From the NCBI GenBank assembly GCA_037501455.1, contig CM074865.1, positions 39,414,501 to 39,478,500 of the forward strand: a DNA stretch of 64,000 nucleotides, written 5' to 3'. A program made the position numbers and the translations under genes. The notes beneath the pieces are model-generated. The model did not search any database and had not been told where the DNA came from. It worked only from the letters and a program-made list of their open reading frames with translations. This stretch comes from Lantana camara (lineage: Eukaryota > Streptophyta > Magnoliopsida > Lamiales > Verbenaceae). Below, in pieces: positions 1 through 64,000 of the stretch (positions are counted from its first letter, which is position 1; each line of letters starts with the position of its first letter).

Positions 1-433
1 GTAGGTACAACTTACCAATTCTAACACCTTTAGAACTCTTAGTAATTGTTTTTGCATCACCTATCTTTCAATATGGACCCACGACTCGTGCGACATCCAT
101 ATTTACTTAGGCGTTAAGCTAGACCCATCAATCATAAGATCATGACCAAAACTTAGTTTGAACGACCCACGACTCGCGGACATCGCCCTTGCTAAAATTG
201 ACCACGAAATATTGATCATTTAAAATGATTAATCAGGTAACTAAGAACTAATAAGCTCCACTAGCTATCCCACGACTCGCGGACAATAACTAGCTTTACT
301 TACTAAACTTAAAACCTATTGATGGAATGCTAGGAATTTAATTCAAAACTTGCATCTCGAATTAAACACCTATTTGTTCGAAATTAGCTTAATATTTAAT
401 GGGAATTTTCGAATCAACCGGAGAGTTGTCCGG
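1..433 (-). mobile_element. Copia 5'-leader fragment, truncated
   Basis: This stretch matches 21830-22262 base for base in length, with about 12 substitutions by eye, so it is a second copy of part of the untranslated leader of the copia element found intact at 16398-25902, in the same orientation. It contains the recurring motif CCCACGACTCG(C/T)GG at about 70, 165 and 268. No reading frame is expected. The match stops abruptly inside TCCGG at 429-433, where mid-LTR sequence of gypsy element A begins. The left edge is the window end. Confidence 0.85.
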
Positions 434-2286
434 GTGATAGCGAGTTTGCAAGGCTCGACTATCCACGACATGGTGTGTGTAGAGGGCATGACCCTCTAGA
501 CACGGAACTCCTTCCACCACTAATCTCCTAGTGGCTTCGGGGGTGATCCCAACAATGTGAGGATAATTCAGGAGTTACCCGTCAGCCCTTGCTTTCCCGG
601 TTGGCTCAAGAATTACCCTCGGGCCCACGTGCAATCATGTACTCGCCAAACTTGCTCGAAAACCATGACAATCAATACTTTCATGCTTGAAAGATTCATT
701 ACTTTGAAAACGTTTATAAATATAATATGTTTTGGCCGAAAACTCACACATAAGGGTTGTAGGGTTTATTTTACCAAAACCAAACCTCACCTTTCTTGCA
801 AAATAAAATAAAGAAGCGTTCTAAGGAGCTTGCTCCCCGTCCACGCCCTCGTGACCTGTGCAAATACGACGTACATTCATGAGAAATGACCTAAAATGAC
901 CAAAATAGGACGAACGGCGAAAACATGTCGAGACGATCACGAAAATGCAATGTGGGATTATAACTTTTCGTTTCACATCATATTAACACATATTATAGCA
1001 ATTCGGGGTCAAAGAAGTCGTTGGATCGAGGGGTCAAAATCGTAATTTTATGCAGTGAATTTTGTTCTGTCAGCCCCTTGGGAACGGCCGTTCCAGGTTT
1101 CCTTTGTAACTGGGAACGGTCGTTCCCGTTGCCCAGAAAAGCGCGGCAACGTTTTTCCATTTTAAAAGCGCGCCTTAGCCGGGAACGGCCCTTCCGGCTC
1201 CAAGGCCAAAATGGGAACGGCCGTTCCCATAGTCGGCCGCGCATATTTTGAAAAGAGATGGGAACGCCCGTTCCCACCAAGCCTTGAGGCTGGGAACGGT
1301 CGTTCCCAGCTTCTGCAAATATGAAGAACAGGGCAAAACAGAGCAGAAGCTACGGCAAAAACACAAAGCAACAACAAATCCCATTTTTGATCCCCAAGAG
1401 CTATAATTTATGAAAGTATGATGCATACACATTCAAGAAGTGATAATATAACACTTAGACACTTAAACCATAAAATATCACCAAGAATTCATGATTTCAA
1501 GTGATGATCAAACTTGATCATCCTTGCCAAACTTTCAAGATTCCAAGCTAGAAATCATGCAATAATTCATGAAATAATCACTTGATCATGCTTCCATGTC
1601 CAATCAATCCATCTAGCAAATACTACTCAAACCCTAAGCATGTCAAATATGATCAAGAATCATGAATTTATCCAAACCAACCTTTGTAAGCTAGGAAATG
1701 AAGAATATGAATGAAGGTGATGATCAAGTTGCCAAAACTTGGATGATTTCTTGAGATCTTGATGATTGATTGGAAAAACTTCTTCCTTTTCTATTCTTCT
1801 TGATACCGAGAATGAGAGCAAATATGTTTGGCAAAGTTTGGATGAAATGAGCTCATGGAAGCTCATGGAAATGAATATACCGTGATTCATCCCTTGGAAA
1901 TGTGTGAAATTGCTCAAATTGCCAATAAATCCTTGAAGACTTTAAGTTATGCAATTAGGTATGCAACAATTTAAAATATGCTCAATCAAGTCCCTAAAAG
2001 TTTATGCAATTGAGTCCCTAGAGTTTTAGGAAATATTCAACTAGGGACAATTTGGTAATTTTATCACTCTCGGTAATTGATTTCATGCAATAAATATTTT
2101 TCGTGCCATGAAATAATATTTCCAATGATATGAATTTAAAGAATTGATATAAATAATGTTTCATGAATTTTTTAAAATGTGAATGCCACGTACGAATATA
2201 TTATAAATTAAAAGAAATAAAATAAAACCTACGCTCAACTCACACGTGGCGTGCTTACCTGTTCATCCGGAAACCGGGGCGTTACA
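434..2286 (-). mobile_element. Gypsy element A 3' LTR, far end deleted
   Basis: On the minus strand the LTR starts at 2286 with TGTAACGCCCCGG, directly after a purine tract (2287-2300) and the pol stop at 2325. It runs to about 434. The usual LTR 3' end of this superfamily in the window (GGGGTGCTACA) is absent. The sequence at 434 (GGTGATAG...) instead corresponds to the middle of related LTRs, compare 55535-55545 on the opposite strand, so roughly the last third is missing. A palindrome cluster lies at 1080-1307. Short ORFs here are not supported as genes. Confidence 0.8.
1080..1307. repeat. Six GGGAACGG-CCGTTCCC palindromes in three pairs
   Basis: Six 16-bp palindromes or near-palindromes of consensus GGGAACGGCCGTTCCC start at 1080, 1112, 1181, 1213, 1260 and 1292. 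They form three pairs, each with exactly 32 bp between starts (a 16-bp spacer), while gaps between pairs vary (69 and 47 bp). Spacer sequences differ but tend to hold a CAAGGCCTT-like core. The same motif and pair spacing occur in LTR C at 35862-36053. Confidence 0.9.
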
Positions 2287-2300
2287 ACTCTCCCCCCCTT
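2287..2300 (-). other. Polypurine tract of gypsy element A
   Basis: Read on the minus strand this is AAGGGGGGGAGAGT, immediately upstream of the LTR start TGTAAC at 2286. It is the expected plus-strand primer site and fixes the element orientation and the inner LTR boundary. Confidence 0.85.
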
Positions 2301-2324
2301 AGAAGAATCTGGTCCCCAGATTCT

Positions 2325-5300
2325 CTAGTCTTGCTCGAACAACTCCGGGTGGAACCGTTTCATTTTATCCTCTGTTTCCCAAGTGGCTTCCTCGGTCTTG
2401 TCACTTCTCCACAATACTTTAACCATGGGAATCCTCCGGTTTCTCAATTCCTGAAATTTCCGATCCATAATCTTAACCGGTCTCTGAATAAATGACAAAT
2501 TCGGTTCCAGCTCAACTTCTTCCACGGGGAGAATCGTAGTCTCATCGGGGTAATATTTCCTCAGCTGAGATACGTGGAACACGTTGTGAATTCCCGTGAG
2601 ACTCGGTGGTAGGTCCAGTCGATAGGCTACCTCGCCTATTCTTTCAAGAATCTCGAACGGACCTAAATAGCGAGGATTCAGCTTTCCTCCTTTCCCGATC
2701 CGGGTGAAACCTTTCCTTGGTGACACCTTCAAGAATACCCGGTCACCCACTTCGAACTCTAGATCCCTTCGGCGCTTATCAGCATAGCTCTTCTGTCTAT
2801 CTTGCGCGGCTTTCATCCGTTGTTGAATCGTTTGAACCTTTTCAATCATAGCCTGAACGACTCTGGAAGGCCTCTCGAATCTTTCACCTTTCTTTACCCC
2901 TTCCTGTTTCGACCACTTCCACTCTTCCAAGTCGAAGAACAACGGAGATCGGCACTTTCTTCCATAAAGTAACTCGTAAGGAGCCATCCCTATCGAAGCC
3001 TGAAAGCTGTTATTATAAGCAAACTCTATCAAGGGAAGCTGTTCTGACCACGAGTTCTGAAAATCCATCGCGCAAGCCCGAAGAAGATCTTCCAAATACC
3101 TGATTAACCTTTCCGTCTGACCGTCCGTTTGAGGGTGAAAAGCTGTACTAAACTTAAGTTTCGTACCCAAGACAGCCTGTAATTCCTGCCACAACTTAGA
3201 AGTGAACCTCGGGTCTCGGTCAGAAACTATGCTCACCGGAATACCATGAAGTCGAATGATCTCCCGGTTATAGATTTCAGCCAACTTCGGGATCTTATAG
3301 GACATCCGGACCGGTAGAAAGTGAGCAGACTTTGTAAATCTATCCACAATTACCCAAATTCCATCAAACCCGCCTTTAACCTTCGGTAATCCGGAAACAA
3401 AGTCCATCGTTACTTGTTCCCACTTCCACTCGGGAATAGGTAACGGCTGTAGAAGTCCCGCGGGTTTTTGATGCTCAGCTTTCACTTTCTGACAAGTCAG
3501 GCAATGTTTCACATACTCTGCCACGTCTCTTTTCATCCCGTTCCACCAATAGTACTGCTTCAAATCCTTATACATTTTGTTTCCTCCGGGGTGGATCGAG
3601 TAGGCTGACTTGTGAGCTTCTTCGAGTAGGACCCGTCTCAATTCTTCAGGTACTACCACTCTGTTTTTAAACCGAAGCAACCCGGTCTCATCAAACCCAA
3701 ACGGACTTTCCGGGTCATCCTTAGCTTTACCGGCAAGCTTCTGTACCTCCGAATCCTGATTCTGAGCCTCGAATAACCGATACTTCAATTCCGGCTGAAC
3801 TGTGATATTAGAAACCCTAGCCTTTAACACAATCGGGACAACTTCCTCACTTTCCTTTATTTCTAAACTCGATACACTCGCCTTCCTGCTAAGTGCATCG
3901 GCGACCACATTGGCTTTCCCGGGATGGTATTTAATTGTACAATCATAATCTTCCAACTTTTCCATCCAACGCCGTTGCCTCATATTCAAATCCTTCTGCG
4001 TGAATAAGTACTGGAGGCTCTTGTGGTCGGTAAAAATCTCGAAGGAAGTCCCGTAAAGATAATGTCTCCATTTCCCGAGCGCAAAGATCACGGCTGCAAG
4101 CTCTAGGTCGTGTGTCGGATAATTCCTTTCGTATTCCTTTAGCTTTCGAGAAGCATAGGCGATCACTTTTCCTTTCTGAGTCAAAACACAACCTAAGCCT
4201 TCTTTAGAAGCATCTGTATACACTGCATACTCTTCTGAACCTTCGGGTAAGGTTAATACCGGAGCTGAGACTAATTTTTCTTTCAGAAAATTAAAGCTTT
4301 GATCACACTTTTCGTCCCAGACAAATTTAACATCCTTCTTTGTCAACCGGGTTAAGGGTGCAGCAATCTTAGAGAAGTCCTGAACAAATCTTCTGTAGTA
4401 ACCGGCCAACCCCAAGAAGCTTCTAATTTCCGAGGCGTTCTTTGGTTTCTCCCACTTAAGCACGGCCTCAATTTTCGAGGGATCGACTTCCAATCCTTTT
4501 CCTGAAATCACATGCCCCAAGAAGGAAACCCGATCTATCCAAAATTCACATTTACTGAACTTAGCAAATAACTGATGCTCTTTCAGAGTCTGAAGAACGA
4601 GCCTGAGATGTCTCGCGTGCTCCTCGGCTGTTTTTGAGAAGACCAGAATATCATCAATAAATATCACCACGAACTTGTCGAGGAAAGGCCTGAATATCCG
4701 GTGCATCATATCCATGAAAGCTGCAGGGGCGTTAGTTAATCCAAACGGCATAACCACGAACTCATAGTGCCCGTACCGAGTATTGAATCCCGTCTTTGGA
4801 ATGTCCTCTGCTCGGATTCGCAGCTGATAGTATCCCTGCCTTAAATCCAATTTCGAATACACCTTAGAACCCTGGAGTATATCGAACAACTCCTCGATAT
4901 GTGGGAGAGGATACTTGTTCTTAATAGTCATCCTGTTCAACTCCCTGTAATCGATGCACATTCTTAGAGTCCCGTCCTTTTTCTTTACAAACAATACCGG
5001 TGCTCCCCACGGCGAAGAACTCGGCCGAATGTACCCAACTTCCAACAAAGCCTCAAGCTGCACTTTTAATTCCTTCAACTCAGCTGGAGCCATCCGATAA
5101 GGAGTCTTTGAATACGGCTCAGCATTCGGAAAAAGATCAACCACAAATTCAATCTCTCGCTCAGGAGGCAAAGAATCCAATTTCTCTGGGAATACTTCGG
5201 GATATTCCTTTACCACTTCTGTGTCCTCCAATTTCACCTGATCTTTGGGCTTGTTCAGAACATAAGCAATGAATCCGGTAGCCCCGTCCCTGACTAACCT

Positions 5301-5424
5301 CTGAGCCTCTGAAAATGAAAGTAGGGGTACAGTCTTCGAAGTACAGCCCGTAGTAACTTCTGAACCCAACTGAACCTTCTTAGCCCGGCAATCCACGGTA
5401 GCACAATGCCTGTACAACCATTCC
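2325..5424 (-). CDS. Gypsy (Tekay-like chromovirus) pol, 5'-truncated but open
   Basis: A single open frame covers the end of the aspartic protease ([12 protein letters not shown]), reverse transcriptase ([12 protein letters not shown]; catalytic FIDDILVF near residue 306 of the open frame), RNase H ([10 protein letters not shown], about residue 454), the integrase zinc finger (HPGG...CLTCQK, about 665-700), the integrase core (MDF, SDRD, QTER, about 725-823) and a C-terminal chromodomain ([15 protein letters not shown]). It would encode reverse transcription, integration and chromatin targeting for a Ty3/gypsy element. No stop or frameshift interrupts it, unlike gypsy B. Gag and most of the protease are lost: at about 5423 the frame runs into the TRIM array, and its most distal ATG (5582) lies in TRIM sequence, giving a chance 52-residue N-terminus. 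With no 5' LTR it cannot be autonomous. Confidence 0.92.
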
Positions 5425-7244
5425 ATCCCACATCGGTTGGGAAGGAGAACGAAGTCCTCCTTATAAGGGGGGATGGAAACCTTTCCTTGCAGACGCGTTT
5501 TCCCAGTGGCCCAACCCATTGGGAGGAACAAATCCGTGAGGCCGTTTCGATTAAGGGCGTGCAAAGCGGACAATATCTGCATACTGGGTCGGTCCTGTAT
5601 TGTTACAAATGGTATCAGAGCCGGTGCCAGGAAGCTGATGTGTCAAGTCCTCAGCGAGGACGCTGAGCTCCTCTTAGGGGGGGTGGATGTGCGCCCATCC
5701 CACATCGGTTGGGAAGGAGAACGAAGTCCTCCTTATAAGGGGGGGATGGAAACCTTTCCTTGCAGACGCGTTTTCCCAGTGGCCCAACCCATTGGGAGGA
5801 ACAAATCCGTGAGGCCGTTTCGATTAAGGGCGTGCAAAGCGGACAATATCTGCATACTGGGTCGGTCCTGTACTGTTATAAATGGTATCAGAGCCGGTGC
5901 CAGAAAGCTGATGTGTCAGGTCCTCAGCGAGGACGCTGAGCTCCTCTTAGGGGGGGTGGATGTGCGCCCATCCCACATCGGTTGGGAAGGAGAACGAAGT
6001 CCTCCTTATAAGGGGGGGATGGAAACCTTTCCTTGCCGACGCGTTTTCCCAGTGGCCCAACCCATTGGGAGGAACAAATCCGTGAGGCCGTTTCGATTAA
6101 GGGCGTGCAAAGCGGACAATATCTGCATACTGGGTCGGTCCTGTACTGTTACAAATGGTATCAGAGCCGGTGCCAGGAAGCTGATGTGTCAGGTCCTCAG
6201 CGAGGATGCTTAGCTCCTCTTAGGGGGGGTGGATGTGCGCCCATCCCACATCGGTTGGGAAGGAGAATGAAGTCCTCCTTATAAGGGGGGGATGGAAACC
6301 TTTCCTTGCAGACGCGTTTTCCCAGGGGCCCAACCCATTGGGAGGAACAAATCCGTGAGGCCGTTTCGATTAAGGGCGTGCAAAGCGGACAATATCTGCA
6401 TACTGGGTCGGTCCTGTACTGTTACAAATGGTATCAGAGCCGGTGCCAGGAAGCTGATGTGTCAGGTCCTCAGCGAGGACGCAGAGCTCCTCTTAGGTGG
6501 GGTGGATGTGCGCCCATCCCACATCGGTTGGGAAGGAGAACGAAGTCCTCCTTATAAGGGGGGATGGAAACCTTTCCTTGCAGACGCGTTTTCCCAGTGG
6601 CCCAACCCATTGGGAGGAACAAATCCGTGAGGCCGTTTCGATTAAGGGCGTGCAAAGCGGACAATATCTGCATACTGGGTCGGTCCTGTATTGTTACAAA
6701 TGGTATCAGAGCCGGTGCCAGGAAGCTGATGTGTCAAGTCCTCAGCGAGGACGCTGAGCTGCTCTTAGGGGGGGTGGATGTGCGCCCATCCCACATCGGT
6801 TGGGAAGGAGAACGAAGTCCTCCTTATAAGGGGGGGATGGAAACCTTTCCTTGCAGACGCGTTTTCCCAGTGGCCCAACCCATTGGGAGGAACAAATCCG
6901 TGAGGCCGTTTCGATTAAGGGCGTGCAAAGCGGACAATATCTGCATACTGGGTCGGTCCTGTACTGTTATAAATGGTATCAGAGCCGGTGCCAGGAAGCT
7001 GATGTGTCAGGTCCTCAGCGAGGACGCTGAGCTCCTCTTAGGGGGGGTGGATGTGCGCCCATCCCACATCGGTTGGGAAGGAGAACGAAGTCCTCCTTAT
7101 AAGGGGGGGATGGAAACCTTTCCTTGCAGACGCGTTTTCCCAGTGGCCCAACCCATTGGGAGGAACAAATCCGTGAGGCCGTTTCGATTAAGGGCGTGCA
7201 AAGCGGACAATATCTGCATACTGGGTCGGTCCTGTACTGTTACA
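5423..7244 (+). mobile_element. Tandem TRIM retrotransposon array (7 LTRs, 6 internal segments)
   Basis: Head-to-tail units of 272-273 bp. Each has a ~193-bp LTR (TGTGCGCCCATCC... to ...CTGTTACA) followed by an 80-bp internal segment with a PBS (TGGTATCAGAGCC, e.g. 5610-5622) and a polypurine tract (TCTTAGGGGGGG). LTR starts are at 5688, 5961, 6234, 6507, 6779 and 7052; the first LTR lacks its first ~8 bp and ends at 5607; the last ends exactly at 7244. This is (LTR-internal)6-LTR, a multimeric TRIM. Units differ by only a few bases. No protein is encoded, so TRIMs depend on other elements. A likely promoter is CCTTATAAGG in each LTR. Recognisably related is the solo TRIM LTR at 54642-54852. 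Confidence 0.92.
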
Positions 7245-9770
7245 TGTATAATTACCAATTATTAATAGAATAACTACCATAGCTTACCAAATTTACTAAT
7301 AATGCATATAATTATCATGGATTGTAATTAAATTAAACAAATCGTCACATAATGTTCAATTAAAAAAAAAAAGTTATGGAATTTCCGAGGGAATTCCGAG
7401 GGATTTCCGAGGGAATTTCTACTTTCCCTCGGAAATCCCTCGGAATTCTATCGGAATTTCTATAAAATAAAATATAAAAAAAAGAAAATCACACTTTAAA
7501 ATTTCAGTTTAATAACGTGAAATTTTACTTATTAATGAAATAAATAAAAAAAATCAATGTCACACAAATATATATTATATATGAAGTAAAAATTCGATTT
7601 CACTTGAAAAGAACACGACTTCTACATTCATATCGTTCGAACTACTTATCCAAAGTTTAATTACATATGTATAATTACCAATTATTAATAGAATAACTAC
7701 CATAACTTACCAAATTTACTAATAATGCATATAATTATCATGGATTGTAATTAAATTAAACAAATCGTTACATAATGTTCAATTTAAAAAAATATTTATG
7801 GAAATTCCGAGGGAATTCCGAGGGATTTCCGAGGGAATACTTTCCCTCGGAAATCCCTCGGAATTCCCTTGGAATTTTCATAAAATAAAATATAAAAAAA
7901 GAAAATCACACTTTAAATTTTCAATTTAATAACGTGAAATTTTATTTATTAATGAAATAAATAAAAAAAATCAATGTCACACAAATATATATTATATATG
8001 AAGTAAAAATTCGATTTCACTTGAAAAGAACACGACTTCTACATTCATATCGTTCGAACTACTTATCCAAAGTTTAATTACATATGTATAATTACCAATT
8101 ATTAATAGAATAACTACCATAGCTTACCAAATTTACTAATAATGCATATAATTATCATGGATTGTAATTAAATTAAACAAATCGTCACATAATGTTCAAT
8201 TAAAAAAAAAAGTTATGGAATTTCCGAGGGAATTCCGAGGGCTTTCCGAGGGAATTTCTACTTTCCCTCGGAAATCCCACGGAATTCCCTCGGAATTTCC
8301 ATAAAATAAAATATAAAAAAAAGAAATTCACACTTTAAAATTTCAATTTAATAACGTGAAATTTTACTTATTAATGAAATAAATAAAAAAAATCAATGTC
8401 ACACAAATATATATTATATATGAAGTAAAAATTCGATTTCACTTGAGAAGAACACGACTTCTACATTCATATCGTTCGAACTACTTATCCAAAGTTTAAT
8501 TACATATGTATAATTACCAATTATTAATAGAATAACTACCATAGCTTACCAAATTTACTAATAATGCATATAATTATCATGGATTGTAATTAAATTAAAC
8601 AAATCGTCACATAATGTTCAATTAAAAAAAAAAAGTTATGGAATTTCCGAGGGAATTCCGAGGGATTTCCGAGGGAATTTCTACTTTCCCTCGGAAATCC
8701 CTCGGAATTCCCTCGGAATTTCCATAAAATAAAATATAAAAAAAAGAAAATCACACTTTAAAATTTCAATTTAATAACGTGAAATTTTACTTATTAATGA
8801 AATAAATAAAAAAAAATCAATGTCACACAAATATATATTATATATGAAGTAAAAATTCGATTTCACTTGAAAAGAACACGACTTCTACATTCATATCGTT
8901 CGAACTACTTATCCAAAGTTTAATTACATATGTATAATTACCAATTATTAATAGAATAACTACCATAACTTACCAAATTTACTAATAATGCATATAATTA
9001 TCATGGATTGTAATTAAATTAAACAAATCGTTACATAATGTTCAATTTAAAAAAATATTTATGGAAATTCCGAGGGAATTCCGAGGGATTTCCGAGGGAA
9101 TTTCTACTTTCCCTCGAAAATCCCTCGGAATTCCCTCGGAATTTTCATAAAATAAAATATAAAAAAAGAAAATCACACTTTAAAATTTCAATTTAATAAC
9201 GTGAAATTTTACTTATTAATGAAATAAATAAAAAAAATCAATGTCACACAAATATATATTATATATGAAGTAAAAATTCGATTTCACTTGAAAAGAACAC
9301 GACTTCTACATTCATATCGTTCGAACTACTTATCCAAAGTTTAATTACATATGTATAATTACCAATTATTAATAGAATAACTACCATAGCTTACCAAATT
9401 TACTAATAATGCATATAATTATCATGGATTGTAATTAAATTAAACAAATCATTACATAACGTTCAATTTTAAAAAAAGTTATGGCAAATTCCGAGGGAAT
9501 TCCGAGGGAATTTCTACTTTTCCTCGGAATTCCCTCGGAAATTAGGATAAATTAAAAAAAAAAAAGAATGAGGAAAATTCGTTCTTTTGAAAATTCAATT
9601 GAATAACACAATGTTTGGTTTATAAATGAATTAAATAAGAAAAAATTGATGTCGCTCAAATATTTGAATACAAAATTCGATTTCCACTTAAACGAACATG
9701 AACATCTACAATGATATTGTTGGAAATACTTATCGAAAGTTTAATCACATATATATGTTTAACTAGAAAT
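7245..9770. repeat. ~421-bp tandem repeat units inside the CACTA element
   Basis: Units starting TGTATAATTACCAATTATT occur at 7245, 7668, 8085, 8507, 8931 and 9352, giving lengths of 423, 417, 422, 424 and 421 bp. A diverged, partial seventh copy follows from about 9750. Each unit holds a fold-back: two or three copies of TTCCGAGGGA followed by CTAC/TTT and inverted copies TCCCTCGGAA. The rest of the unit is AT-rich and non-coding. Units are highly similar, with small indels in A runs and variation in the number of motif copies. Confidence 0.92.
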
Positions 9771-9909
9771 TACTAATTTAATACCTATCATTACCTTATT
9801 TAATTCACTAATAATACATATAATTATCATTGACTATAGTTAGAATTAATAAATTATAATAATTCTTTAATTATCATTCACTAATTTTAGTTTAAAAATT
9901 AATATTTTT

Positions 9910-10593
9910 TATTTTCCGAGGGAATTTTCCCTCGGAAATTCCCTCGGAAACTAATTTTAGTTTAAAATTTTTTTTTTTTTTCCGAGGGAAAATTCCCTCG
10001 GAAAATTCAAAAATTAATATTAGAACATTTCCGAGGGAAAATTCCCTCGGAAAGTCCCTCGGAAACTAGTTCTAATTTAAAAATTAATTAAATTTTAATT
10101 TTCCGAGGGAATTTTCCCTCGGAAATTCCCTCGGAAACTAATTTTAGTTTAAAAATTAATAATTTTTTATTTTCCGAGGGAAAATTCCCTCGGAAATTCC
10201 CTCGGAAACTAGTTCTAATTTAAAAATTAATTAAATTTTAATTTTCCGAGGGAATTTTCCCTCGGAAACTAATTTTAGTTTAAAAATTAATAATTTTTTA
10301 TTTTCCGAGGGAACATTCCCTCGGAAATTCCCTCGGAAACTAGTTCTAATTTAAAAATTAATTAAATTTTAATTTTCCGAGGGAATTTTCCCTCGGAAAT
10401 CCCTCGAAAAACTTGGCGGCTAACGTTGGCGCTAACATTTCCGAGGGATTTCCGAGGGAATTTTCCCTCGGAAATTAATTCGGCGAATTCCCTCGGAATT
10501 CCCTCGGAAATTTCCGAGGGAAAAATTCCCTCGGAATTCCCTCGGAAATTCCCTCGGAAATTTTCCTCGGATTTCGGTTGTTTTCTTGTAGTG
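9910..10593. repeat. CACTA subterminal palindromic repeats and terminal inverted repeat
   Basis: Blocks of TTTCCGAGGGAA-TTTTCCCTCGGAAA alternate with AT-rich spacers containing AACTA(A/G)TT. Toward the end the motifs become dense (10438-10570) and the arm ends with CGAAA-TCCG sequence and the CTTGTAGTG terminus. In this family such subterminal motifs are transposase-binding sites. A short ORF across 10426-10671 is an artefact of the repeat. Confidence 0.88.
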
Positions 10594-11047
10594 ACTTCAC
10601 CTCACCTAATAGTAACAAAGGTAGGTAGACAGATTATGCGGTGCCCTGGGGATCCCAGTGCTCAACTTTAACTCCTGTAGGTGGTGTACTAGAGTGAGCT
10701 TAAGAACTAAGACCCACTACTAACCAAGATGCATATGGAATGCATGAAACAATAAACAAGGAACATGTAAAGAACATGTAACACAAGAGAGTAATACCAT
10801 TTAAGGTATCCAAGAGAGGTAACACACAAAGGAATACGTCAAAGTGAGTTACTCTTAACGTGAGACTATGATCTTACTATAACCGAGTAAGCTTTAGTTA
10901 AATTATGAATCCTATCGCAAACCTTAAGTTATGAAAGAAGTCCACGAAAGAAAACACATTTTGAAAACACATTTTAGACCCTGGATATGGAAACCCTAGG
11001 TGCAAATGTCTATAGAGAAAGCACAAGTTTTATTTCATATTTACAAT

Positions 11048-11133
11048 TCAAAAGCACTATTCAAAAGTACTATTCAAGATTACTATTCCAGATTACTATT
11101 CATGATTACTATTCACAGGTTACTATTCACATG
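11048..11133. repeat. Short ACTATTCA direct repeats (~13-bp period)
   Basis: Six copies of (T)ACTATTC(A/C) follow each other every 13-14 bp. The same block is in the other family-B LTRs (about 31035-31120, and inverted at about 48803-48890). Isolated copies of TGAATAGT recur elsewhere in the LTR. It lies about 2 kb from the LTR start and downstream of the TATA box, so it is probably in the transcribed part. Confidence 0.8.
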
Positions 11134-11171
11134 TCGGGTCAAAGGGTCGGGTCAAACCCTTACTATACACT

Positions 11172-11250
11172 CGCACCCACACACACGGTACACACACACA
11201 CCATGCACGTACACACACACACACACGGCATGCACACACACACACACACC
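11172..11250. repeat. CA-rich microsatellite in gypsy B LTR
   Basis: An interrupted (CA)n tract with CGGTA and GGCATG interruptions. Its length differs from the other family-B LTR (31160-31232). A longer GT version is at 48675-48780 on the opposite strand. Confidence 0.85.
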
Positions 11251-12056
11251 GTAATTAAATTATGATCTTGATTATAACTTATAGTTTCAAGTTCATGTTA
11301 TAATAATCAAGAGTGATCTAGGTTAAAGGTATAACCTATGGTTAAGAGATCCAATTAAGGCATAAGATCAAGTTATGAAACACTAATCTATCTTAGGTTA
11401 TAACATGTGACACTATTAAAGTGTATAACATATGATCAAGGCTCTATTCCATTAATCCATATCATAACTTAAGCTCAATTCATAATTCAAGAATCATATA
11501 ACAATGTGACAACATGTCACAACATATTTCATATCATATCATGAACCTTTAGGCATGTAACATGTAACAATTTAATTCAATATCAACATGTAACAAGTTG
11601 TGACATAAGTAATTGTAAATCACTATTCCATTAGCTAACATGCATGAACATAATTCAAATTCCATAATCATGCATCAATTCTCATAATATAACAACCATA
11701 TCACATGATCATAGCATATACTAGAGCAATTCATAACATATTCAAGCATATACTAAATAATTAAAACATATAAACATCTATTGAAACATATCATGAAAAC
11801 TATATAATAAATGCATAAAATAAAATCCTATATGGCTTAGGGAAGACCCTAAGACCCAACCTAAACATAATATAAACATACCATAACATAAAAATATAAA
11901 CTAAACTAAACTAAACATAACATAAACTAAAGCATAAAAAATAAAACAAACCTAGCTCTAATGGGGGGGTGGCCGACGGCAAAGAGGGGGAGAGGGAGAG
12001 AAGAAAGGGTGTTGTCAACACAACTTTGAGCAAGGATTCTAATGCCATGAGAGGGG

Positions 12057-12065
12057 TATTTATAG
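12057..12065 (-). promoter_or_regulatory. TATA box of gypsy B LTR
   Basis: On the minus strand: CTATAAATA followed by CCCCTC, about 1.09 kb from the LTR start. The same box is kept in the two other family-B LTRs (32043-32051 and 47907-47915), which supports its role as the core promoter. Confidence 0.7.
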
Positions 12066-13147
12066 TTGTGAAGAAGCCCCTCACCTTGCAAATAGAGATG
12101 GCTTAGGGGTAGGAGAGCAAAACAAGAGTTCATCCACTTGCACTTTCTAGAAGCTTTAGGGATTATGAAGGTAAAAATGGGACTGCTGGGGGTATTTCTA
12201 TAATTTCGTTGCCCAAGACTCGAGGATAAGTGGCTGGAAGTATAACCATTCCGAAGGCAAGAAAATTAGCTTCGAAATGCATATTCATTCGTCGAAATCG
12301 GATTTACCGTTTGAAAGATACATTAGTTTTAGTGAATAAAAGTTTTGAGCTCGAAACTCAACACGAGTGAAAAACGACTTTCTAGAATGATTTTCAAGTC
12401 CGGATTGTTTCCAAAATTCAAGAAATAAATCGAGAAGCGTTTTAAGTCCAAAATCGACTATAAAACGTTTTGCCGTTAAAAAGTTGAAAACGTAGGATGA
12501 ATAGTGAATTCTTACGTACAAGCGTACGCTTCAAAATTCCAAGCTAGGGTTTGAATCAAGAGTTGTAAAACATCTCGAAAATCTTACAATAGCTCAAGTA
12601 GTGCAAATCCGAAGAGAAAACATTTTCCGAATGAAAACCATTTGTAGAAGGAATAGTGAACTAGGGTTTTCGAAAACATTTTCAATAAAACAAAGTTCCG
12701 GAATGGATTTCCAAGCCAAGAGTGATTTCAAAAGACTCGTCTCGACTCAAGGATCGATTCGACTGTAACTTGGGTAGGAAAAGGTATCAGAATCAAAAGC
12801 TTATTTTCTAATGAATAGTAACTTTGGTTGGTAAGTTCCAAAAATACCCTTATGGTTCAAGAAAGACTTTTTGAGTTCGGGAAACAAGTTCAAACGATTG
12901 GGAAACATGTGTGATGAACCTCTAGGGTTCGAGTAACAATATGAACAAGGTAGGCTCGGGTTATGAATAGTAAACTGTATCAAAGGTCAAGAATTCCCCC
13001 TTAAAACATGTCGGAACATATACGAGCACAAAGTTCATGTAAGAATGCAATGCATGATGATTCAAAAAGTTGGATCACAGTCTATAAACGCTTTACCAAT
13101 GCCCTTAACTTACTGTTTTCATCCAGGCCCTGTTTTGGGCTGTTACA

Positions 13148-13160
13148 ATCACCCCTCCTT
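13148..13160 (-). other. Polypurine tract of gypsy element B
   Basis: Minus-strand AAGGAGGGGTGAT directly abuts the LTR start TGTAACAGCC at 13147, the expected plus-strand priming site. Confidence 0.85.
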
Positions 13161-16100
13161 AAAGAGAATCTGTCCTCAGATTCTTCCGCTGTAACCGCAA
13201 ATAACTCGGGGTGATGCTTCTGCATTTTCTCTTCTATCTCCCAGGTTGCCTCTTCTGTCCCATGTCCCTTCCAAAGGACTTTAACCAAAGGAATCTTCCT
13301 ATTCCTTAACTCTTGAAACTTCCTATCGAGAATCTTAGCTGCTTCAAAACATAAGTTAAATCCGGTTCCAACGGTATCTCTGATACATGAAATACGTTGT
13401 GGATTCCTGTAAGACCTACAGGCAAATCCAATCTATAAGCAGTCGGTCCGACTCTCTCCAGTATCTCATACGGTCCAACATATCTTGGGTTTAACTTTCC
13501 ACCTTTCCCAATTCGGAAAAACCCTTTCCTTGGCGATGCCTTCAGAAATACCTTTTCGCCCACTGCAAATTCCAAATCCCTTCTTCGTCGATCAGCATAA
13601 CTCTTCTGCCTGTACTGGGCAGCTTTCATTCTCTGGCGAATGATCTGAATCTTTTCCGTCGCTTCTCTTATCCACTTAGCAGAATTCACTCTGATTGGTC
13701 CTTCCTCAGTACATCTCGCTTCATCCAAATCCCAGTATAACGGGGATCTACATTTCCTTCCATACAGAGCTTCGTATGGAGCAGCTTTAATAGAAGCTTG
13801 ATAACTATTGTTGTATGCAAACTCCACAAGAGGTAAACACTCTTTCCAACTTTCCTGGAAGACTAAAGCGCAAGCTCTTAGCATATCTTCCAAGTATTTG
13901 ATCATCCTTTCTGATTGTCCATCCGTCTGAGGATGCGCTGCAGCACTGAAGTTCAACTTCGTCCCCATTAAGTCTGAATTTCTTTCCATAATTGCGACGT
14001 GAATTTCGGATCTCTGTCCGACACTATACTGTTTGGAACTCCATGTAGTCTGACAATCTCTTGCTGATACAGCTTTGCCAACGTGCTGACCTTATCCGTT
14101 GTCTTTACTGGCAAAAAGTGCGCTGACTTTGTCAATCGATCAATGATCACCCAGATACTATCTTGTCCTCCTCTGACTTTAGGTAATCCAGTGACAAAAT
14201 CCATCGTGATTTGCTCCCACTTCCAAGTCGGAATCGGTAATGGTTACAATTTCCCACTCGGCTTCTGGTGCTCAGCTTTAACTTTCTAACAAGTTAAGCA
14301 CTTCTTGACATAGTTGGCTATGTCTCTCTTCATTCCATTCCACCAGAATTGCGTCTTAACATCTTGATACATCTTAGTACCTCCCCGATGTATCGTGTAC
14401 TTAGTCTTATGCGCTTCGTCGAGAATCTCTTTCCTCAAAACAGTTGGTACGCATACTCGACCTTTATACCTTAATATTCCATGTTCATCAACCCTGAACT
14501 TGGTCTCATCATCTTTCTCCTTAGATTTGAGACATTTCTTGATCCACTCCTCGTTCTTCAGAGCTTCCAACACTTGCTCTTTCAATGGTGATATCATCAC
14601 AACGTTCGCGATTCGAACTTTAGTTATCACCTCCATTCTTTCTCTTTGATCAACCTCGGGGTTGGCAGAAATCTGTGCCAAATGAACTTTCCTGCTTAGT
14701 GCATCGGCCACAACATTCGCCTTTCCTGGATGGTATTGAATAATGCAATCGTAGTCCTCCAGAAATTCCATCCATCACCTCTGTCGCATATTCAACTCCT
14801 TCTGAGTGAATAGATATCGCAGGCTCTTATGATCAATAAAGATCTCAAACGTAACTCCATACAGGTAATGTCTCCACTTTCCCAGAGCAAAAATTATCGC
14901 TGCTAACTCCAAATCATGTGTCGGGTAGTTGACTTCATGTATTTTGAGTTTCCTTGATACATACGCAATCACTTTTCCATTATGCATCAAAACTCCTCCT
15001 AGTCCTTCTTTTGAAGCATCGGTGTAAACAGTGTATCCTTCTTTTCCTTCTGGTAACGCTAACACGGGTGCAGTTGTTAGCATCTTTTTCAATCTTTGAA
15101 AACTTCGCTCACACTTCTCAGTCCATTCGAATTTCCCTTCTTTCTTTGTCAACTTAGTGAGAGGTGTAGCTATCTTCGAGAAATCTTTGACAAACCTTCG
15201 GTAGTAACCAGCTAATCCAAGAAAACTCCTCACTTCTGAAGGATTCTTCGGTGACTTCCAATCCATAATCGTTTCGATCTTCGAGGGATCTACTTCGATT
15301 CCAGATCCTGATATGATGTGTCCGAGAAACGTAACTCTCTCAAGCCAAAACTCACATTTACTGAACTTTGCATATGACTTGTGATCCAGCAAAGTGCGTA
15401 ACACGATTCGAAGATGCTCAGCATGTTCCTCCGGTGTCTTTGAAAATACCAAAATATCGTCGATGAAGATCACTACAAACTTGTCGAGAAACGGCTTGAA
15501 TATACGGTGCATCATATCCATGAATGCAGTTGGTGCGTTCGTCAAACCAAATGGCATTACCACAAACTCATAATGTCCATATCGGCTGTTGAAAGCAGTC
15601 TTCGGAATATCTGCTTCCCTAATCTTCAATTGATAATACCCTTGTCTTAGATCTAACTTGGAGTAGACCTTCGATCCTTGAAGTATATCGAACAGCTCTT
15701 CGATATGAGGGAGAGGATACTTATTCTTGATTGTCATCCTGTCCAGCTCCCGATAGTCAATGCATAATCGCAATGATCCATCCTTCTTCTTAACGAAAAG
15801 CACAGGCGCTCTCCACGGCGACGTGCTCGGTCGAACATATCCAGACTCAATCAGTTCATCCAATTGCTTCCTCAATTCTTCCAATTCAGCTGGAGCCATT
15901 CTGTAAGGTGTCTTGGAGTACGGCTCAGCTCCTGATATCGTCTCTATCGTAAACTCCAACTCTCGGTCAGGAGGTAACGAATCCAAATATTCAGGAAACA
16001 CATCTAAGAATACGTTTACCACTTCCACTTCTTCGATCTTAAGTTGATCTTTCGGTCTATTCAAAAGATAAGCAACAAATCCGCTAGCTCATTTCTGAAT

Positions 16101-16392
16101 CAACTTCTTAGCTTCCATCGAAGAAATCACTGATAACTTCTCAACTTTCCTTTTTGATGTCCCAGTTTCATCTTCTTCCAAGATTATCTCTTTCTTGTAA
16201 CAATCCAACTTAGCTCGGTACTTAGACAACCAATCCATACCAAGTTTAATGTCGTATCTTGTCATCGGCAACTCAATAAGATCCGTCGGGTAACAACGGG
16301 TACCAATACATATAGGGCAGCGTTTATATACTTGATCCGTAACAAGGCAAGTTCCCAAAGGAGAACTCACTTCAAATTTATATGGCAAGTAT

Positions 16393-16397
16393 TCAAG
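16393..16397. other. Left target-site duplication of copia element
   Basis: TCAAG, repeated directly after the element at 25903-25907. This 5-bp duplication marks insertion of the copia element into the protease region of gypsy B. Confidence 0.95.
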
Positions 16398-18342
16398 TGT
16401 TGGAAAACACGAACCAGAAAGCAGCGGAATTTAAAAAATTTTCCCAACAAAAAGATCTTGAACTCGCAATCGTGTATCCAAATTCTTAAGGATAGAAAAC
16501 TTACTTTTCTTTTGTTCTTTCTTGAAGCGTTTCAAGCCACCCAAGAACGCTCTTCTCGCGGCTTGATCCCCTCTCCTTGGTAAAGCTCGAATCTTCAAAC
16601 TTCTAACTTGAAGTCTCTAGAGAAAGTCCACCAACTTGATCACAATCTAACTAGTAAGGATGCTAGTTCTCTAGTTAGTGTTTAGGCTTAACCTAGGGTT
16701 TTATTTTATCTTGGAGAAAGGAAGGTGTTCAACACATGAACCAAGAATTGTCAATTAGCTCTAAGGGGAGCTCGAGCTCCCCTATATATAGGAGGGAAGT
16801 GGCCGAAAATTCCTAGTCCTTTATGGGCTAGGATTTTGGTCTCTCTCTCTCCTATTACTTGATCATCAAGTAATTTGACTTTGACTTTGAATTCTAATTC
16901 AAATCAACTTTCAAGAGAGCTAAAAATATCCAAACTATTTTTGGATAATTTTATACTTTATTTATTTAAAATAAATAACTTATTTTATCTAATTAATTAA
17001 TTCATAATTAATTAACTAGATTATTTTTCTCCAAAATAAGACTTTCCTTTTAATTCAAAATTAAACCAAAGTCTATTAAATAATTAACACATTTAATTAT
17101 TTAATATATATCATATATATACATACACACGTGTGAGGCACGTGTCCCAAGGACACGTGCTCCTCACGTGACCCACACGTGTGATTTCACACGTGTGGAA
17201 CCCTTTAGGCCCGATTAACTCGTTTAATCATTTTCAAGCCTCAACTCATGTAACCAAGTTGTTGTGTGTGACCCTCTAGGTTCTCAATTCAATTAGCAGT
17301 GACCCTAATTAATTAATTCACTAATTAATTAATTAGTCCACAGATTAAACGACCATAGTCTAGCAACAGGTGTTTAACCCCTAGCTGAATTGGAATGTTC
17401 GGATTCGATAGAACCTTTAAGTCATTGATTCATGTGAGATACAATCCTCCTACTTACTATCTCTCAACCAAGATCTAGGGTAAGGGAATAATTAGAACCC
17501 TAATAATCCGGTCTTAAAGCTAAGTGCATTTCATATCCATTTGATCTCAATCCAAGAAACCTTTTTCTTGATGTCTTGATCTACTGCCTTGGCCAAGGAC
17601 TCCATATGGCATATGAATGACTTACACAATAAGAGATCACCTTGCAAATGCAAGTGGAGGTCCTTTCTTGATTCTCATTCACTTTCATGAATCACTTGTG
17701 CAACCCCAGCATAAGCCTTGAATCAGTTGTCTAAGGCGACACCCTTTAAAGCTTATACCTAAGACTACAGAGTTAACTCATAAAGTGACAAGGAACCTCA
17801 AGTCTAAGGATCACTTAATCACATCAATGACTCGTGAGATATTTCCTAATCTGGAAGTTTCCATTTCCTGAAATATAAACTTCCTTTCCCATTTAGGAAT
17901 CTTCTCACACGGGGCACCTCAGTGAACTTACTTATTAAAGTAAGCACCCTCATGTATCACGCACATATCAACTATACACTTTGCACCTCCATGAAACAAG
18001 GTGGTCCTTCTTAAGGGCGTGATCCTACAAGCAAGCCTTAGAGGAGTCAGGTTGACACTCCCACTGTCTGTAGGACTCATCGGCTTGGAGTATTTTACTA
18101 ATCATGACTTATGTGATATAGGGCTCGTTTCATAAACCATTTCACCTAAATGGTAGAGTCCTAAAGTCATCAGGATTAGGGGAGTTCTCATACATACACA
18201 GCTAAAGTAAACGCATACCAAACAAGAGCATATAAAGAAGTGTTGCCTAAATTCGTTATTTCATTCAAAGATTGTCTGTGATACCAGGAAAGTCCCAAAA
18301 CGGATTATGACTAATCGGCTTTCTAGGGCACTATTCCTAACA
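16398..18342 (-). mobile_element. Copia 3' LTR (left)
   Basis: 1945 bp, from TGTTGGAAAAC to ...CTATTCCTAACA on the plus strand (minus: TGTTAGGAATAG...TTTTCCAACA). Same length as 23958-25902. It includes a TATATATA promoter element beside a 20-bp palindrome and an ACACGTGTG-rich segment near 17130-17200. Confidence 0.95.
16764..16791 (-). promoter_or_regulatory. Copia LTR TATA box with adjoining 20-bp palindrome
   Basis: Minus strand: CTATATATAG (16782-16791) followed immediately by the perfect palindrome AGGGGAGCTCGAGCTCCCCT (16764-16783). The arrangement is identical at 24324-24351 and in the solo LTR (40041-40068), so it is kept in all three LTR copies. The TATA box is a likely core promoter; the palindrome would lie just downstream, around the start site. 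Confidence 0.7.
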
Positions 18343-18354
18343 ATCTCCCACTTG
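18343..18354 (-). other. Copia polypurine tract
   Basis: Minus-strand CAAGTGGGAGAT directly before the LTR TGTTAGG. This sequence is typical of plant copia elements and fixes orientation. Confidence 0.9.
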
Positions 18355-21300
18355 CCCGTAAAAGCCATTTAGGTACTCTAAGTCCCATCTTCTCAAGATG
18401 CACTTTGAGAGCCTATTGACTTTGGGCATTTCCAAAGTGGATCTGCTATATTCTCTGCTGATGTGACCCTCTTGTTTACACATCTCTTAGGAAACACCTT
18501 TTCCTTATAAAGTGATTCGTAATCACGTGTTCAGTCTCTTGGTGAGGTCTTGGTTCTCTTACTTGAGCAACCATCCATTTTATCATACAATATGATAAAG
18601 GAGTTGTTTCATGCTAGGAACTTCATCTAACTAGTTAGATGGAGTTTCTTACCCAAACACTTAACTTAGCGTTATATAATACGACTAAGTTCTCAACTAC
18701 GATAGTCGAGTTTTGCAATGTCCGTCCCTGGAACCCCTTTCCAACACATTGCATTACCATTCTGGTAGAAGTTGTATCCTTTCAATGATTTCATAATCAT
18801 CTATGTTTGATGAAACAATTACATCAAAATATCCTTTTAATGATGAGATCTTTTGGGCTCTGTAAACTAATACATATCCTCATTTCTTCTCAAGTACTCT
18901 GAGGACATCCTTTACAGAAATCTAATGACCTTCTCTGAGGTCATTTTAGACTCGGCCTACTACGCTTAGTGTTGCGCCATATCTAATCTAGTACATACAT
19001 TATGCACCCTTTCACTTAAAGGGATTTTGGACATTCTAACTTTCTTAAAGTTATCTTAGGACATATACTCTTCAAAAGAGATGCTCCATTGTCCATACTA
19101 AACTCCTTTTAGTATTATGGTTATGTACTCGTTTTGTGATAATCCTTTTATTCTCTTAGATCTATCTTCTATAGATCTGAATGTCGAGAATATAGGATAA
19201 TCACTAAGATCTTTCATGTCAAATTGTTTCTTAAACAAGAATTGGTAACTTTCACGTCATCCTTGACATTCCTAATGAGAAGGATGTCATTTTCTAAAGA
19301 ACCAAAATTGACTCTTACATCACTAACTTTCTTATGTACACTTTTGAGACTTATTCGACTTCCATCTGTGTCAAACGATTTGACTATCCTATGGAATCGA
19401 ATTGTCTAACTCCTAGAAGCCTTTATCAATCCACATATTGACTTTGGGGATTTGCATACCTTATGCATACTCCCACTAAATATGAGATTTATAGAAAAAC
19501 CTTATTTCAGTCTCTTTCAATCTCATATTGAACAAGATAGTTCTCATATTCATTTATCATATGTCATAGTCAGAATATGAGGATGTGGTAAACATAATCC
19601 AAATGGACTTTTTCATTTCAATCGTCAAGAAGGTTGTAATGCTTTCCATTTACTCGAAGCTCCACGAGCTTGATCCTATTAGGTGGATCAACTAAGGTCA
19701 AAACTTGGTTTGAGTATATGGAATCCATATTGGATTTCAAGGCTTGCTTATACTACTCAGATTCCAAATCTGACAGCGTCTCCTCTTCAAGTAATTCCTT
19801 GGCTATCTAGGAACGCGTTCTAAACACGTCTTAAGAGAAGGGTTTCACAGTGTACATACTCTAAAATTTGGCTAAATTTTATCAGATGGGCTCGTTTCTT
19901 CTATATGTGGCGTGGATATTTATCCTCAAATTTCTTTGAGGTCTGCTTGCTTGTCTTTCTTCTTCTATAGGAACGATTCCTTAAGAAAGATACATTCCTT
20001 GAGACAAACAACCTTTGTCTAAGGGAATTGCAGAAACGATATTCAATATCGTTGTATAAACTTGAACTCATTTCAAACTTATCTCCCACTATCCTCTTCA
20101 CTTAAGAGGATTCTACTAAATTCTTGGATAAGAATAATTAGGGAATTTAATATGCCACATTGCATAGTGCAACTAAAGGACTGATTTTGGAAGGTACTAA
20201 ATTCAAAATCTCTAACTGCATATTCTGGGAGTTTATTCCTAGAATGATTATAAGTCAGTAAAGCTTGCTATGGAATGGACCATGTTGCATTAGGTTTCAT
20301 TCCCTCATTCGGAAACACTAATGTGTTCTCTAATTAGTTTACAGAGAGATAATCCTATTATCTCTAAGATGACTAAGGAATTAGTTACTAAGATATTGGC
20401 TATCTCGATCATATCGATTTACCTATAACTTATGACTACTTTGGTTCCTAACCTCCTTTTGAAATTCCAAGAATTTCATATAAGTTTCGAATTGGTACTT
20501 TAACAAGTACATTCATTCATAATGATTAAACTGACGATTGTATCTAGTGCTTACATTAAGCATCTTACACTCATCAGCATGGATCGAAATCCACTATAAT
20601 TTTGGAACCTTCCATGTTTCACCTAAACAATGTTCCGGGAACGTTTTCCCTTTGAGATAGGATTCACAGGAAGTCAACTCTATAGGTTCATTTTCATAGA
20701 ATGATCCTAAGGTGTCTGACTTGCTAATCCTTTTATATCTCAATGTTCCAAAGTAATTCGAAGCTTTGTCATCTCACTTACTTTTGTTATCTCGTTGTAT
20801 GTTCAGAACATTAGTGCCTTGAGTCTTTGCACAACGGATTATGCAGAACTGACTCAAGACTAGTGAATTCTATTCCTAGTAGAATTACTAAACGAGGTAA
20901 CATTTCAGAGTACTCATACTCTTCGCAGTTCCCTTTCAAAGTCCTTATTTGCTATCATAGAAGCAAACGTCCTATTTGATCCCTAGTGTCTTTTGGGTGC
21001 ACCCCTTACATGCCCTTCCATTGGGCTCTTAAGGGTTTCTTCTTCTTTAGGCGTTCAAGCCTTTAACTTAGGGAGTTTAGAAGAAGAATTAACCATCTCA
21101 ACCTTTTATTCCTTCTTAAGGATGCTCTCAACCATTATCAACTAAATGATTAACCATGCTACATTAACATCATTCTAGTTGAGCATAAAGGGTTTGAATG
21201 ATGGTGGAAGCAATGTAAGCAATCAGTGCATTGAGAACTCTTTTCTCAGTTAATGATCGAGACCACAAGATCTTCAAATAAGATCTTTAGACCTTGTTCA

Positions 21301-21780
21301 TGTGCACTTGTTTCCTCATTTGGAATATTGAATGATTCCACAATGTTATACCTTGTAACATTTTTATGAGGTGGTTCAATTGCTCTTAAGTGGTTTGGAG
21401 AAATTCATTCACCTCAGATTGCTTCTCTTTTGGCCCGGGTCGAATTTTCATAATTGAAAACTTCGCCCTTTAGAGAACACCTTTCTCTATTCGGAATCTA
21501 AAATGAATTTTAGGATCCAAAGCCAATTTAGAGTTAGTTAGGACTTAGTCAACTCTTTTGACTTAAGGATGGATACGAATGGGTTTGCATTTCATATTGT
21601 AGAGAATCACAGAACTACAACCTAAATGCTAAGCAGAGAACTAGGTGAGCATGCTGAATTATAACGATATACAAAAGATAAGGTCTTTAATCTAATGTAG
21701 CTCCCACTGTTTTTCAAAGATCTATAATTGTCAAAGATCTATGAGGAACACGTTTCCCAATGGGTACTAAGATCCCAAGC
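18355..21780 (-). pseudogene. Copia gag-pol fossil
   Basis: No long frame survives, but minus-strand remnants follow copia order. Near 20915-20939 a zinc-knuckle-like LKGNCEEY suggests the gag nucleocapsid. At 19268-19294 ENDILLIRN matches the YVDDILLIGND motif of copia reverse transcriptase with the catalytic YVDD damaged. At 18414-18466 TSAENIADPL matches the conserved C-terminal end of copia RNase H. Stops and frame changes lie between them, and about 3.4 kb is shorter than a full copia polyprotein, so deletions are likely. The ORFs reported on the plus strand here are chance. Confidence 0.8.
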
Positions 21781-21793
21781 ATTTTACCTCGAA

Positions 21794-22113
21794 CCCACGA
21801 CTCGCGGACATTCTAAGTAAGAACCCTAGGTAGGTACAACTTACCAATTCTAACACCTTTAGAACTCTTAGTAATTGTTTTTGCATCACATATCTTTCAA
21901 TATGGACCCACGACTCGTGCGACATCCATATTTACTTAGGCGTTAAGCTAGACCCATCAATCATAAGATCATGACCAAAACTTAGTTCGAACGACCCACG
22001 ACTCGCGGACATCGCCCTTGCTAAAATCGATCATGAAATATTGATCATTTAAAATGATCAATTAGGTAACTAAGAACTAATAAGCTCCACTAGCTATCCC
22101 ACGACTCGCGGAC
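21794..22113. repeat. Four spaced CCCACGACTCG(C/T)GG motifs
   Basis: Copies start at 21794, 21907, 21995 and 22098, roughly 90-113 bp apart. The inferred ancestral form CCACGACTCGTGG is a palindrome around a central base. Three copies recur at 1-433 and two in the inverted leader (about 42118 and 42218), with the motif better kept than its surroundings. Confidence 0.75.
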
Positions 22114-23292
22114 AATAACTCGCTTTACTTACTAAACTTAAAACCTATTGATGGAATGCTAGGAATTTAATTTAAAATTTACATCTCGAATTAAACACCT
22201 ATTTGTTCGAAATTAGCTTAATATTTAAGGGGAATTTTCGAATCAACCGGAGAGTTGTCCGGTTCGACCTCACCAACATATATGTTATCCAATTTTATTA
22301 GTTTTGATTAATGCAAGTACACTTAAATGCATTTCAAACAAGCACATAAACAGATAACATGTCCTAGCATGATACTAACATGTAATGATCATGGGTTCTA
22401 CCTATCTTATGCGTGATATGTGGGAGCCACTCCACAATCACAAGTTCTAACATACATGCCACATAAACAGTTCAAATCACATAAGGGAAAGCGGTAACAA
22501 AATACGAGCCCTATCTCTATTACATTTAACAATTGAGATTCCCCTCCCTAACATTTTGAGGGGTCTTCACTTATGGCCTCCTTGTTACTTGAATGTGGTC
22601 CATCTTACTCCATGGGTGCATTGTCTCCAAAATGAAAATAAAACCTCACCACCTATCTCTACTCTCAAATTACAATAAAAAGAAAAAAGACATAAAGTAA
22701 TAAGGCTCAATCTTCATATTGGCCTTAGACAATTACACGGGGCATACCCCGGCCTCAAAAACAGTAATATGGAAAGCCACATAATAAATCACATAACAGT
22801 ACGCACATAAGTGAGGCTCCAACCTCAATTGAAAAACGCAACTATAGGGCTCCAACCCCAATTTAAACCATCCATGTGCATAAATTAAAACCATACATAA
22901 GTCTAAACCCATGATCTCCTAACATGCATAAATTGCAAGAATTTAAATTTACCAATAAATTTAAAATTCCTTTAACTTTAAGTTCGACTAACTCAAAGTA
23001 ATCTGAAAAACAGTTCCTTGTTCAAGAATAATTTCAAAATCAAAAGCTAGAATCTGATAAAATTCAAGTTAATTAAAAAATTAACAATTTTATTAAAATC
23101 ATTATTTCAAAAATAATAATTATACTTTTCCCGAAAAATTAAAATTGACTTTGATTCCCGAAATTCCCAAAATATAATTTTATTTCAAAATTAAAATTTT
23201 TCCAGAGGAAAAAGATTTTTAAAATAATTTTAAAATAAAATTTGGGCCAAAAACACGAAAAGTCGCATCGCATCACAGGGGTGTGCGGGCGT

Positions 23293-23620
23293 GTGCGGGC
23301 AATCCCGCACAGGGGCGTGCGGGCGATCCCGCACAGCCCCGCAGACGCGTGCGGGCAGTCCCGCACAGGGTGTGCGGGCGATCCCGCACAGGGCTGGGCT
23401 GACGCGTGCGGGCAGTCCCGCACAGGAGTGTGCGGGCGATCCCGCACAGGCTGTTCCGGACGCGTGCGGGCAGTCCCGCACAGGGATGTGCGGGCGATCC
23501 CACACAGGCTGTTCCGGACGCGTGCGGGCAGTCCCGCACAGGGGTGTGCGGGCGATCCCTCACAGGGCTGGGCGGACGGTGCGGGCAGTCCCGCACATGG
23601 GTGTGCGGGCGATCCCGCAC
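23293..23620. repeat. Array of 12 GTGCGGGC-NN-TCCCGCAC palindromes
   Basis: Twelve 18-bp palindromes start at 23293, 23317, 23349, 23372, 23406, 23430, 23464, 23488, 23522, 23546, 23579 and 23603. Spacing alternates between 23-24 bp and 32-34 bp, giving a ~58-bp higher-order period. Central bases alternate mainly between AG and GA. The tract is about 70% G+C in an AT-rich setting and CpG-rich. It lies ~340 bp downstream of the PBS, so it is transcribed. Overlapping ORFs on both strands (up to 207 codons) are products of the palindromic repeat, not genes. Confidence 0.92.
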
Positions 23621-23943
23621 AGGCTGTTCCGGACCCGTCCGCGTGCGGCGACGACGAGCGACAAACTCGCTTGGTCCTCGTCGTCCCGCACCGTTTTCCG
23701 TACAAAATTTTCAGAAAAATTTTCATCTCGATTCGGGAATCAAAATCGCGATTTTAATAAATCTAAAATAAAACCCTTTTTTTTTTTTTCAGAAAACGAT
23801 TTTCTCAATTTATCAGGAAACCTCTCAGATTCAAAAGCTCAGATTACGATACAAATTCAAGAATACCTAACTGTAACTCAGATTCAAGAATTTCTCAAAA
23901 TTCAGTTTAATTGAGACGAATCAGAAACACGATTAACGAGGTG

Positions 23944-23955
23944 GCTCTGATACCA
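23944..23955 (-). other. Copia primer-binding site (initiator tRNA-Met)
   Basis: Minus-strand TGGTATCAGAGC, two bases from the 5' LTR end at 23958. It pairs with the 3' end of initiator tRNA-Met to prime minus-strand DNA synthesis. Confidence 0.93.
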
Positions 23956-23957
23956 CT

Positions 23958-25902
23958 TGTTGGAAAACACGAACCAGAAAGCAGCGGAATTTAAAAAATT
24001 TTCCCAACAAAAAGATCTTGAACTCGCAATCGTGTATCCAAATTCTTAAGGATAGAAAACTTACTTTTCTTTTGTTCTTTCTTGAAGCGTTTCAAGCCAC
24101 CCAAGAACGCTCTTCTCGCGGCTTGATCCCCTCTCCTTGGTAAAGCTCTAATCTTCAAACTTCTAACTTGAAGTCTCTAGAGAAACTCCACCAACTTGAT
24201 CATAATCTAACTAGTAAGGATGCTAGTTCTCTAGTTAGTGTTTAAGCTTAACCTAGGGTTTTATTTTATCTTGGAGAAAGGAAGGTGTTCAACACATGAA
24301 CCAAGAATTGTCAATTAGCTCTAAGGGGAGCTCGAGCTCCCCTATATATAGGAGGGAAGTGGCCGAAAATTCCTAGTCCTTTATGGGCTAGGATTTTGGT
24401 CTCTCTCTCTCCTATTACTTGATCATCAAGTAATTTGACTTTGACTTTGAATTCTAATTCAAATCAACTTTCAAGAGAGCTAAAAATATCCAAACTATTT
24501 TTGGATAATTTTATACTTTATTTATTTAAAATAAATAACTTATTTTATCTAATTAATTAATTCATAATTAATTAACTAGATTATTTTTCTCCAAAATAAG
24601 ACTTTCCTTTTAATTCAAAATTAAACCAAAGTCTATTAAATAATTAACACATTTAATTATTTAATATATATCATATATATACATATACACGTGTGAGGCA
24701 CGTGTCCCAAGGACACGTGCTCCTCACGTGACCCACACGTGTGATTTCACACGTGTGGAACCCTTTAGGCCCGATTAACTCGTTTAATCATTTTAAAGCC
24801 TCAACTCATGTAACCAAGTTGTTGTGTGTGACCCTCTAGGTTCTCAATTCAATTAGCAGTGACCCTAATTAATTAATTCACTAATTAATTAATCAGTCCA
24901 CAGATTAAACGACCATAGTCTAGCAATAGGTGTTTAACCCCTAGCTGAATTGGAATGTTCGGATTCGACAGAACCTTTAAGTCATTGATTCATGTGAGAT
25001 ACAATCCTCCTACTTACTATCTCTCAACCAAGATCTAGGGTAAGGGAATAATTAGAACCCTAATAATCCGGTCTTAAAGCTAAGTGCATTTCATATCCAT
25101 TTGATCTCAATCCAAGAAACCCTTTTCTTGATGTCTTGATCTACTGCCTTGGCCAAGGACTCCATATGGCATATGAATGACTTACACAATAAGAGATCAC
25201 CTTGCAAATGCAAGTGTAGGTCCTTTCTTGATTCTCATTCACTTTCATGAATCACTTGTGCAACCCCAGCATAAGCCTTGAATCAGTTGTCTAAGGCGAC
25301 ACCCTTTAAAGCTTATACCTAAGACTACAGAGTTAACTCATAAAGTGACAAGGAACCTCAAGTCTAAGGATCACTTAATCACATCAATGACTCGTGAGAT
25401 ATTTCCTAATCTGGAAGTTTCCATTTCCTGAAATATAAACTTCCTTTCCCATTTAGGAATCTTCTCACACGGGGCACCTCAGTGAACTTACTTATTAAAG
25501 TAAGCACCCTCATGTATCACGCACGTATCAACTATACACTTTGCACCTCCATGAAACAAGGTGGTCCTTCTTAAGGGCGTGATCCCACAAGCAAGCCTTA
25601 GAGGAGTCAGGTTGACACTCCCACTGTCTGTAGGACTCATCAGCTTGGAGTATTTTACTAATCATGACTTATGTGATATAGGGCTCGTTTCATGAACCAT
25701 TTCACCTAAATGGTAGAGTCCTAAAGTCATCAGGATTAGGGGAGTTCTCATACATGCACAGCTAAAGTAAACGCATACCAAACAAGAGCATATAAAGAAG
25801 TGTTGCCTAAATTCGTTATTTCATTCAAAGATTGTCTGTGATACCAGGAAAGTCCCAAAACGGATTATGACTAATCGGCTTTCTAGGGCACTATTCCTAA
25901 CA
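23958..25902 (-). mobile_element. Copia 5' LTR (right)
   Basis: 1945 bp, the partner of 16398-18342, with the same termini. It holds the promoter of the element (TATA box 24342-24351, palindrome 24324-24343). TSD TCAAG follows at 25903-25907. Confidence 0.95.
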
Positions 25903-25907
25903 TCAAG

Positions 25908-27184
25908 TAGAAACTGTAAATGCGCACATAATTCCGAAGCAACAAATGAATGCGTAGCACCAGGGTCATACAAGACCTTAACTGGCGTGTTAAGAATGTG
26001 CACGATACCTTCTACAACAAACGAAGGATCAACCTCCTCCTTACCATCCAAAGCATAAGCTCTGCCTCTGACCACCGGTTTGTTCGTCGTACCCACCACT
26101 GCTTTTCCTTTATCCTGGACCCCAAATCTCCTGATCTTGTGCGGGCAACTATCCATCTGGTGCTCAGGGGAACCACACGCGAAACACTGTCCAGCTTTCT
26201 TGCGACAGTTCTCCTCAGTGTGTCCCGTTCGGCGACAATATCTACAAACAATTTCCTCTGGACCTGGCTGAGGTGCTCTCTGTTGTTGTGGCGCCTTCTG
26301 ATACTGCTGTGGCGCTTTCTGCTTCTGTGCTTGCGGTTTCGGTGGAGCGTTCTGCTGCTGACGCTGTAGTGTTACCATTGGCCTCTTTCCAGTTCCTTGG
26401 AGAAAAGATCCGGAAGGTGGCTTACTCCCTTGATAAGGCTTAGGGTTAGAAGGTCCTTGACGTGCAGTAGTTATCTTGATCTCCTTGTGTGCAGCTTCAA
26501 CCCTTAGCGCTCTATCAACAGCACGATTGTAGGTTTCTATGTCCAAAGAAGCAAGTGCCAACCGAAGTTCAGGCTTCCGTCCATCGATAAACCTTTTCGT
26601 CTTGCGACGCTTGTCAGTCAGAATATGAGGCGCATACTTGATCAGCCTCACAAACCTAGCCTCATACTCCATCACATTCATAGTTCCCCGAACCAAGCTC
26701 ATAAACTCAGCCTCTCGTACATCACGAGTCACTTGAGGCGTGTACTTCTGCTGAAACTCTCTGATAAACTCATCCCAACTTGCTTCAACGTTATTCTCAT
26801 TCCACATATGCTGAACGTGCTTCCATCAATTGTATGCAGCTCCTTCCATAAGAAAAGTAGCATACCGAACTCTTTCACGATCCTCTGGGTAGATCTCCAT
26901 AGCCTCGAAAATCTTCTCAAGACTGGTAATCCAATTCTCAGCCTTTATGTCGTTCGGTTCTCCATAGAACTTAGGTGGATTCATCCTCAGAAATTTTTCC
27001 AGTGACCTTTCATTAGGAGGATTATCTCTCGGTGCACAAGCCCTCATAAATTGTCGTAGCACATCCCTTAATTCCGGAGTTCCTTCCCGTTCAGGGGGTG
27101 GCGTGACTCTCTTTGGGGCGGTGTTACATCTCTTTGGGGTGGCAGTGGTGGTACACGATTCCGGGATGCTCTTCTCGGTGGCAT
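25908..27184 (-). pseudogene. Gypsy B gag and protease start, disrupted
   Basis: Gag begins at ATG 27184 (MPPRRASRNR, a start typical of plant chromovirus gag). A frameshift near 27075 moves to FMRACAPRDN..., which stops at 26826-26828 in place of one of the paired tryptophans of the gag core (AYN-stop-WKHV). The open part (26807-25908) holds the rest of the capsid domain (EFMSLVRGTMNVMEYEARF), a Q/P-rich linker, two CCHC zinc knuckles (CRYCRRTGHTEENC; CFACGSPEHQMDSC) and the start of the aspartic protease (LYDPGATHSF). It is broken after LQFLLD by the copia insertion; the protease continues at 16397. The residues read past 25907 are copia LTR sequence. Confidence 0.92.
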
Positions 27185-28000
27185 GTTGTTACTGAATTCA
27201 CAAGCATTCAGATACATATATTCGATGCATGACATATAATGATTCACAGAATCCGTAACCACGTATTCACATTCCCACGTAGTCACATATAAGTATGAGA
27301 ACAACACATTCCCATATCAACATATCAGCAAAGATTCAAGATTTCCAAACATATCATATAATCAGAAACAGCTGTCAGACAACATGTAAACAGGAACAGA
27401 AGCTCGGGTAACATATCAACATATCAGAAACATGTATAACATATCCCAAAACATGATGAACATGTAAAACGGGAACAGAACGTGTACTGTCATATCAACA
27501 AGAACTGTAACATGATCAGAAGCATGATCAACATATCCAACAATAAGAATATCAGCATGCTATCAATAAATGAAATGGCATGATCCTATCAACGGTCCTA
27601 ATGGTATCTTGAAGCAACTCTAAGACTCATGCAATGACAGTTATGGAAAGCAGTAAACAGATATCCAACATAAAGCCGAAAGTGTTATAACTGTGCAAGG
27701 TTTGGTAAAATTTACTACAGGCCACATGTTAACAGTATTAATTCAAAATGGGGAGGACCCGATACTATCGAGTTGACTCCCTTACAGGCCTTACCAATCC
27801 GTCCAACCCTGCTGAAAATAACCTAGTAGGTACCAAGTCATCTGAACCGTCATCCGTGGTGCCAAAAGTCGGGGATCATCTACCAAAGCTATACATCCCC
27901 TCATCCAAAAGTCAATCCTGAACTGTCCCGGCTATACGTCCGCCATCCATAGATAGTATATATGCGTCAGTTCTATATACAGAAAACCTCCTATCAGCAA
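27185..28000. other. Non-coding leader between extra ORF and gag of gypsy B
   Basis: About 0.8 kb with many copies of short A/T-rich words such as AACATATCA and ACATGTAA and no supported reading frame. The size is unusual: in elements C and D the PBS-to-gag distance is only a few hundred bases. Confidence 0.6.
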
Positions 28001-28680
28001 TCAACCCTGATAATTGTGGTCCAAAGAACCCCTGGTGGTGTCATCAGGAACAGCAACGACCTCACCCTGTCCGTGTCCTGTTGGCTCATCTCCGCCATCA
28101 TCATCATCATCAGATCCTCCATCGCCTCCATCAGACTGCTCCTGCATAGGCTCGGGCTCCTGAGAAGCCTGACTGACATCCTGACCCTCGACCTCCTCAA
28201 CTGCCTGCTCATCGGATAAGTGATAGGTATCATACAGGCGAGCTCTCACGGGGCACGGTAGTGCTGGTGACGCTCCATAGAGGTGTCGCGATCAATAGTC
28301 ATCTGCATAAGATCTGCCTCCAGCTCAGCAATACGAGCAGCCCTCTGATCAGCAATATGAGTCATCTCTGCAGCATGCTCACGAGCGATGTCCCTATCAA
28401 TCTGGTACTGCAGTGACTGATCCTGATGGCGCATAGACCCCAACCTGACCTCACGGGTCCTCTGATACTCCTGAAAGTAACCATCTCTCTCAGACTCGAG
28501 ATAGTGCACAACTCTGTTAGGATAGGAATACCCAGGCCTGCCACTGTTCCTAGACCTGCGCCAGGTGTAGAAACGAGTGCCTCCACGGCGAGAAACTGCC
28601 ACAGTACGCTGGGCCTCAAACTGCTCAAAGAAAGCCTCATCCATCTGCTGATTAGGATCCTGGTGTAGCTGAACTGCCAT
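28001..28680 (-). pseudogene. Extra ORF upstream of gag in gypsy B (coiled-coil, acidic tail), one frameshift
   Basis: From ATG 28680 (MAVQLHQDPNQQMDEAFF) a 144-codon frame runs to 28246. A second frame continues directly from about 28249 to 28001, so a single frameshift probably splits one protein of roughly 225 residues. The first part is rich in charged residues; its end (HAAEMTHIADQRAARIAELEAD) looks like a coiled coil. The second part is acidic, with a run of five D after GGS. It resembles neither gag nor pol. It lies between the PBS and gag, where Ogre-type Tat elements carry an extra ORF, but this element's pol is chromovirus-like. No function can be assigned. The upstream extension to 28815 is leader. 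Confidence 0.55.
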
Positions 28681-28845
28681 AGCTAAACAGAAGATACCAC
28701 AGATATGAAATCCAGATAACAGAACCATGCAATCCCCAAATATCCTGTCTCGATGCAATATGAGAATGATCCTGGATGCAATGCGTGAACAATCCATGAT
28801 GCAACATGAGAGCATAGGTTAAGTCTCTTCTTACTTAACCAGATA

Positions 28846-28856
28846 CTCTGATACCA
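28846..28856 (-). other. Gypsy B primer-binding site
   Basis: Minus-strand TGGTATCAGAG, eight bases inside the 5' LTR end at 28865. Primed by initiator tRNA-Met. Confidence 0.9.
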
Positions 28857-28864
28857 CCTCAGGT

Positions 28865-31800
28865 TGTAACGCCCCCACCCGTACCGGAACAAGAGGAGAG
28901 CGGCGTCTCAACCCCCGCACTGAAGCACCTCTCAAGTAATGGTGTGAGCCATCACTCAAGAAATACTCCAGCGAACGGCTGTCTATCTCAGAACTATACA
29001 TGTAAACGATGTGGCTATGTAGCTGAAAATCAGAGTATTTTAAAACTTTTCAAAACATGTGCATGATGGCATGTAACAAGCAAGAACATATTGATCGTGT
29101 AAGAGAGACTCGGCATATCAGAACATGTAACATATTCACATATAAGTACCGATATAGCAGAGTTCAATGTATCGGTAACAAGGTAGCAGAAAGAGTATAA
29201 CAAAGATACTCGAGTATTCAGAAACACATACAGAAACATAAAGTGATGCAGCCATAAAACATATGCAGGACACAAAAAGGAAGTAATACTAAGTCCTGAC
29301 TGAAACAAAAATGGCAATCTAGAGCTTCAAGATACCTCTAGACTGCGGCTGCAAGACCTGAAACCACGAGGCAAGAAAACGGGAGAGGTATTAGTCAAAA
29401 GGACTAAGTGAGGGAATACTTTAAAGAAAGTACTGAGTGATAAAGAACTTGGAGTAAAGTTTAGAACTGTTAATGCAATGCTTTAAAGAAGAACTTGAAA
29501 CAAGTTCGGTTGATAAAACTCTTTGAATGTGATGCTGTAAAAGAATGCACGTTATAAAACATTTTCATGAATGCTATCACACGCGCACACATATGCTGTT
29601 GATGGTTCATAGTTCTTTCATAAAACGGGATAAGGGTAAAGTGAACTTTTCCAGATATGAACCATCCTTTATGAAACAGAATTTTGCCCGCAAGCTAGGC
29701 TCCTCCATCCTTACTCCAGAAAACATGATTTGGTAGAGCATCGGACCAGGGTCAACAATAATTCCACGTATAGTAGAGTATCGGACCAAGATCAACAATA
29801 ACCCCACGTAAAGTAGAGCATTGGACCAAGATCAACAACAACTCCGCACACAGTAGACTATTGGACCAAGGTCAACAACAACTCTTACCAACACATACAA
29901 ACATGCACCATCCTCCACCGGTTGTCACTTCGGGTAGCTAGCCCTAGGCGACCTGTAAACATGTAATGGGAACAGATTTGCTGTCCGTTCCCAGACAGAT
30001 TGTCCTGACTTAACAAACCTCCTGTTAAAAGTCGGTGTCAATAGTCTAAGTGTGGCGGCCGGTATTGGTGATGTCATTGGCGCTCACCTCCCGAGCATCA
30101 CCTCCACACATAACCGCCGGGCCCAAACTGTAAACTGTATGCTTGCATTTAAGATTAGTAGTGACCAGAGTATCACTCCAGTATGCTAACTATAACATGT
30201 GAAACTGTAACTGTAACATGTGATGGTGTCTGTAAAACATATGATTCTGTCTGAAAACATGTGATGCTATCTGTAAAACATATGATTCTATCTGAAAACA
30301 TGTGATGCTATCTGTAAAACATATGATTCTGTCTTAAAACATGTGATTCTGTTTGTAAAACTGTACTTTGAAACATATGCAGAACATGTAACTGTCTTTG
30401 AACAAGAATGCAGAACTTTGGAAAACATGTGTTGTAGATCAAGATATACTATCAAAGTATGAATGATCCTTTCAAGAGAATGTCCCGATAAAAGGGATAG
30501 TTCAAAACGAGGTTTAGCTTTGAATTTCAAAACATATGATACGATAGTATAATCGTGGTTCCAGTTAGAAAACATTTATAACTTCACCTCACCTAATAGT
30601 ATCAAAGGTAGGTAGACAGATTATGCGGTGCCCTGGGGATCCCAGTGCTCAACTTTAACTCCTGTAGGTGGTGTACTAGAGTGAGCTTAAGAACTAAGAC
30701 CCACTACTAACCAAGATGCATATGGAATGCATGAAACAATAAACAAGGAACATGTAAAGAACATGTAACACAAGAGAGTAATACCATTTAAGGTATCCAA
30801 GAGAGGTAACACACAAAGGAATACGTCAAAGTGAGTTACTCTTAACGTGAGACTATGATCTTACTATAACCGAGTAAGCTTTAGTCAAATTATGAATCCT
30901 ATCGCAAACCTTAAGTTATGAAAGAAGTCCACGAAAGAAAACACATTTTGAAAACACATTTTAAACCCTGGATATGGAAACCCTAGGTGCAAATGTCTAT
31001 AGAGAAAGCACAAGTTTTATTTCATATTTACAATTCAAAAGCACTATTCAAAAGTACTATTCAAGATTACTATTCCAGATTACTATTCATGATTACTATT
31101 CACAGGTTACTATTCACATGTCGGGTCAAAGGGTCGGGTCAAACCCTTACTATACACTCACACCCACACACACGGTACACACACACACCATGCACGTACA
31201 CACACACACACGGCATGCACACACACACACACCGTAATTAAATTATGATCTTGATTATAACCTATAGTTTCAAGTTCATGTTATAATAATCAAGAGTGAT
31301 CTAGGTTAAAGGTATAACCTATGGTTAAGAGATCCAATTAAGGCATAAGATCAAGTTATGAAACACTAATCTATCTTAGGTTATAACATGTGACACTATT
31401 AAAGTGTATAACATATGATCAAGGCTCTATTCCATTAATCCATATCATAACTTAAGCTCAATTCATAATTCAAGAATCATATAACAATGTGACAACATGT
31501 CACAACATATTTCATATCATATCATGAACCTTTAGGCATGTAACATGTAACAATTTAATTCAATATCAACATGTAACAAGTTGTGACATAAGTAATTGTA
31601 AATCACTATTCCATTAGCTAACATGCATGAACATAATTCAAATTCCATAATCATGCATCAATTCTCATAATATAACAACCATATCACATGATCATAGCAT
31701 ATACTAGAGCAATTCATAACATATTCAAGCATATGCTAAATAATTAAAACATATAAACATCTATTGAAACATATCATGAAAACTATATAATAAATGCATA

Positions 31801-33133
31801 AAATAAAATCCTATATGGCTTAGGGAAGACCCTAAGACCCAACCTAAACATAATATAAACATACCATAACATAAAAATATAAACTAAACTAAACATAACA
31901 TAAACTAAAGCATAAAAAATAAAACAAACCTAGCTCTAATGGGGGGGGGGGGGGGTGGCCGACGGCAAAGAGGGGGAGAGGGAGAGAAGAAAGGGTGTTG
32001 TCAACACAACTTTGAGCAAGGATTCTAATGCCATGAGAGGGGTATTTATAGTTGTGAAGAAGCCCCTCACCTTGCAAATAGAGATGGCTTAGGGGTAGGA
32101 GAGCAAAACAAGAGTTCATCCACTTGTACTTTCTAGAAGCTTTAGGGATTATGAAGGTAAAAATGGGACTGCTGGGGGTATTTCTATAATTTCGTTGCCC
32201 AAGACTCGAGGATAAGTGGCTGGAAGTATAACCATTCCGAAGGCAAGAAAATTAGCTTCGAAATGCATATTCATTCGTCGAAATCGGATTTACCGTTTGA
32301 AAGATACATTAGTTTTAGTGAATAAAAGTTTTGAGCTCGAAACTCAACACGAGTGAAAAACAACTTTCTAGAATGATTTTCAAGTCCGGATTGTTTCCAA
32401 AATTCAAGAAATAAATTGAGAAGCGTTTTGAGTCCAAAATCGACTATAAAACGTTTTGCCGTTAAAAAGTTGAAAACGTAGGATGAATAGTGAATTCTTA
32501 CGTACAAGCGTACGCTTCAAAATTTCAAGCTAGGGTTTGAATCAAGAGTTGTAAAACATCTCAAAAATCTTAAAATAGCTCAAGTAGTGCAAATCCGAAG
32601 AGAAAACATTTTCCGAATGAAAACCGTTCGTAGAAGGAATAGTGAACTAGGGTTTTCGAAAACATTTTCAATAAAACAAAGTTCCGGAATGGATTTCCAA
32701 GCCAAGAGTGATTTCAAAAGACTCGTCTCGTCTCAAGGATCGATTCGACTGTAACTTGGGTAGGAAAAGGTATCAGAATCAAAAGCTTATTTTCTGATGA
32801 ATAGTAACTTTGGTCGGTAAGTTCCAAAAATACCCTTATGGTTCAAGAAAGACTTTCTGAGTTCGGGAAACAAGTTCAAACGATTGGGAAACATGTGTGA
32901 TGAACCTCTAGGGTTCGAGTAACAATATGAGCAAGGTAGGCTCGGGTTATGAATAGTAAACTATATCAAAGGTCAAGAATTCCCCCTTAAAACATGTCAG
33001 AACATATACGAGCACAAAGTTCATGTAAGAATGCAATGCATGATGATTCAAAAAGTTGGATCACGGTCTATAAACGCTTTACCAATGCCCTTAACTTACT
33101 GTTTTCATCCAGGCCCTGTTTTGGGCTGTTACA
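28865..33133 (-). mobile_element. Gypsy element B 5' LTR (complete, 4269 bp)
   Basis: Minus strand TGTAACAGCCC...GGGGGCGTTACA. The part 30581-33133 is duplicated at 10594-13147. Features include a TATA box at 32043-32051, the ACTATTCA repeat block (about 31035-31120), a CA microsatellite (31160-31232), a run of 15 G (31941-31955; 7 G in the other copy) and repeats of a ~50-bp unit containing GGACCA(A/G)GGTCAACAA (29745-29890). It is inserted into the gag of element C. Confidence 0.92.
32043..32051 (-). promoter_or_regulatory. TATA box in gypsy B 5' LTR
   Basis: Minus strand CTATAAATA, about 1.08 kb from the LTR start, equivalent to 12057-12065. As this is the 5' LTR it would drive the element's transcript. 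Confidence 0.7.
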
Positions 33134-33789
33134 ACCTGAATAGCCCTCTTGGTAACTTTATCCCAAGTACTAACATTGACAGCCTGAAGTGCTCTCTAAA
33201 TATCCTCTCGAAGCCCATGAAGGAATTGACGGGCTCTGTGTGAATCAATGTCAGTGATGTGGGTAGCATAGGAAGCAAGTCTCTCAAACTCCAGAATGTA
33301 GTCCTCAACAGATTTGGATCCCTGCTTCAGCTTAGAAAACTCCTGAAGCCTGCGCTCTCATGCACTATGAGGTATAAACTTCTCATGAAACTCATGCACG
33401 AAAGTCTCCCAAATGAACCCCATGCCACTCCTCTCAAGTCTAGATCGAACTCCCTTGAGTCAGTTAGTTGCCTGCCCCTGAATGAATCGAGTAGTACAAA
33501 CAGCCTTATCCTAAGAACTCCCTGGGCAAATCTCCTCAATACCACTGATCTCAGCTAACCACTCCTAAGCCTTGATATCATCTCTTCCAAACCACTTAGG
33601 AGGGTTGTTGTTCCGAAACTCCCTATACATAGCTGAGATATCACCATCAACGGGTGGTGCCTGCTGCCTCTGATTCTGTTGTAACTGATTGAGAAGTGCC
33701 TAAACAATGTTCTCTGCGTTCTGTGGTGGTGGCGGAGGCCGATTAGGCGCATCCGGGGAAACCTCTCAATCACGGCGTCTAGGAGGCAT
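33134..33789 (-). pseudogene. Gypsy element C gag fragment, interrupted by gypsy B
   Basis: On the minus strand the frame starts at 33789 (MPPRR). It shows capsid-domain words in several frames: MYREFRNNNPPKWFGRDD, then FVHEFHEKFIP, LQEFSKLKQGSKSVEDYILEFERLA and ARQFLHGL. Several in-frame stops interrupt it. It ends at 33134 where the gypsy B LTR begins. The rest of element C, beyond gypsy B, is not recognisable in the window. A gag role is clear from homology to the other gag copies here. Confidence 0.85.
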
Positions 33790-34058
33790 CCTAAAGATCT
33801 CAACAATTCCAGTACAGGTATATGCATGTCGATCAGTAAATGCTCATGTCACTTAATAAATCAAGCAAAGCACCAAATAAATGAAATACTTCACGTAATG
33901 AAAATTCCTCAAGGTGATGGAAATTAAAATGCATAGCCTATCAAACTGTGATGTACATGCACACATAACCAAGTTGTCCAATGCCGTACAACCTAGACAG
34001 ACTCAACACGACACTAGAGCTCGGTTTTACAACCTAGAGCTCTGATACCACTTAAGGA
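33790..34058 (-). other. Leader and primer-binding site of gypsy element C
   Basis: Minus-strand TGGTATCAGAG at 34040-34050, eight bases from the LTR end at 34059, followed by a ~250-bp leader up to the gag ATG. There is no extra ORF here, unlike gypsy B. Confidence 0.85.
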
Positions 34059-37000
34059 TGTAGCACCCCAGACGGAGGATACCACATCCCCCGCACTAGG
34101 ACTCAGACTCGGTCATGAAATAGGAAGTCCATGCCCGAATTCGAATCATAGCGAACGGGAGACCAACTCACACACTATGCTAGGCGGATCTAACTCGACA
34201 GACTCAGAGTGCAAAAGCAATTCAAACATTCAAAACAAGATAACGGAAGCATTTAAATCAACATTCAAAACAAGTGACGGGTTCAACTAGCATAGATACC
34301 TAGTCCCGAATATCAACAAGCATAACAGGTGACGGGTTCAACTAGCATAAATACCTAGTCCCGAATATCCAATCAACATAATGTACTAATCATCAAGTGC
34401 CACATAGGGCTACAGAAAGGTAAAGTATAATCTCAAGTCTACAAGTCATGACATAAGTAAAGTGTATGAAAGACAAATGCAACTAGAAAGGCTAGACCGA
34501 CGAAGTACAACTCAAATGACTCACTCCCGCCTAGTAAACGCCAACAGACATGCAACTAAAAGTTTAAATGAGGGGTCAGTCAACTTGACCGAGTGAGGGG
34601 GCTAACACATACCCACAATATATATATACAGAGCATAGCACAGAATAAAAGGAGGGAATCGTGAACCGGAGATAGGTGTTGCATACCAAAGACATTTCCA
34701 AAGTACCCAAAAGATAGATATAGAAATTTTAGAAAATATTTCAGAAACTCTATCTCGATTCATGATTCCCAGACAGAATAGATCACATGCTCGGCGAGTA
34801 CGAGCTTCCAACCTTTACTCCTCAGAACATAAATCCAAAATCAATCCATCCACTACACCAGTGATGGAGGAGATGTACTGTCCCTAAACCATCTATAATA
34901 AACCGTCTCAAATAGACTCACCCTCAAGGGGTAGCGAACCCACAAGAGTCCTCCCCGGCCTTAGTCAAAGGCTCAAGACACCACACCTTCCCTACAGCAC
35001 AGGTCGTGTGAAGATATCTCAAATGGAACTAAGCAATAGATAAATACCCCGACGGCCCTAACCGTCCCGGGGGATCCATTACCCGCAGCTCCTAGGATCA
35101 ACAACAGAATAGAACGTACGCCAATCTTTCATGGCAATCTCGCTACATAATCAGAACACAACTGTTTTTCCAAAATAGCTTACATATGCCTCAAAAACGG
35201 GTTCATATATGTATATTCCTACGCGATGGAACTTTAAGCCTCATAACCTCCACCCACGCAGGACGCACGCAAAATCATAAACATATCATATCCAGCACAT
35301 ACATATCTAAAGTAGAGTATACTCGCATGCAAGGGTAGAAATCAGCATGTAAAGGCCATAGGTCGCATAACTATACAAAATCCTAAACCTCACCTTGTGC
35401 AAGTAGAGTCTGAGAGTGTGAAGGGCCAAACACTCTAAACCTCGGGCCCACCGGCACCACCAAACTCTGTGACAAGACATACAGAAGCCCAGACTTAAAC
35501 TCTATATGAACCAAGTAGGACGCACGACGTATCAAGAGATGAATGATATGTAATATGGAATGAAGTGTACACATAGGTCACGTAGCATAGTTCATATATT
35601 CCACCAAATCATGCAATTAAATGAGGTGTTTAAAGTTTGGAAATGTAATTACAGTCATATCATAGCATATAATTCATAAATCAACTCAAACAGATTAAGC
35701 ATACACGGAAAAGACAAGTATTCACATGAATTCATTCAATTAAACGAAGTACTATCATCAAGGATTACAATTGAAGTCATATCATAACATATAATTCATA
35801 AATCAACTCAAACGGATCAAGCAACCACGGACAAGCATGCATAGAGGGGGCACAGAGGCCTGGGAATTGCCATTCCCACGCATAGCCTTGCATGGGAACA
35901 GTCCTTCCCGCAACCTCCCCAGCGAAGCTGGGAACGGCCGTTCCCAGCACAAGGCTTAAATAGGAATGGTCCTTCCCATCTTCGGTGATGACGTCAGACC
36001 TGGCTGGGAAGGGCCATTCCGGGCTCATGGCCTGAATGGGAACGGCCGTTCCGGCCAGATCTGGGCGTCTGTCTTGTGCAGATTCAAGCAAGCTTCGGAA
36101 GAAGACAACCATCGCAAAAAATGGCCGATTTCACACCATTTAAACCATAAAATTTCCACGAAAATCATATGTATTATCACATAAATCATGCTTATCATAT
36201 AAATATCAATTTAGCTCAAGAACAAAGGTCATTTTGGCCAAAACTCATGCAACCCATTTTCATGAAAATCAAGCTTCAACCATGACAAGATGCATTCAAA
36301 CTCACTCCTTATCGTACCATTAGAACTATAGCACATATTCAACATGGAGAAACACATATTCATACTCAAGAACTCAAGGATTCACCATTAGAGTCATATT
36401 CTTCAAGTTGGGTATAAATCACCATTTTCACAAGACTTCCTCATACAAGTTCATACATTCAATTTCATTCTAAGATTCATGGATAGAAATGAAATACACA
36501 TCAAGGGAAATTCGTAGCTTACCTTGGCTCTTGAAATGATGAAGAAACAAGGGAGATATGAGCTCTTGAAGGTGTGGAATGGCTTAAGTCTTCATCCTAT
36601 CTTGAAGCTTCTCCATGGCTGTCACAATGAGGCTATTTTGAGGTTTGAAGTGAAATGAGAAAGGGGATCTAGGTTAGGGTTTCAAGATATAAAATGAGGC
36701 TAGAGGCTTTATTAGGATTTGGGCTCAAATAAATGACTTTCGGCCCAATAGGTCAAAATTAAAAGGTTCAAGGTCTAAACGGTTTCCGAAAGATATAATG
36801 TAAATTCCATTTGATCAGAATCACCGAATCAAGTCCAATGGTGGTGTCGGAATTTGAATTCGAATTCCCGAGCTCATATCGGTCCCAAACGCACCAAAAA
36901 TTACCTAATTTAAATTAGGCCCAAACTTCTAAAAGTTGCAAATAGGCCCAAGTCGTATTTCAATTCAACACCAACAATTAAATTCAAGTAGCCACATTTC

Positions 37001-37190
37001 CCATTAACCCATTACTTCTCAAGTTGTCATACAAGAATTTATATTTTATATTTTCCATTTTAGCTCATTAAGTCACGTATTTAATAAATGTTGAGATTTA
37101 AACACATCAAAGGGAATTAAATCACATAAGTGCGTAACGTAATCTCTCTCGTGACGCATACCTGTACGATTTATCGGACGGGGCGTCACA
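34059..37190 (-). mobile_element. Gypsy element C 5' LTR (3132 bp)
   Basis: Minus strand TGTGACGCCCCGTCC...GGGGTGCTACA. It is bounded by the PBS on the inner side and by LTR F sequence on the other. Its palindrome cluster (35862-36053) has the same motif as gypsy A, but the LTR ends differ strongly, so it is not the partner LTR of A. Short ORFs within are not supported. Confidence 0.88.
35862..36053. repeat. Six GGGAACGG-CCGTTCCC-type palindromes in three pairs (LTR C)
   Basis: Copies start at 35862, 35894, 35930, 35962, 36006 and 36038. Every pair is 32 bp apart (16-bp spacer), and gaps between pairs are 36 and 44 bp. Some copies have changed on both arms, e.g. GGGAAT..ATTCCC at 35862 with arms still complementary. 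Confidence 0.88.
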
Positions 37191-37417
37191 AAGATAGCAT
37201 GTCTGCAATGTTGATAGTTGATATTGAGTGTATTATTCTTCCGCTTTACTTTTATACCTTATGTTATTTGATTTGAGGGCAGTCCCGCCTAGCTAGTTGT
37301 CCTTTATTTTATTGTCACCCGTTCGCTACAGGTTGGTTCACGTACGGACTAACCATTTCGTGGGTGGATCGACCTGTAGTGCGGGGGTGTGGTATCTCTA
37401 CGTGTAGGGGTGCTACA
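37191..37417 (+). mobile_element. Tail of a gypsy LTR (LTR F)
   Basis: The sequence runs CCGCCTAGC...CACCCGTTCGC...GTGCGGGGGTG...GGGGTGCTACA. This is the conserved 3' part of the long gypsy LTRs, compare 56230-56348 and the end of LTR E. Element C inserted into it at 37190/37191. No PBS follows, so it is a 3' or solo LTR end. Confidence 0.8.
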
Positions 37418-37697
37418 TCAACGTCACAATAATGTTATTTTGAGACGCTTGAACACGTTTTAGTTTCGGTAGTTAAGTTTAATAATGAGACACAGAAAGG
37501 CGTCACAACATTAAGATTTAGTGACGCTTTCCACCGTCTCAATAGATGGCTTCTTGCGACTCTAAAACTCGTCATTACAATCTATTGCCACGCCAGAATG
37601 GATGGCGCTTAAGGTCGGCGTCACAACTGCAAAAGCGTCACAATAGCGGCTTCTTGTGATGAATTTTAGCGTCACAAAATCCTATTTTCTTGTAGTG
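37418..37697. mobile_element. Right end of a second CACTA transposon
   Basis: It ends with TTTTCTTGTAGTG (37685-37697) and is filled with subterminal copies of GCGTCACAA/TTGTGACGC in both orientations. It belongs to a different family from the 7245-10593 arm. The left part is cut by LTR F. No coding sequence. Confidence 0.85.
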
Positions 37698-40600
37698 TAT
37701 ATATTTATTATATAGTAAATATGGGTGCTTAAGCTATGATTATGACCTTATGAATACGTTTCAGATTTATGAAAAGGGCATAAGTATGAGCATACGTAAG
37801 CTTGATTTTTGAACTCCTTTTGTATGTTTACGTTTGGTATGAGCGAGGTATGCCCTGAAATATGGGAAGTCTGGTATGAATTGGTATGATGGCCCCCAAG
37901 AATTATGGGTAAGGAATGCCTGGGATGGCAAGGGCTGTCGGTTTGGCCTGTGCATGATTCCCATTTGAAGTATTCACGCGAGACTCGTGGCGGTAGGAAA
38001 GGTGTGGTGCTTTGAGCCCTCGGTGGATAACTGGGGAAGGCATAGTGTGGGTTAGATACCCCGTATGTATTTGCATTGCTGGTGGAAAGGGTTTGATTCC
38101 CGATCACAGTTGATGTTGGGGTTGGATTGATATTTATGATTTATGCATTTTATGATATGTTATGATATGAGGAGTTGTTGGAGGTCCGTACTCGCCAGAC
38201 ATATGCTTTTGTTTGTTTTGGTGGATTATGAATCGGGATAGGTTTTCTTTATGTATGATATATTAAGTTTCGAAACGATTTGGCGTATAAAACCCTAGCC
38301 CGGTTCATGACCATCCCTTCTGTTATATGCTCTGTTATATACGTATTTATGTGTGTAGGTATGCGTTAGCCCCCTCACTCAGTCGAGTTGTAGACTGACC
38401 CTCTCCTTTAACCCCTTTTAGGTCACTTGAGCTAGGCAAGGAAGTGTGTCGTGTAGAGTCATACTTGTTGACTTAGGTCGAGTCTGCATATGTACTGTTA
38501 GGAATAGTGCCCTAGAAAGCCGATTGTATATCCGCTTTGTACTTTTCCTTATTGTAATCACAGACAATCTTTGAATAAAATAACGAATTGAGGCAACACT
38601 TCTTTATATGCTCTTGTTTGGTATGCGTTTACTTTAGTTGTGCATGTATGAGAACTCCCCTAATCCTAATGACTTTAGGACTCTACCATTTAGGTGAAAT
38701 GGTTCATGAAACGAGCCCTATATCACATAAGTCATGATTAGTAAAATACTCCAAGCTAATGAGTCCTACAGACAGTGGGAGCGTCAACTTGACTACTTTA
38801 AGGCTTGCTTGTTGGATCACGCCCTTAAGAAGGACCACCTTGTTTCATGGAGGTGCAAAGTGTATAGTTGATACATGCGTGATACATGAGGGTGCTTACT
38901 TTCATAAGTAATTTCACTGAGGTGCCCCGTGTGAGAAGATTCCTAAATGGGAAAGGAAGTTTCTATTTCAGGAAATGGAAACTTCCAGATTAGGAAATAT
39001 CTCACGAGTCATTGATGTGAGTAATTGATCCTTAGACTTGAGGTTCCATTTCACTTTGTGAGTTAACTCTGTAGTCTTAGGTATACGCTTTAAAGGTTGT
39101 TGCCTTAGACAACTGATTCAAGGCTTATGATGGGGCTGCACAAGTGACTCATGAAAGTGAATGAGAATCAAGAAAGGATCTACACTTGCATTTGCAAGGT
39201 GATCTCTTAATGTGTAAGTCATTCATATGCCATATGGAGTCCTTGGCCAAGGCAGTAGATCAAGACATCAAGAAAAAGGTTTCTTGGATTGAGATCAACT
39301 GGATATGAAATGCACTTAGCTTTAAGACCAGATTATTAGGGTTCTGATTATTCCCTTACCCTAGATCTTGGTTGAGAGATAGTAAGTAGGAGGATTGTAT
39401 CTCACATGAATCAATGACTTAAAGGTTCTGTCGAATCGAGACATTCCAATTCAGCTAGGGGTTAAACACCTGTTGCTAGACTATGGTCGTTTAATCTGTG
39501 GACTGATTAATTAATTAGTGAATTAATTAATTGGGGTCACTGCTAATTGAATTGAGAACCTAGAGGGTCACACACAACAACTTGGTTTCACGAGTTGAGG
39601 CTTTGAAATGATTAAACGAATTACTCGAGCCAAAAGGGTTCCACACATGTGAAGCACACGTGTGGCTCACGTGAGTGACACATGTCATACATGGACACGT
39701 GTGCACCGTGCGTGTATATTTATTTATGTATTAAATAATTAATGTGTTAATTATTTAATAGACTTTGGTTTAATTTTGAATTAAATGAAAGTCTTATTTT
39801 GGAGAAATTAATCTATTTAATTAATTATGAATTAATTAATTAGATAAATAAGTTATTTATTTATTAATAAATACAGTATAATATTATCCAAAAGGAGTTT
39901 GGATATTTTACCTCTCTTAAAAGTTGATTTGAATTAGAATTCAAAGTCAAGGTTTGGAATTACTTGATGATCAGGTAATAAGAGAGAGAGGGACCAAATC
40001 CTTAGTCCATTAGGACTAGGTTCGGCCGCCCCTCTCTTTATTATATATAGGGGAGCTCGAGCTCCCCTTAGAGGGTGATTGATAATTTCTTTTGGTTCAT
40101 GTGTTGAACACCATCCTTTCTCCATGATAAAATAAACCCTAGGTTAAGCCTAAACACTAACTAGAGAACTAGCATCCTTACTAGTTAGATTGTAGTCAAG
40201 TTGGTGGACTATCTCTAGAGAGCTTCAAGTTAGAAGTTTTTAAAGATTCAAGCTTTACCAAGGAGAGGGGATCAAGCCGCGAGAAGAGCGTTCTTGGGTG
40301 GCTTGAAATGCTTCAAGAAAGATTATTGAAAAGTAAGTTTCTTTACCTTACGAATTTGGATTCATAATTGCGAGTTTCGATCCTTTTGTTGGAAATTTTT
40401 TTTAAATTTCCCCTGCTTTCTGATTCCGTTTTTCCAACATGTACATGTCGCATTTTGGATTCTCTTATGATGATTTTGTATTTGGATTCTTAGTATGACC
40501 CTTTTGGATACTTTTGTAAAGTCGATCTCATTTTAGGTCGTGTGGCCATTATATATGGTTATATGTTTTATTGAGCTCGTTTTTGGATCCTGTTTGTTGC

Positions 40601-40778
40601 TTCAGCTTATATGTTTGACTGTTTAGCGCGCTCTGTTTGGTCTTAGCCCCGCTTAGCCTAGTGTGTGCGTTTAGGTTCCCGTTCGCTTAGACTTGGGCTT
40701 ATGTATGGAAATTCATTTCATATGTGGGTTCGGGTCTAGGTGGGGGGGTTGTGGTGACCCGGTGCTACGGGTGCTACA
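37698..40778 (+). mobile_element. Gypsy LTR E, 5' part missing, split by a copia solo LTR
   Basis: Segments 37698-38495 and 40445-40778 make one LTR end. The first part has GTTAGCCCCCTCACT..GACTGACCC, the second CCGTTCGC and ends GGGTGCTACA at 40778, as in the other gypsy LTRs. Its beginning is lost at the CACTA boundary. No PBS follows. Between the parts lies the copia solo LTR (38496-40439). Confidence 0.8.
38496..40439 (+). mobile_element. Solo copia LTR
   Basis: A 1944-bp LTR of the same family as 16398-18342, in inverse orientation and clearly more diverged. It starts TGTTAGGAATAGTG and ends TTTTTCCAACA, with TSD TGTAC on both sides (38491-38495 and 40440-40444). No interior remains, the product of LTR-LTR recombination. 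TATA box and 20-bp palindrome at 40041-40068. Confidence 0.95.
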
Positions 40779-42310
40779 CACCCGCTCGGCACCAGTTCCC
40801 CGTCCATCCCAGCATCACCCGCCCACGCACGTGGCGAAGTTGCATAACTTGCACAGCGCGAGTGCGCATCCCAGCACACAGCCGCGTGGGCAACCTTGCC
40901 TTCTCGCCTAGACCAGCCGCTCATGCTGTCTGCGCGGCGATCTCCTGACGAGCAGTCTCGCGAGCGCAAGCAAGCAGTCTTGCGCTCCCCCATGCGGGCT
41001 GTCACGGTCCATTTCGTTTTGTGTTTTCGGTTTCGTAAAATCCCGTATTTTGAAATCTGATTTTATTGTAAAATTATTTATTTTTGAAATAAATAAAAGA
41101 TTGGGATTTTATGAATTAAAATTAAATTATTTTTGAGAAAATTAATATATATCACTTTGAATGATATTTTTGACAAAATTTAATTCTTGAATTAATTGAG
41201 GTTTTTTCATGATCCGAATTCAAATTTTGAATAAATTCTTTAATAGTGAACTACATTCAAATTACTTAAGTTATTAGAACTTGAAGTTAATGGAATTTCA
41301 AATTTAATCGGTAAATTTAGATTTCATGCTGATTATGCTAGTTTAGGTAATCATTGGTTAGTCTTATGGATGTTTTAAATTTCTTCACATGGATGATTTC
41401 AGTTGGGGTCGGAGCCCCATAGTTGAGTTTTTTCAATTGGGGTTGAGCCCTACTTATGTGCTCGTTTTGCTTGATTTATTATGTGGCTTTCCATATTATT
41501 ATTGGTTTTGGGCCGGGGTTTGCCCCGTGTATTTATCTATGGTCAATATGAAGATTGAGGCATTTTACTTTATGTAAAGAGAGTAAAACTTAAGAAGTAA
41601 GGTTTTTCTTTTCATTTTGGAGAAAAACATCCAAGGAGTAAGATAGATCCACAAATCAAGGAGAAAGGCGCCATAATTGAAGACCCCTCAAAATGTTAGG
41701 GAGGGTTGTTTTTCTATTAATGTAATAGATAAGGTTTTCCATTAAATTCTGCACCCTTATTTGATACATCTGGTTATGTGGCATGAATGTTTAGAACTAG
41801 TGATTATTGAGTGGCTCCCGTAATCACGTATAAGATAGGATACCCATGATCATCTTATAATTAGTATCATGCTAGGACAAGTTATCTGCTAATTGCTTCT
41901 GTGATGTATTTTATGTTAAACTGCATTAATCAAGACAATTAAAATTGGATAACATTATATATTGATGAGGATAATCCGGACAACTCTCCGGTTAATTCGA
42001 AAACCCCTAATAAATATTGAGCAATTTTGAATAACTAGGTGTTTTATTATGGTAATAAAATTCCTAGCATTCCATCAATAGGATTTAGGACTTAATAGGT
42101 AAGTTAATTGCTGTCTCACGAGTCGTGGGGTAATTACCGCAGCCTATTAAAGCTTAGTTTCTTGATTGATCACTTTAAGTGATTAATATTTCTTGACCAT
42201 TTTGGAATGGGCGATGTCTTACGAGTCGTGGGTCGTTCCGGACCAAGTTTGGTTGAGATCTTATGATTGATGGATTTTTCTCAACACTGAAGTAGATATG
42301 GATGTCTCAC
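40779..42310 (+). mobile_element. Diverged copia leader fragment
   Basis: The reverse complement of the copia leader (about 21900-23640), clearly diverged. Matching landmarks are the segment with GATTTATTATGTGGCTTTCC at about 41471, the GGGGTTTGCCCCGTG segment, the CCGGACAACTCTCCGGTT sequence near 41978 and two CACGAGTCGTGGG motifs (about 42118 and 42218). Where the young copy has the GC-rich palindrome array, this one has a GC-rich tract (40779-41000) with other inverted repeats (AGCGCAAG...CTTGCGCT; AAGTTGCATAACTT). Cut at 42310 by LTR G. No gene. Confidence 0.8.
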
Positions 42311-44329
42311 TGTAGCGCCCGTAACTCTGGGCCACCACATCCCCTGCACTAAAGCCCAATCCGCATACGAAATGGGAAATCCGTACACGAACTAAGCAGT
42401 AGCAAATGGGAGACAGACAAGACCAGGCCTAAGCTAGGCAGTGTCTAGACCCTGTACAGCAGAGAAAACAAAACTTGGAAGCGGAAGCAATGCAAAAAAT
42501 ACGAATTTTCAAAATTTAAAACATCAATCATAATCAGTTACACGGGTTCAACTGGTCCTAGAAGCCTGTCCATAAATAATCATAGTAAAGACGGGTTCAA
42601 CTAATCCAAGAACCTGTCCTAACCTATACAATTCCTGTAACACCCCGGAGCGAAGGGCACCACATCCCCCGCACCATAGCCCGACACATGAAACGAAATG
42701 GGGACTCCATCCACGCATCAAGACATGGCGAACGGGGTGACAAACAAAAACAAAACCTAAGCTAGGCGGTCTAGACCTTACTCAGAGTGCGCAAAAAAAT
42801 AAATAACGAATGTGGAAGCACCAGGAGTTCAAATAACCAGACATATATGTTTTCCAACTGGGGGTAAATAAAACGATTATACAAGTAAACAAAGGGGTTT
42901 AAGGCCGAAGCCAAAATCAACCAAGTTTTAAAGTTTAGAAATCCACTCCCGTTTCATAGCCATAAACAAAGCATAATAACTCGGCGAGTACGAGTTCTAA
43001 CCCACTTACTCCATAACATAAGCAAAAGCAAAGTACATAAATCAATCCCACCTTTACACCATTTGGGGAGAGAGGTGCTACCCCTCAAAACCCCACTTAT
43101 AAACTTAATGAGACGGGGGATCCACCCGCTCCTTCGACGGGTCACGTAGCACACCGTCGGCTCAAGAAGACCTGCCTTCCCCTCGACCTCCTGAGGATGG
43201 GCTAAGTCTCCCTTTTGTGGAGTTGTGTTAATGAGAGAGCCCGGCGACCCCATGGCCGACCCGAGATCACATCCCACTACTCCGGGGCCCAAACTTACAC
43301 TTACACTTATACTTATCACAAAGCTTATCTCGCTTACACACACACACACTTACCAAAGCTTTTCAAGAGAGCAACAAAAATAGAGTGTATATACGTATAA
43401 AAGCGTTTTCAAAGTCTCGTAACAAAACGGGATATATCCCACAAAATACGTATTAAACACGTATCTATATACATATATATATATACATCGCATGCTGGTT
43501 CAAAATACAAATTAGGGTTGTAGGTCATATTAACTAAAAGAATAAAACCTCACCTTCAAGACGAAGCAGGGACAAAAGAAGAGCAAAAGAACGCTCACGG
43601 AACCACGTTGTCACCCCCGAGACGAACCACTGGACAAAAGAAACAACAAAAACAACCTTAGACTCAGGATGAACCAGTTAGACGCTCGGCGATGCATATG
43701 GGTGCATATGATGCGATGTACTTCAAATAAGCTCATACTTAGGCATATCGAGGCAAATAAAGAAATATCACACAAATAATTCAAGAATTAAACTCACCAC
43801 TCATCAAATAAACTCATAAACTACCATATTATGGCTTATCTCAAGCATTCATAAGTTTAAGTTTATAAAGAGAGCAAGAAATGCAAGAAAACGTTAAATG
43901 TACCACTTAAGATCATATCTCGTATCAAATAAATTCATAAAGTCAATATAAGACATTTAACATATTCACTTAGCATTCAAGTCATAAAAGAGACAAGAGA
44001 TTGACATATTAAACAAATAGACAATGTTCTAACTCATTCGTGCTCATAGAAAAATACTTAAGTCATTTAAAGGAATGTGAGAGCATAAATAATCGAGCAT
44101 CTAAATTAGATCTGAAATTCAAAGCATACAAGGTATCACATGCAACTCGTATTAAATTAAATTCATAAAATCAAACCAAGAATTATAACATATCATATAA
44201 CAAGTTAATATTATAAACAAATCGATTCATAAAATTAAATAAGGTTTACAGCCCATATCACTCATTTAAAATAAATACATAAATTAAACTAAGGTTCATA
44301 GCTTATAATAATTATTAATAAGCAAAATT

Positions 44330-44520
44330 TAGCGTATATTATATATATACATGCACATGTACGTACACAACACACACCACATGCATGCAGACACACACGT
44401 TCACACACATGCACAAACACCATATATTTCTATGCATTAACTATATATATATATATATACCATGCATATTATTATATATATACACAAACACATGCATTTT
44501 AATGTAATATATATATATGT
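44330..44520. repeat. TA- and CA-rich microsatellite tract
   Basis: Several (TA)n and (AC)n runs interrupted by CATGCATG words, within the solo LTR. Probably neutral slippage. Confidence 0.8.
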
Positions 44521-44694
44521 ATCTATTGCATGTAACTAATCATAAAAGAATATATCAATTATATGCATGGGAATTAAATACATGCAGCTCCACACGTAAA
44601 CATACAATTTCCATTCATCACAATTTAATACATATTATGCATGTATGCACGTAGCTGCTGAAATTCCAAAACAATTATCAAATCTCAGTTGCAT

Positions 44695-44813
44695 GACACG
44701 GCGGTGTTGGTTTTCAATTCAAAATGAACACGGCCGTGTCCGATTAATTTTCCAAAAACGAAAACACAACATGGCCATGTCCATTTTAGTTCAAATCTTG
44801 ACATGGTCGTGTC
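44695..44813. repeat. Four GACACGGCCGTGTC palindromes in two pairs
   Basis: Copies start at about 44695, 44727, 44768 and 44800. Pair spacing is 32 and 32 bp, with 41 bp between pairs. One copy is AACATGGCCATGTC, where both arms changed together and the palindrome is kept. Confidence 0.85.
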
Positions 44814-46827
44814 AAGTCATCTTGTTCGAAGGAATTTGCAGCAGCAGCAGCTTCTACTCCAACAAAAATAGGTTGATCAAGGCTGGAAAAAGCAAGGTAG
44901 TAATGCAGCATAACGAGGGCAACAAATGCACAAAGAGTTCAGGCCAAGACATGCACAAATTCAAGCCAAAACACCCCAAAACTGACAGCAATACGTACAA
45001 CAGGTATGCAACAAATTTTCAAGCCTAAATCTCATCCAATATGCCTCTAAATGATGGTTAAATGCAAGGAAATAACACAGCATAGCAGGGCAGAAATTTA
45101 AGCACACTAAACTGGTCAATTCCAAGCAAGAATTATGCTCAAAACTCACAAAACTGACAGCAAATGAGTAACAACAAGTAGCAGCGTGCAACAGTTCATT
45201 TCAGGCTCAAACTCAATCATAATGCATCTAAAATGAAGGTTTAAGCAGAGCACCATGAAATCTGATCATTTACCATGCATTTCATGCTAAAATTCATGCA
45301 AAACTTCATTAAAACAGCAACATATTGACAGCAACTAAGAGTTGTGACAGCAGTTAAGTTTTGAGCCCAAAATCCCCCATTTTTCTTTCATAAGCTCAAG
45401 TTCATTAATGGTAGAAGTTAATACACATAACCACCATGTATTTAATGCAAAGAAACGAGATATAAGAACATAAATGAACTCATTCTCTAGCTTAGAACTC
45501 ATAATATACACATATGAGCATGTATTCAAAATTTTGGAGAAAACCTAACTATTCATGCCTTTCTCCAATCATGCATAAAACCTCAAGTATAAGACACAAA
45601 ATGGAGCATATATTGAAGCACAAATCATAAGGATTACAGATCTTACCTCGGATTGTTGTAGATCGAAGAAAACTAGAAGATCTTGAGCGAATCTTGAGCT
45701 TGAAGATGATGAATAGTAAAAATCTCTCTTCCTTGCTCTTGGCTGCTAAATCTCGTGTGAGGGAGGAGGAAATGAGAGAGATATGTGGCTAGAAAATGGC
45801 TTAAGTTCAAAGAATTGGTGAATGATGGGTCCCATAGCTCAAATACATAGGTCATAGGGGTGTAAGAAGGCACGAGGGGTTGAAATTCGCGTCGTCGGAG
45901 GTCTAAACGGTATCGAAAAATTATGAAACTTGTTCCATTACATCCGGATCATCAAAAGGAGTTGAGCGCCGAAGATGAGACTCGAATCCGAGTGTCGTAG
46001 CTCAAGATACAAATTAAAATGTACACAAGTGTACTAAAATGACTCATTTTTCAAATGAGTCCAAAACTTTCAAAAAGTTGCAATTAAGTCCAAGAACCAA
46101 ATTTCAATTAAGTCCACATATTATAAAATTATACAATTACATCCTTAAATCACGTTTAGCACATAATTCACGAAATTAGCATGTTCGGGAAAAAAATTCA
46201 TATATTATAAATTCACATATTACAAGATTTCAAATAATTTACTCTTAGGCGCATTTTCGCATTTAAATCAAATAATTCAAGTAGTTTCATATAATTACGT
46301 AATAATTAAAATAACATACCATTGCTTAATTAATTAATTTAAAACGCAAATAACACTCTCGTTACAACGTACCTGTAGGGCCGGACGAGCGGGATGTTAC
46401 AATTCCATACATACAATCAATAAGCATAAACCTGTACAGAGTATACACGTTTACACATTACAAACATAACTGAAATAGAAACTTAATAAACTTAACAAGT
46501 GACACTGACTTGACAGACATAACACACCACCGCCTAGCTCGAACCCCAACAACCTGCACCTCCAAACTCAAAACATAGGTGGGGTGAGGGTCAGTCCACT
46601 GATTGAGTGAGGGGGCTGAACACACACACACGATACATAGTAAGGAGCAGAGCACATATCAAAAGAAAAACCATGAACCGGGAGTAGGGTTTTGCATACC
46701 AAAGTCATTTTCAAACCAAACGTAAATTTATACTTATTCGAATCATAACAAACAGAACATACTCGTATCATATCAAAAGATAAAGCTCCTATACCGTTTC
46801 ATAATCAGCATAACAGAATATATCTTA

Positions 46828-48940
46828 TGTAACAGCCCAAAACAGGGTCTGGATGAAAACGGTAAGCTAAGGGCATTGGTAAAGCATTTATAGACCGTGA
46901 TCCAACTTTATAAACCTTCATACATTGCATTCTAACATGATCAAAGTGCTTATATGTGACCGACAGTGTTTTAGGGGGGAATTCCTGACCTTTGACTCAG
47001 TTTACTATTCATTTCTGAGCCTACTTTGCCCGTATTGTTGCTCGAACCCTAGAGGTTCATAACTTATGTTTCCCAATTGTTTGACCTTGTTTTTCAAGCC
47101 TCGGAATTCTTCTTGAGGCAAAAAGGACACTTTGGGAACCTACATACCAAAGTTATTATTCATTCTTGTAAACGAGCTTTGATTCGGACACTCTCTGCTA
47201 CCCAAGTTTATAGTTAAATCACTCTTTGAGTCGTTACAAGTCTATTGGTATCATTCTTGACTCAAAAATCTATTTTGAACTACATTTTAAAGAAACGTTT
47301 GAGCTAAAACACTATTCACTATTCCTTCTACGAACGGTTTTTCGTCTGGAGAACTTCTTCTCTTCAAAATTGAGTTTAAAACACTTCTTGATTCATTTGA
47401 TGATTTTTTAGATTGATTACATCTCTTCGTTCAAGCCCTAGCTCGAGTTTTGAACAAAACGGTTTTTAAATAAAGTTACTATTCATCTTACGTTTCTAAC
47501 TTTTTATCAGTAAAACTTTTCATAGTCGATATTAGGCTCAAAACGCTTGTCGATTTATTTTATGAAATTTTAAAATGAGCCGGACTTTCAGATCACGTTC
47601 GGAGGTCGTCTTTCATTCGTATTTGTTCAAGACGTTCAAGTTACTATTCTTTAAAATCAATATATCTTTTAAATGGTAAATCCGTTTTCATCGAGTAAAT
47701 ATTCGTTTTGAAGCTAATTTTTGTCCGATTCACAAATACACATTTCCAGCAGCTCGTTCTCGTGTTTAGAGTGTTAAATTACCTAAATACCCTTCATTTC
47801 CCATTTTTATTTAATTCCTAGAGCTAAGCTTATAAGAGAAGCTACTACCCTTTGCTCTCCTACCCTTGGAGTTATTTCTATTACAAGGTGAGGGGCTCCT
47901 TCACAACTATAAATACCCCTCTATAGATCATTCACTCCTTGCTCATATCTTGGGTTAACAAGAACTTGTCTTCCTCTCTCTCCCCCTCTTGCCCAGAGGC
48001 ACTCCCGGCCCCCCTTTGCTAGGTTAGTTGTTTTTATTTTATGCTATAGTTTTATGTTATTCTTTAGTTTAGTTTATGTTTTTATGTTATGGTATGTTTA
48101 TATTATGTTTAGGTTGGGTCTCAGGGTCTTCCCTGAGCCATATAGGATTTTATTTTATGCATTTATGGTATAGTTTTTATGATATGTTGGAATAGTTGTT
48201 TATATGATTTAATTGTTTATAATATGCTACGAAATGTTATTATATGCTTTGATATATGCTATGATCATGAATTAGGGTTATTATATATTGTATATTGATG
48301 CATGATTATGATATTTAAATTATGTTCATGCATGTTATCTAATGAAATAGTAACCTATGATCAATTATGTTATAACATGTTACATGTTGTTATTTAATTT
48401 AAGTTGTTACATGTTTTTATATGGTTATATGATTCATGAATTAAGAATTGAGCTTATGATATGATATGGATTAATGGAATAGTGCCTTGATCATATGTTA
48501 TATACTTTAATAGTGTCACATGTTATAACCTAAGATAGAATAGTGTTTCATAACTTGATGTTATGCCTTAATTAGACCTCTTAACCATAGGTTATACCTT
48601 TAACCTAGATCACACTTGATTATTATAACGTGAACTTGAAACTACAGGTTATAATCAAGATCATAATTGGATTAGGGTGTGTGCATGTGTGCATACCGTG
48701 TGTGTGTGTGTGTGCACGTGTCTGACGTGTGTGTGTGTGTCTTTTGTGTATGTCGTGTGTGTGAGTGTGTGTGTGTGTATAGTAAGGGTTTGACCCGACA
48801 TATGAATAGTAACCTGTGAATAGTAACTATGAATAGTAATCTTGAATATTAATCTGGAATAGTAATTTTGAATAGTGCTTTTGAATAGTAAAAATGAAAT
48901 AAAACTTGTGCTTTCTTAATAGACATTTGCACCTAGGGTT
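46828..48940 (+). mobile_element. Family-B gypsy LTR, plus strand, interrupted by element D
   Basis: It starts TGTAACAGCCCAAAACAGGGTC, like the LTRs at 13147 and 33133 but in the opposite orientation and clearly more diverged. It carries the same landmarks: TATA box 47908-47915, GT microsatellite 48675-48780 and TGAATAGTAA repeats 48803-48890. It stops at CACCTAGGGTT (48940), which in the other copies continues with TCCATATCCAGG; element D inserted there. Confidence 0.9.
48675..48780. repeat. GT-rich microsatellite in family-B LTR
   Basis: Interrupted (GT)n, the opposite-strand counterpart of the CA tracts at 11172 and 31160. Confidence 0.85.
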
Positions 48941-49258
48941 TGTAACATCCCGCTCGTCCGGTCGTACAGGTACGCACTCTCGAGAGTGTTTCCTACGCAC
49001 TTTATTTATTTATTTATGCCTTTACGTGATTATTTAATTGTTTATATGCCTAATTGATGATTTGAATAATTATTTATTTCACTTTGTTAAGTAATTTGTT
49101 CGTTTTGACCCCTTTTGATTCCCCATTCGATCCGTGTGACCCCGTATTTGTTCCTAAGTATGTGACTACATGATATGCATGAAATATGTTTGTTATGAAT
49201 TTGTCTACGTGTTCGTTTTAAGTTTTTGAGTTTGTTTGATATGGTTTTAAACCGTTTT

Positions 49259-52200
49259 TGTAGCACCCCGTACGTGAGGCACCACATCCCCCGCACTATG
49301 GCTCAACACGAGTAACGAAACAGCTAATCCGCACCCATATCAAACCATAGCGAACGGGAGACAAACATAAAAACCTTCCTAAGCCAGGCGGAGCTAGACC
49401 CTGCAATGAAAACCAATCAACAAAATGTAATGCATAGCAAAGCCAAAGTCCAATCATACAAACCATAAGCAGAATTTGGGCTCTTCAGGCCTCTTTCAAA
49501 TCATAGCAAATCCCAGTAAAATCAATTCAATAATAATTTCATAAATATTCAAGTTCAGGATACCATAGGATCGAGTCAGACATAATTCCAATACATGAGT
49601 GAGTGCAAAGACTCTCCTAACCTAACTCGACCAACTTAAAGACTTCAACACCCCCGCCTAGCCCGAAACTCCAAAGTCAAACCTACACACTAAAAGATTG
49701 GGGAGGGAGAGGGTCAGTCTCTAGAAGACTGAGTGAGCAGGAGCGATATACATATATAGAAACATGCACATGCAAGTCATAAATTCCGAACAAGGTTTTA
49801 TTTGAAATTAGTTCCCTAAAAGGGCAAGAGAATGATTAATCAATGTTTGGATTTTATGACTAATCATATTAATTCATTATATTCATAAATCATACATAAA
49901 CATAAGGCTCGACGAGTGAGCGTGCACAATCTCCAACCAAACTCCGACCGTGTACGACAAATATCATTAATATGTTGATTAGGTGTTCATGCAATATATC
50001 ATAATACATGCAGACCATATATCATAAATCATGATCGTTTGGGCAATCCGTGTCCCGGCCTTCCCGCACGGTGCATAATCATAACATAACATAACATAAC
50101 ATAAATCATAAATCATTTCCAACCTTCTTCCTCTGGGTGGTGGACGGGTTAGCAAGACCCGACCACCTCATACATAGGCCAATGGGGTTTCATGACTCCC
50201 CCAAGGGAACTCAGCTCCCATTCCCCGCTAAACCTCCTAGCGAGGGCCGGTATCACCGTACATAAGTTGAGACTAGTACAAGGGATCACCGTCGGCCCTT
50301 GCCTCCCCGGATAGCCACTTGCACTAAGTCTCTGGGCCCGTGAACATATCATAAATGCATAATCTCGCCAAAACATTTCAGTTCATAAGTACATATCATA
50401 ATTCATAAATCATTTGAAAAGGGCTTACTCGATCAATATTTACTCGATAACTTTACTTTAAAAGTAACATATATATAATCATAAGGTTTTGGCCAAAGCT
50501 TTTCACATAAGGGTTTTAGGGTTTGTTACATAGCTAGAACAAAAACACCCTCACCTGAACCGTGACGAAACAAGGATACGAGTAACCAAGTGCCCGAAGG
50601 ATCACGATCTCTCCACCTTAGAGATAAACTGAACAAAGACAACATGACGTGTTCGTGACACTCAAGACTCTAAATGAACCATATATGACGCACGGCAATG
50701 CTCAAGCATGATATGAAGGCATAAAGATGATATTAGGTCATGAAAGTGTTCATGTGCACTATTAAGGCATTTAAATCATATAACCACGTCATTCACTTAT
50801 TCATTCATTTTCATTCAATTCATCAATTCATATCTCCAATCAATTTAATTCAAGAATTCAAATAGGAGCATAGAACATGTTCAAGCTCTCCCAACATGCT
50901 ACTACATACTTCATATTACATAAGGTAGCATATTTCCAAGGTTTGAGAACAAGAAGGAATCATATGCTATAGAAAATGAGTTACGCGATTCATAAACGAC
51001 ATATAAACACACATAAACGGCATTAAGCAAAAGCATGCCTATAACTCATCCAAATGCCATGAAATTAAACCACAATACTCTCAACATATAGCAAAACAAG
51101 TTCATAGTTCATCACAAAAGGAGATCAAGTCATTAAGGAGGTGAAACAAATCAAAAACCGAAAAGGAAGCAACAAGGACTGCGCAAGGGAAGGGACACGG
51201 GGGTGTCACACTTCTTAGCCAAACTGAGCCACGACCGTGGATCAGTACAGACCTGCCCAGAAGGTGTGACACGCCCGTGTCTCACACTTAAGTGTAAATG
51301 AGACACGGGGGTGTCACGGTACAGAACTTAAAACGTTCACAGAGTTTTACCGGAAAAACTGATCTCATACCAAATCAATCCAAAAGCATACCAAATCAAC
51401 TCCAAATGACATGAAACTTAATATAAAACATATTTAGCATGTTAGGAACATATTTCATTTAGAGTGAAAAGGCTAAATCACACATTAAGAGCATCTAAAT
51501 CATGCGGCAAAACTGGGTCGCCAAAATCGAACATAAGAGCCCTATTGTTTCAATCAGCTATAATCAAGTACTTAGGGGTTGAATTTGGATCTGAAACTTT
51601 GGGGAATGCATGCTAACATACTAAAAAACTAATATAATTCATATATATGCAAAATGGCACGAATTAAAGCACATTAGGGTGACCAACAACCACACAATTG
51701 TAACAGCAGCAAGTCTGTCAAAGATCATGCATAAGAACAGGCCATGTCTTTCGGTTTTGAGGCTTAAAATGGATCCAAATACTTAAAAAATGAATGTTAA
51801 CATATAGAGTAATGAGTTTACATAATATCCATGCAATTTCACATGAAAATAAGATCATTTGATCAAGCAACAAAGCAAAATGAACAGCAGCAGTTCGAAA
51901 AACAGGGGAAGCAGTTTGATCATCAAGTTTGGAGCTCCATATCTCATAATTTCATCAAAGGGTCAAGAGATAAAATCCTCCTAATATCATATACTATCAG
52001 TTAGGAAAGAAATAGGCCAAGAAACAAGCTCATATGATCATGTATAAGCAAGAAAATCAGCTACACAATCAAATAGGTCACAAGAGCAAAAATCCCTAAA
52101 AGTTCATACCAACTCATCACCCAAACCCTAATCAAATCTGATCCAAATCATGATGTAAGTAGATGAAATCAAGCATAATAGAGTAAAGAAGACATAAATA

Positions 52201-53137
52201 TTCATACCTTGAAGATTAGAAGAAGAAGGGAGGTGATTTGAGCTCAAAATCACAAGAATGGCCAAGGGTTTTCTCTCCTTTCTTCTCTCTTTCCCTCTCG
52301 ATCAGTTGCAGCTGCAAGGGGAGATATTTTGGCTCGGTTTTTGATGCTAAAAGGGAGGAGAGAGGGTTAACTCAAGGTACACAAGTCATGGTTAAGCTTT
52401 GGTTAGGTTAGGTTGAGTAAAAAGGGTCCCACCATGAAGACTAGTCAACAAAATGAGCTCTTCTTGCACGAGTTATCCGTTACGGTTGGATTTCGAAGGT
52501 CTTAATGATTTCAAAAAGGTATGAGGCTTGTTCCATTGTCTCCGAATCGTCGATACGAAGGTAATGGAGGTGACGGAATTCAAATCCGAATTCCCGAGCT
52601 CAAGATACCACGTACGGAACCAAGGGTGCGCTAATTGCTCGTTAGCCCCCGACTTGGTTCCACAATCAAAATTAAATTCGTTAACACATCAAATGAATCC
52701 GAAAACATAATCCGAGCATATAGGCATGTTCATAACACACATATTTATGACATACTAAATTTCCATACCATTCCGATATCATTACATATAAGAACGAAGT
52801 ACAAATAGAACACTCATGTTCATGAATGAATTCATAACGTTATAAATTAATTACTAAAACTTAAATCCCATTTTAATTAAATTAAAACCAACTAATAACA
52901 TGTTGAAATTAATTAACAGAATTACCGAAATAGTTAAGGTAACATGAACCCTTAATTAAGAAATTAAACGATAAATATCAAGTTGAAATAAAATGAATTA
53001 AATTAAAGTAACAATAGTTTATAGTTTAAATCAAATGTAAACATTTATAAACAATTAATCATATAATTAAATAATTAAATTGCGCAATTTATAAACAAAT
53101 ACACCACATTATTTAACTGAAAAACTGGGGTGTTACT
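49259..53137 (-). mobile_element. Solo gypsy LTR (3879 bp) inside the D LTR
   Basis: TGTAGCACCCCG...GGGGTGTTACT with TSD GTTTT on both sides (49254-49258 and 53138-53142). The uninterrupted target is visible in the 3' LTR at about 62970 (CCGTTTTATTTG). The last base is T instead of the expected A, a terminal point change. It contains a palindrome cluster (51194-51315). No coding region. Confidence 0.93.
51194..51315. repeat. Four GACACG-CGTGTC-type palindromes in two pairs
   Basis: Starts at 51194, 51228, 51268 and 51302 (the second is the variant CCACGACCGTGG). Pair spacing is 34 and 34 bp. The spacer of the second pair contains the perfect palindrome ACACTTAAGTGT (about 51284-51295). Confidence 0.83.
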
Positions 53138-53968
53138 GTTTTATTTGTTAGGGACATAAGGGCCTAACTTGTTTTAGCGCACCTTGTGTTCCGGAAGCCG
53201 TAAATTGGGCTTGGGAATTCAGATTTGAATTCCGGAAGAAGCTTCGGACTCGTAACGAAGAGCACGCCTCTTGTGATAGATTTGCCGTGTTCACCCGTTT
53301 TAATCATATTCGACCCGTTTCTTATCCGAATCGCCCCATACTTGAACCCATATGACCCTAAATTAACCCCCTATTTGCTTCCCATTTCGGACCCAGCCAA
53401 GGAAAAAAAAGAGAAGCAGCAGTTTATACCGAGAGAGATGAGGTAGGGGAAAATACTATTCACTTTGGCCATTTCTTGATCAATACATATCCGATTCGCC
53501 TCAAATTCGAAAGGTTAGTCCATGGTTGTATTCTCTATCCTTTCCTCTTTCTTTGGACTACTTATTTGCTAAATTTCATTGAGAATTGATTGAGATATGG
53601 TTAACTAGATGAATATTAAGGGTTTGGAGCAATTTGATGAGTTTGGCATGATTTCTCTTGATTCTTGTTTGTTTAATGCATTATTTATGAACCTAAGACA
53701 TCCAATATGAATTATATGAACTCATTTCAGTTGGTAGTTGCATTTAATGAAGGATTCAATTAATGCTTTGAATGAAAAATGAAGAACAAGTATGTTTGAT
53801 CCATTGTCCTCCATTCCTTGCATGGTTGGTTCGATTTTTGCATGTTATATGACTTCAATATGATATATATTTGATGTATTATCTTTCCCTTGCATGCTAG
53901 CATGAATTAGGATGGTTTTTGGTTGAGATTTCGTCATTTTTCCCCTGTTTTGCTGCTGTCGCGTAACT

Positions 53969-54068
53969 GGTCGCGGCCGAGATCGCGACCAGTTCATTTT
54001 TGGTCACGACTGCGACTATGGTAGTGGCCGCGGCCATTTTCAGTTCATTTTTGGTAGCGGCCGTGACC
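53969..54068. repeat. GGTCGCGGCCGCGACC-type palindromes in two pairs (D 5' LTR)
   Basis: Copies start at 53969, 54002, 54020 and 54053, with pair spacing of 33 and 33 bp. The counterparts in the 3' LTR start at 63843, 63876, 63893 and 63926 with the same spacing. The first copy is expanded (GCCGAGATCGC centre). Confidence 0.8.
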
Positions 54069-54641
54069 CCATTTTGGCCCAGTTTAGAGTTGTGTTTTTG
54101 TTGTTGGTTGTTTTTCGGTTTGTTCGTGCTTTGCTTGTCTTTCCTTGCTCTTATATGATTAATATATAATATGTATGATATGTTAACATGTCAAATATGT
54201 GTTTAGTGTTATGTTATGATTTTGTGGCGTGTTTTACGTGCTCGTTTTTTATGTAGGGCTTCATACATGTAATGTGCTACCTTAACATGCGTATATGACT
54301 TCATACTTCGTTTATGTGCCTTGAATGATTTTTCTTTGTTCTTATATGATATGATTTATCTTCTTAACATGTTGTATGATATGTCACGCATGTTATATGA
54401 ATTTTGTGAATTTATTTTAGTAAGTTTGATGCTTTTACATGTGATATGTGAGCTAATGTGCGTTATATGCCTTTTATGTGCTAGCTTGCATCAATGTGTC
54501 ATTTTCTGGCCTTGTTTGATATTTGTTTGACTCTTTTGTCATATGTATGCATGCCTAGTATGTTCTATGACGTGTTATGTTCGATGCATGAACTTTATGG
54601 ATTTCATTTTGCATGATTTTGGAGACATATGATTTAATATG

Positions 54642-54852
54642 TGTAACAACCCGAAAACCCGCTTGTCGATATTGTCCGCTTTGGTGGGCTAAGCGACAAC
54701 ACCCTCACGGTTTTGTTTCTCCTACTGGAATTTAAACCCGAAGGTGCCCAGCAAGGAAAAGACCTCAATAAGGGAAAGGTATCCACCCCCTTATAAAGGA
54801 GGCTTTGTTCCCCTCTCCAACCGATGTGGGATAAGCACCTTAGGCTATTACA
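54642..54852 (-). mobile_element. Solo TRIM LTR (211 bp)
   Basis: Plus-strand TGTAACAACCCG...GGCTATTACA with TSD ATATG on both sides (54637-54641 and 54853-54857). It shares CCCACATCGGTTGG, a TTATAA-containing promoter-like segment and AAAGCGGACAATATC with the tandem TRIM array at 5423-7244, in opposite orientation and diverged. No internal segment remains. Confidence 0.92.
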
Positions 54853-56355
54853 ATATGAACTTGCATGTGTTATATATTAATGCATTGCATCTATTATGCA
54901 TCTTTTGCATTTGTTTGCATATGCCGAGCGTCTATATGGTTCGTTTGTGAGTCTAAGTCCGTCTTTCATCCTTTGTTTTATTCAGAGCTTTGTTTCGAGG
55001 GAAAGGAGGTGGTCTCTTAGGCGTGTTCCAGTTCATTTTGTTCGTTGTGGTCGACAAGGTGAGGTTTCTTTCCTTTAGTTATTACGACCTACAACCCTTG
55101 ATGTGATTTAAGCTAGCATGTGACCTATGTATATGTATACGTATTTAGATATGTGTTTGATACATATTTTGTGGGATTTTGGCCCCTTTTGTTATGAAAT
55201 ATTTGAAAACGCTTTTACATATATTTATGAATATTTTCGTTTGTTTGTTTTGAAAAGAGTTGGTGTGTGTGTTTTGAAACCGCCAGTTATGTTTTGAAAA
55301 TTATGATCTTTCGAACAATTTGAACAATTTGATTATTTTGATTAGGCCCCGGAGATTTGTGTGAAGGAGACCCGGGACGGTGCGGGCCGTCGGGTAGTCC
55401 CTAGCATGCTCTCCACACTTAAGGATCAACTCGAAACCCACTAGGAGGTTAGTGGGGGATGGAATCCTTGTGCGTGAGTGTCATGAAACTCACGACCCTG
55501 ACATGGGAATCGATGGTTAGGGTAGGAACAACCCTTCTATCACCGGAGTAGAGGTATGTGTGTTTGAATTATGTTTTCTTATGATTTATGATTCCGATTT
55601 TGAGTATGAACGGAGTTAGGTGGTCTGAAATTCGTCCTCACCGAGTTGTGTGTTTGATTATGAAATTAATTTGTGAAACGGGAGTGGACTTCTAATTACT
55701 AAAATTGGTTGATTTTGGCCTTCGGCCTTAACTCTTTTCTATATATACTATCACGGGTTAAAATGTCTTGGCATGTAAAAACCACACCCCGATTCATAAA
55801 TTTCCTTATTTTGAATATGCTCTGAATTACGTATATGTATGTGTGAGTGTGTTAGCCCCCTCACCAGTCTTTAGGACTGACCCCTCCTCGTTGTTTTCTT
55901 TTTCCCCTTTTATTTCTTTGAGTTTGCAGGTTCGGGTTCCGATTCGAGCTAGGCGGTGGTTTCTTTTGGGTTGGTCGAGTCTACTTCGGGTCTTTTGCAT
56001 CTTTACTTTTCTGCATTGGTACTATGTATAAGATATTTATGGAATTTGTTTAAATTTGTTTTGAAATTAGAATTTTAAGGTTATATGATTTATTTTGCCT
56101 GGGATGGGCACCATGTGTATAATTTGTAATAATTCAAGCTTGTGTGTTGTATTTGAATCCTGGTGCTTCCGCATTCGATTTTGATTTTATTATGTGCACT
56201 CTGTATTAGGGTCTAGACCGCCTAGCTAATGTGTGGGTTTTTGTTTGTCACCCGTTCGCTGTAGCTTGATGCGAGTGCGGAGTCTCCATTTACACGTGTC
56301 GAGCTATAGTGCGGGGGGGTGTAGTGCTCTGCGCTCCGGGGTGCTACATCTAAAG

Positions 56356-56367
56356 TGGTATCAGAGC
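56356..56367 (+). other. Primer-binding site of element D
   Basis: TGGTATCAGAGC, seven bases after the LTR end at 56348. Matches initiator tRNA-Met. Confidence 0.92.
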
Positions 56368-56535
56368 TCTTGGTTGCAAAACCGGAGCTCTAGTGTCGTG
56401 TCGGTCTGTTTAGGTCGTTCGGCTTAGGATTTTGGTGTTTGTTTGCATTCACTACATCATTTATGTGGATTATTTGTGTTAATCGCATTAATCATTCACA
56501 TGAACATACACCTATTAATCGACATGCACCTATAA

Positions 56536-57531
56536 TTGTATTGTAGTTTTGAGCTTTTCAGGTTGTTTCCACATCAACATCATTCCGGCCAACCTTCACA
56601 ACAATCCCCACCGAATCAAGGGCAACCTTCATCTACGGCACAACCTATGAACCCGATAGCAACCTTGTACCGAGAGTTTGGGACTTTCAACCCTCCCCAA
56701 TTCCGAGGGGATAATGACATTGAAGCAGAAGAATGGCTCTCGGGGATAGAAGGGATATTTCGAGTATGGCCATGTGAACCTCAAAACAAAGTTCGCCTTG
56801 TTACATTACTTCTTCAAGGGCAAGCGAATTTGTGGTGGTCAAGAGTCATTCAACAACTAGGGGCAATGGGGGAAGGATTGAAGTGGGAGGAATTTGTTCG
56901 AGAATTTAGAACGAGATTTATGCCGGCTATTTTACAAGAACGAAGACTTGAAGAATTTCTCACCCTTAAACAAGGAGATAAGATAATTATGGAATTCTTG
57001 GAGGAGTTTGAGAGGTTGGGCGCATACGTACCACATATTACAAGTGATGATCGTTTGAGGGCTAAGTACTTTATGGATGGCCTTCGGGATGAATTCAAGG
57101 AAGCTTTGGGTGCAAGAGACACGAGTACTTGGAACCAAGCGGTTGAGAAAGCTCTGCGGGTTGAAACTTGGTGGATGGTAAGAAAAAGGCGGGAAGAAGA
57201 GGATTCGGGACAATCATTCGGGTTAGGATCATGTTCCAACCTACAAATGGAAGAGAGACCGATTCGACAGGGTGTGTCGACCAAGAAAAGAGATAACAAG
57301 AAGAAGCTTAAGCTTCGGAAGACCCCTTGGGCCGAGAGAGAATTTCCACCATGTGCATATTGCCGAGGGACTAATCATACCTATGAGGGATGTTGGATTC
57401 GGTTGAAGAGGTGTTACGCTTGCGGATCTTCGGAGCATAAGTTTTCCGATTATGATCATTCAAGGGCTAATAAACGAAGGAGAAGGAATCAAAGGCTTCA
57501 ACTTGGAAACCAAAGAGCACCCGGAAATTGA
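56536..57531 (+). CDS. Gypsy element D gag, open but altered
   Basis: A 331-codon frame, the only long one in element D. The N-terminus is Q/P-rich; the capsid (retrotransposon gag) domain spans roughly residues 45-205 (IATLYREFGTFNPPQFRG, LWWSRVIQQL, WEEFVREFRTRFMP, IMEFLEEFERLGAYVPH). A basic linker follows, then a CCHC knuckle (CAYCRGTNHTYEGC) and a second one whose last cysteine is replaced by tyrosine (CYACGSSEHKFSDY). It forms the virus-like particle in intact relatives. The usual MPPRR start is not seen, so the true start is uncertain and the first ATG may be a substitute. It ends before any protease and may be non-functional. Confidence 0.85.
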   Translation: MYCSFELFRLFPHQHHSGQPSQQSPPNQGQPSSTAQPMNPIATLYREFGTFNPPQFRGDNDIEAEEWLSGIEGIFRVWPCEPQNKVRLVTLLLQGQANLWWSRVIQQLGAMGEGLKWEEFVREFRTRFMPAILQERRLEEFLTLKQGDKIIMEFLEEFERLGAYVPHITSDDRLRAKYFMDGLRDEFKEALGARDTSTWNQAVEKALRVETWWMVRKRREEEDSGQSFGLGSCSNLQMEERPIRQGVSTKKRDNKKKLKLRKTPWAEREFPPCAYCRGTNHTYEGCWIRLKRCYACGSSEHKFSDYDHSRANKRRRRNQRLQLGNQRAPGN

Positions 57532-59003
57532 GGTAATTGCATTCATGGCATATCATTCATGCATATTTTATCTCGGGGAAACCCACTCTTTGTTTATTTT
57601 CTCTTGATTTGTTTCTCTTCGTACTTGGTGTTGTTGCTTCTTGCGCTTGTTTTGTAGCATTTGTCGTTTTTTTTTTTTTTTTTTTTTGTGGGTAACTCTT
57701 TTCTTGAAGAGAGTTAGTGAGTTGAGTGCTCGGGTGTTTGTGAGTTGTGAGGGCCGAGGTTATCGGTGGACTACTTGAAGGCGTCTTTTCCTTCTTCTTG
57801 TTGAGGTACGGGGTTACCTTGAGGTGTGGATTGTTCGTTCGAGCGCGGTGCCGAGTCAGGGGTTAATCTTAGGAGGTCCGTTCGGGGCTCAACGATATTT
57901 TCGGGTGTTAGATGGAAGACTACCCCGTTTATATCCTTTGTGGAGGTGGTTGGTTATTCCGGGACGGTGCAACAAGCTTTATGGCTTACCTTTGGGACAA
58001 CCGGGGGTTGAGCCAAGCTTAAAGAGACAAGGGTCGTAGTAAGACTTCTTTAGTGTTCCTTGAAAGTTGGAATTTGTTTCCTTCCGATAGGGACATGGAA
58101 GTGGTCGTGACCTTTATTCCGGAATTAAACCTTGCTTAGAGACTCCAGAGTTGTAGGAGTTCAAGACGTAGTTGATGAGCTCTTAGAAGGTAGTATCATC
58201 AATTCAGGTACTTCTTTGTGGAGTACTCGGTCCTATCGAGTAACGATGGGATTTAAGGTGAATTTAATCTACCGTGAGTTGCACGGGTTAAATGTAGAAG
58301 ATAAATACCCTTTGCTCGCTTCCAGGTGGTGTTCGTATTTTTCAGAGTTTCGTGGTCTACTCCGAGTTGGGTTTCAGTAAGGGTATTACCAACTACGCAT
58401 TTGAGAAGAAGAACCGAGAATTACCTCAGAGAACCAATCTATAGTGTTATTGGGATTCAACAGTGGATTTGTCTTCTTTCGGTGGCCATCCCATGACACG
58501 GACGTTAGAAGAGGCACGGTTAGAGTGAGATGAGGTATTTGAAGAGAGTTGCCTTTGGTGTAGCTTTGCTTAAACGAGGGTACTTAAGACTAATTTGTTG
58601 CAATCGAGGCACTAAGGAAGGCTTTGGTTGCTCGTGGCTTTCGGGAGAATGTAGTCAACGCCTCTAGTAGTGCAAGGTCACAAGTTACCTCACTCTTGGT
58701 TCGAGGGTTTGAAGAACTGGTGAAGATGTGTTGGCACAAGAAAAGACATTGCAGACTTCGTGTAACAATGTTTAAAGTGCCGTCGGTTGAAGACCAAACA
58801 TTAAGGACCGGTAGTTTCTCCAACTACTTCTAAATTCTATTTGGAAGTGGGAGCAAACGGCGAAGGACTTCGTGTTCGGTTTGTTATGGCTAAGGAGATC
58901 TCGATGAGAATTAAGTGGTGTCTTCTCTCAATGAGTAGACCTAAATTCTCATAGCTTCGGTGGGTCGACGAGGTTTCGAGAGCTTTGTGGTTAGGAAGAG
59001 AAG
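57532..59003 (+). pseudogene. Remnants of element D pol
   Basis: No long frame. Near 58165-58330 the residues LLEGSIINSGTSLW and YRELHGLNVEDKYPLL align with the reverse transcriptase start (the [13 protein letters not shown] region of gypsy A), and GYYQLRI follows at about 58381-58401 in another frame after a stop. The catalytic FIDD region, RNase H and integrase were not recognised. A run of about 22 T lies at 57667-57688. The rest, including several 60-80-codon ORFs, shows nothing identifiable. The region is cut by the solo LTR at 59004. Confidence 0.7.
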
Positions 59004-62000
59004 TGTAGCACCCCGGAGCGCAAGGCACTACACCCCCCGCACTGTAGCCCGACACGTGTAACGAAATGGAATCTCCGCACACGTATTAGACTACAGAGAA
59101 CAGGTGACAAACAAAAACTCACACACTAGCTAGGCGGTCTAGACCCTAATACAGAGCCCACAGAAAAAATATCAAAATCAAGTGCGGAAGCATCAGGAAC
59201 AACATATACAATCATACATGCTCAAATTTATCCAAATTATACATATCATGCCTATGCAAGGCCAAATAGATCATACTAGGTTTTAAGTTCAAATTATGAA
59301 TCATAACTTAAACGAATTTCATAGATATCTTAATCATAAAACAAATGCTAAATTGAAAAGATGGAAAGACTCGAACAAACTAAACAAAAGACTTCTTCCT
59401 AGCACGTACCGACCTGCACCTCCAAACTCAACAAAACAGAAGGGGAAAAAAGAAGACAACGAGGAGGGGTCAGTCTTAAAGACTGGTGAGGGGGCTAACA
59501 CACTCACACATACATATACATAGAGCAGAGCATATTCAAAAATTAGAAGGTTCATGAACCGGGGCGTGGTTTTTGCAATCTAAAACATTTAACACGTGAT
59601 ATAATTATGAGGCAACAGAGTTAAGGCCGAAGGCCAAAATCAACCAAATTTTTGTATTTATGAATCCACTCCCATTTCACAAACTAAGTTCAAAATCACG
59701 CACACACGACTCGGCGAGTACGAGCCATGGACCACATAACTCCGTTCAGAAATCAAAGCTTAAATCAAAACAAAACATAATTCAGAATCAGACAAACATA
59801 CCTCTCCTCCGGGTGATGGCAGGGTGGCGCCACCCCAACCATCGGACAAATAGTATGGTCGTGAATTTCATGACACTCACGCCCAAGGACTCCTTCCCCC
59901 ACCAAGCCTCCTAGTGGGTTCAGGGTTGATCCTTAAGTTGAAGACCGTACTAGGGACTACCCCGATGGCCCACTCCGTCCCGGGTCTCCTTCGCACAAAT
60001 CTTCGGGGCCCATCTAATTGTTCAAATTGTTCGAAAGTTCTTAATTTTCAAAATCCAACATAATTTTCAAAACATAACTCGCGGTTTCAAAACACACACA
60101 CCAACTCTTTTCAAAAGAAACAAACGAAAATATTTCTTACATATACATAAAAGCATTTTCAAATATTTCATAACAAAAGGGCCAAAATCCCACAAAATAC
60201 GTATCAAACATATATCTAATTACTTATACATATACATAGGTCACACGCGGGCTTAAATAACATCAAGGGTTGTAGGTCGTAATAACTAAAAGAAAGAAAC
60301 CTCACCTTGTCGAACCAACCAAACGGAAACCAACCAAAGCACACCTAAAGGACCTCCTCGACACCAAAGGAATGAAGCTCTGAACAAGACAAAAAGCAAA
60401 GGATGAACTTAGACTCAAACATGAACCATATAGACACTCGGCATATGCGTACGGATGCAAAATATGCAATGCACTTCATATAAATTCACACTTAAGCACA
60501 TCGAGGCAAACAACGAAATATCAAACAGATAACTAACAAATTAAACTCATAACGCATCAATTAAAACCATAACTTATCATATAATAGCATATCAAGAGCA
60601 TTCATAAATTCTAAGTTCATTCAAGGGCAACAAATGCAAAAGATACGAACAAAACGCAACAAGGTGACATTTAGTGCATATAAGTTTACATCAAGCCATA
60701 AATCACATAATTCACTTCAAATAAATTCATAAAATTCACATAACATGCATAACATATCATACAACATATTATAAATGCATATAGTTCATATAGGAGCAAG
60801 GAGATTACATGCAAGGCAAGCAAATAAAGTACAAAGTCATTCATGCGCGTAGGAGTACACATCGAATCAAATAAGGCATGAATCACGTCAAACGAATCCA
60901 TAAATCTAATACAATAATTATAACACATAATTTAACATTTTAGTACAGAATGGGGATCAAATTAGGGGTGGGAGAAACAAGAAACAAGCAAAAAGAAACA
61001 AGAAAACGAAGTTCGGAACAAAAGGGAGCCACTGCCCTAAATCCACCCCGGTGTATTTTTTTCAAAAGGAGAATCCACCCCCGTGGATTTAGGTCAGAAA
61101 GTTCCAGGAGGGGGCTGCCTCAAATCCACCCCGGTGGATTTTTTTCAAAGGGAAAATCCACCCCCGTGGATTTGGGTCAGGGGCCAAATTTTCTAGAAAC
61201 AAGCTTGCAAACTCCTTCAAAACTCCAAACAAACCACACAAGCACCAAGCTAACACATAATGGAAGGTATATGCAACAAATATACAAGAATTCATGCCCT
61301 AATTCATGCAAAAACCAAAGCTAAAGTGAAGGAAAAGGAAGAGATGCATCAACAAGTTCATGCTCTTGCAAAAGCTTCAATATCCAACAATGGCACCTAC
61401 ATGAATCCTTATCTAACATGCAAACCAAGATCATATAACTCAAATAGGATGTCATAGGAGCAAATATCATGCATCAAGCTTAAAGAATTTACAAGGAAGC
61501 ATGCTAGAATCAAGAAATTTCTACAAACCCTCACTGTTCATACCATATACCATATGTCAATCAAACATGGATGTAATCTTGAAAAATGAAAGTAAAAATG
61601 ACAAAAAAGGCATGGAGAACACAAATATAAGCTTACCTCTTTGATTGGGAGAGAAATGGTGGGGCTTGAGTTCAAATCTTTAAGCAAATGAGTAGGAGCC
61701 TTCTCTTATCTTCTATTCTTCTTCCTTTCTTCCACTTGGGGCTGATTTCTTGTCTTGGGAGAGGGGGGTACGAAATGGATCAGGTAAGGGGGAGAGAGTG
61801 GCTTAACTCAAGCACAAAAGTCATGGTTTAGCTTTGGTTAGGGTTAAAGTGGGGCCCACAAAGCAAGAGTAGTCAACAAAGGTGGCTCTTAGCGCAAGGT
61901 GCTCGTTCCGGCTGAATTTCGGAGGATCAAATGAGCTTATAAAAATACAAAGTTGGGTTCCTTTGTTCGTTATGAGTCCAATGTATCTTCCAAAATTCAA

Positions 62001-62400
62001 ATCTGAATTCCCAAGCTCAAGTTACGCCTTCCGGAACACGAGGTGCGCTAAATAAGTTAGGCCCTCGAATCCCTCACAAATCCCGTTTTTACAAAACGAG
62101 CCAAGAACCACATAAAACAACCTCTAAAACATATAACGAGCATATCGTCATATTTATAACTCACGTAATTCACATATATCAAAAATTCGCATGAAACGGG
62201 ATCAAATTCGGACACATACGGAGCAAATTACACGACATGCATGCATAAACATTAAAACTCAAGTTATAAGTTAAACAATTAATACAATTAATCACATTAG
62301 CAATAAAATAACACATAATTGCATAATTAAAATAACTAAACGCGCACGTAGCTCTCTCATAAAAACGTACCTGGGATGGCCGGACGAGCGGGATGTTCCA
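59004..62400 (-). mobile_element. Solo gypsy LTR (3397 bp) inside element D
   Basis: TGTAGCACCCCGGAGCG...GCGGGATGTTCCA with TSD AGAAG on both sides (58999-59003 and 62401-62405). The end reads TTCCA instead of TTACA, one changed base. It resembles the D LTR in length and landmarks. Palindrome cluster at 61039-61173. No coding region. Confidence 0.92.
61039..61173. repeat. Four AAATCCACC-GGTGGATTT palindromes in two pairs
   Basis: 20-bp copies start at 61039, 61071, 61122 and 61154. Both pairs are exactly 32 bp apart; 51 bp lie between pairs. Spacers within pairs begin TTTTCAAA(A/G). Confidence 0.88.
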
Positions 62401-62405
62401 AGAAG

Positions 62406-62660
62406 ACCCCCAAAGTTGAAATGAGAGATCGAGACTTCTTTAGAAGCATCTCTTACAAGGGGATTTACTTGGATTCGGTAGGTACCACCAAGTTACCGGG
62501 ATACGTGAAGTCTTCCTTATTCCTAATTAGGGGAGTAATATCCCGAGGGATCTACAGTTGCCTAGATCAGAGTGGCGCAACGGAAGCGTAGAGTGGAGTT
62601 CAGAGGCGTTCCAGATCTCGCTTTAGGACCTGAGGACAGGTCCTTTTGAAGGGGGAAGTT
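62406..62660 (+). other. 3' end of element D interior with polypurine tract
   Basis: No recognised coding sequence. It ends TTTTGAAGGGGGAAGTT (62644-62660) directly before the 3' LTR, the plus-strand primer site. It resumes element D after the nested solo LTR. Confidence 0.8.
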
Positions 62661-64000
62661 TGTAACATCCCGCTCGTCCGGCCGTACAGGTACGCACTCT
62701 CGAGAGTGTTTCCTACGCACTTTATTTATTTATTTATGCCTTTACATGATTATTTAATTGTTTATATACCTAATTGATGATTTGAATAATTATTTGTTTC
62801 ACTTTGTTAAGTAATTTGTTTGTTTTGACCCCTTTTGATTCCCCGTTCGATCCTTGTGACCCCGTATTTGTTCCTAAGTGTGTGACTACATGATATGCAT
62901 GAAATATGTTTGTTATGAATTTGTCTATGTGTTCGTTTTAAGTTTTTGAGTTTGTTTGATACGGTTTTGAACCGTTTTATTTGTTAGGGACATAAGGGCG
63001 TAAATTGGGCTCGGGAATTCGGATTTGAATTCCGAAAGAAGCGTCAGACTCATAACGAAGAATGGAAGATTTGGAACCTGACTTTGTAATTTTTGAAGCC
63101 CGTTTGATCCTCCGAATTTTGCCCAAAACACGCCCCCTGTGACATATTTGCCTTGTTCGCCCGTTTTAATCATATCCGACCCGTTTCTTATCCGAATCGC
63201 CCCATACTTGAACCAATATGACCCTAACTTAACCCACTATACACCCATTTGCTTCCCATTTCGGACCCAGCCAAGAAAAAAGAAGTGAAGCAGCAGTTTA
63301 TACCGAGAGAGAGGAGGAAGGGGAAATCACTATTCACTTTGGCCATTTCTTGATCAATACACATCCGATTCGCCTCAAATTCGACGGGCTAGTCCATGAT
63401 TGTATTCTCCATCCTTTCCTCTTTCTTTGGTCTACTTATTTTCTTAATTTCATTGAGAATTGTTTGAGATATGGTTAACTAGATTAATAGTAAGGGTTTG
63501 GAGCAATTTGATGAGTTTGGCATGATTTCTCTTGATTGTTGTTTGTTTAATGCACCATTTATGAACCTAAGACATCCAATATGAATTATATGAACTCATT
63601 TCAGTTGGTAGTTGCATTTAATGAAGTATTCAATTAATGCTTTGAATGAAAAATGAAGAACAAGTATGTTTGATCCATTCTCCTCCATTCCTTGCATGGT
63701 TGGTTCGATTTTTGCATGCTATATGACTTGAATATGATATATATTTGATGTATTATCTTTCCCTTGCATGCTAGCATGAATTAGGATGGTTTTTGGTTGA
63801 GATTTCGCCCTTTTTCCCCTGTTTTGCTGCTGTCACATAATTAGTCGCGGCCGCGATCGCGACCAGTTCATTTTTGGTCTGACTGCGACCATGGTAGCGG
63901 CCGCGAACATTTTCAGTTCATTTTTGGTAGCAACCGCGACCCCATTTTGGCCCAGTTTCGAGTTGTGTTTTTGTTGTTGGTTGTTTTTCGGTTTGTTCGT
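62661..64000 (+). mobile_element. 3' LTR of element D, first 1340 bp
   Basis: TGTAACATCCCGCTCGTCCGGCC..., colinear with 48941 onward once the nested solo LTR is removed. It preserves the empty target site of that solo LTR. It includes the palindrome pairs at 63843-63941 and runs off the window. Confidence 0.92.

Follow-up and report, generated by a model that had tools for sequence, protein, structure and literature searches.

In a 64,000-nt stretch of the Lantana camara genome (hereafter the window), six LTRs each carry four to six imperfect palindromes grouped in pairs, and the two members of a pair stay 32 to 34 bp apart while their letters differ from LTR to LTR. Near-constant geometry combined with changing sequence is widespread in this genome. 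We propose, at roughly even chances, that the clusters are putative exchangeable cis-regulatory cassettes of chromovirus LTRs, each offering a pair of sites for protein dimers, set roughly three helical turns from one another.

Paired palindromes in the LTRs of the window

The centres within a pair are separated by 32 bp in ten of the 14 pairs, by 33 bp in two and by 34 bp in two (Table 1); the gaps between pairs are 18, 36, 40, 41, 44, 47, 51 and 69 bp. Shuffling the order of the gaps within clusters yields p = 1.15e-4 for the alternation of short and long distances. The preliminary description had already placed such clusters in LTRs A and C, three solo LTRs and the D LTRs, with spacings of 32 (A, C, S44, S61), 33 (D) and 34 bp (S51). 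It put them 1.0-1.9 kb from the LTR start, for which we obtain 0.98-1.95 kb. The three solo LTRs, flanked by TSDs, are minus-strand copies, and the distance was measured from the high coordinate, where their 5' start lies.

Table 1. LTRs, associated elements and palindrome pairs in the window (spacing in bp between the two centres).
Feature	Positions	Strand	Centres	Spacing	Remarks
LTR A	434..2286	-			3' LTR of chromovirus; start TGTAACGCCCCGG at 2286; low end ~434 uncertain
pol of element A	2325..5642	-			RT, RNase H, integrase, Tf2-1-like SH3, chromodomain
A pair 1	1080..1127		1087.5/1119.5	32	
A pair 2	1181..1228		1188.5/1220.5	32	
A pair 3	1260..1307		1267.5/1299.5	32	
LTR C	34059..37190	-			5' LTR, then TGGTATCAGAGC primer site
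C pair 1	35862..35909		35869.5/35901.5	32	
C pair 2	35930..35977		35937.5/35969.5	32	
C pair 3	36006..36053		36013.5/36045.5	32	
Solo LTR S44	42636..46401	-			TSD ATTCC
S44 pair 1	44694..44741		44701.5/44733.5	32	GACAC class
S44 pair 2	44767..44814		44774.5/44806.5	32	first site weak
Solo LTR S51	49259..53137	-			inside D 5' LTR; TSD GTTTT
S51 pair 1	51193..51242		51200.5/51234.5	34	heterotypic (GACAC + CCAC)
S51 pair 2	51267..51316		51274.5/51308.5	34	extra palindrome 51284-51295 in spacer
Solo LTR S61	59004..62400	-			inside D internal region; TSD AGAAG
S61 pair 1	61041..61088		61048.5/61080.5	32	ATCCAC class
S61 pair 2	61124..61171		61131.5/61163.5	32	
D 5' LTR, piece 1	48941..49258	+			split by S51
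D 5' LTR, piece 2	53138..56348	+			opens with TSD copy; then primer site and Ty3-type gag ORF
D 5' pair 1	53969..54017		53976.5/54009.5	33	GGTCGC class
D 5' pair 2	54020..54068		54027.5/54060.5	33	
D 3' LTR	62661..64000	+			cut by window end; cluster ~63843-63941
Element holding GTGCGGG array	16398-18342 and 23958-25902				LTRs

A motif-blind scan recovers nine of the 14 pairs (all three in A and in C, both in S61, one of two in S51, neither in S44 nor in the D 5' LTR) and one additional pair in the D 3' LTR; the remaining five were recognised with the class motif as a guide. In total the scan returns eight pairs at 32 bp, three at 33 bp and one at 34 bp, two of the three at 33 bp (22819 and 41411) belonging to another element; in 20 Markov shuffles the mean counts were 0.05, 0.05 and 0.1. 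Spacings of 32-34 bp almost never arise in shuffled sequence.

The individual sites are less regular than the pairs. Many of the palindromes, originally described as 14-20 bp long, are imperfect: mismatches reach three of 12 arm letters in A, C, S61 and D, and five of 12 in two sites in S44 and S51 that were missed by the motif scan. Pair 1 of S51 combines two motifs, and in the D 3' LTR only pair 2 is clean, at 33 bp, pair 1 being blurred by one lost base. An extra palindrome centred at 51289.5 within the spacer of S51 pair 2 indicates that pairing in this LTR is not strict. The frame GG-NNN-CGGCCG-NNN-CC proposed earlier is a loose fit to A, C and D; more classes are accommodated by an inner AC....GT, which in D reads GC....GC. 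Spacers show no preference with respect to transcription orientation (rank 14 of 32). A difference between first- and second-site centres in A, C and S44 (5 of 8 versus 0 of 8, p = 0.026) is post hoc and is not relied on.

The LTRs, described at first as unrelated-looking, are homologous, aligning locally at 68-81% in the part downstream of the cluster. All six are diverged relatives within one Ty3/gypsy chromovirus-type lineage; the closest two, D and S61, nevertheless carry different palindromes. Element A has the Pfam order RVT_1, RT_RNaseH, Integrase_H2C2, rve, SH3_Tf2-1 and Chromo, which identifies this element as a Ty3/gypsy chromovirus, with rve (25.6 versus 32.6 bits) and Chromo (23.0 versus 25.1) scoring below the curated cut-offs. 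The gag of D is of Ty3 type, and C, S44, S51 and S61 were assigned to the lineage by LTR homology alone. We take the long LTRs and their TGTAACACCCC-like start to suggest the Tekay/Del clade. The LTR alignment contains no conserved TATA, and a search of viral contigs gave no match, either to a portion of the pol protein or to two paired patterns.

Motif classes and spacing across the genome

Two copies of ACGGCCGT at a distance of 26-48 bp occur 9,540 times in the 1.27-Gb genome, compared with 6 occurrences of the reversed pattern. Among the first 50 matches listed, all of them on C1 and many of them further copies of families already represented, the spacing is exactly 32 bp in 27, and none is found at 26, 27, 29-31 or 33-40 bp. 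For the CCCGGCCGGG class, 27 of the first 50 matches listed are spaced at 31 bp. Arbitrary 10-kb samples add a GGTAAC class with spacings of 34/50/34 (L036) and a CCAAAC class with spacings of 32/37/32, two of its sites being weak (L030). The spacing of 32 bp is kept across several motif classes and eight spacer groups (18 distinct examples). A separate tally excluded the A copies L001-L008. Exceptions are 33 bp, tolerated in recent A copies, and 30 and 31 bp in L030, while L025 has three consecutive sites at 32 bp. For 14 clusters chosen for complete alternating site lists, permutation of the alternation gave 0 of 200,000, a figure that is descriptive only and on which nothing is built; L009, L010, L016, L020, L021, L023, L025, L030, L032, L037 and L001-L008 were omitted on account of detection gaps or other patterns.

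Motif classes also coexist. One LTR family holds two of them, each with pairs at 32 bp, and an ATCCAC module is common to LTR families that do not match in the sequence next to it. Together, these two observations make at least some of the change look like module exchange. A dimeric factor co-evolving with its sites had been suggested at the outset: the near-constant geometry with changing letters is real and a dimeric protein fits, but gradual co-evolution does not follow from these data.

Within a 150-kb sample, the rule used to call clusters also returned clusters of other repeat types or without 31-34-bp pairs, namely in L025 (one), L026, L027, L028, L029 (three) and L030 (several).

Proposed dimer-site cassettes and alternative explanations

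A cassette would consist of a 14-16-bp palindrome present twice, 31-34 bp apart or about three turns of B-DNA, and several cassettes would form a module. Each palindrome may be occupied by a symmetric, dimeric DNA-binding protein, and two dimers touching on roughly one face of the helix would hold the spacing as the sequence of the spacer drifts. The member of a protein family that binds would be chosen by the four outermost half-site letters (GGGA, TGAC, ATCC, GGTA, CCAA, GGTC), whereas the inner AC or GC beside a G+C-rich centre would be common to the classes. Cassettes that duplicate pairwise and swap between LTR families would change specificity and leave the architecture as it is. Such proteins would presumably cooperate, act on transcription and be encoded by the host. 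For 11 same-strand neighbours the distance between A-type LTR matches is 7.44-7.49 kb (8.48 kb for a 12th). With the LTR itself taking up at least 1.85 kb, hardly any space remains, once gag-pol is accounted for, in which the element could encode such a factor itself. Against the proposal, a single literature search for a plant factor with a CGGCCG palindrome listed nothing but a Fusarium paper.

Site arms and spacers behave differently in LTR A, where the arms are 0.92 alike and the three spacers 0.19-0.38, no more than shuffled sequence. There, the letters themselves appear to be read, beyond mere self-complementarity. Outside LTR A the contrast is weaker or absent (0.96 versus 0.88 in S61, 0.67 versus 0.71 in D), which counts against dimer sites. 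So do the poor palindromes, the five pairs that escape the motif-blind scan, the partial duplication of pairs within an LTR, the palindrome in the S51 spacer, the three sites in a row in L025 and the tolerance of 30, 31 and 33 bp; a spacing of 34 bp lies about 86 degrees away from three turns at 10.5 bp per turn.

The main rival, which we consider less likely, is a structure in RNA (or single-strand DNA), a possibility raised in the preliminary description too: pair members would fold into a hairpin with a 16-nt loop that serves the element, through stability or packaging, or yields small RNAs when diced by the host, as has been proposed for the palindromes of maize Sireviruses. In all six clusters the predicted fold is better than the average over 200 dinucleotide shuffles (z from -2.2 to -6.9), the real fold being matched by 4 of 200 shuffles in S61, 1 of 200 in S44 and 0 of 200 in the other four. 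The predicted folds of S61 and S51 use pair-internal stems, but the minimum-energy folds of A and S44 join sites of different pairs. In copia LTRs, miRNA-like structure is concentrated (PMC10760457) and the palindromes are small-RNA hotspots (PMC5311732). A hairpin, however, needs two complementary arms and not arms that are individually palindromic, nor does it call for identical letters across the sites of an LTR with unrelated spacers, as in LTR A. Self- and cross-complementarity of pair members are about equal, so that cross-pairing has no advantage; the comparison was dropped as a means of telling DNA from RNA.

A neutral origin, in which a single ancestral pair was duplicated and its spacing held by descent alone, would explain why the spacers of pairs within one LTR are related (on average 9.1 of 16 letters alike versus 6.1 when shuffled), a similarity which shows that these pairs are partly duplicates, copied as units. 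It is also consistent with the homology of the LTRs, the spacers of A2, C2 and C3, which are 62-69% alike, and spacers that are slightly more alike across families than shuffled ones (6.54 versus 6.01). We consider it improbable, given that the gaps between pairs varied over the same time, that 32 bp was kept by several classes and eight spacer groups, and that the arms of LTR A remain alike where its spacers do not. Dimerisation of genomic RNA through self-complementary sites on two copies is more improbable still: element RNA contains LTR sequence, at the 3' end if nowhere else, and any palindrome would suffice, which accounts for free change of letters with symmetry retained, but neither pairs of like sites nor a 32-bp pitch is required, like neighbours would favour intramolecular folding, and no conserved TATA was found by which to place the cluster relative to the transcript start.

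A 31-34-bp geometry that persists through letter change, in a superfamily other than that of the Sireviruses, is a clue to a protein with definite quaternary structure, and the several classes with matched spacing are ready DNA baits. The pattern also suggests that LTR control regions may evolve by trading cassettes, which could help to explain why related retrotransposons are active under different conditions.

Relation to known arrays

Palindrome clusters called RM boxes lie mostly in the upper half of Sirevirus LTRs, and most families have CGG-CCG as the core (Bousios et al. 2010, PMC2829016). In the parts of that study cited here, the boxes are a Ty1/copia feature reported as specific to Sireviruses and absent from classic copia, no common binding factor was found, and fixed pair spacing does not figure in the description (PMC2829016). 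The clusters described above share with them the short palindromes in several copies per LTR, whose letters vary between elements while symmetry is kept. They differ in their host, as the domains of element A and the gag of D are of Ty3 and not Ty1/copia type, and in the pairs at 31-34 bp. Some of the sites in A, C, S44 and D have CGG and CCG abutting without a gap, and the core is absent from the ATCCAC class in S61 and from most S51 sites. RM boxes are further marked by a CpG island lying upstream of a conserved TATA box. In the present LTRs, CpG observed/expected in the cluster exceeds that of the remaining LTR in three of six cases (A, S44, D5) and falls below it in C, S51 and S61.

Later work on Sirevirus palindromes emphasised RNA structure. 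According to Bousios et al. in 2016, the palindrome regions of maize Sireviruses are reportedly hotspots of small RNAs; these copia regions resemble the present ones in being palindrome-rich, fast-changing parts of the LTR with hairpin potential. Tentatively, and at well below even odds, two superfamilies of plant LTR retrotransposons may have converged on one regulatory grammar, in which dimer-site pairs of fixed pitch carry in their outer letters exchangeable addresses for different members of a putative plant DNA-binding family, cassettes are swapped, and two addresses held at once form a combinatorial code for host activators or escape from repressors. Families could then gain or lose host activators, or evade repressors, without altering the architecture.

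VANDALs are DNA transposons. Like the present clusters, the target motifs of their anti-silencing protein VANC form arrays of short motifs in non-coding parts that change in concert, and there they recruit a sequence-specific protein (PMC5735166, PMC10398659). VANDALs encode this protein themselves, whereas no extra gene was found among the eight of 14 ORFs of at least 150 aa that were put through Pfam (retrotransposon domains in six, none in two).

Two further arrays in the window were excluded. Dyads of TTCCGAGGGAA/TTCCCTCGGAA occupy 9915-10571 and stop at a CACTACAAGAAAA terminus, which we take as a CACTA marker, and were left out of all counts as CACTA repeats. The GTGCGGG array at 23286-23638 is a real dyad array with 24/34 spacing, located in the leader of another element and built from 58-bp tandem units.

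Palindrome pairs in the LTRs of the window

The window holds nested plant LTR retrotransposons and belongs to an assembly of 1.27 Gb; LTR borders were set from self-comparison and terminal motifs.

Elements and LTRs of the window (A, C, D: elements; S44, S51, S61: solo LTRs with clusters near 44, 51 and 61 kb)
Feature	Position	Strand	Remark
LTR A (3' LTR)	2286 down to ~434, low end uncertain	minus	adjoins chromovirus pol ORF
Chromovirus pol ORF of element A	2325-5642		
LTR C (5' LTR)	37190-34059	minus	
Solo LTR S44	42636-46401	minus	target-site duplication ATTCC
Solo LTR S51	49259-53137	minus	target-site duplication GTTTT, identified by eye; one base at the terminus altered
Solo LTR S61	59004-62400	minus	target-site duplication AGAAG
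D 5' LTR	48941-49258 + 53138-56348	plus	split by solo LTR S51
D 3' LTR	start 62661	plus	

Six of these LTRs carry clusters of short palindromic sites, whose half-sites define four classes: GGGAAC (A, C), GACAC (S44, S51), ATCCAC (S61) and GGTCGC (D). Each LTR was scanned with its own arm motif; for the GACAC LTRs the centres were instead read from symmetric positions. Successive gaps are 32, 69, 32, 47, 32 bp in A and 32, 36, 32, 44, 32 bp in C (six sites each), 32, 51, 32 bp in S61 and 33, 18, 33 bp in the D 5' LTR (four sites each), and other matches in these scans are scattered and weak, at chance level. The symmetric positions give 32, 41, 32 bp in S44 and 34, 40, 34 bp in S51. Here the own-motif scan is less clean, with chance matches and one site missed in each LTR (both 5 of 12 letters off); it also finds an additional palindrome in S51 at 51289.5, within the spacer of the second pair.

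Over the six LTRs, within-pair spacing averages 32.4 bp (sd 0.7, n = 14), and between-pair gaps average 43 bp (sd 13, n = 8). The paired arrangement at 32-34 bp proposed in the preliminary description is thereby borne out by 14 pairs in six LTRs, with an alternation of gaps at p = 1.15e-4 (gap order permuted within clusters). A motif-blind scan recovers 9 of the 14 pairs. Its total yield of alike-palindrome pairs is 8 at 32 bp, 3 at 33 bp and 1 at 34 bp, against 0.05-0.1 each in shuffles (n = 20); two of the three 33-bp pairs lie in another element and one in the D 3' LTR, where loss of a base has blurred the first pair. The starts first assigned to the solo LTRs proved to be the wrong ends, because the LTR ends are inverted repeats of each other. 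Once correctly oriented, the clusters begin 0.98-1.82 kb after the LTR start, in agreement with the proposed distance of about 1.0-1.9 kb.

On the sense strand of A, C and S44, a GACC centre in the first site of a pair is often matched by GGCC in the second (5 of 8 against 0 of 8), a post hoc observation. Homologous pairs of weaker dyads (GAGG..CCTC and GGGG..CCCC types), 33 bp apart, lie in another element at 22819-22853 and 41411-41445; the copies are 75% alike, and such dyad pairs are present in L027, a stretch outside the window, too. Two adjoining tandem arrays occupy 5423-7244 (273 bp x 6.7) and 7244-9514 (422 bp x 5.4), the first starting within the pol ORF of element A.

Occurrence across the genome

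Paired palindromes are a real and widespread feature of the Lantana camara genome. The genome contains 9,540 occurrences of ACGGCCGT-N18-40-ACGGCCGT, whereas reading the pattern backwards gives 6. Among the first 50 distinct places listed, which all lie on C1 and in part are copies of the same families, 27 pairs are spaced at 32 bp, two at 28 and 21 at 41-48, with none at 26, 27, 29-31 or 33-40; the 18 distinct 32-spaced examples compared fall into eight spacer groups. For CGGCCG pairs at 26-31 bp the count is 1,733 against 127, and 35 of the first 50 listed are at 31 bp, 27 of which form, by a crude rule, a further class, CCCGGCCGGG. Close copies of A give at least 40 matches at 94-100%; in the eight that were read, one pair is spaced at 32 or 33 bp, and gaps between pairs are 46-48 and 68-69 bp.

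A sample of fifteen 10-kb stretches (150 kb), taken at round-number positions, contains 125 pairs of alike palindromes at all distances. The commonest distance is 32 bp, with 11 pairs (two in an AGAGAA tandem repeat, one in a CCCGCG repeat) against none in ten shuffles. The cluster rule also picked up clusters of other repeats without 31-34 bp spacing; clusters of the described kind are spaced at 32 (L025, L030, L037), 33 (L032) and 34 bp (L036), with exceptions in L030 (30 and 31 bp) and L025 (three successive sites at 32 bp). L036 has a GGTAAC class at 34, 50, 34 bp, and L030 a CCAAAC class at 32, 37, 32 bp, its second and fourth sites being 4/12 and 3/12 letters off. Dyad tandem repeats of the form AGAGAGAA-CCCCG-TCTCTC, spaced at 28-32 bp, occur in L013, L017, L026 and L030, in L017 with a palindrome cluster about 1.1 kb away.

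Related LTRs with different sites

The impression that these LTRs are unrelated does not hold. Downstream of the cluster, all 15 of the 15 LTR pairs align above shuffled sequence, with 68-74% identity within the local blocks; D and S61 reach 81% over 1,967 aligned bases, and the weakest block, that of A and C, scores 49 where the best of eight shuffles scores 38. When these parts are aligned globally, the values drop (43-60%; D and S61 76%). As D and S61 also align upstream, up to about 45 bp from the cluster, their clusters occupy the same place, with GGTCGC..GCGACC sites in the one and ATCCAC..GTGGAT sites in the other. GGGAAC sites, conversely, are common to A and C despite a likeness of only about 68% in the aligned flanks, and GACAC sites are common to S44 and S51. 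At up to two mismatches, class sites are found in LTRs of their own class and in no others, except for the S51 site at 51234.5, which matches the ATCCAC class and whose pair is heterotypic. Family B, with LTRs at 10594-13147, 30581-33134 and 46828-48940, is weakly and partially homologous to the other LTRs but without such pairs, one copy having a single pair at 21 bp. It carries 13-bp direct repeats of the TACTATTCAAAAG type in place of palindrome pairs, and in two copies similarity stops at corresponding points, 10594 and 30581.

One LTR family outside the window (L012, L016, L022) combines GGGAAC and ATCCAC pairs, each class spaced at 32 bp. In L016 and L022 the ATCCAC module is flanked by GGGAAC sites on both sides, one module site being undetected in L022. 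These LTRs align to C through their body (69-72% over 732-1,093 bp) and to the S61 module through their ATCCAC module (L012 75% over 137 bp, L016 74% over 136 bp, L022 in shorter pieces). The adjoining sequence does not match S61; short blocks 0.5-1.2 kb downstream of the module do. A shared module within non-matching surroundings is the trace that module exchange would leave. Spacers from the same LTR resemble each other more than shuffled ones do (9.1 against 6.1 of 16), and therefore the pair is the unit of duplication too.

Candidate mechanisms and known LTR palindromes

In LTR A, arms agree at 92% and spacers at 19-38%, the latter no more than shuffled: letters are conserved to a degree that self-complementarity does not require, and where letters are not conserved the distance is. 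Arm and spacer agreement is closer in C (0.80 against 0.38-0.69), S44 (0.67 against 0.50), S51 (0.75 against 0.56) and S61 (0.96 against 0.88), and the contrast is reversed in D (0.67 against 0.71), as expected if the pairs of all these LTRs were duplicated more recently, which we infer. Each palindrome would be occupied by a putative sequence-reading dimer, the two dimers of a pair standing about three turns apart; such an arrangement would explain both the kept arm letters and the kept distance. Neighbouring same-strand A-type matches lie 7.44-7.49 kb apart in eleven cases and 8.48 kb in one further pair (one 8.36 kb gap lies between two such pairs). Between the LTRs there is thus room for at most about 5.6 kb of gag-pol, from which we infer that the putative binder would be a host protein. 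That the palindromes of a pair instead fold as an RNA hairpin seems to us less likely: folding would account for their symmetry and for the folding energy of the six clusters (z -6.8, -6.9, -2.2, -3.5, -4.0, -4.9) but not for why the sites of LTR A resemble one another.

Strings like ACACGG..CCGTGT are common in LTRs of cotton and other plants. The palindromes of Sirevirus LTRs are of the same type as those described here but belong to another superfamily. In the accessible text of Bousios et al. 2010 (PMC2829016), these CGG-CCG repeats are termed Sirevirus-specific and no common factor was found for them; that of a 2023 maize study (PMC10760457) places miRNA-like structure mainly in Copia LTRs, with no obvious peak in Ty3 elements. 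In the literature covered, as far as its accessible text extends and with most subscription journals lying outside it, we recognised no description of paired palindromes in Ty3/gypsy LTRs. New relative to the Sirevirus type are thus the other superfamily and a pair geometry that we did not find described.

Two further dyad arrays lie in the window. At 23286-23638, a GTGCGGG-CAGT-CCCGCAC dyad resembling the Sirevirus CGG..CCG motif is arrayed in 58-bp tandem units, its spacing alternating between about 24 and 34 bp, just inside the 5' LTR (23958-25902) of another element, in which no ORF was identified. At 9915-10593, TTCCGAGGGAA/TTCCCTCGGAA dyad repeats end, on the minus strand, at the CACTA-type terminus CACTACAAGAAAA, which we take to be a mark of CACTA elements; the 13-mer recurs unchanged at 37685-37697, where a match could arise by chance.
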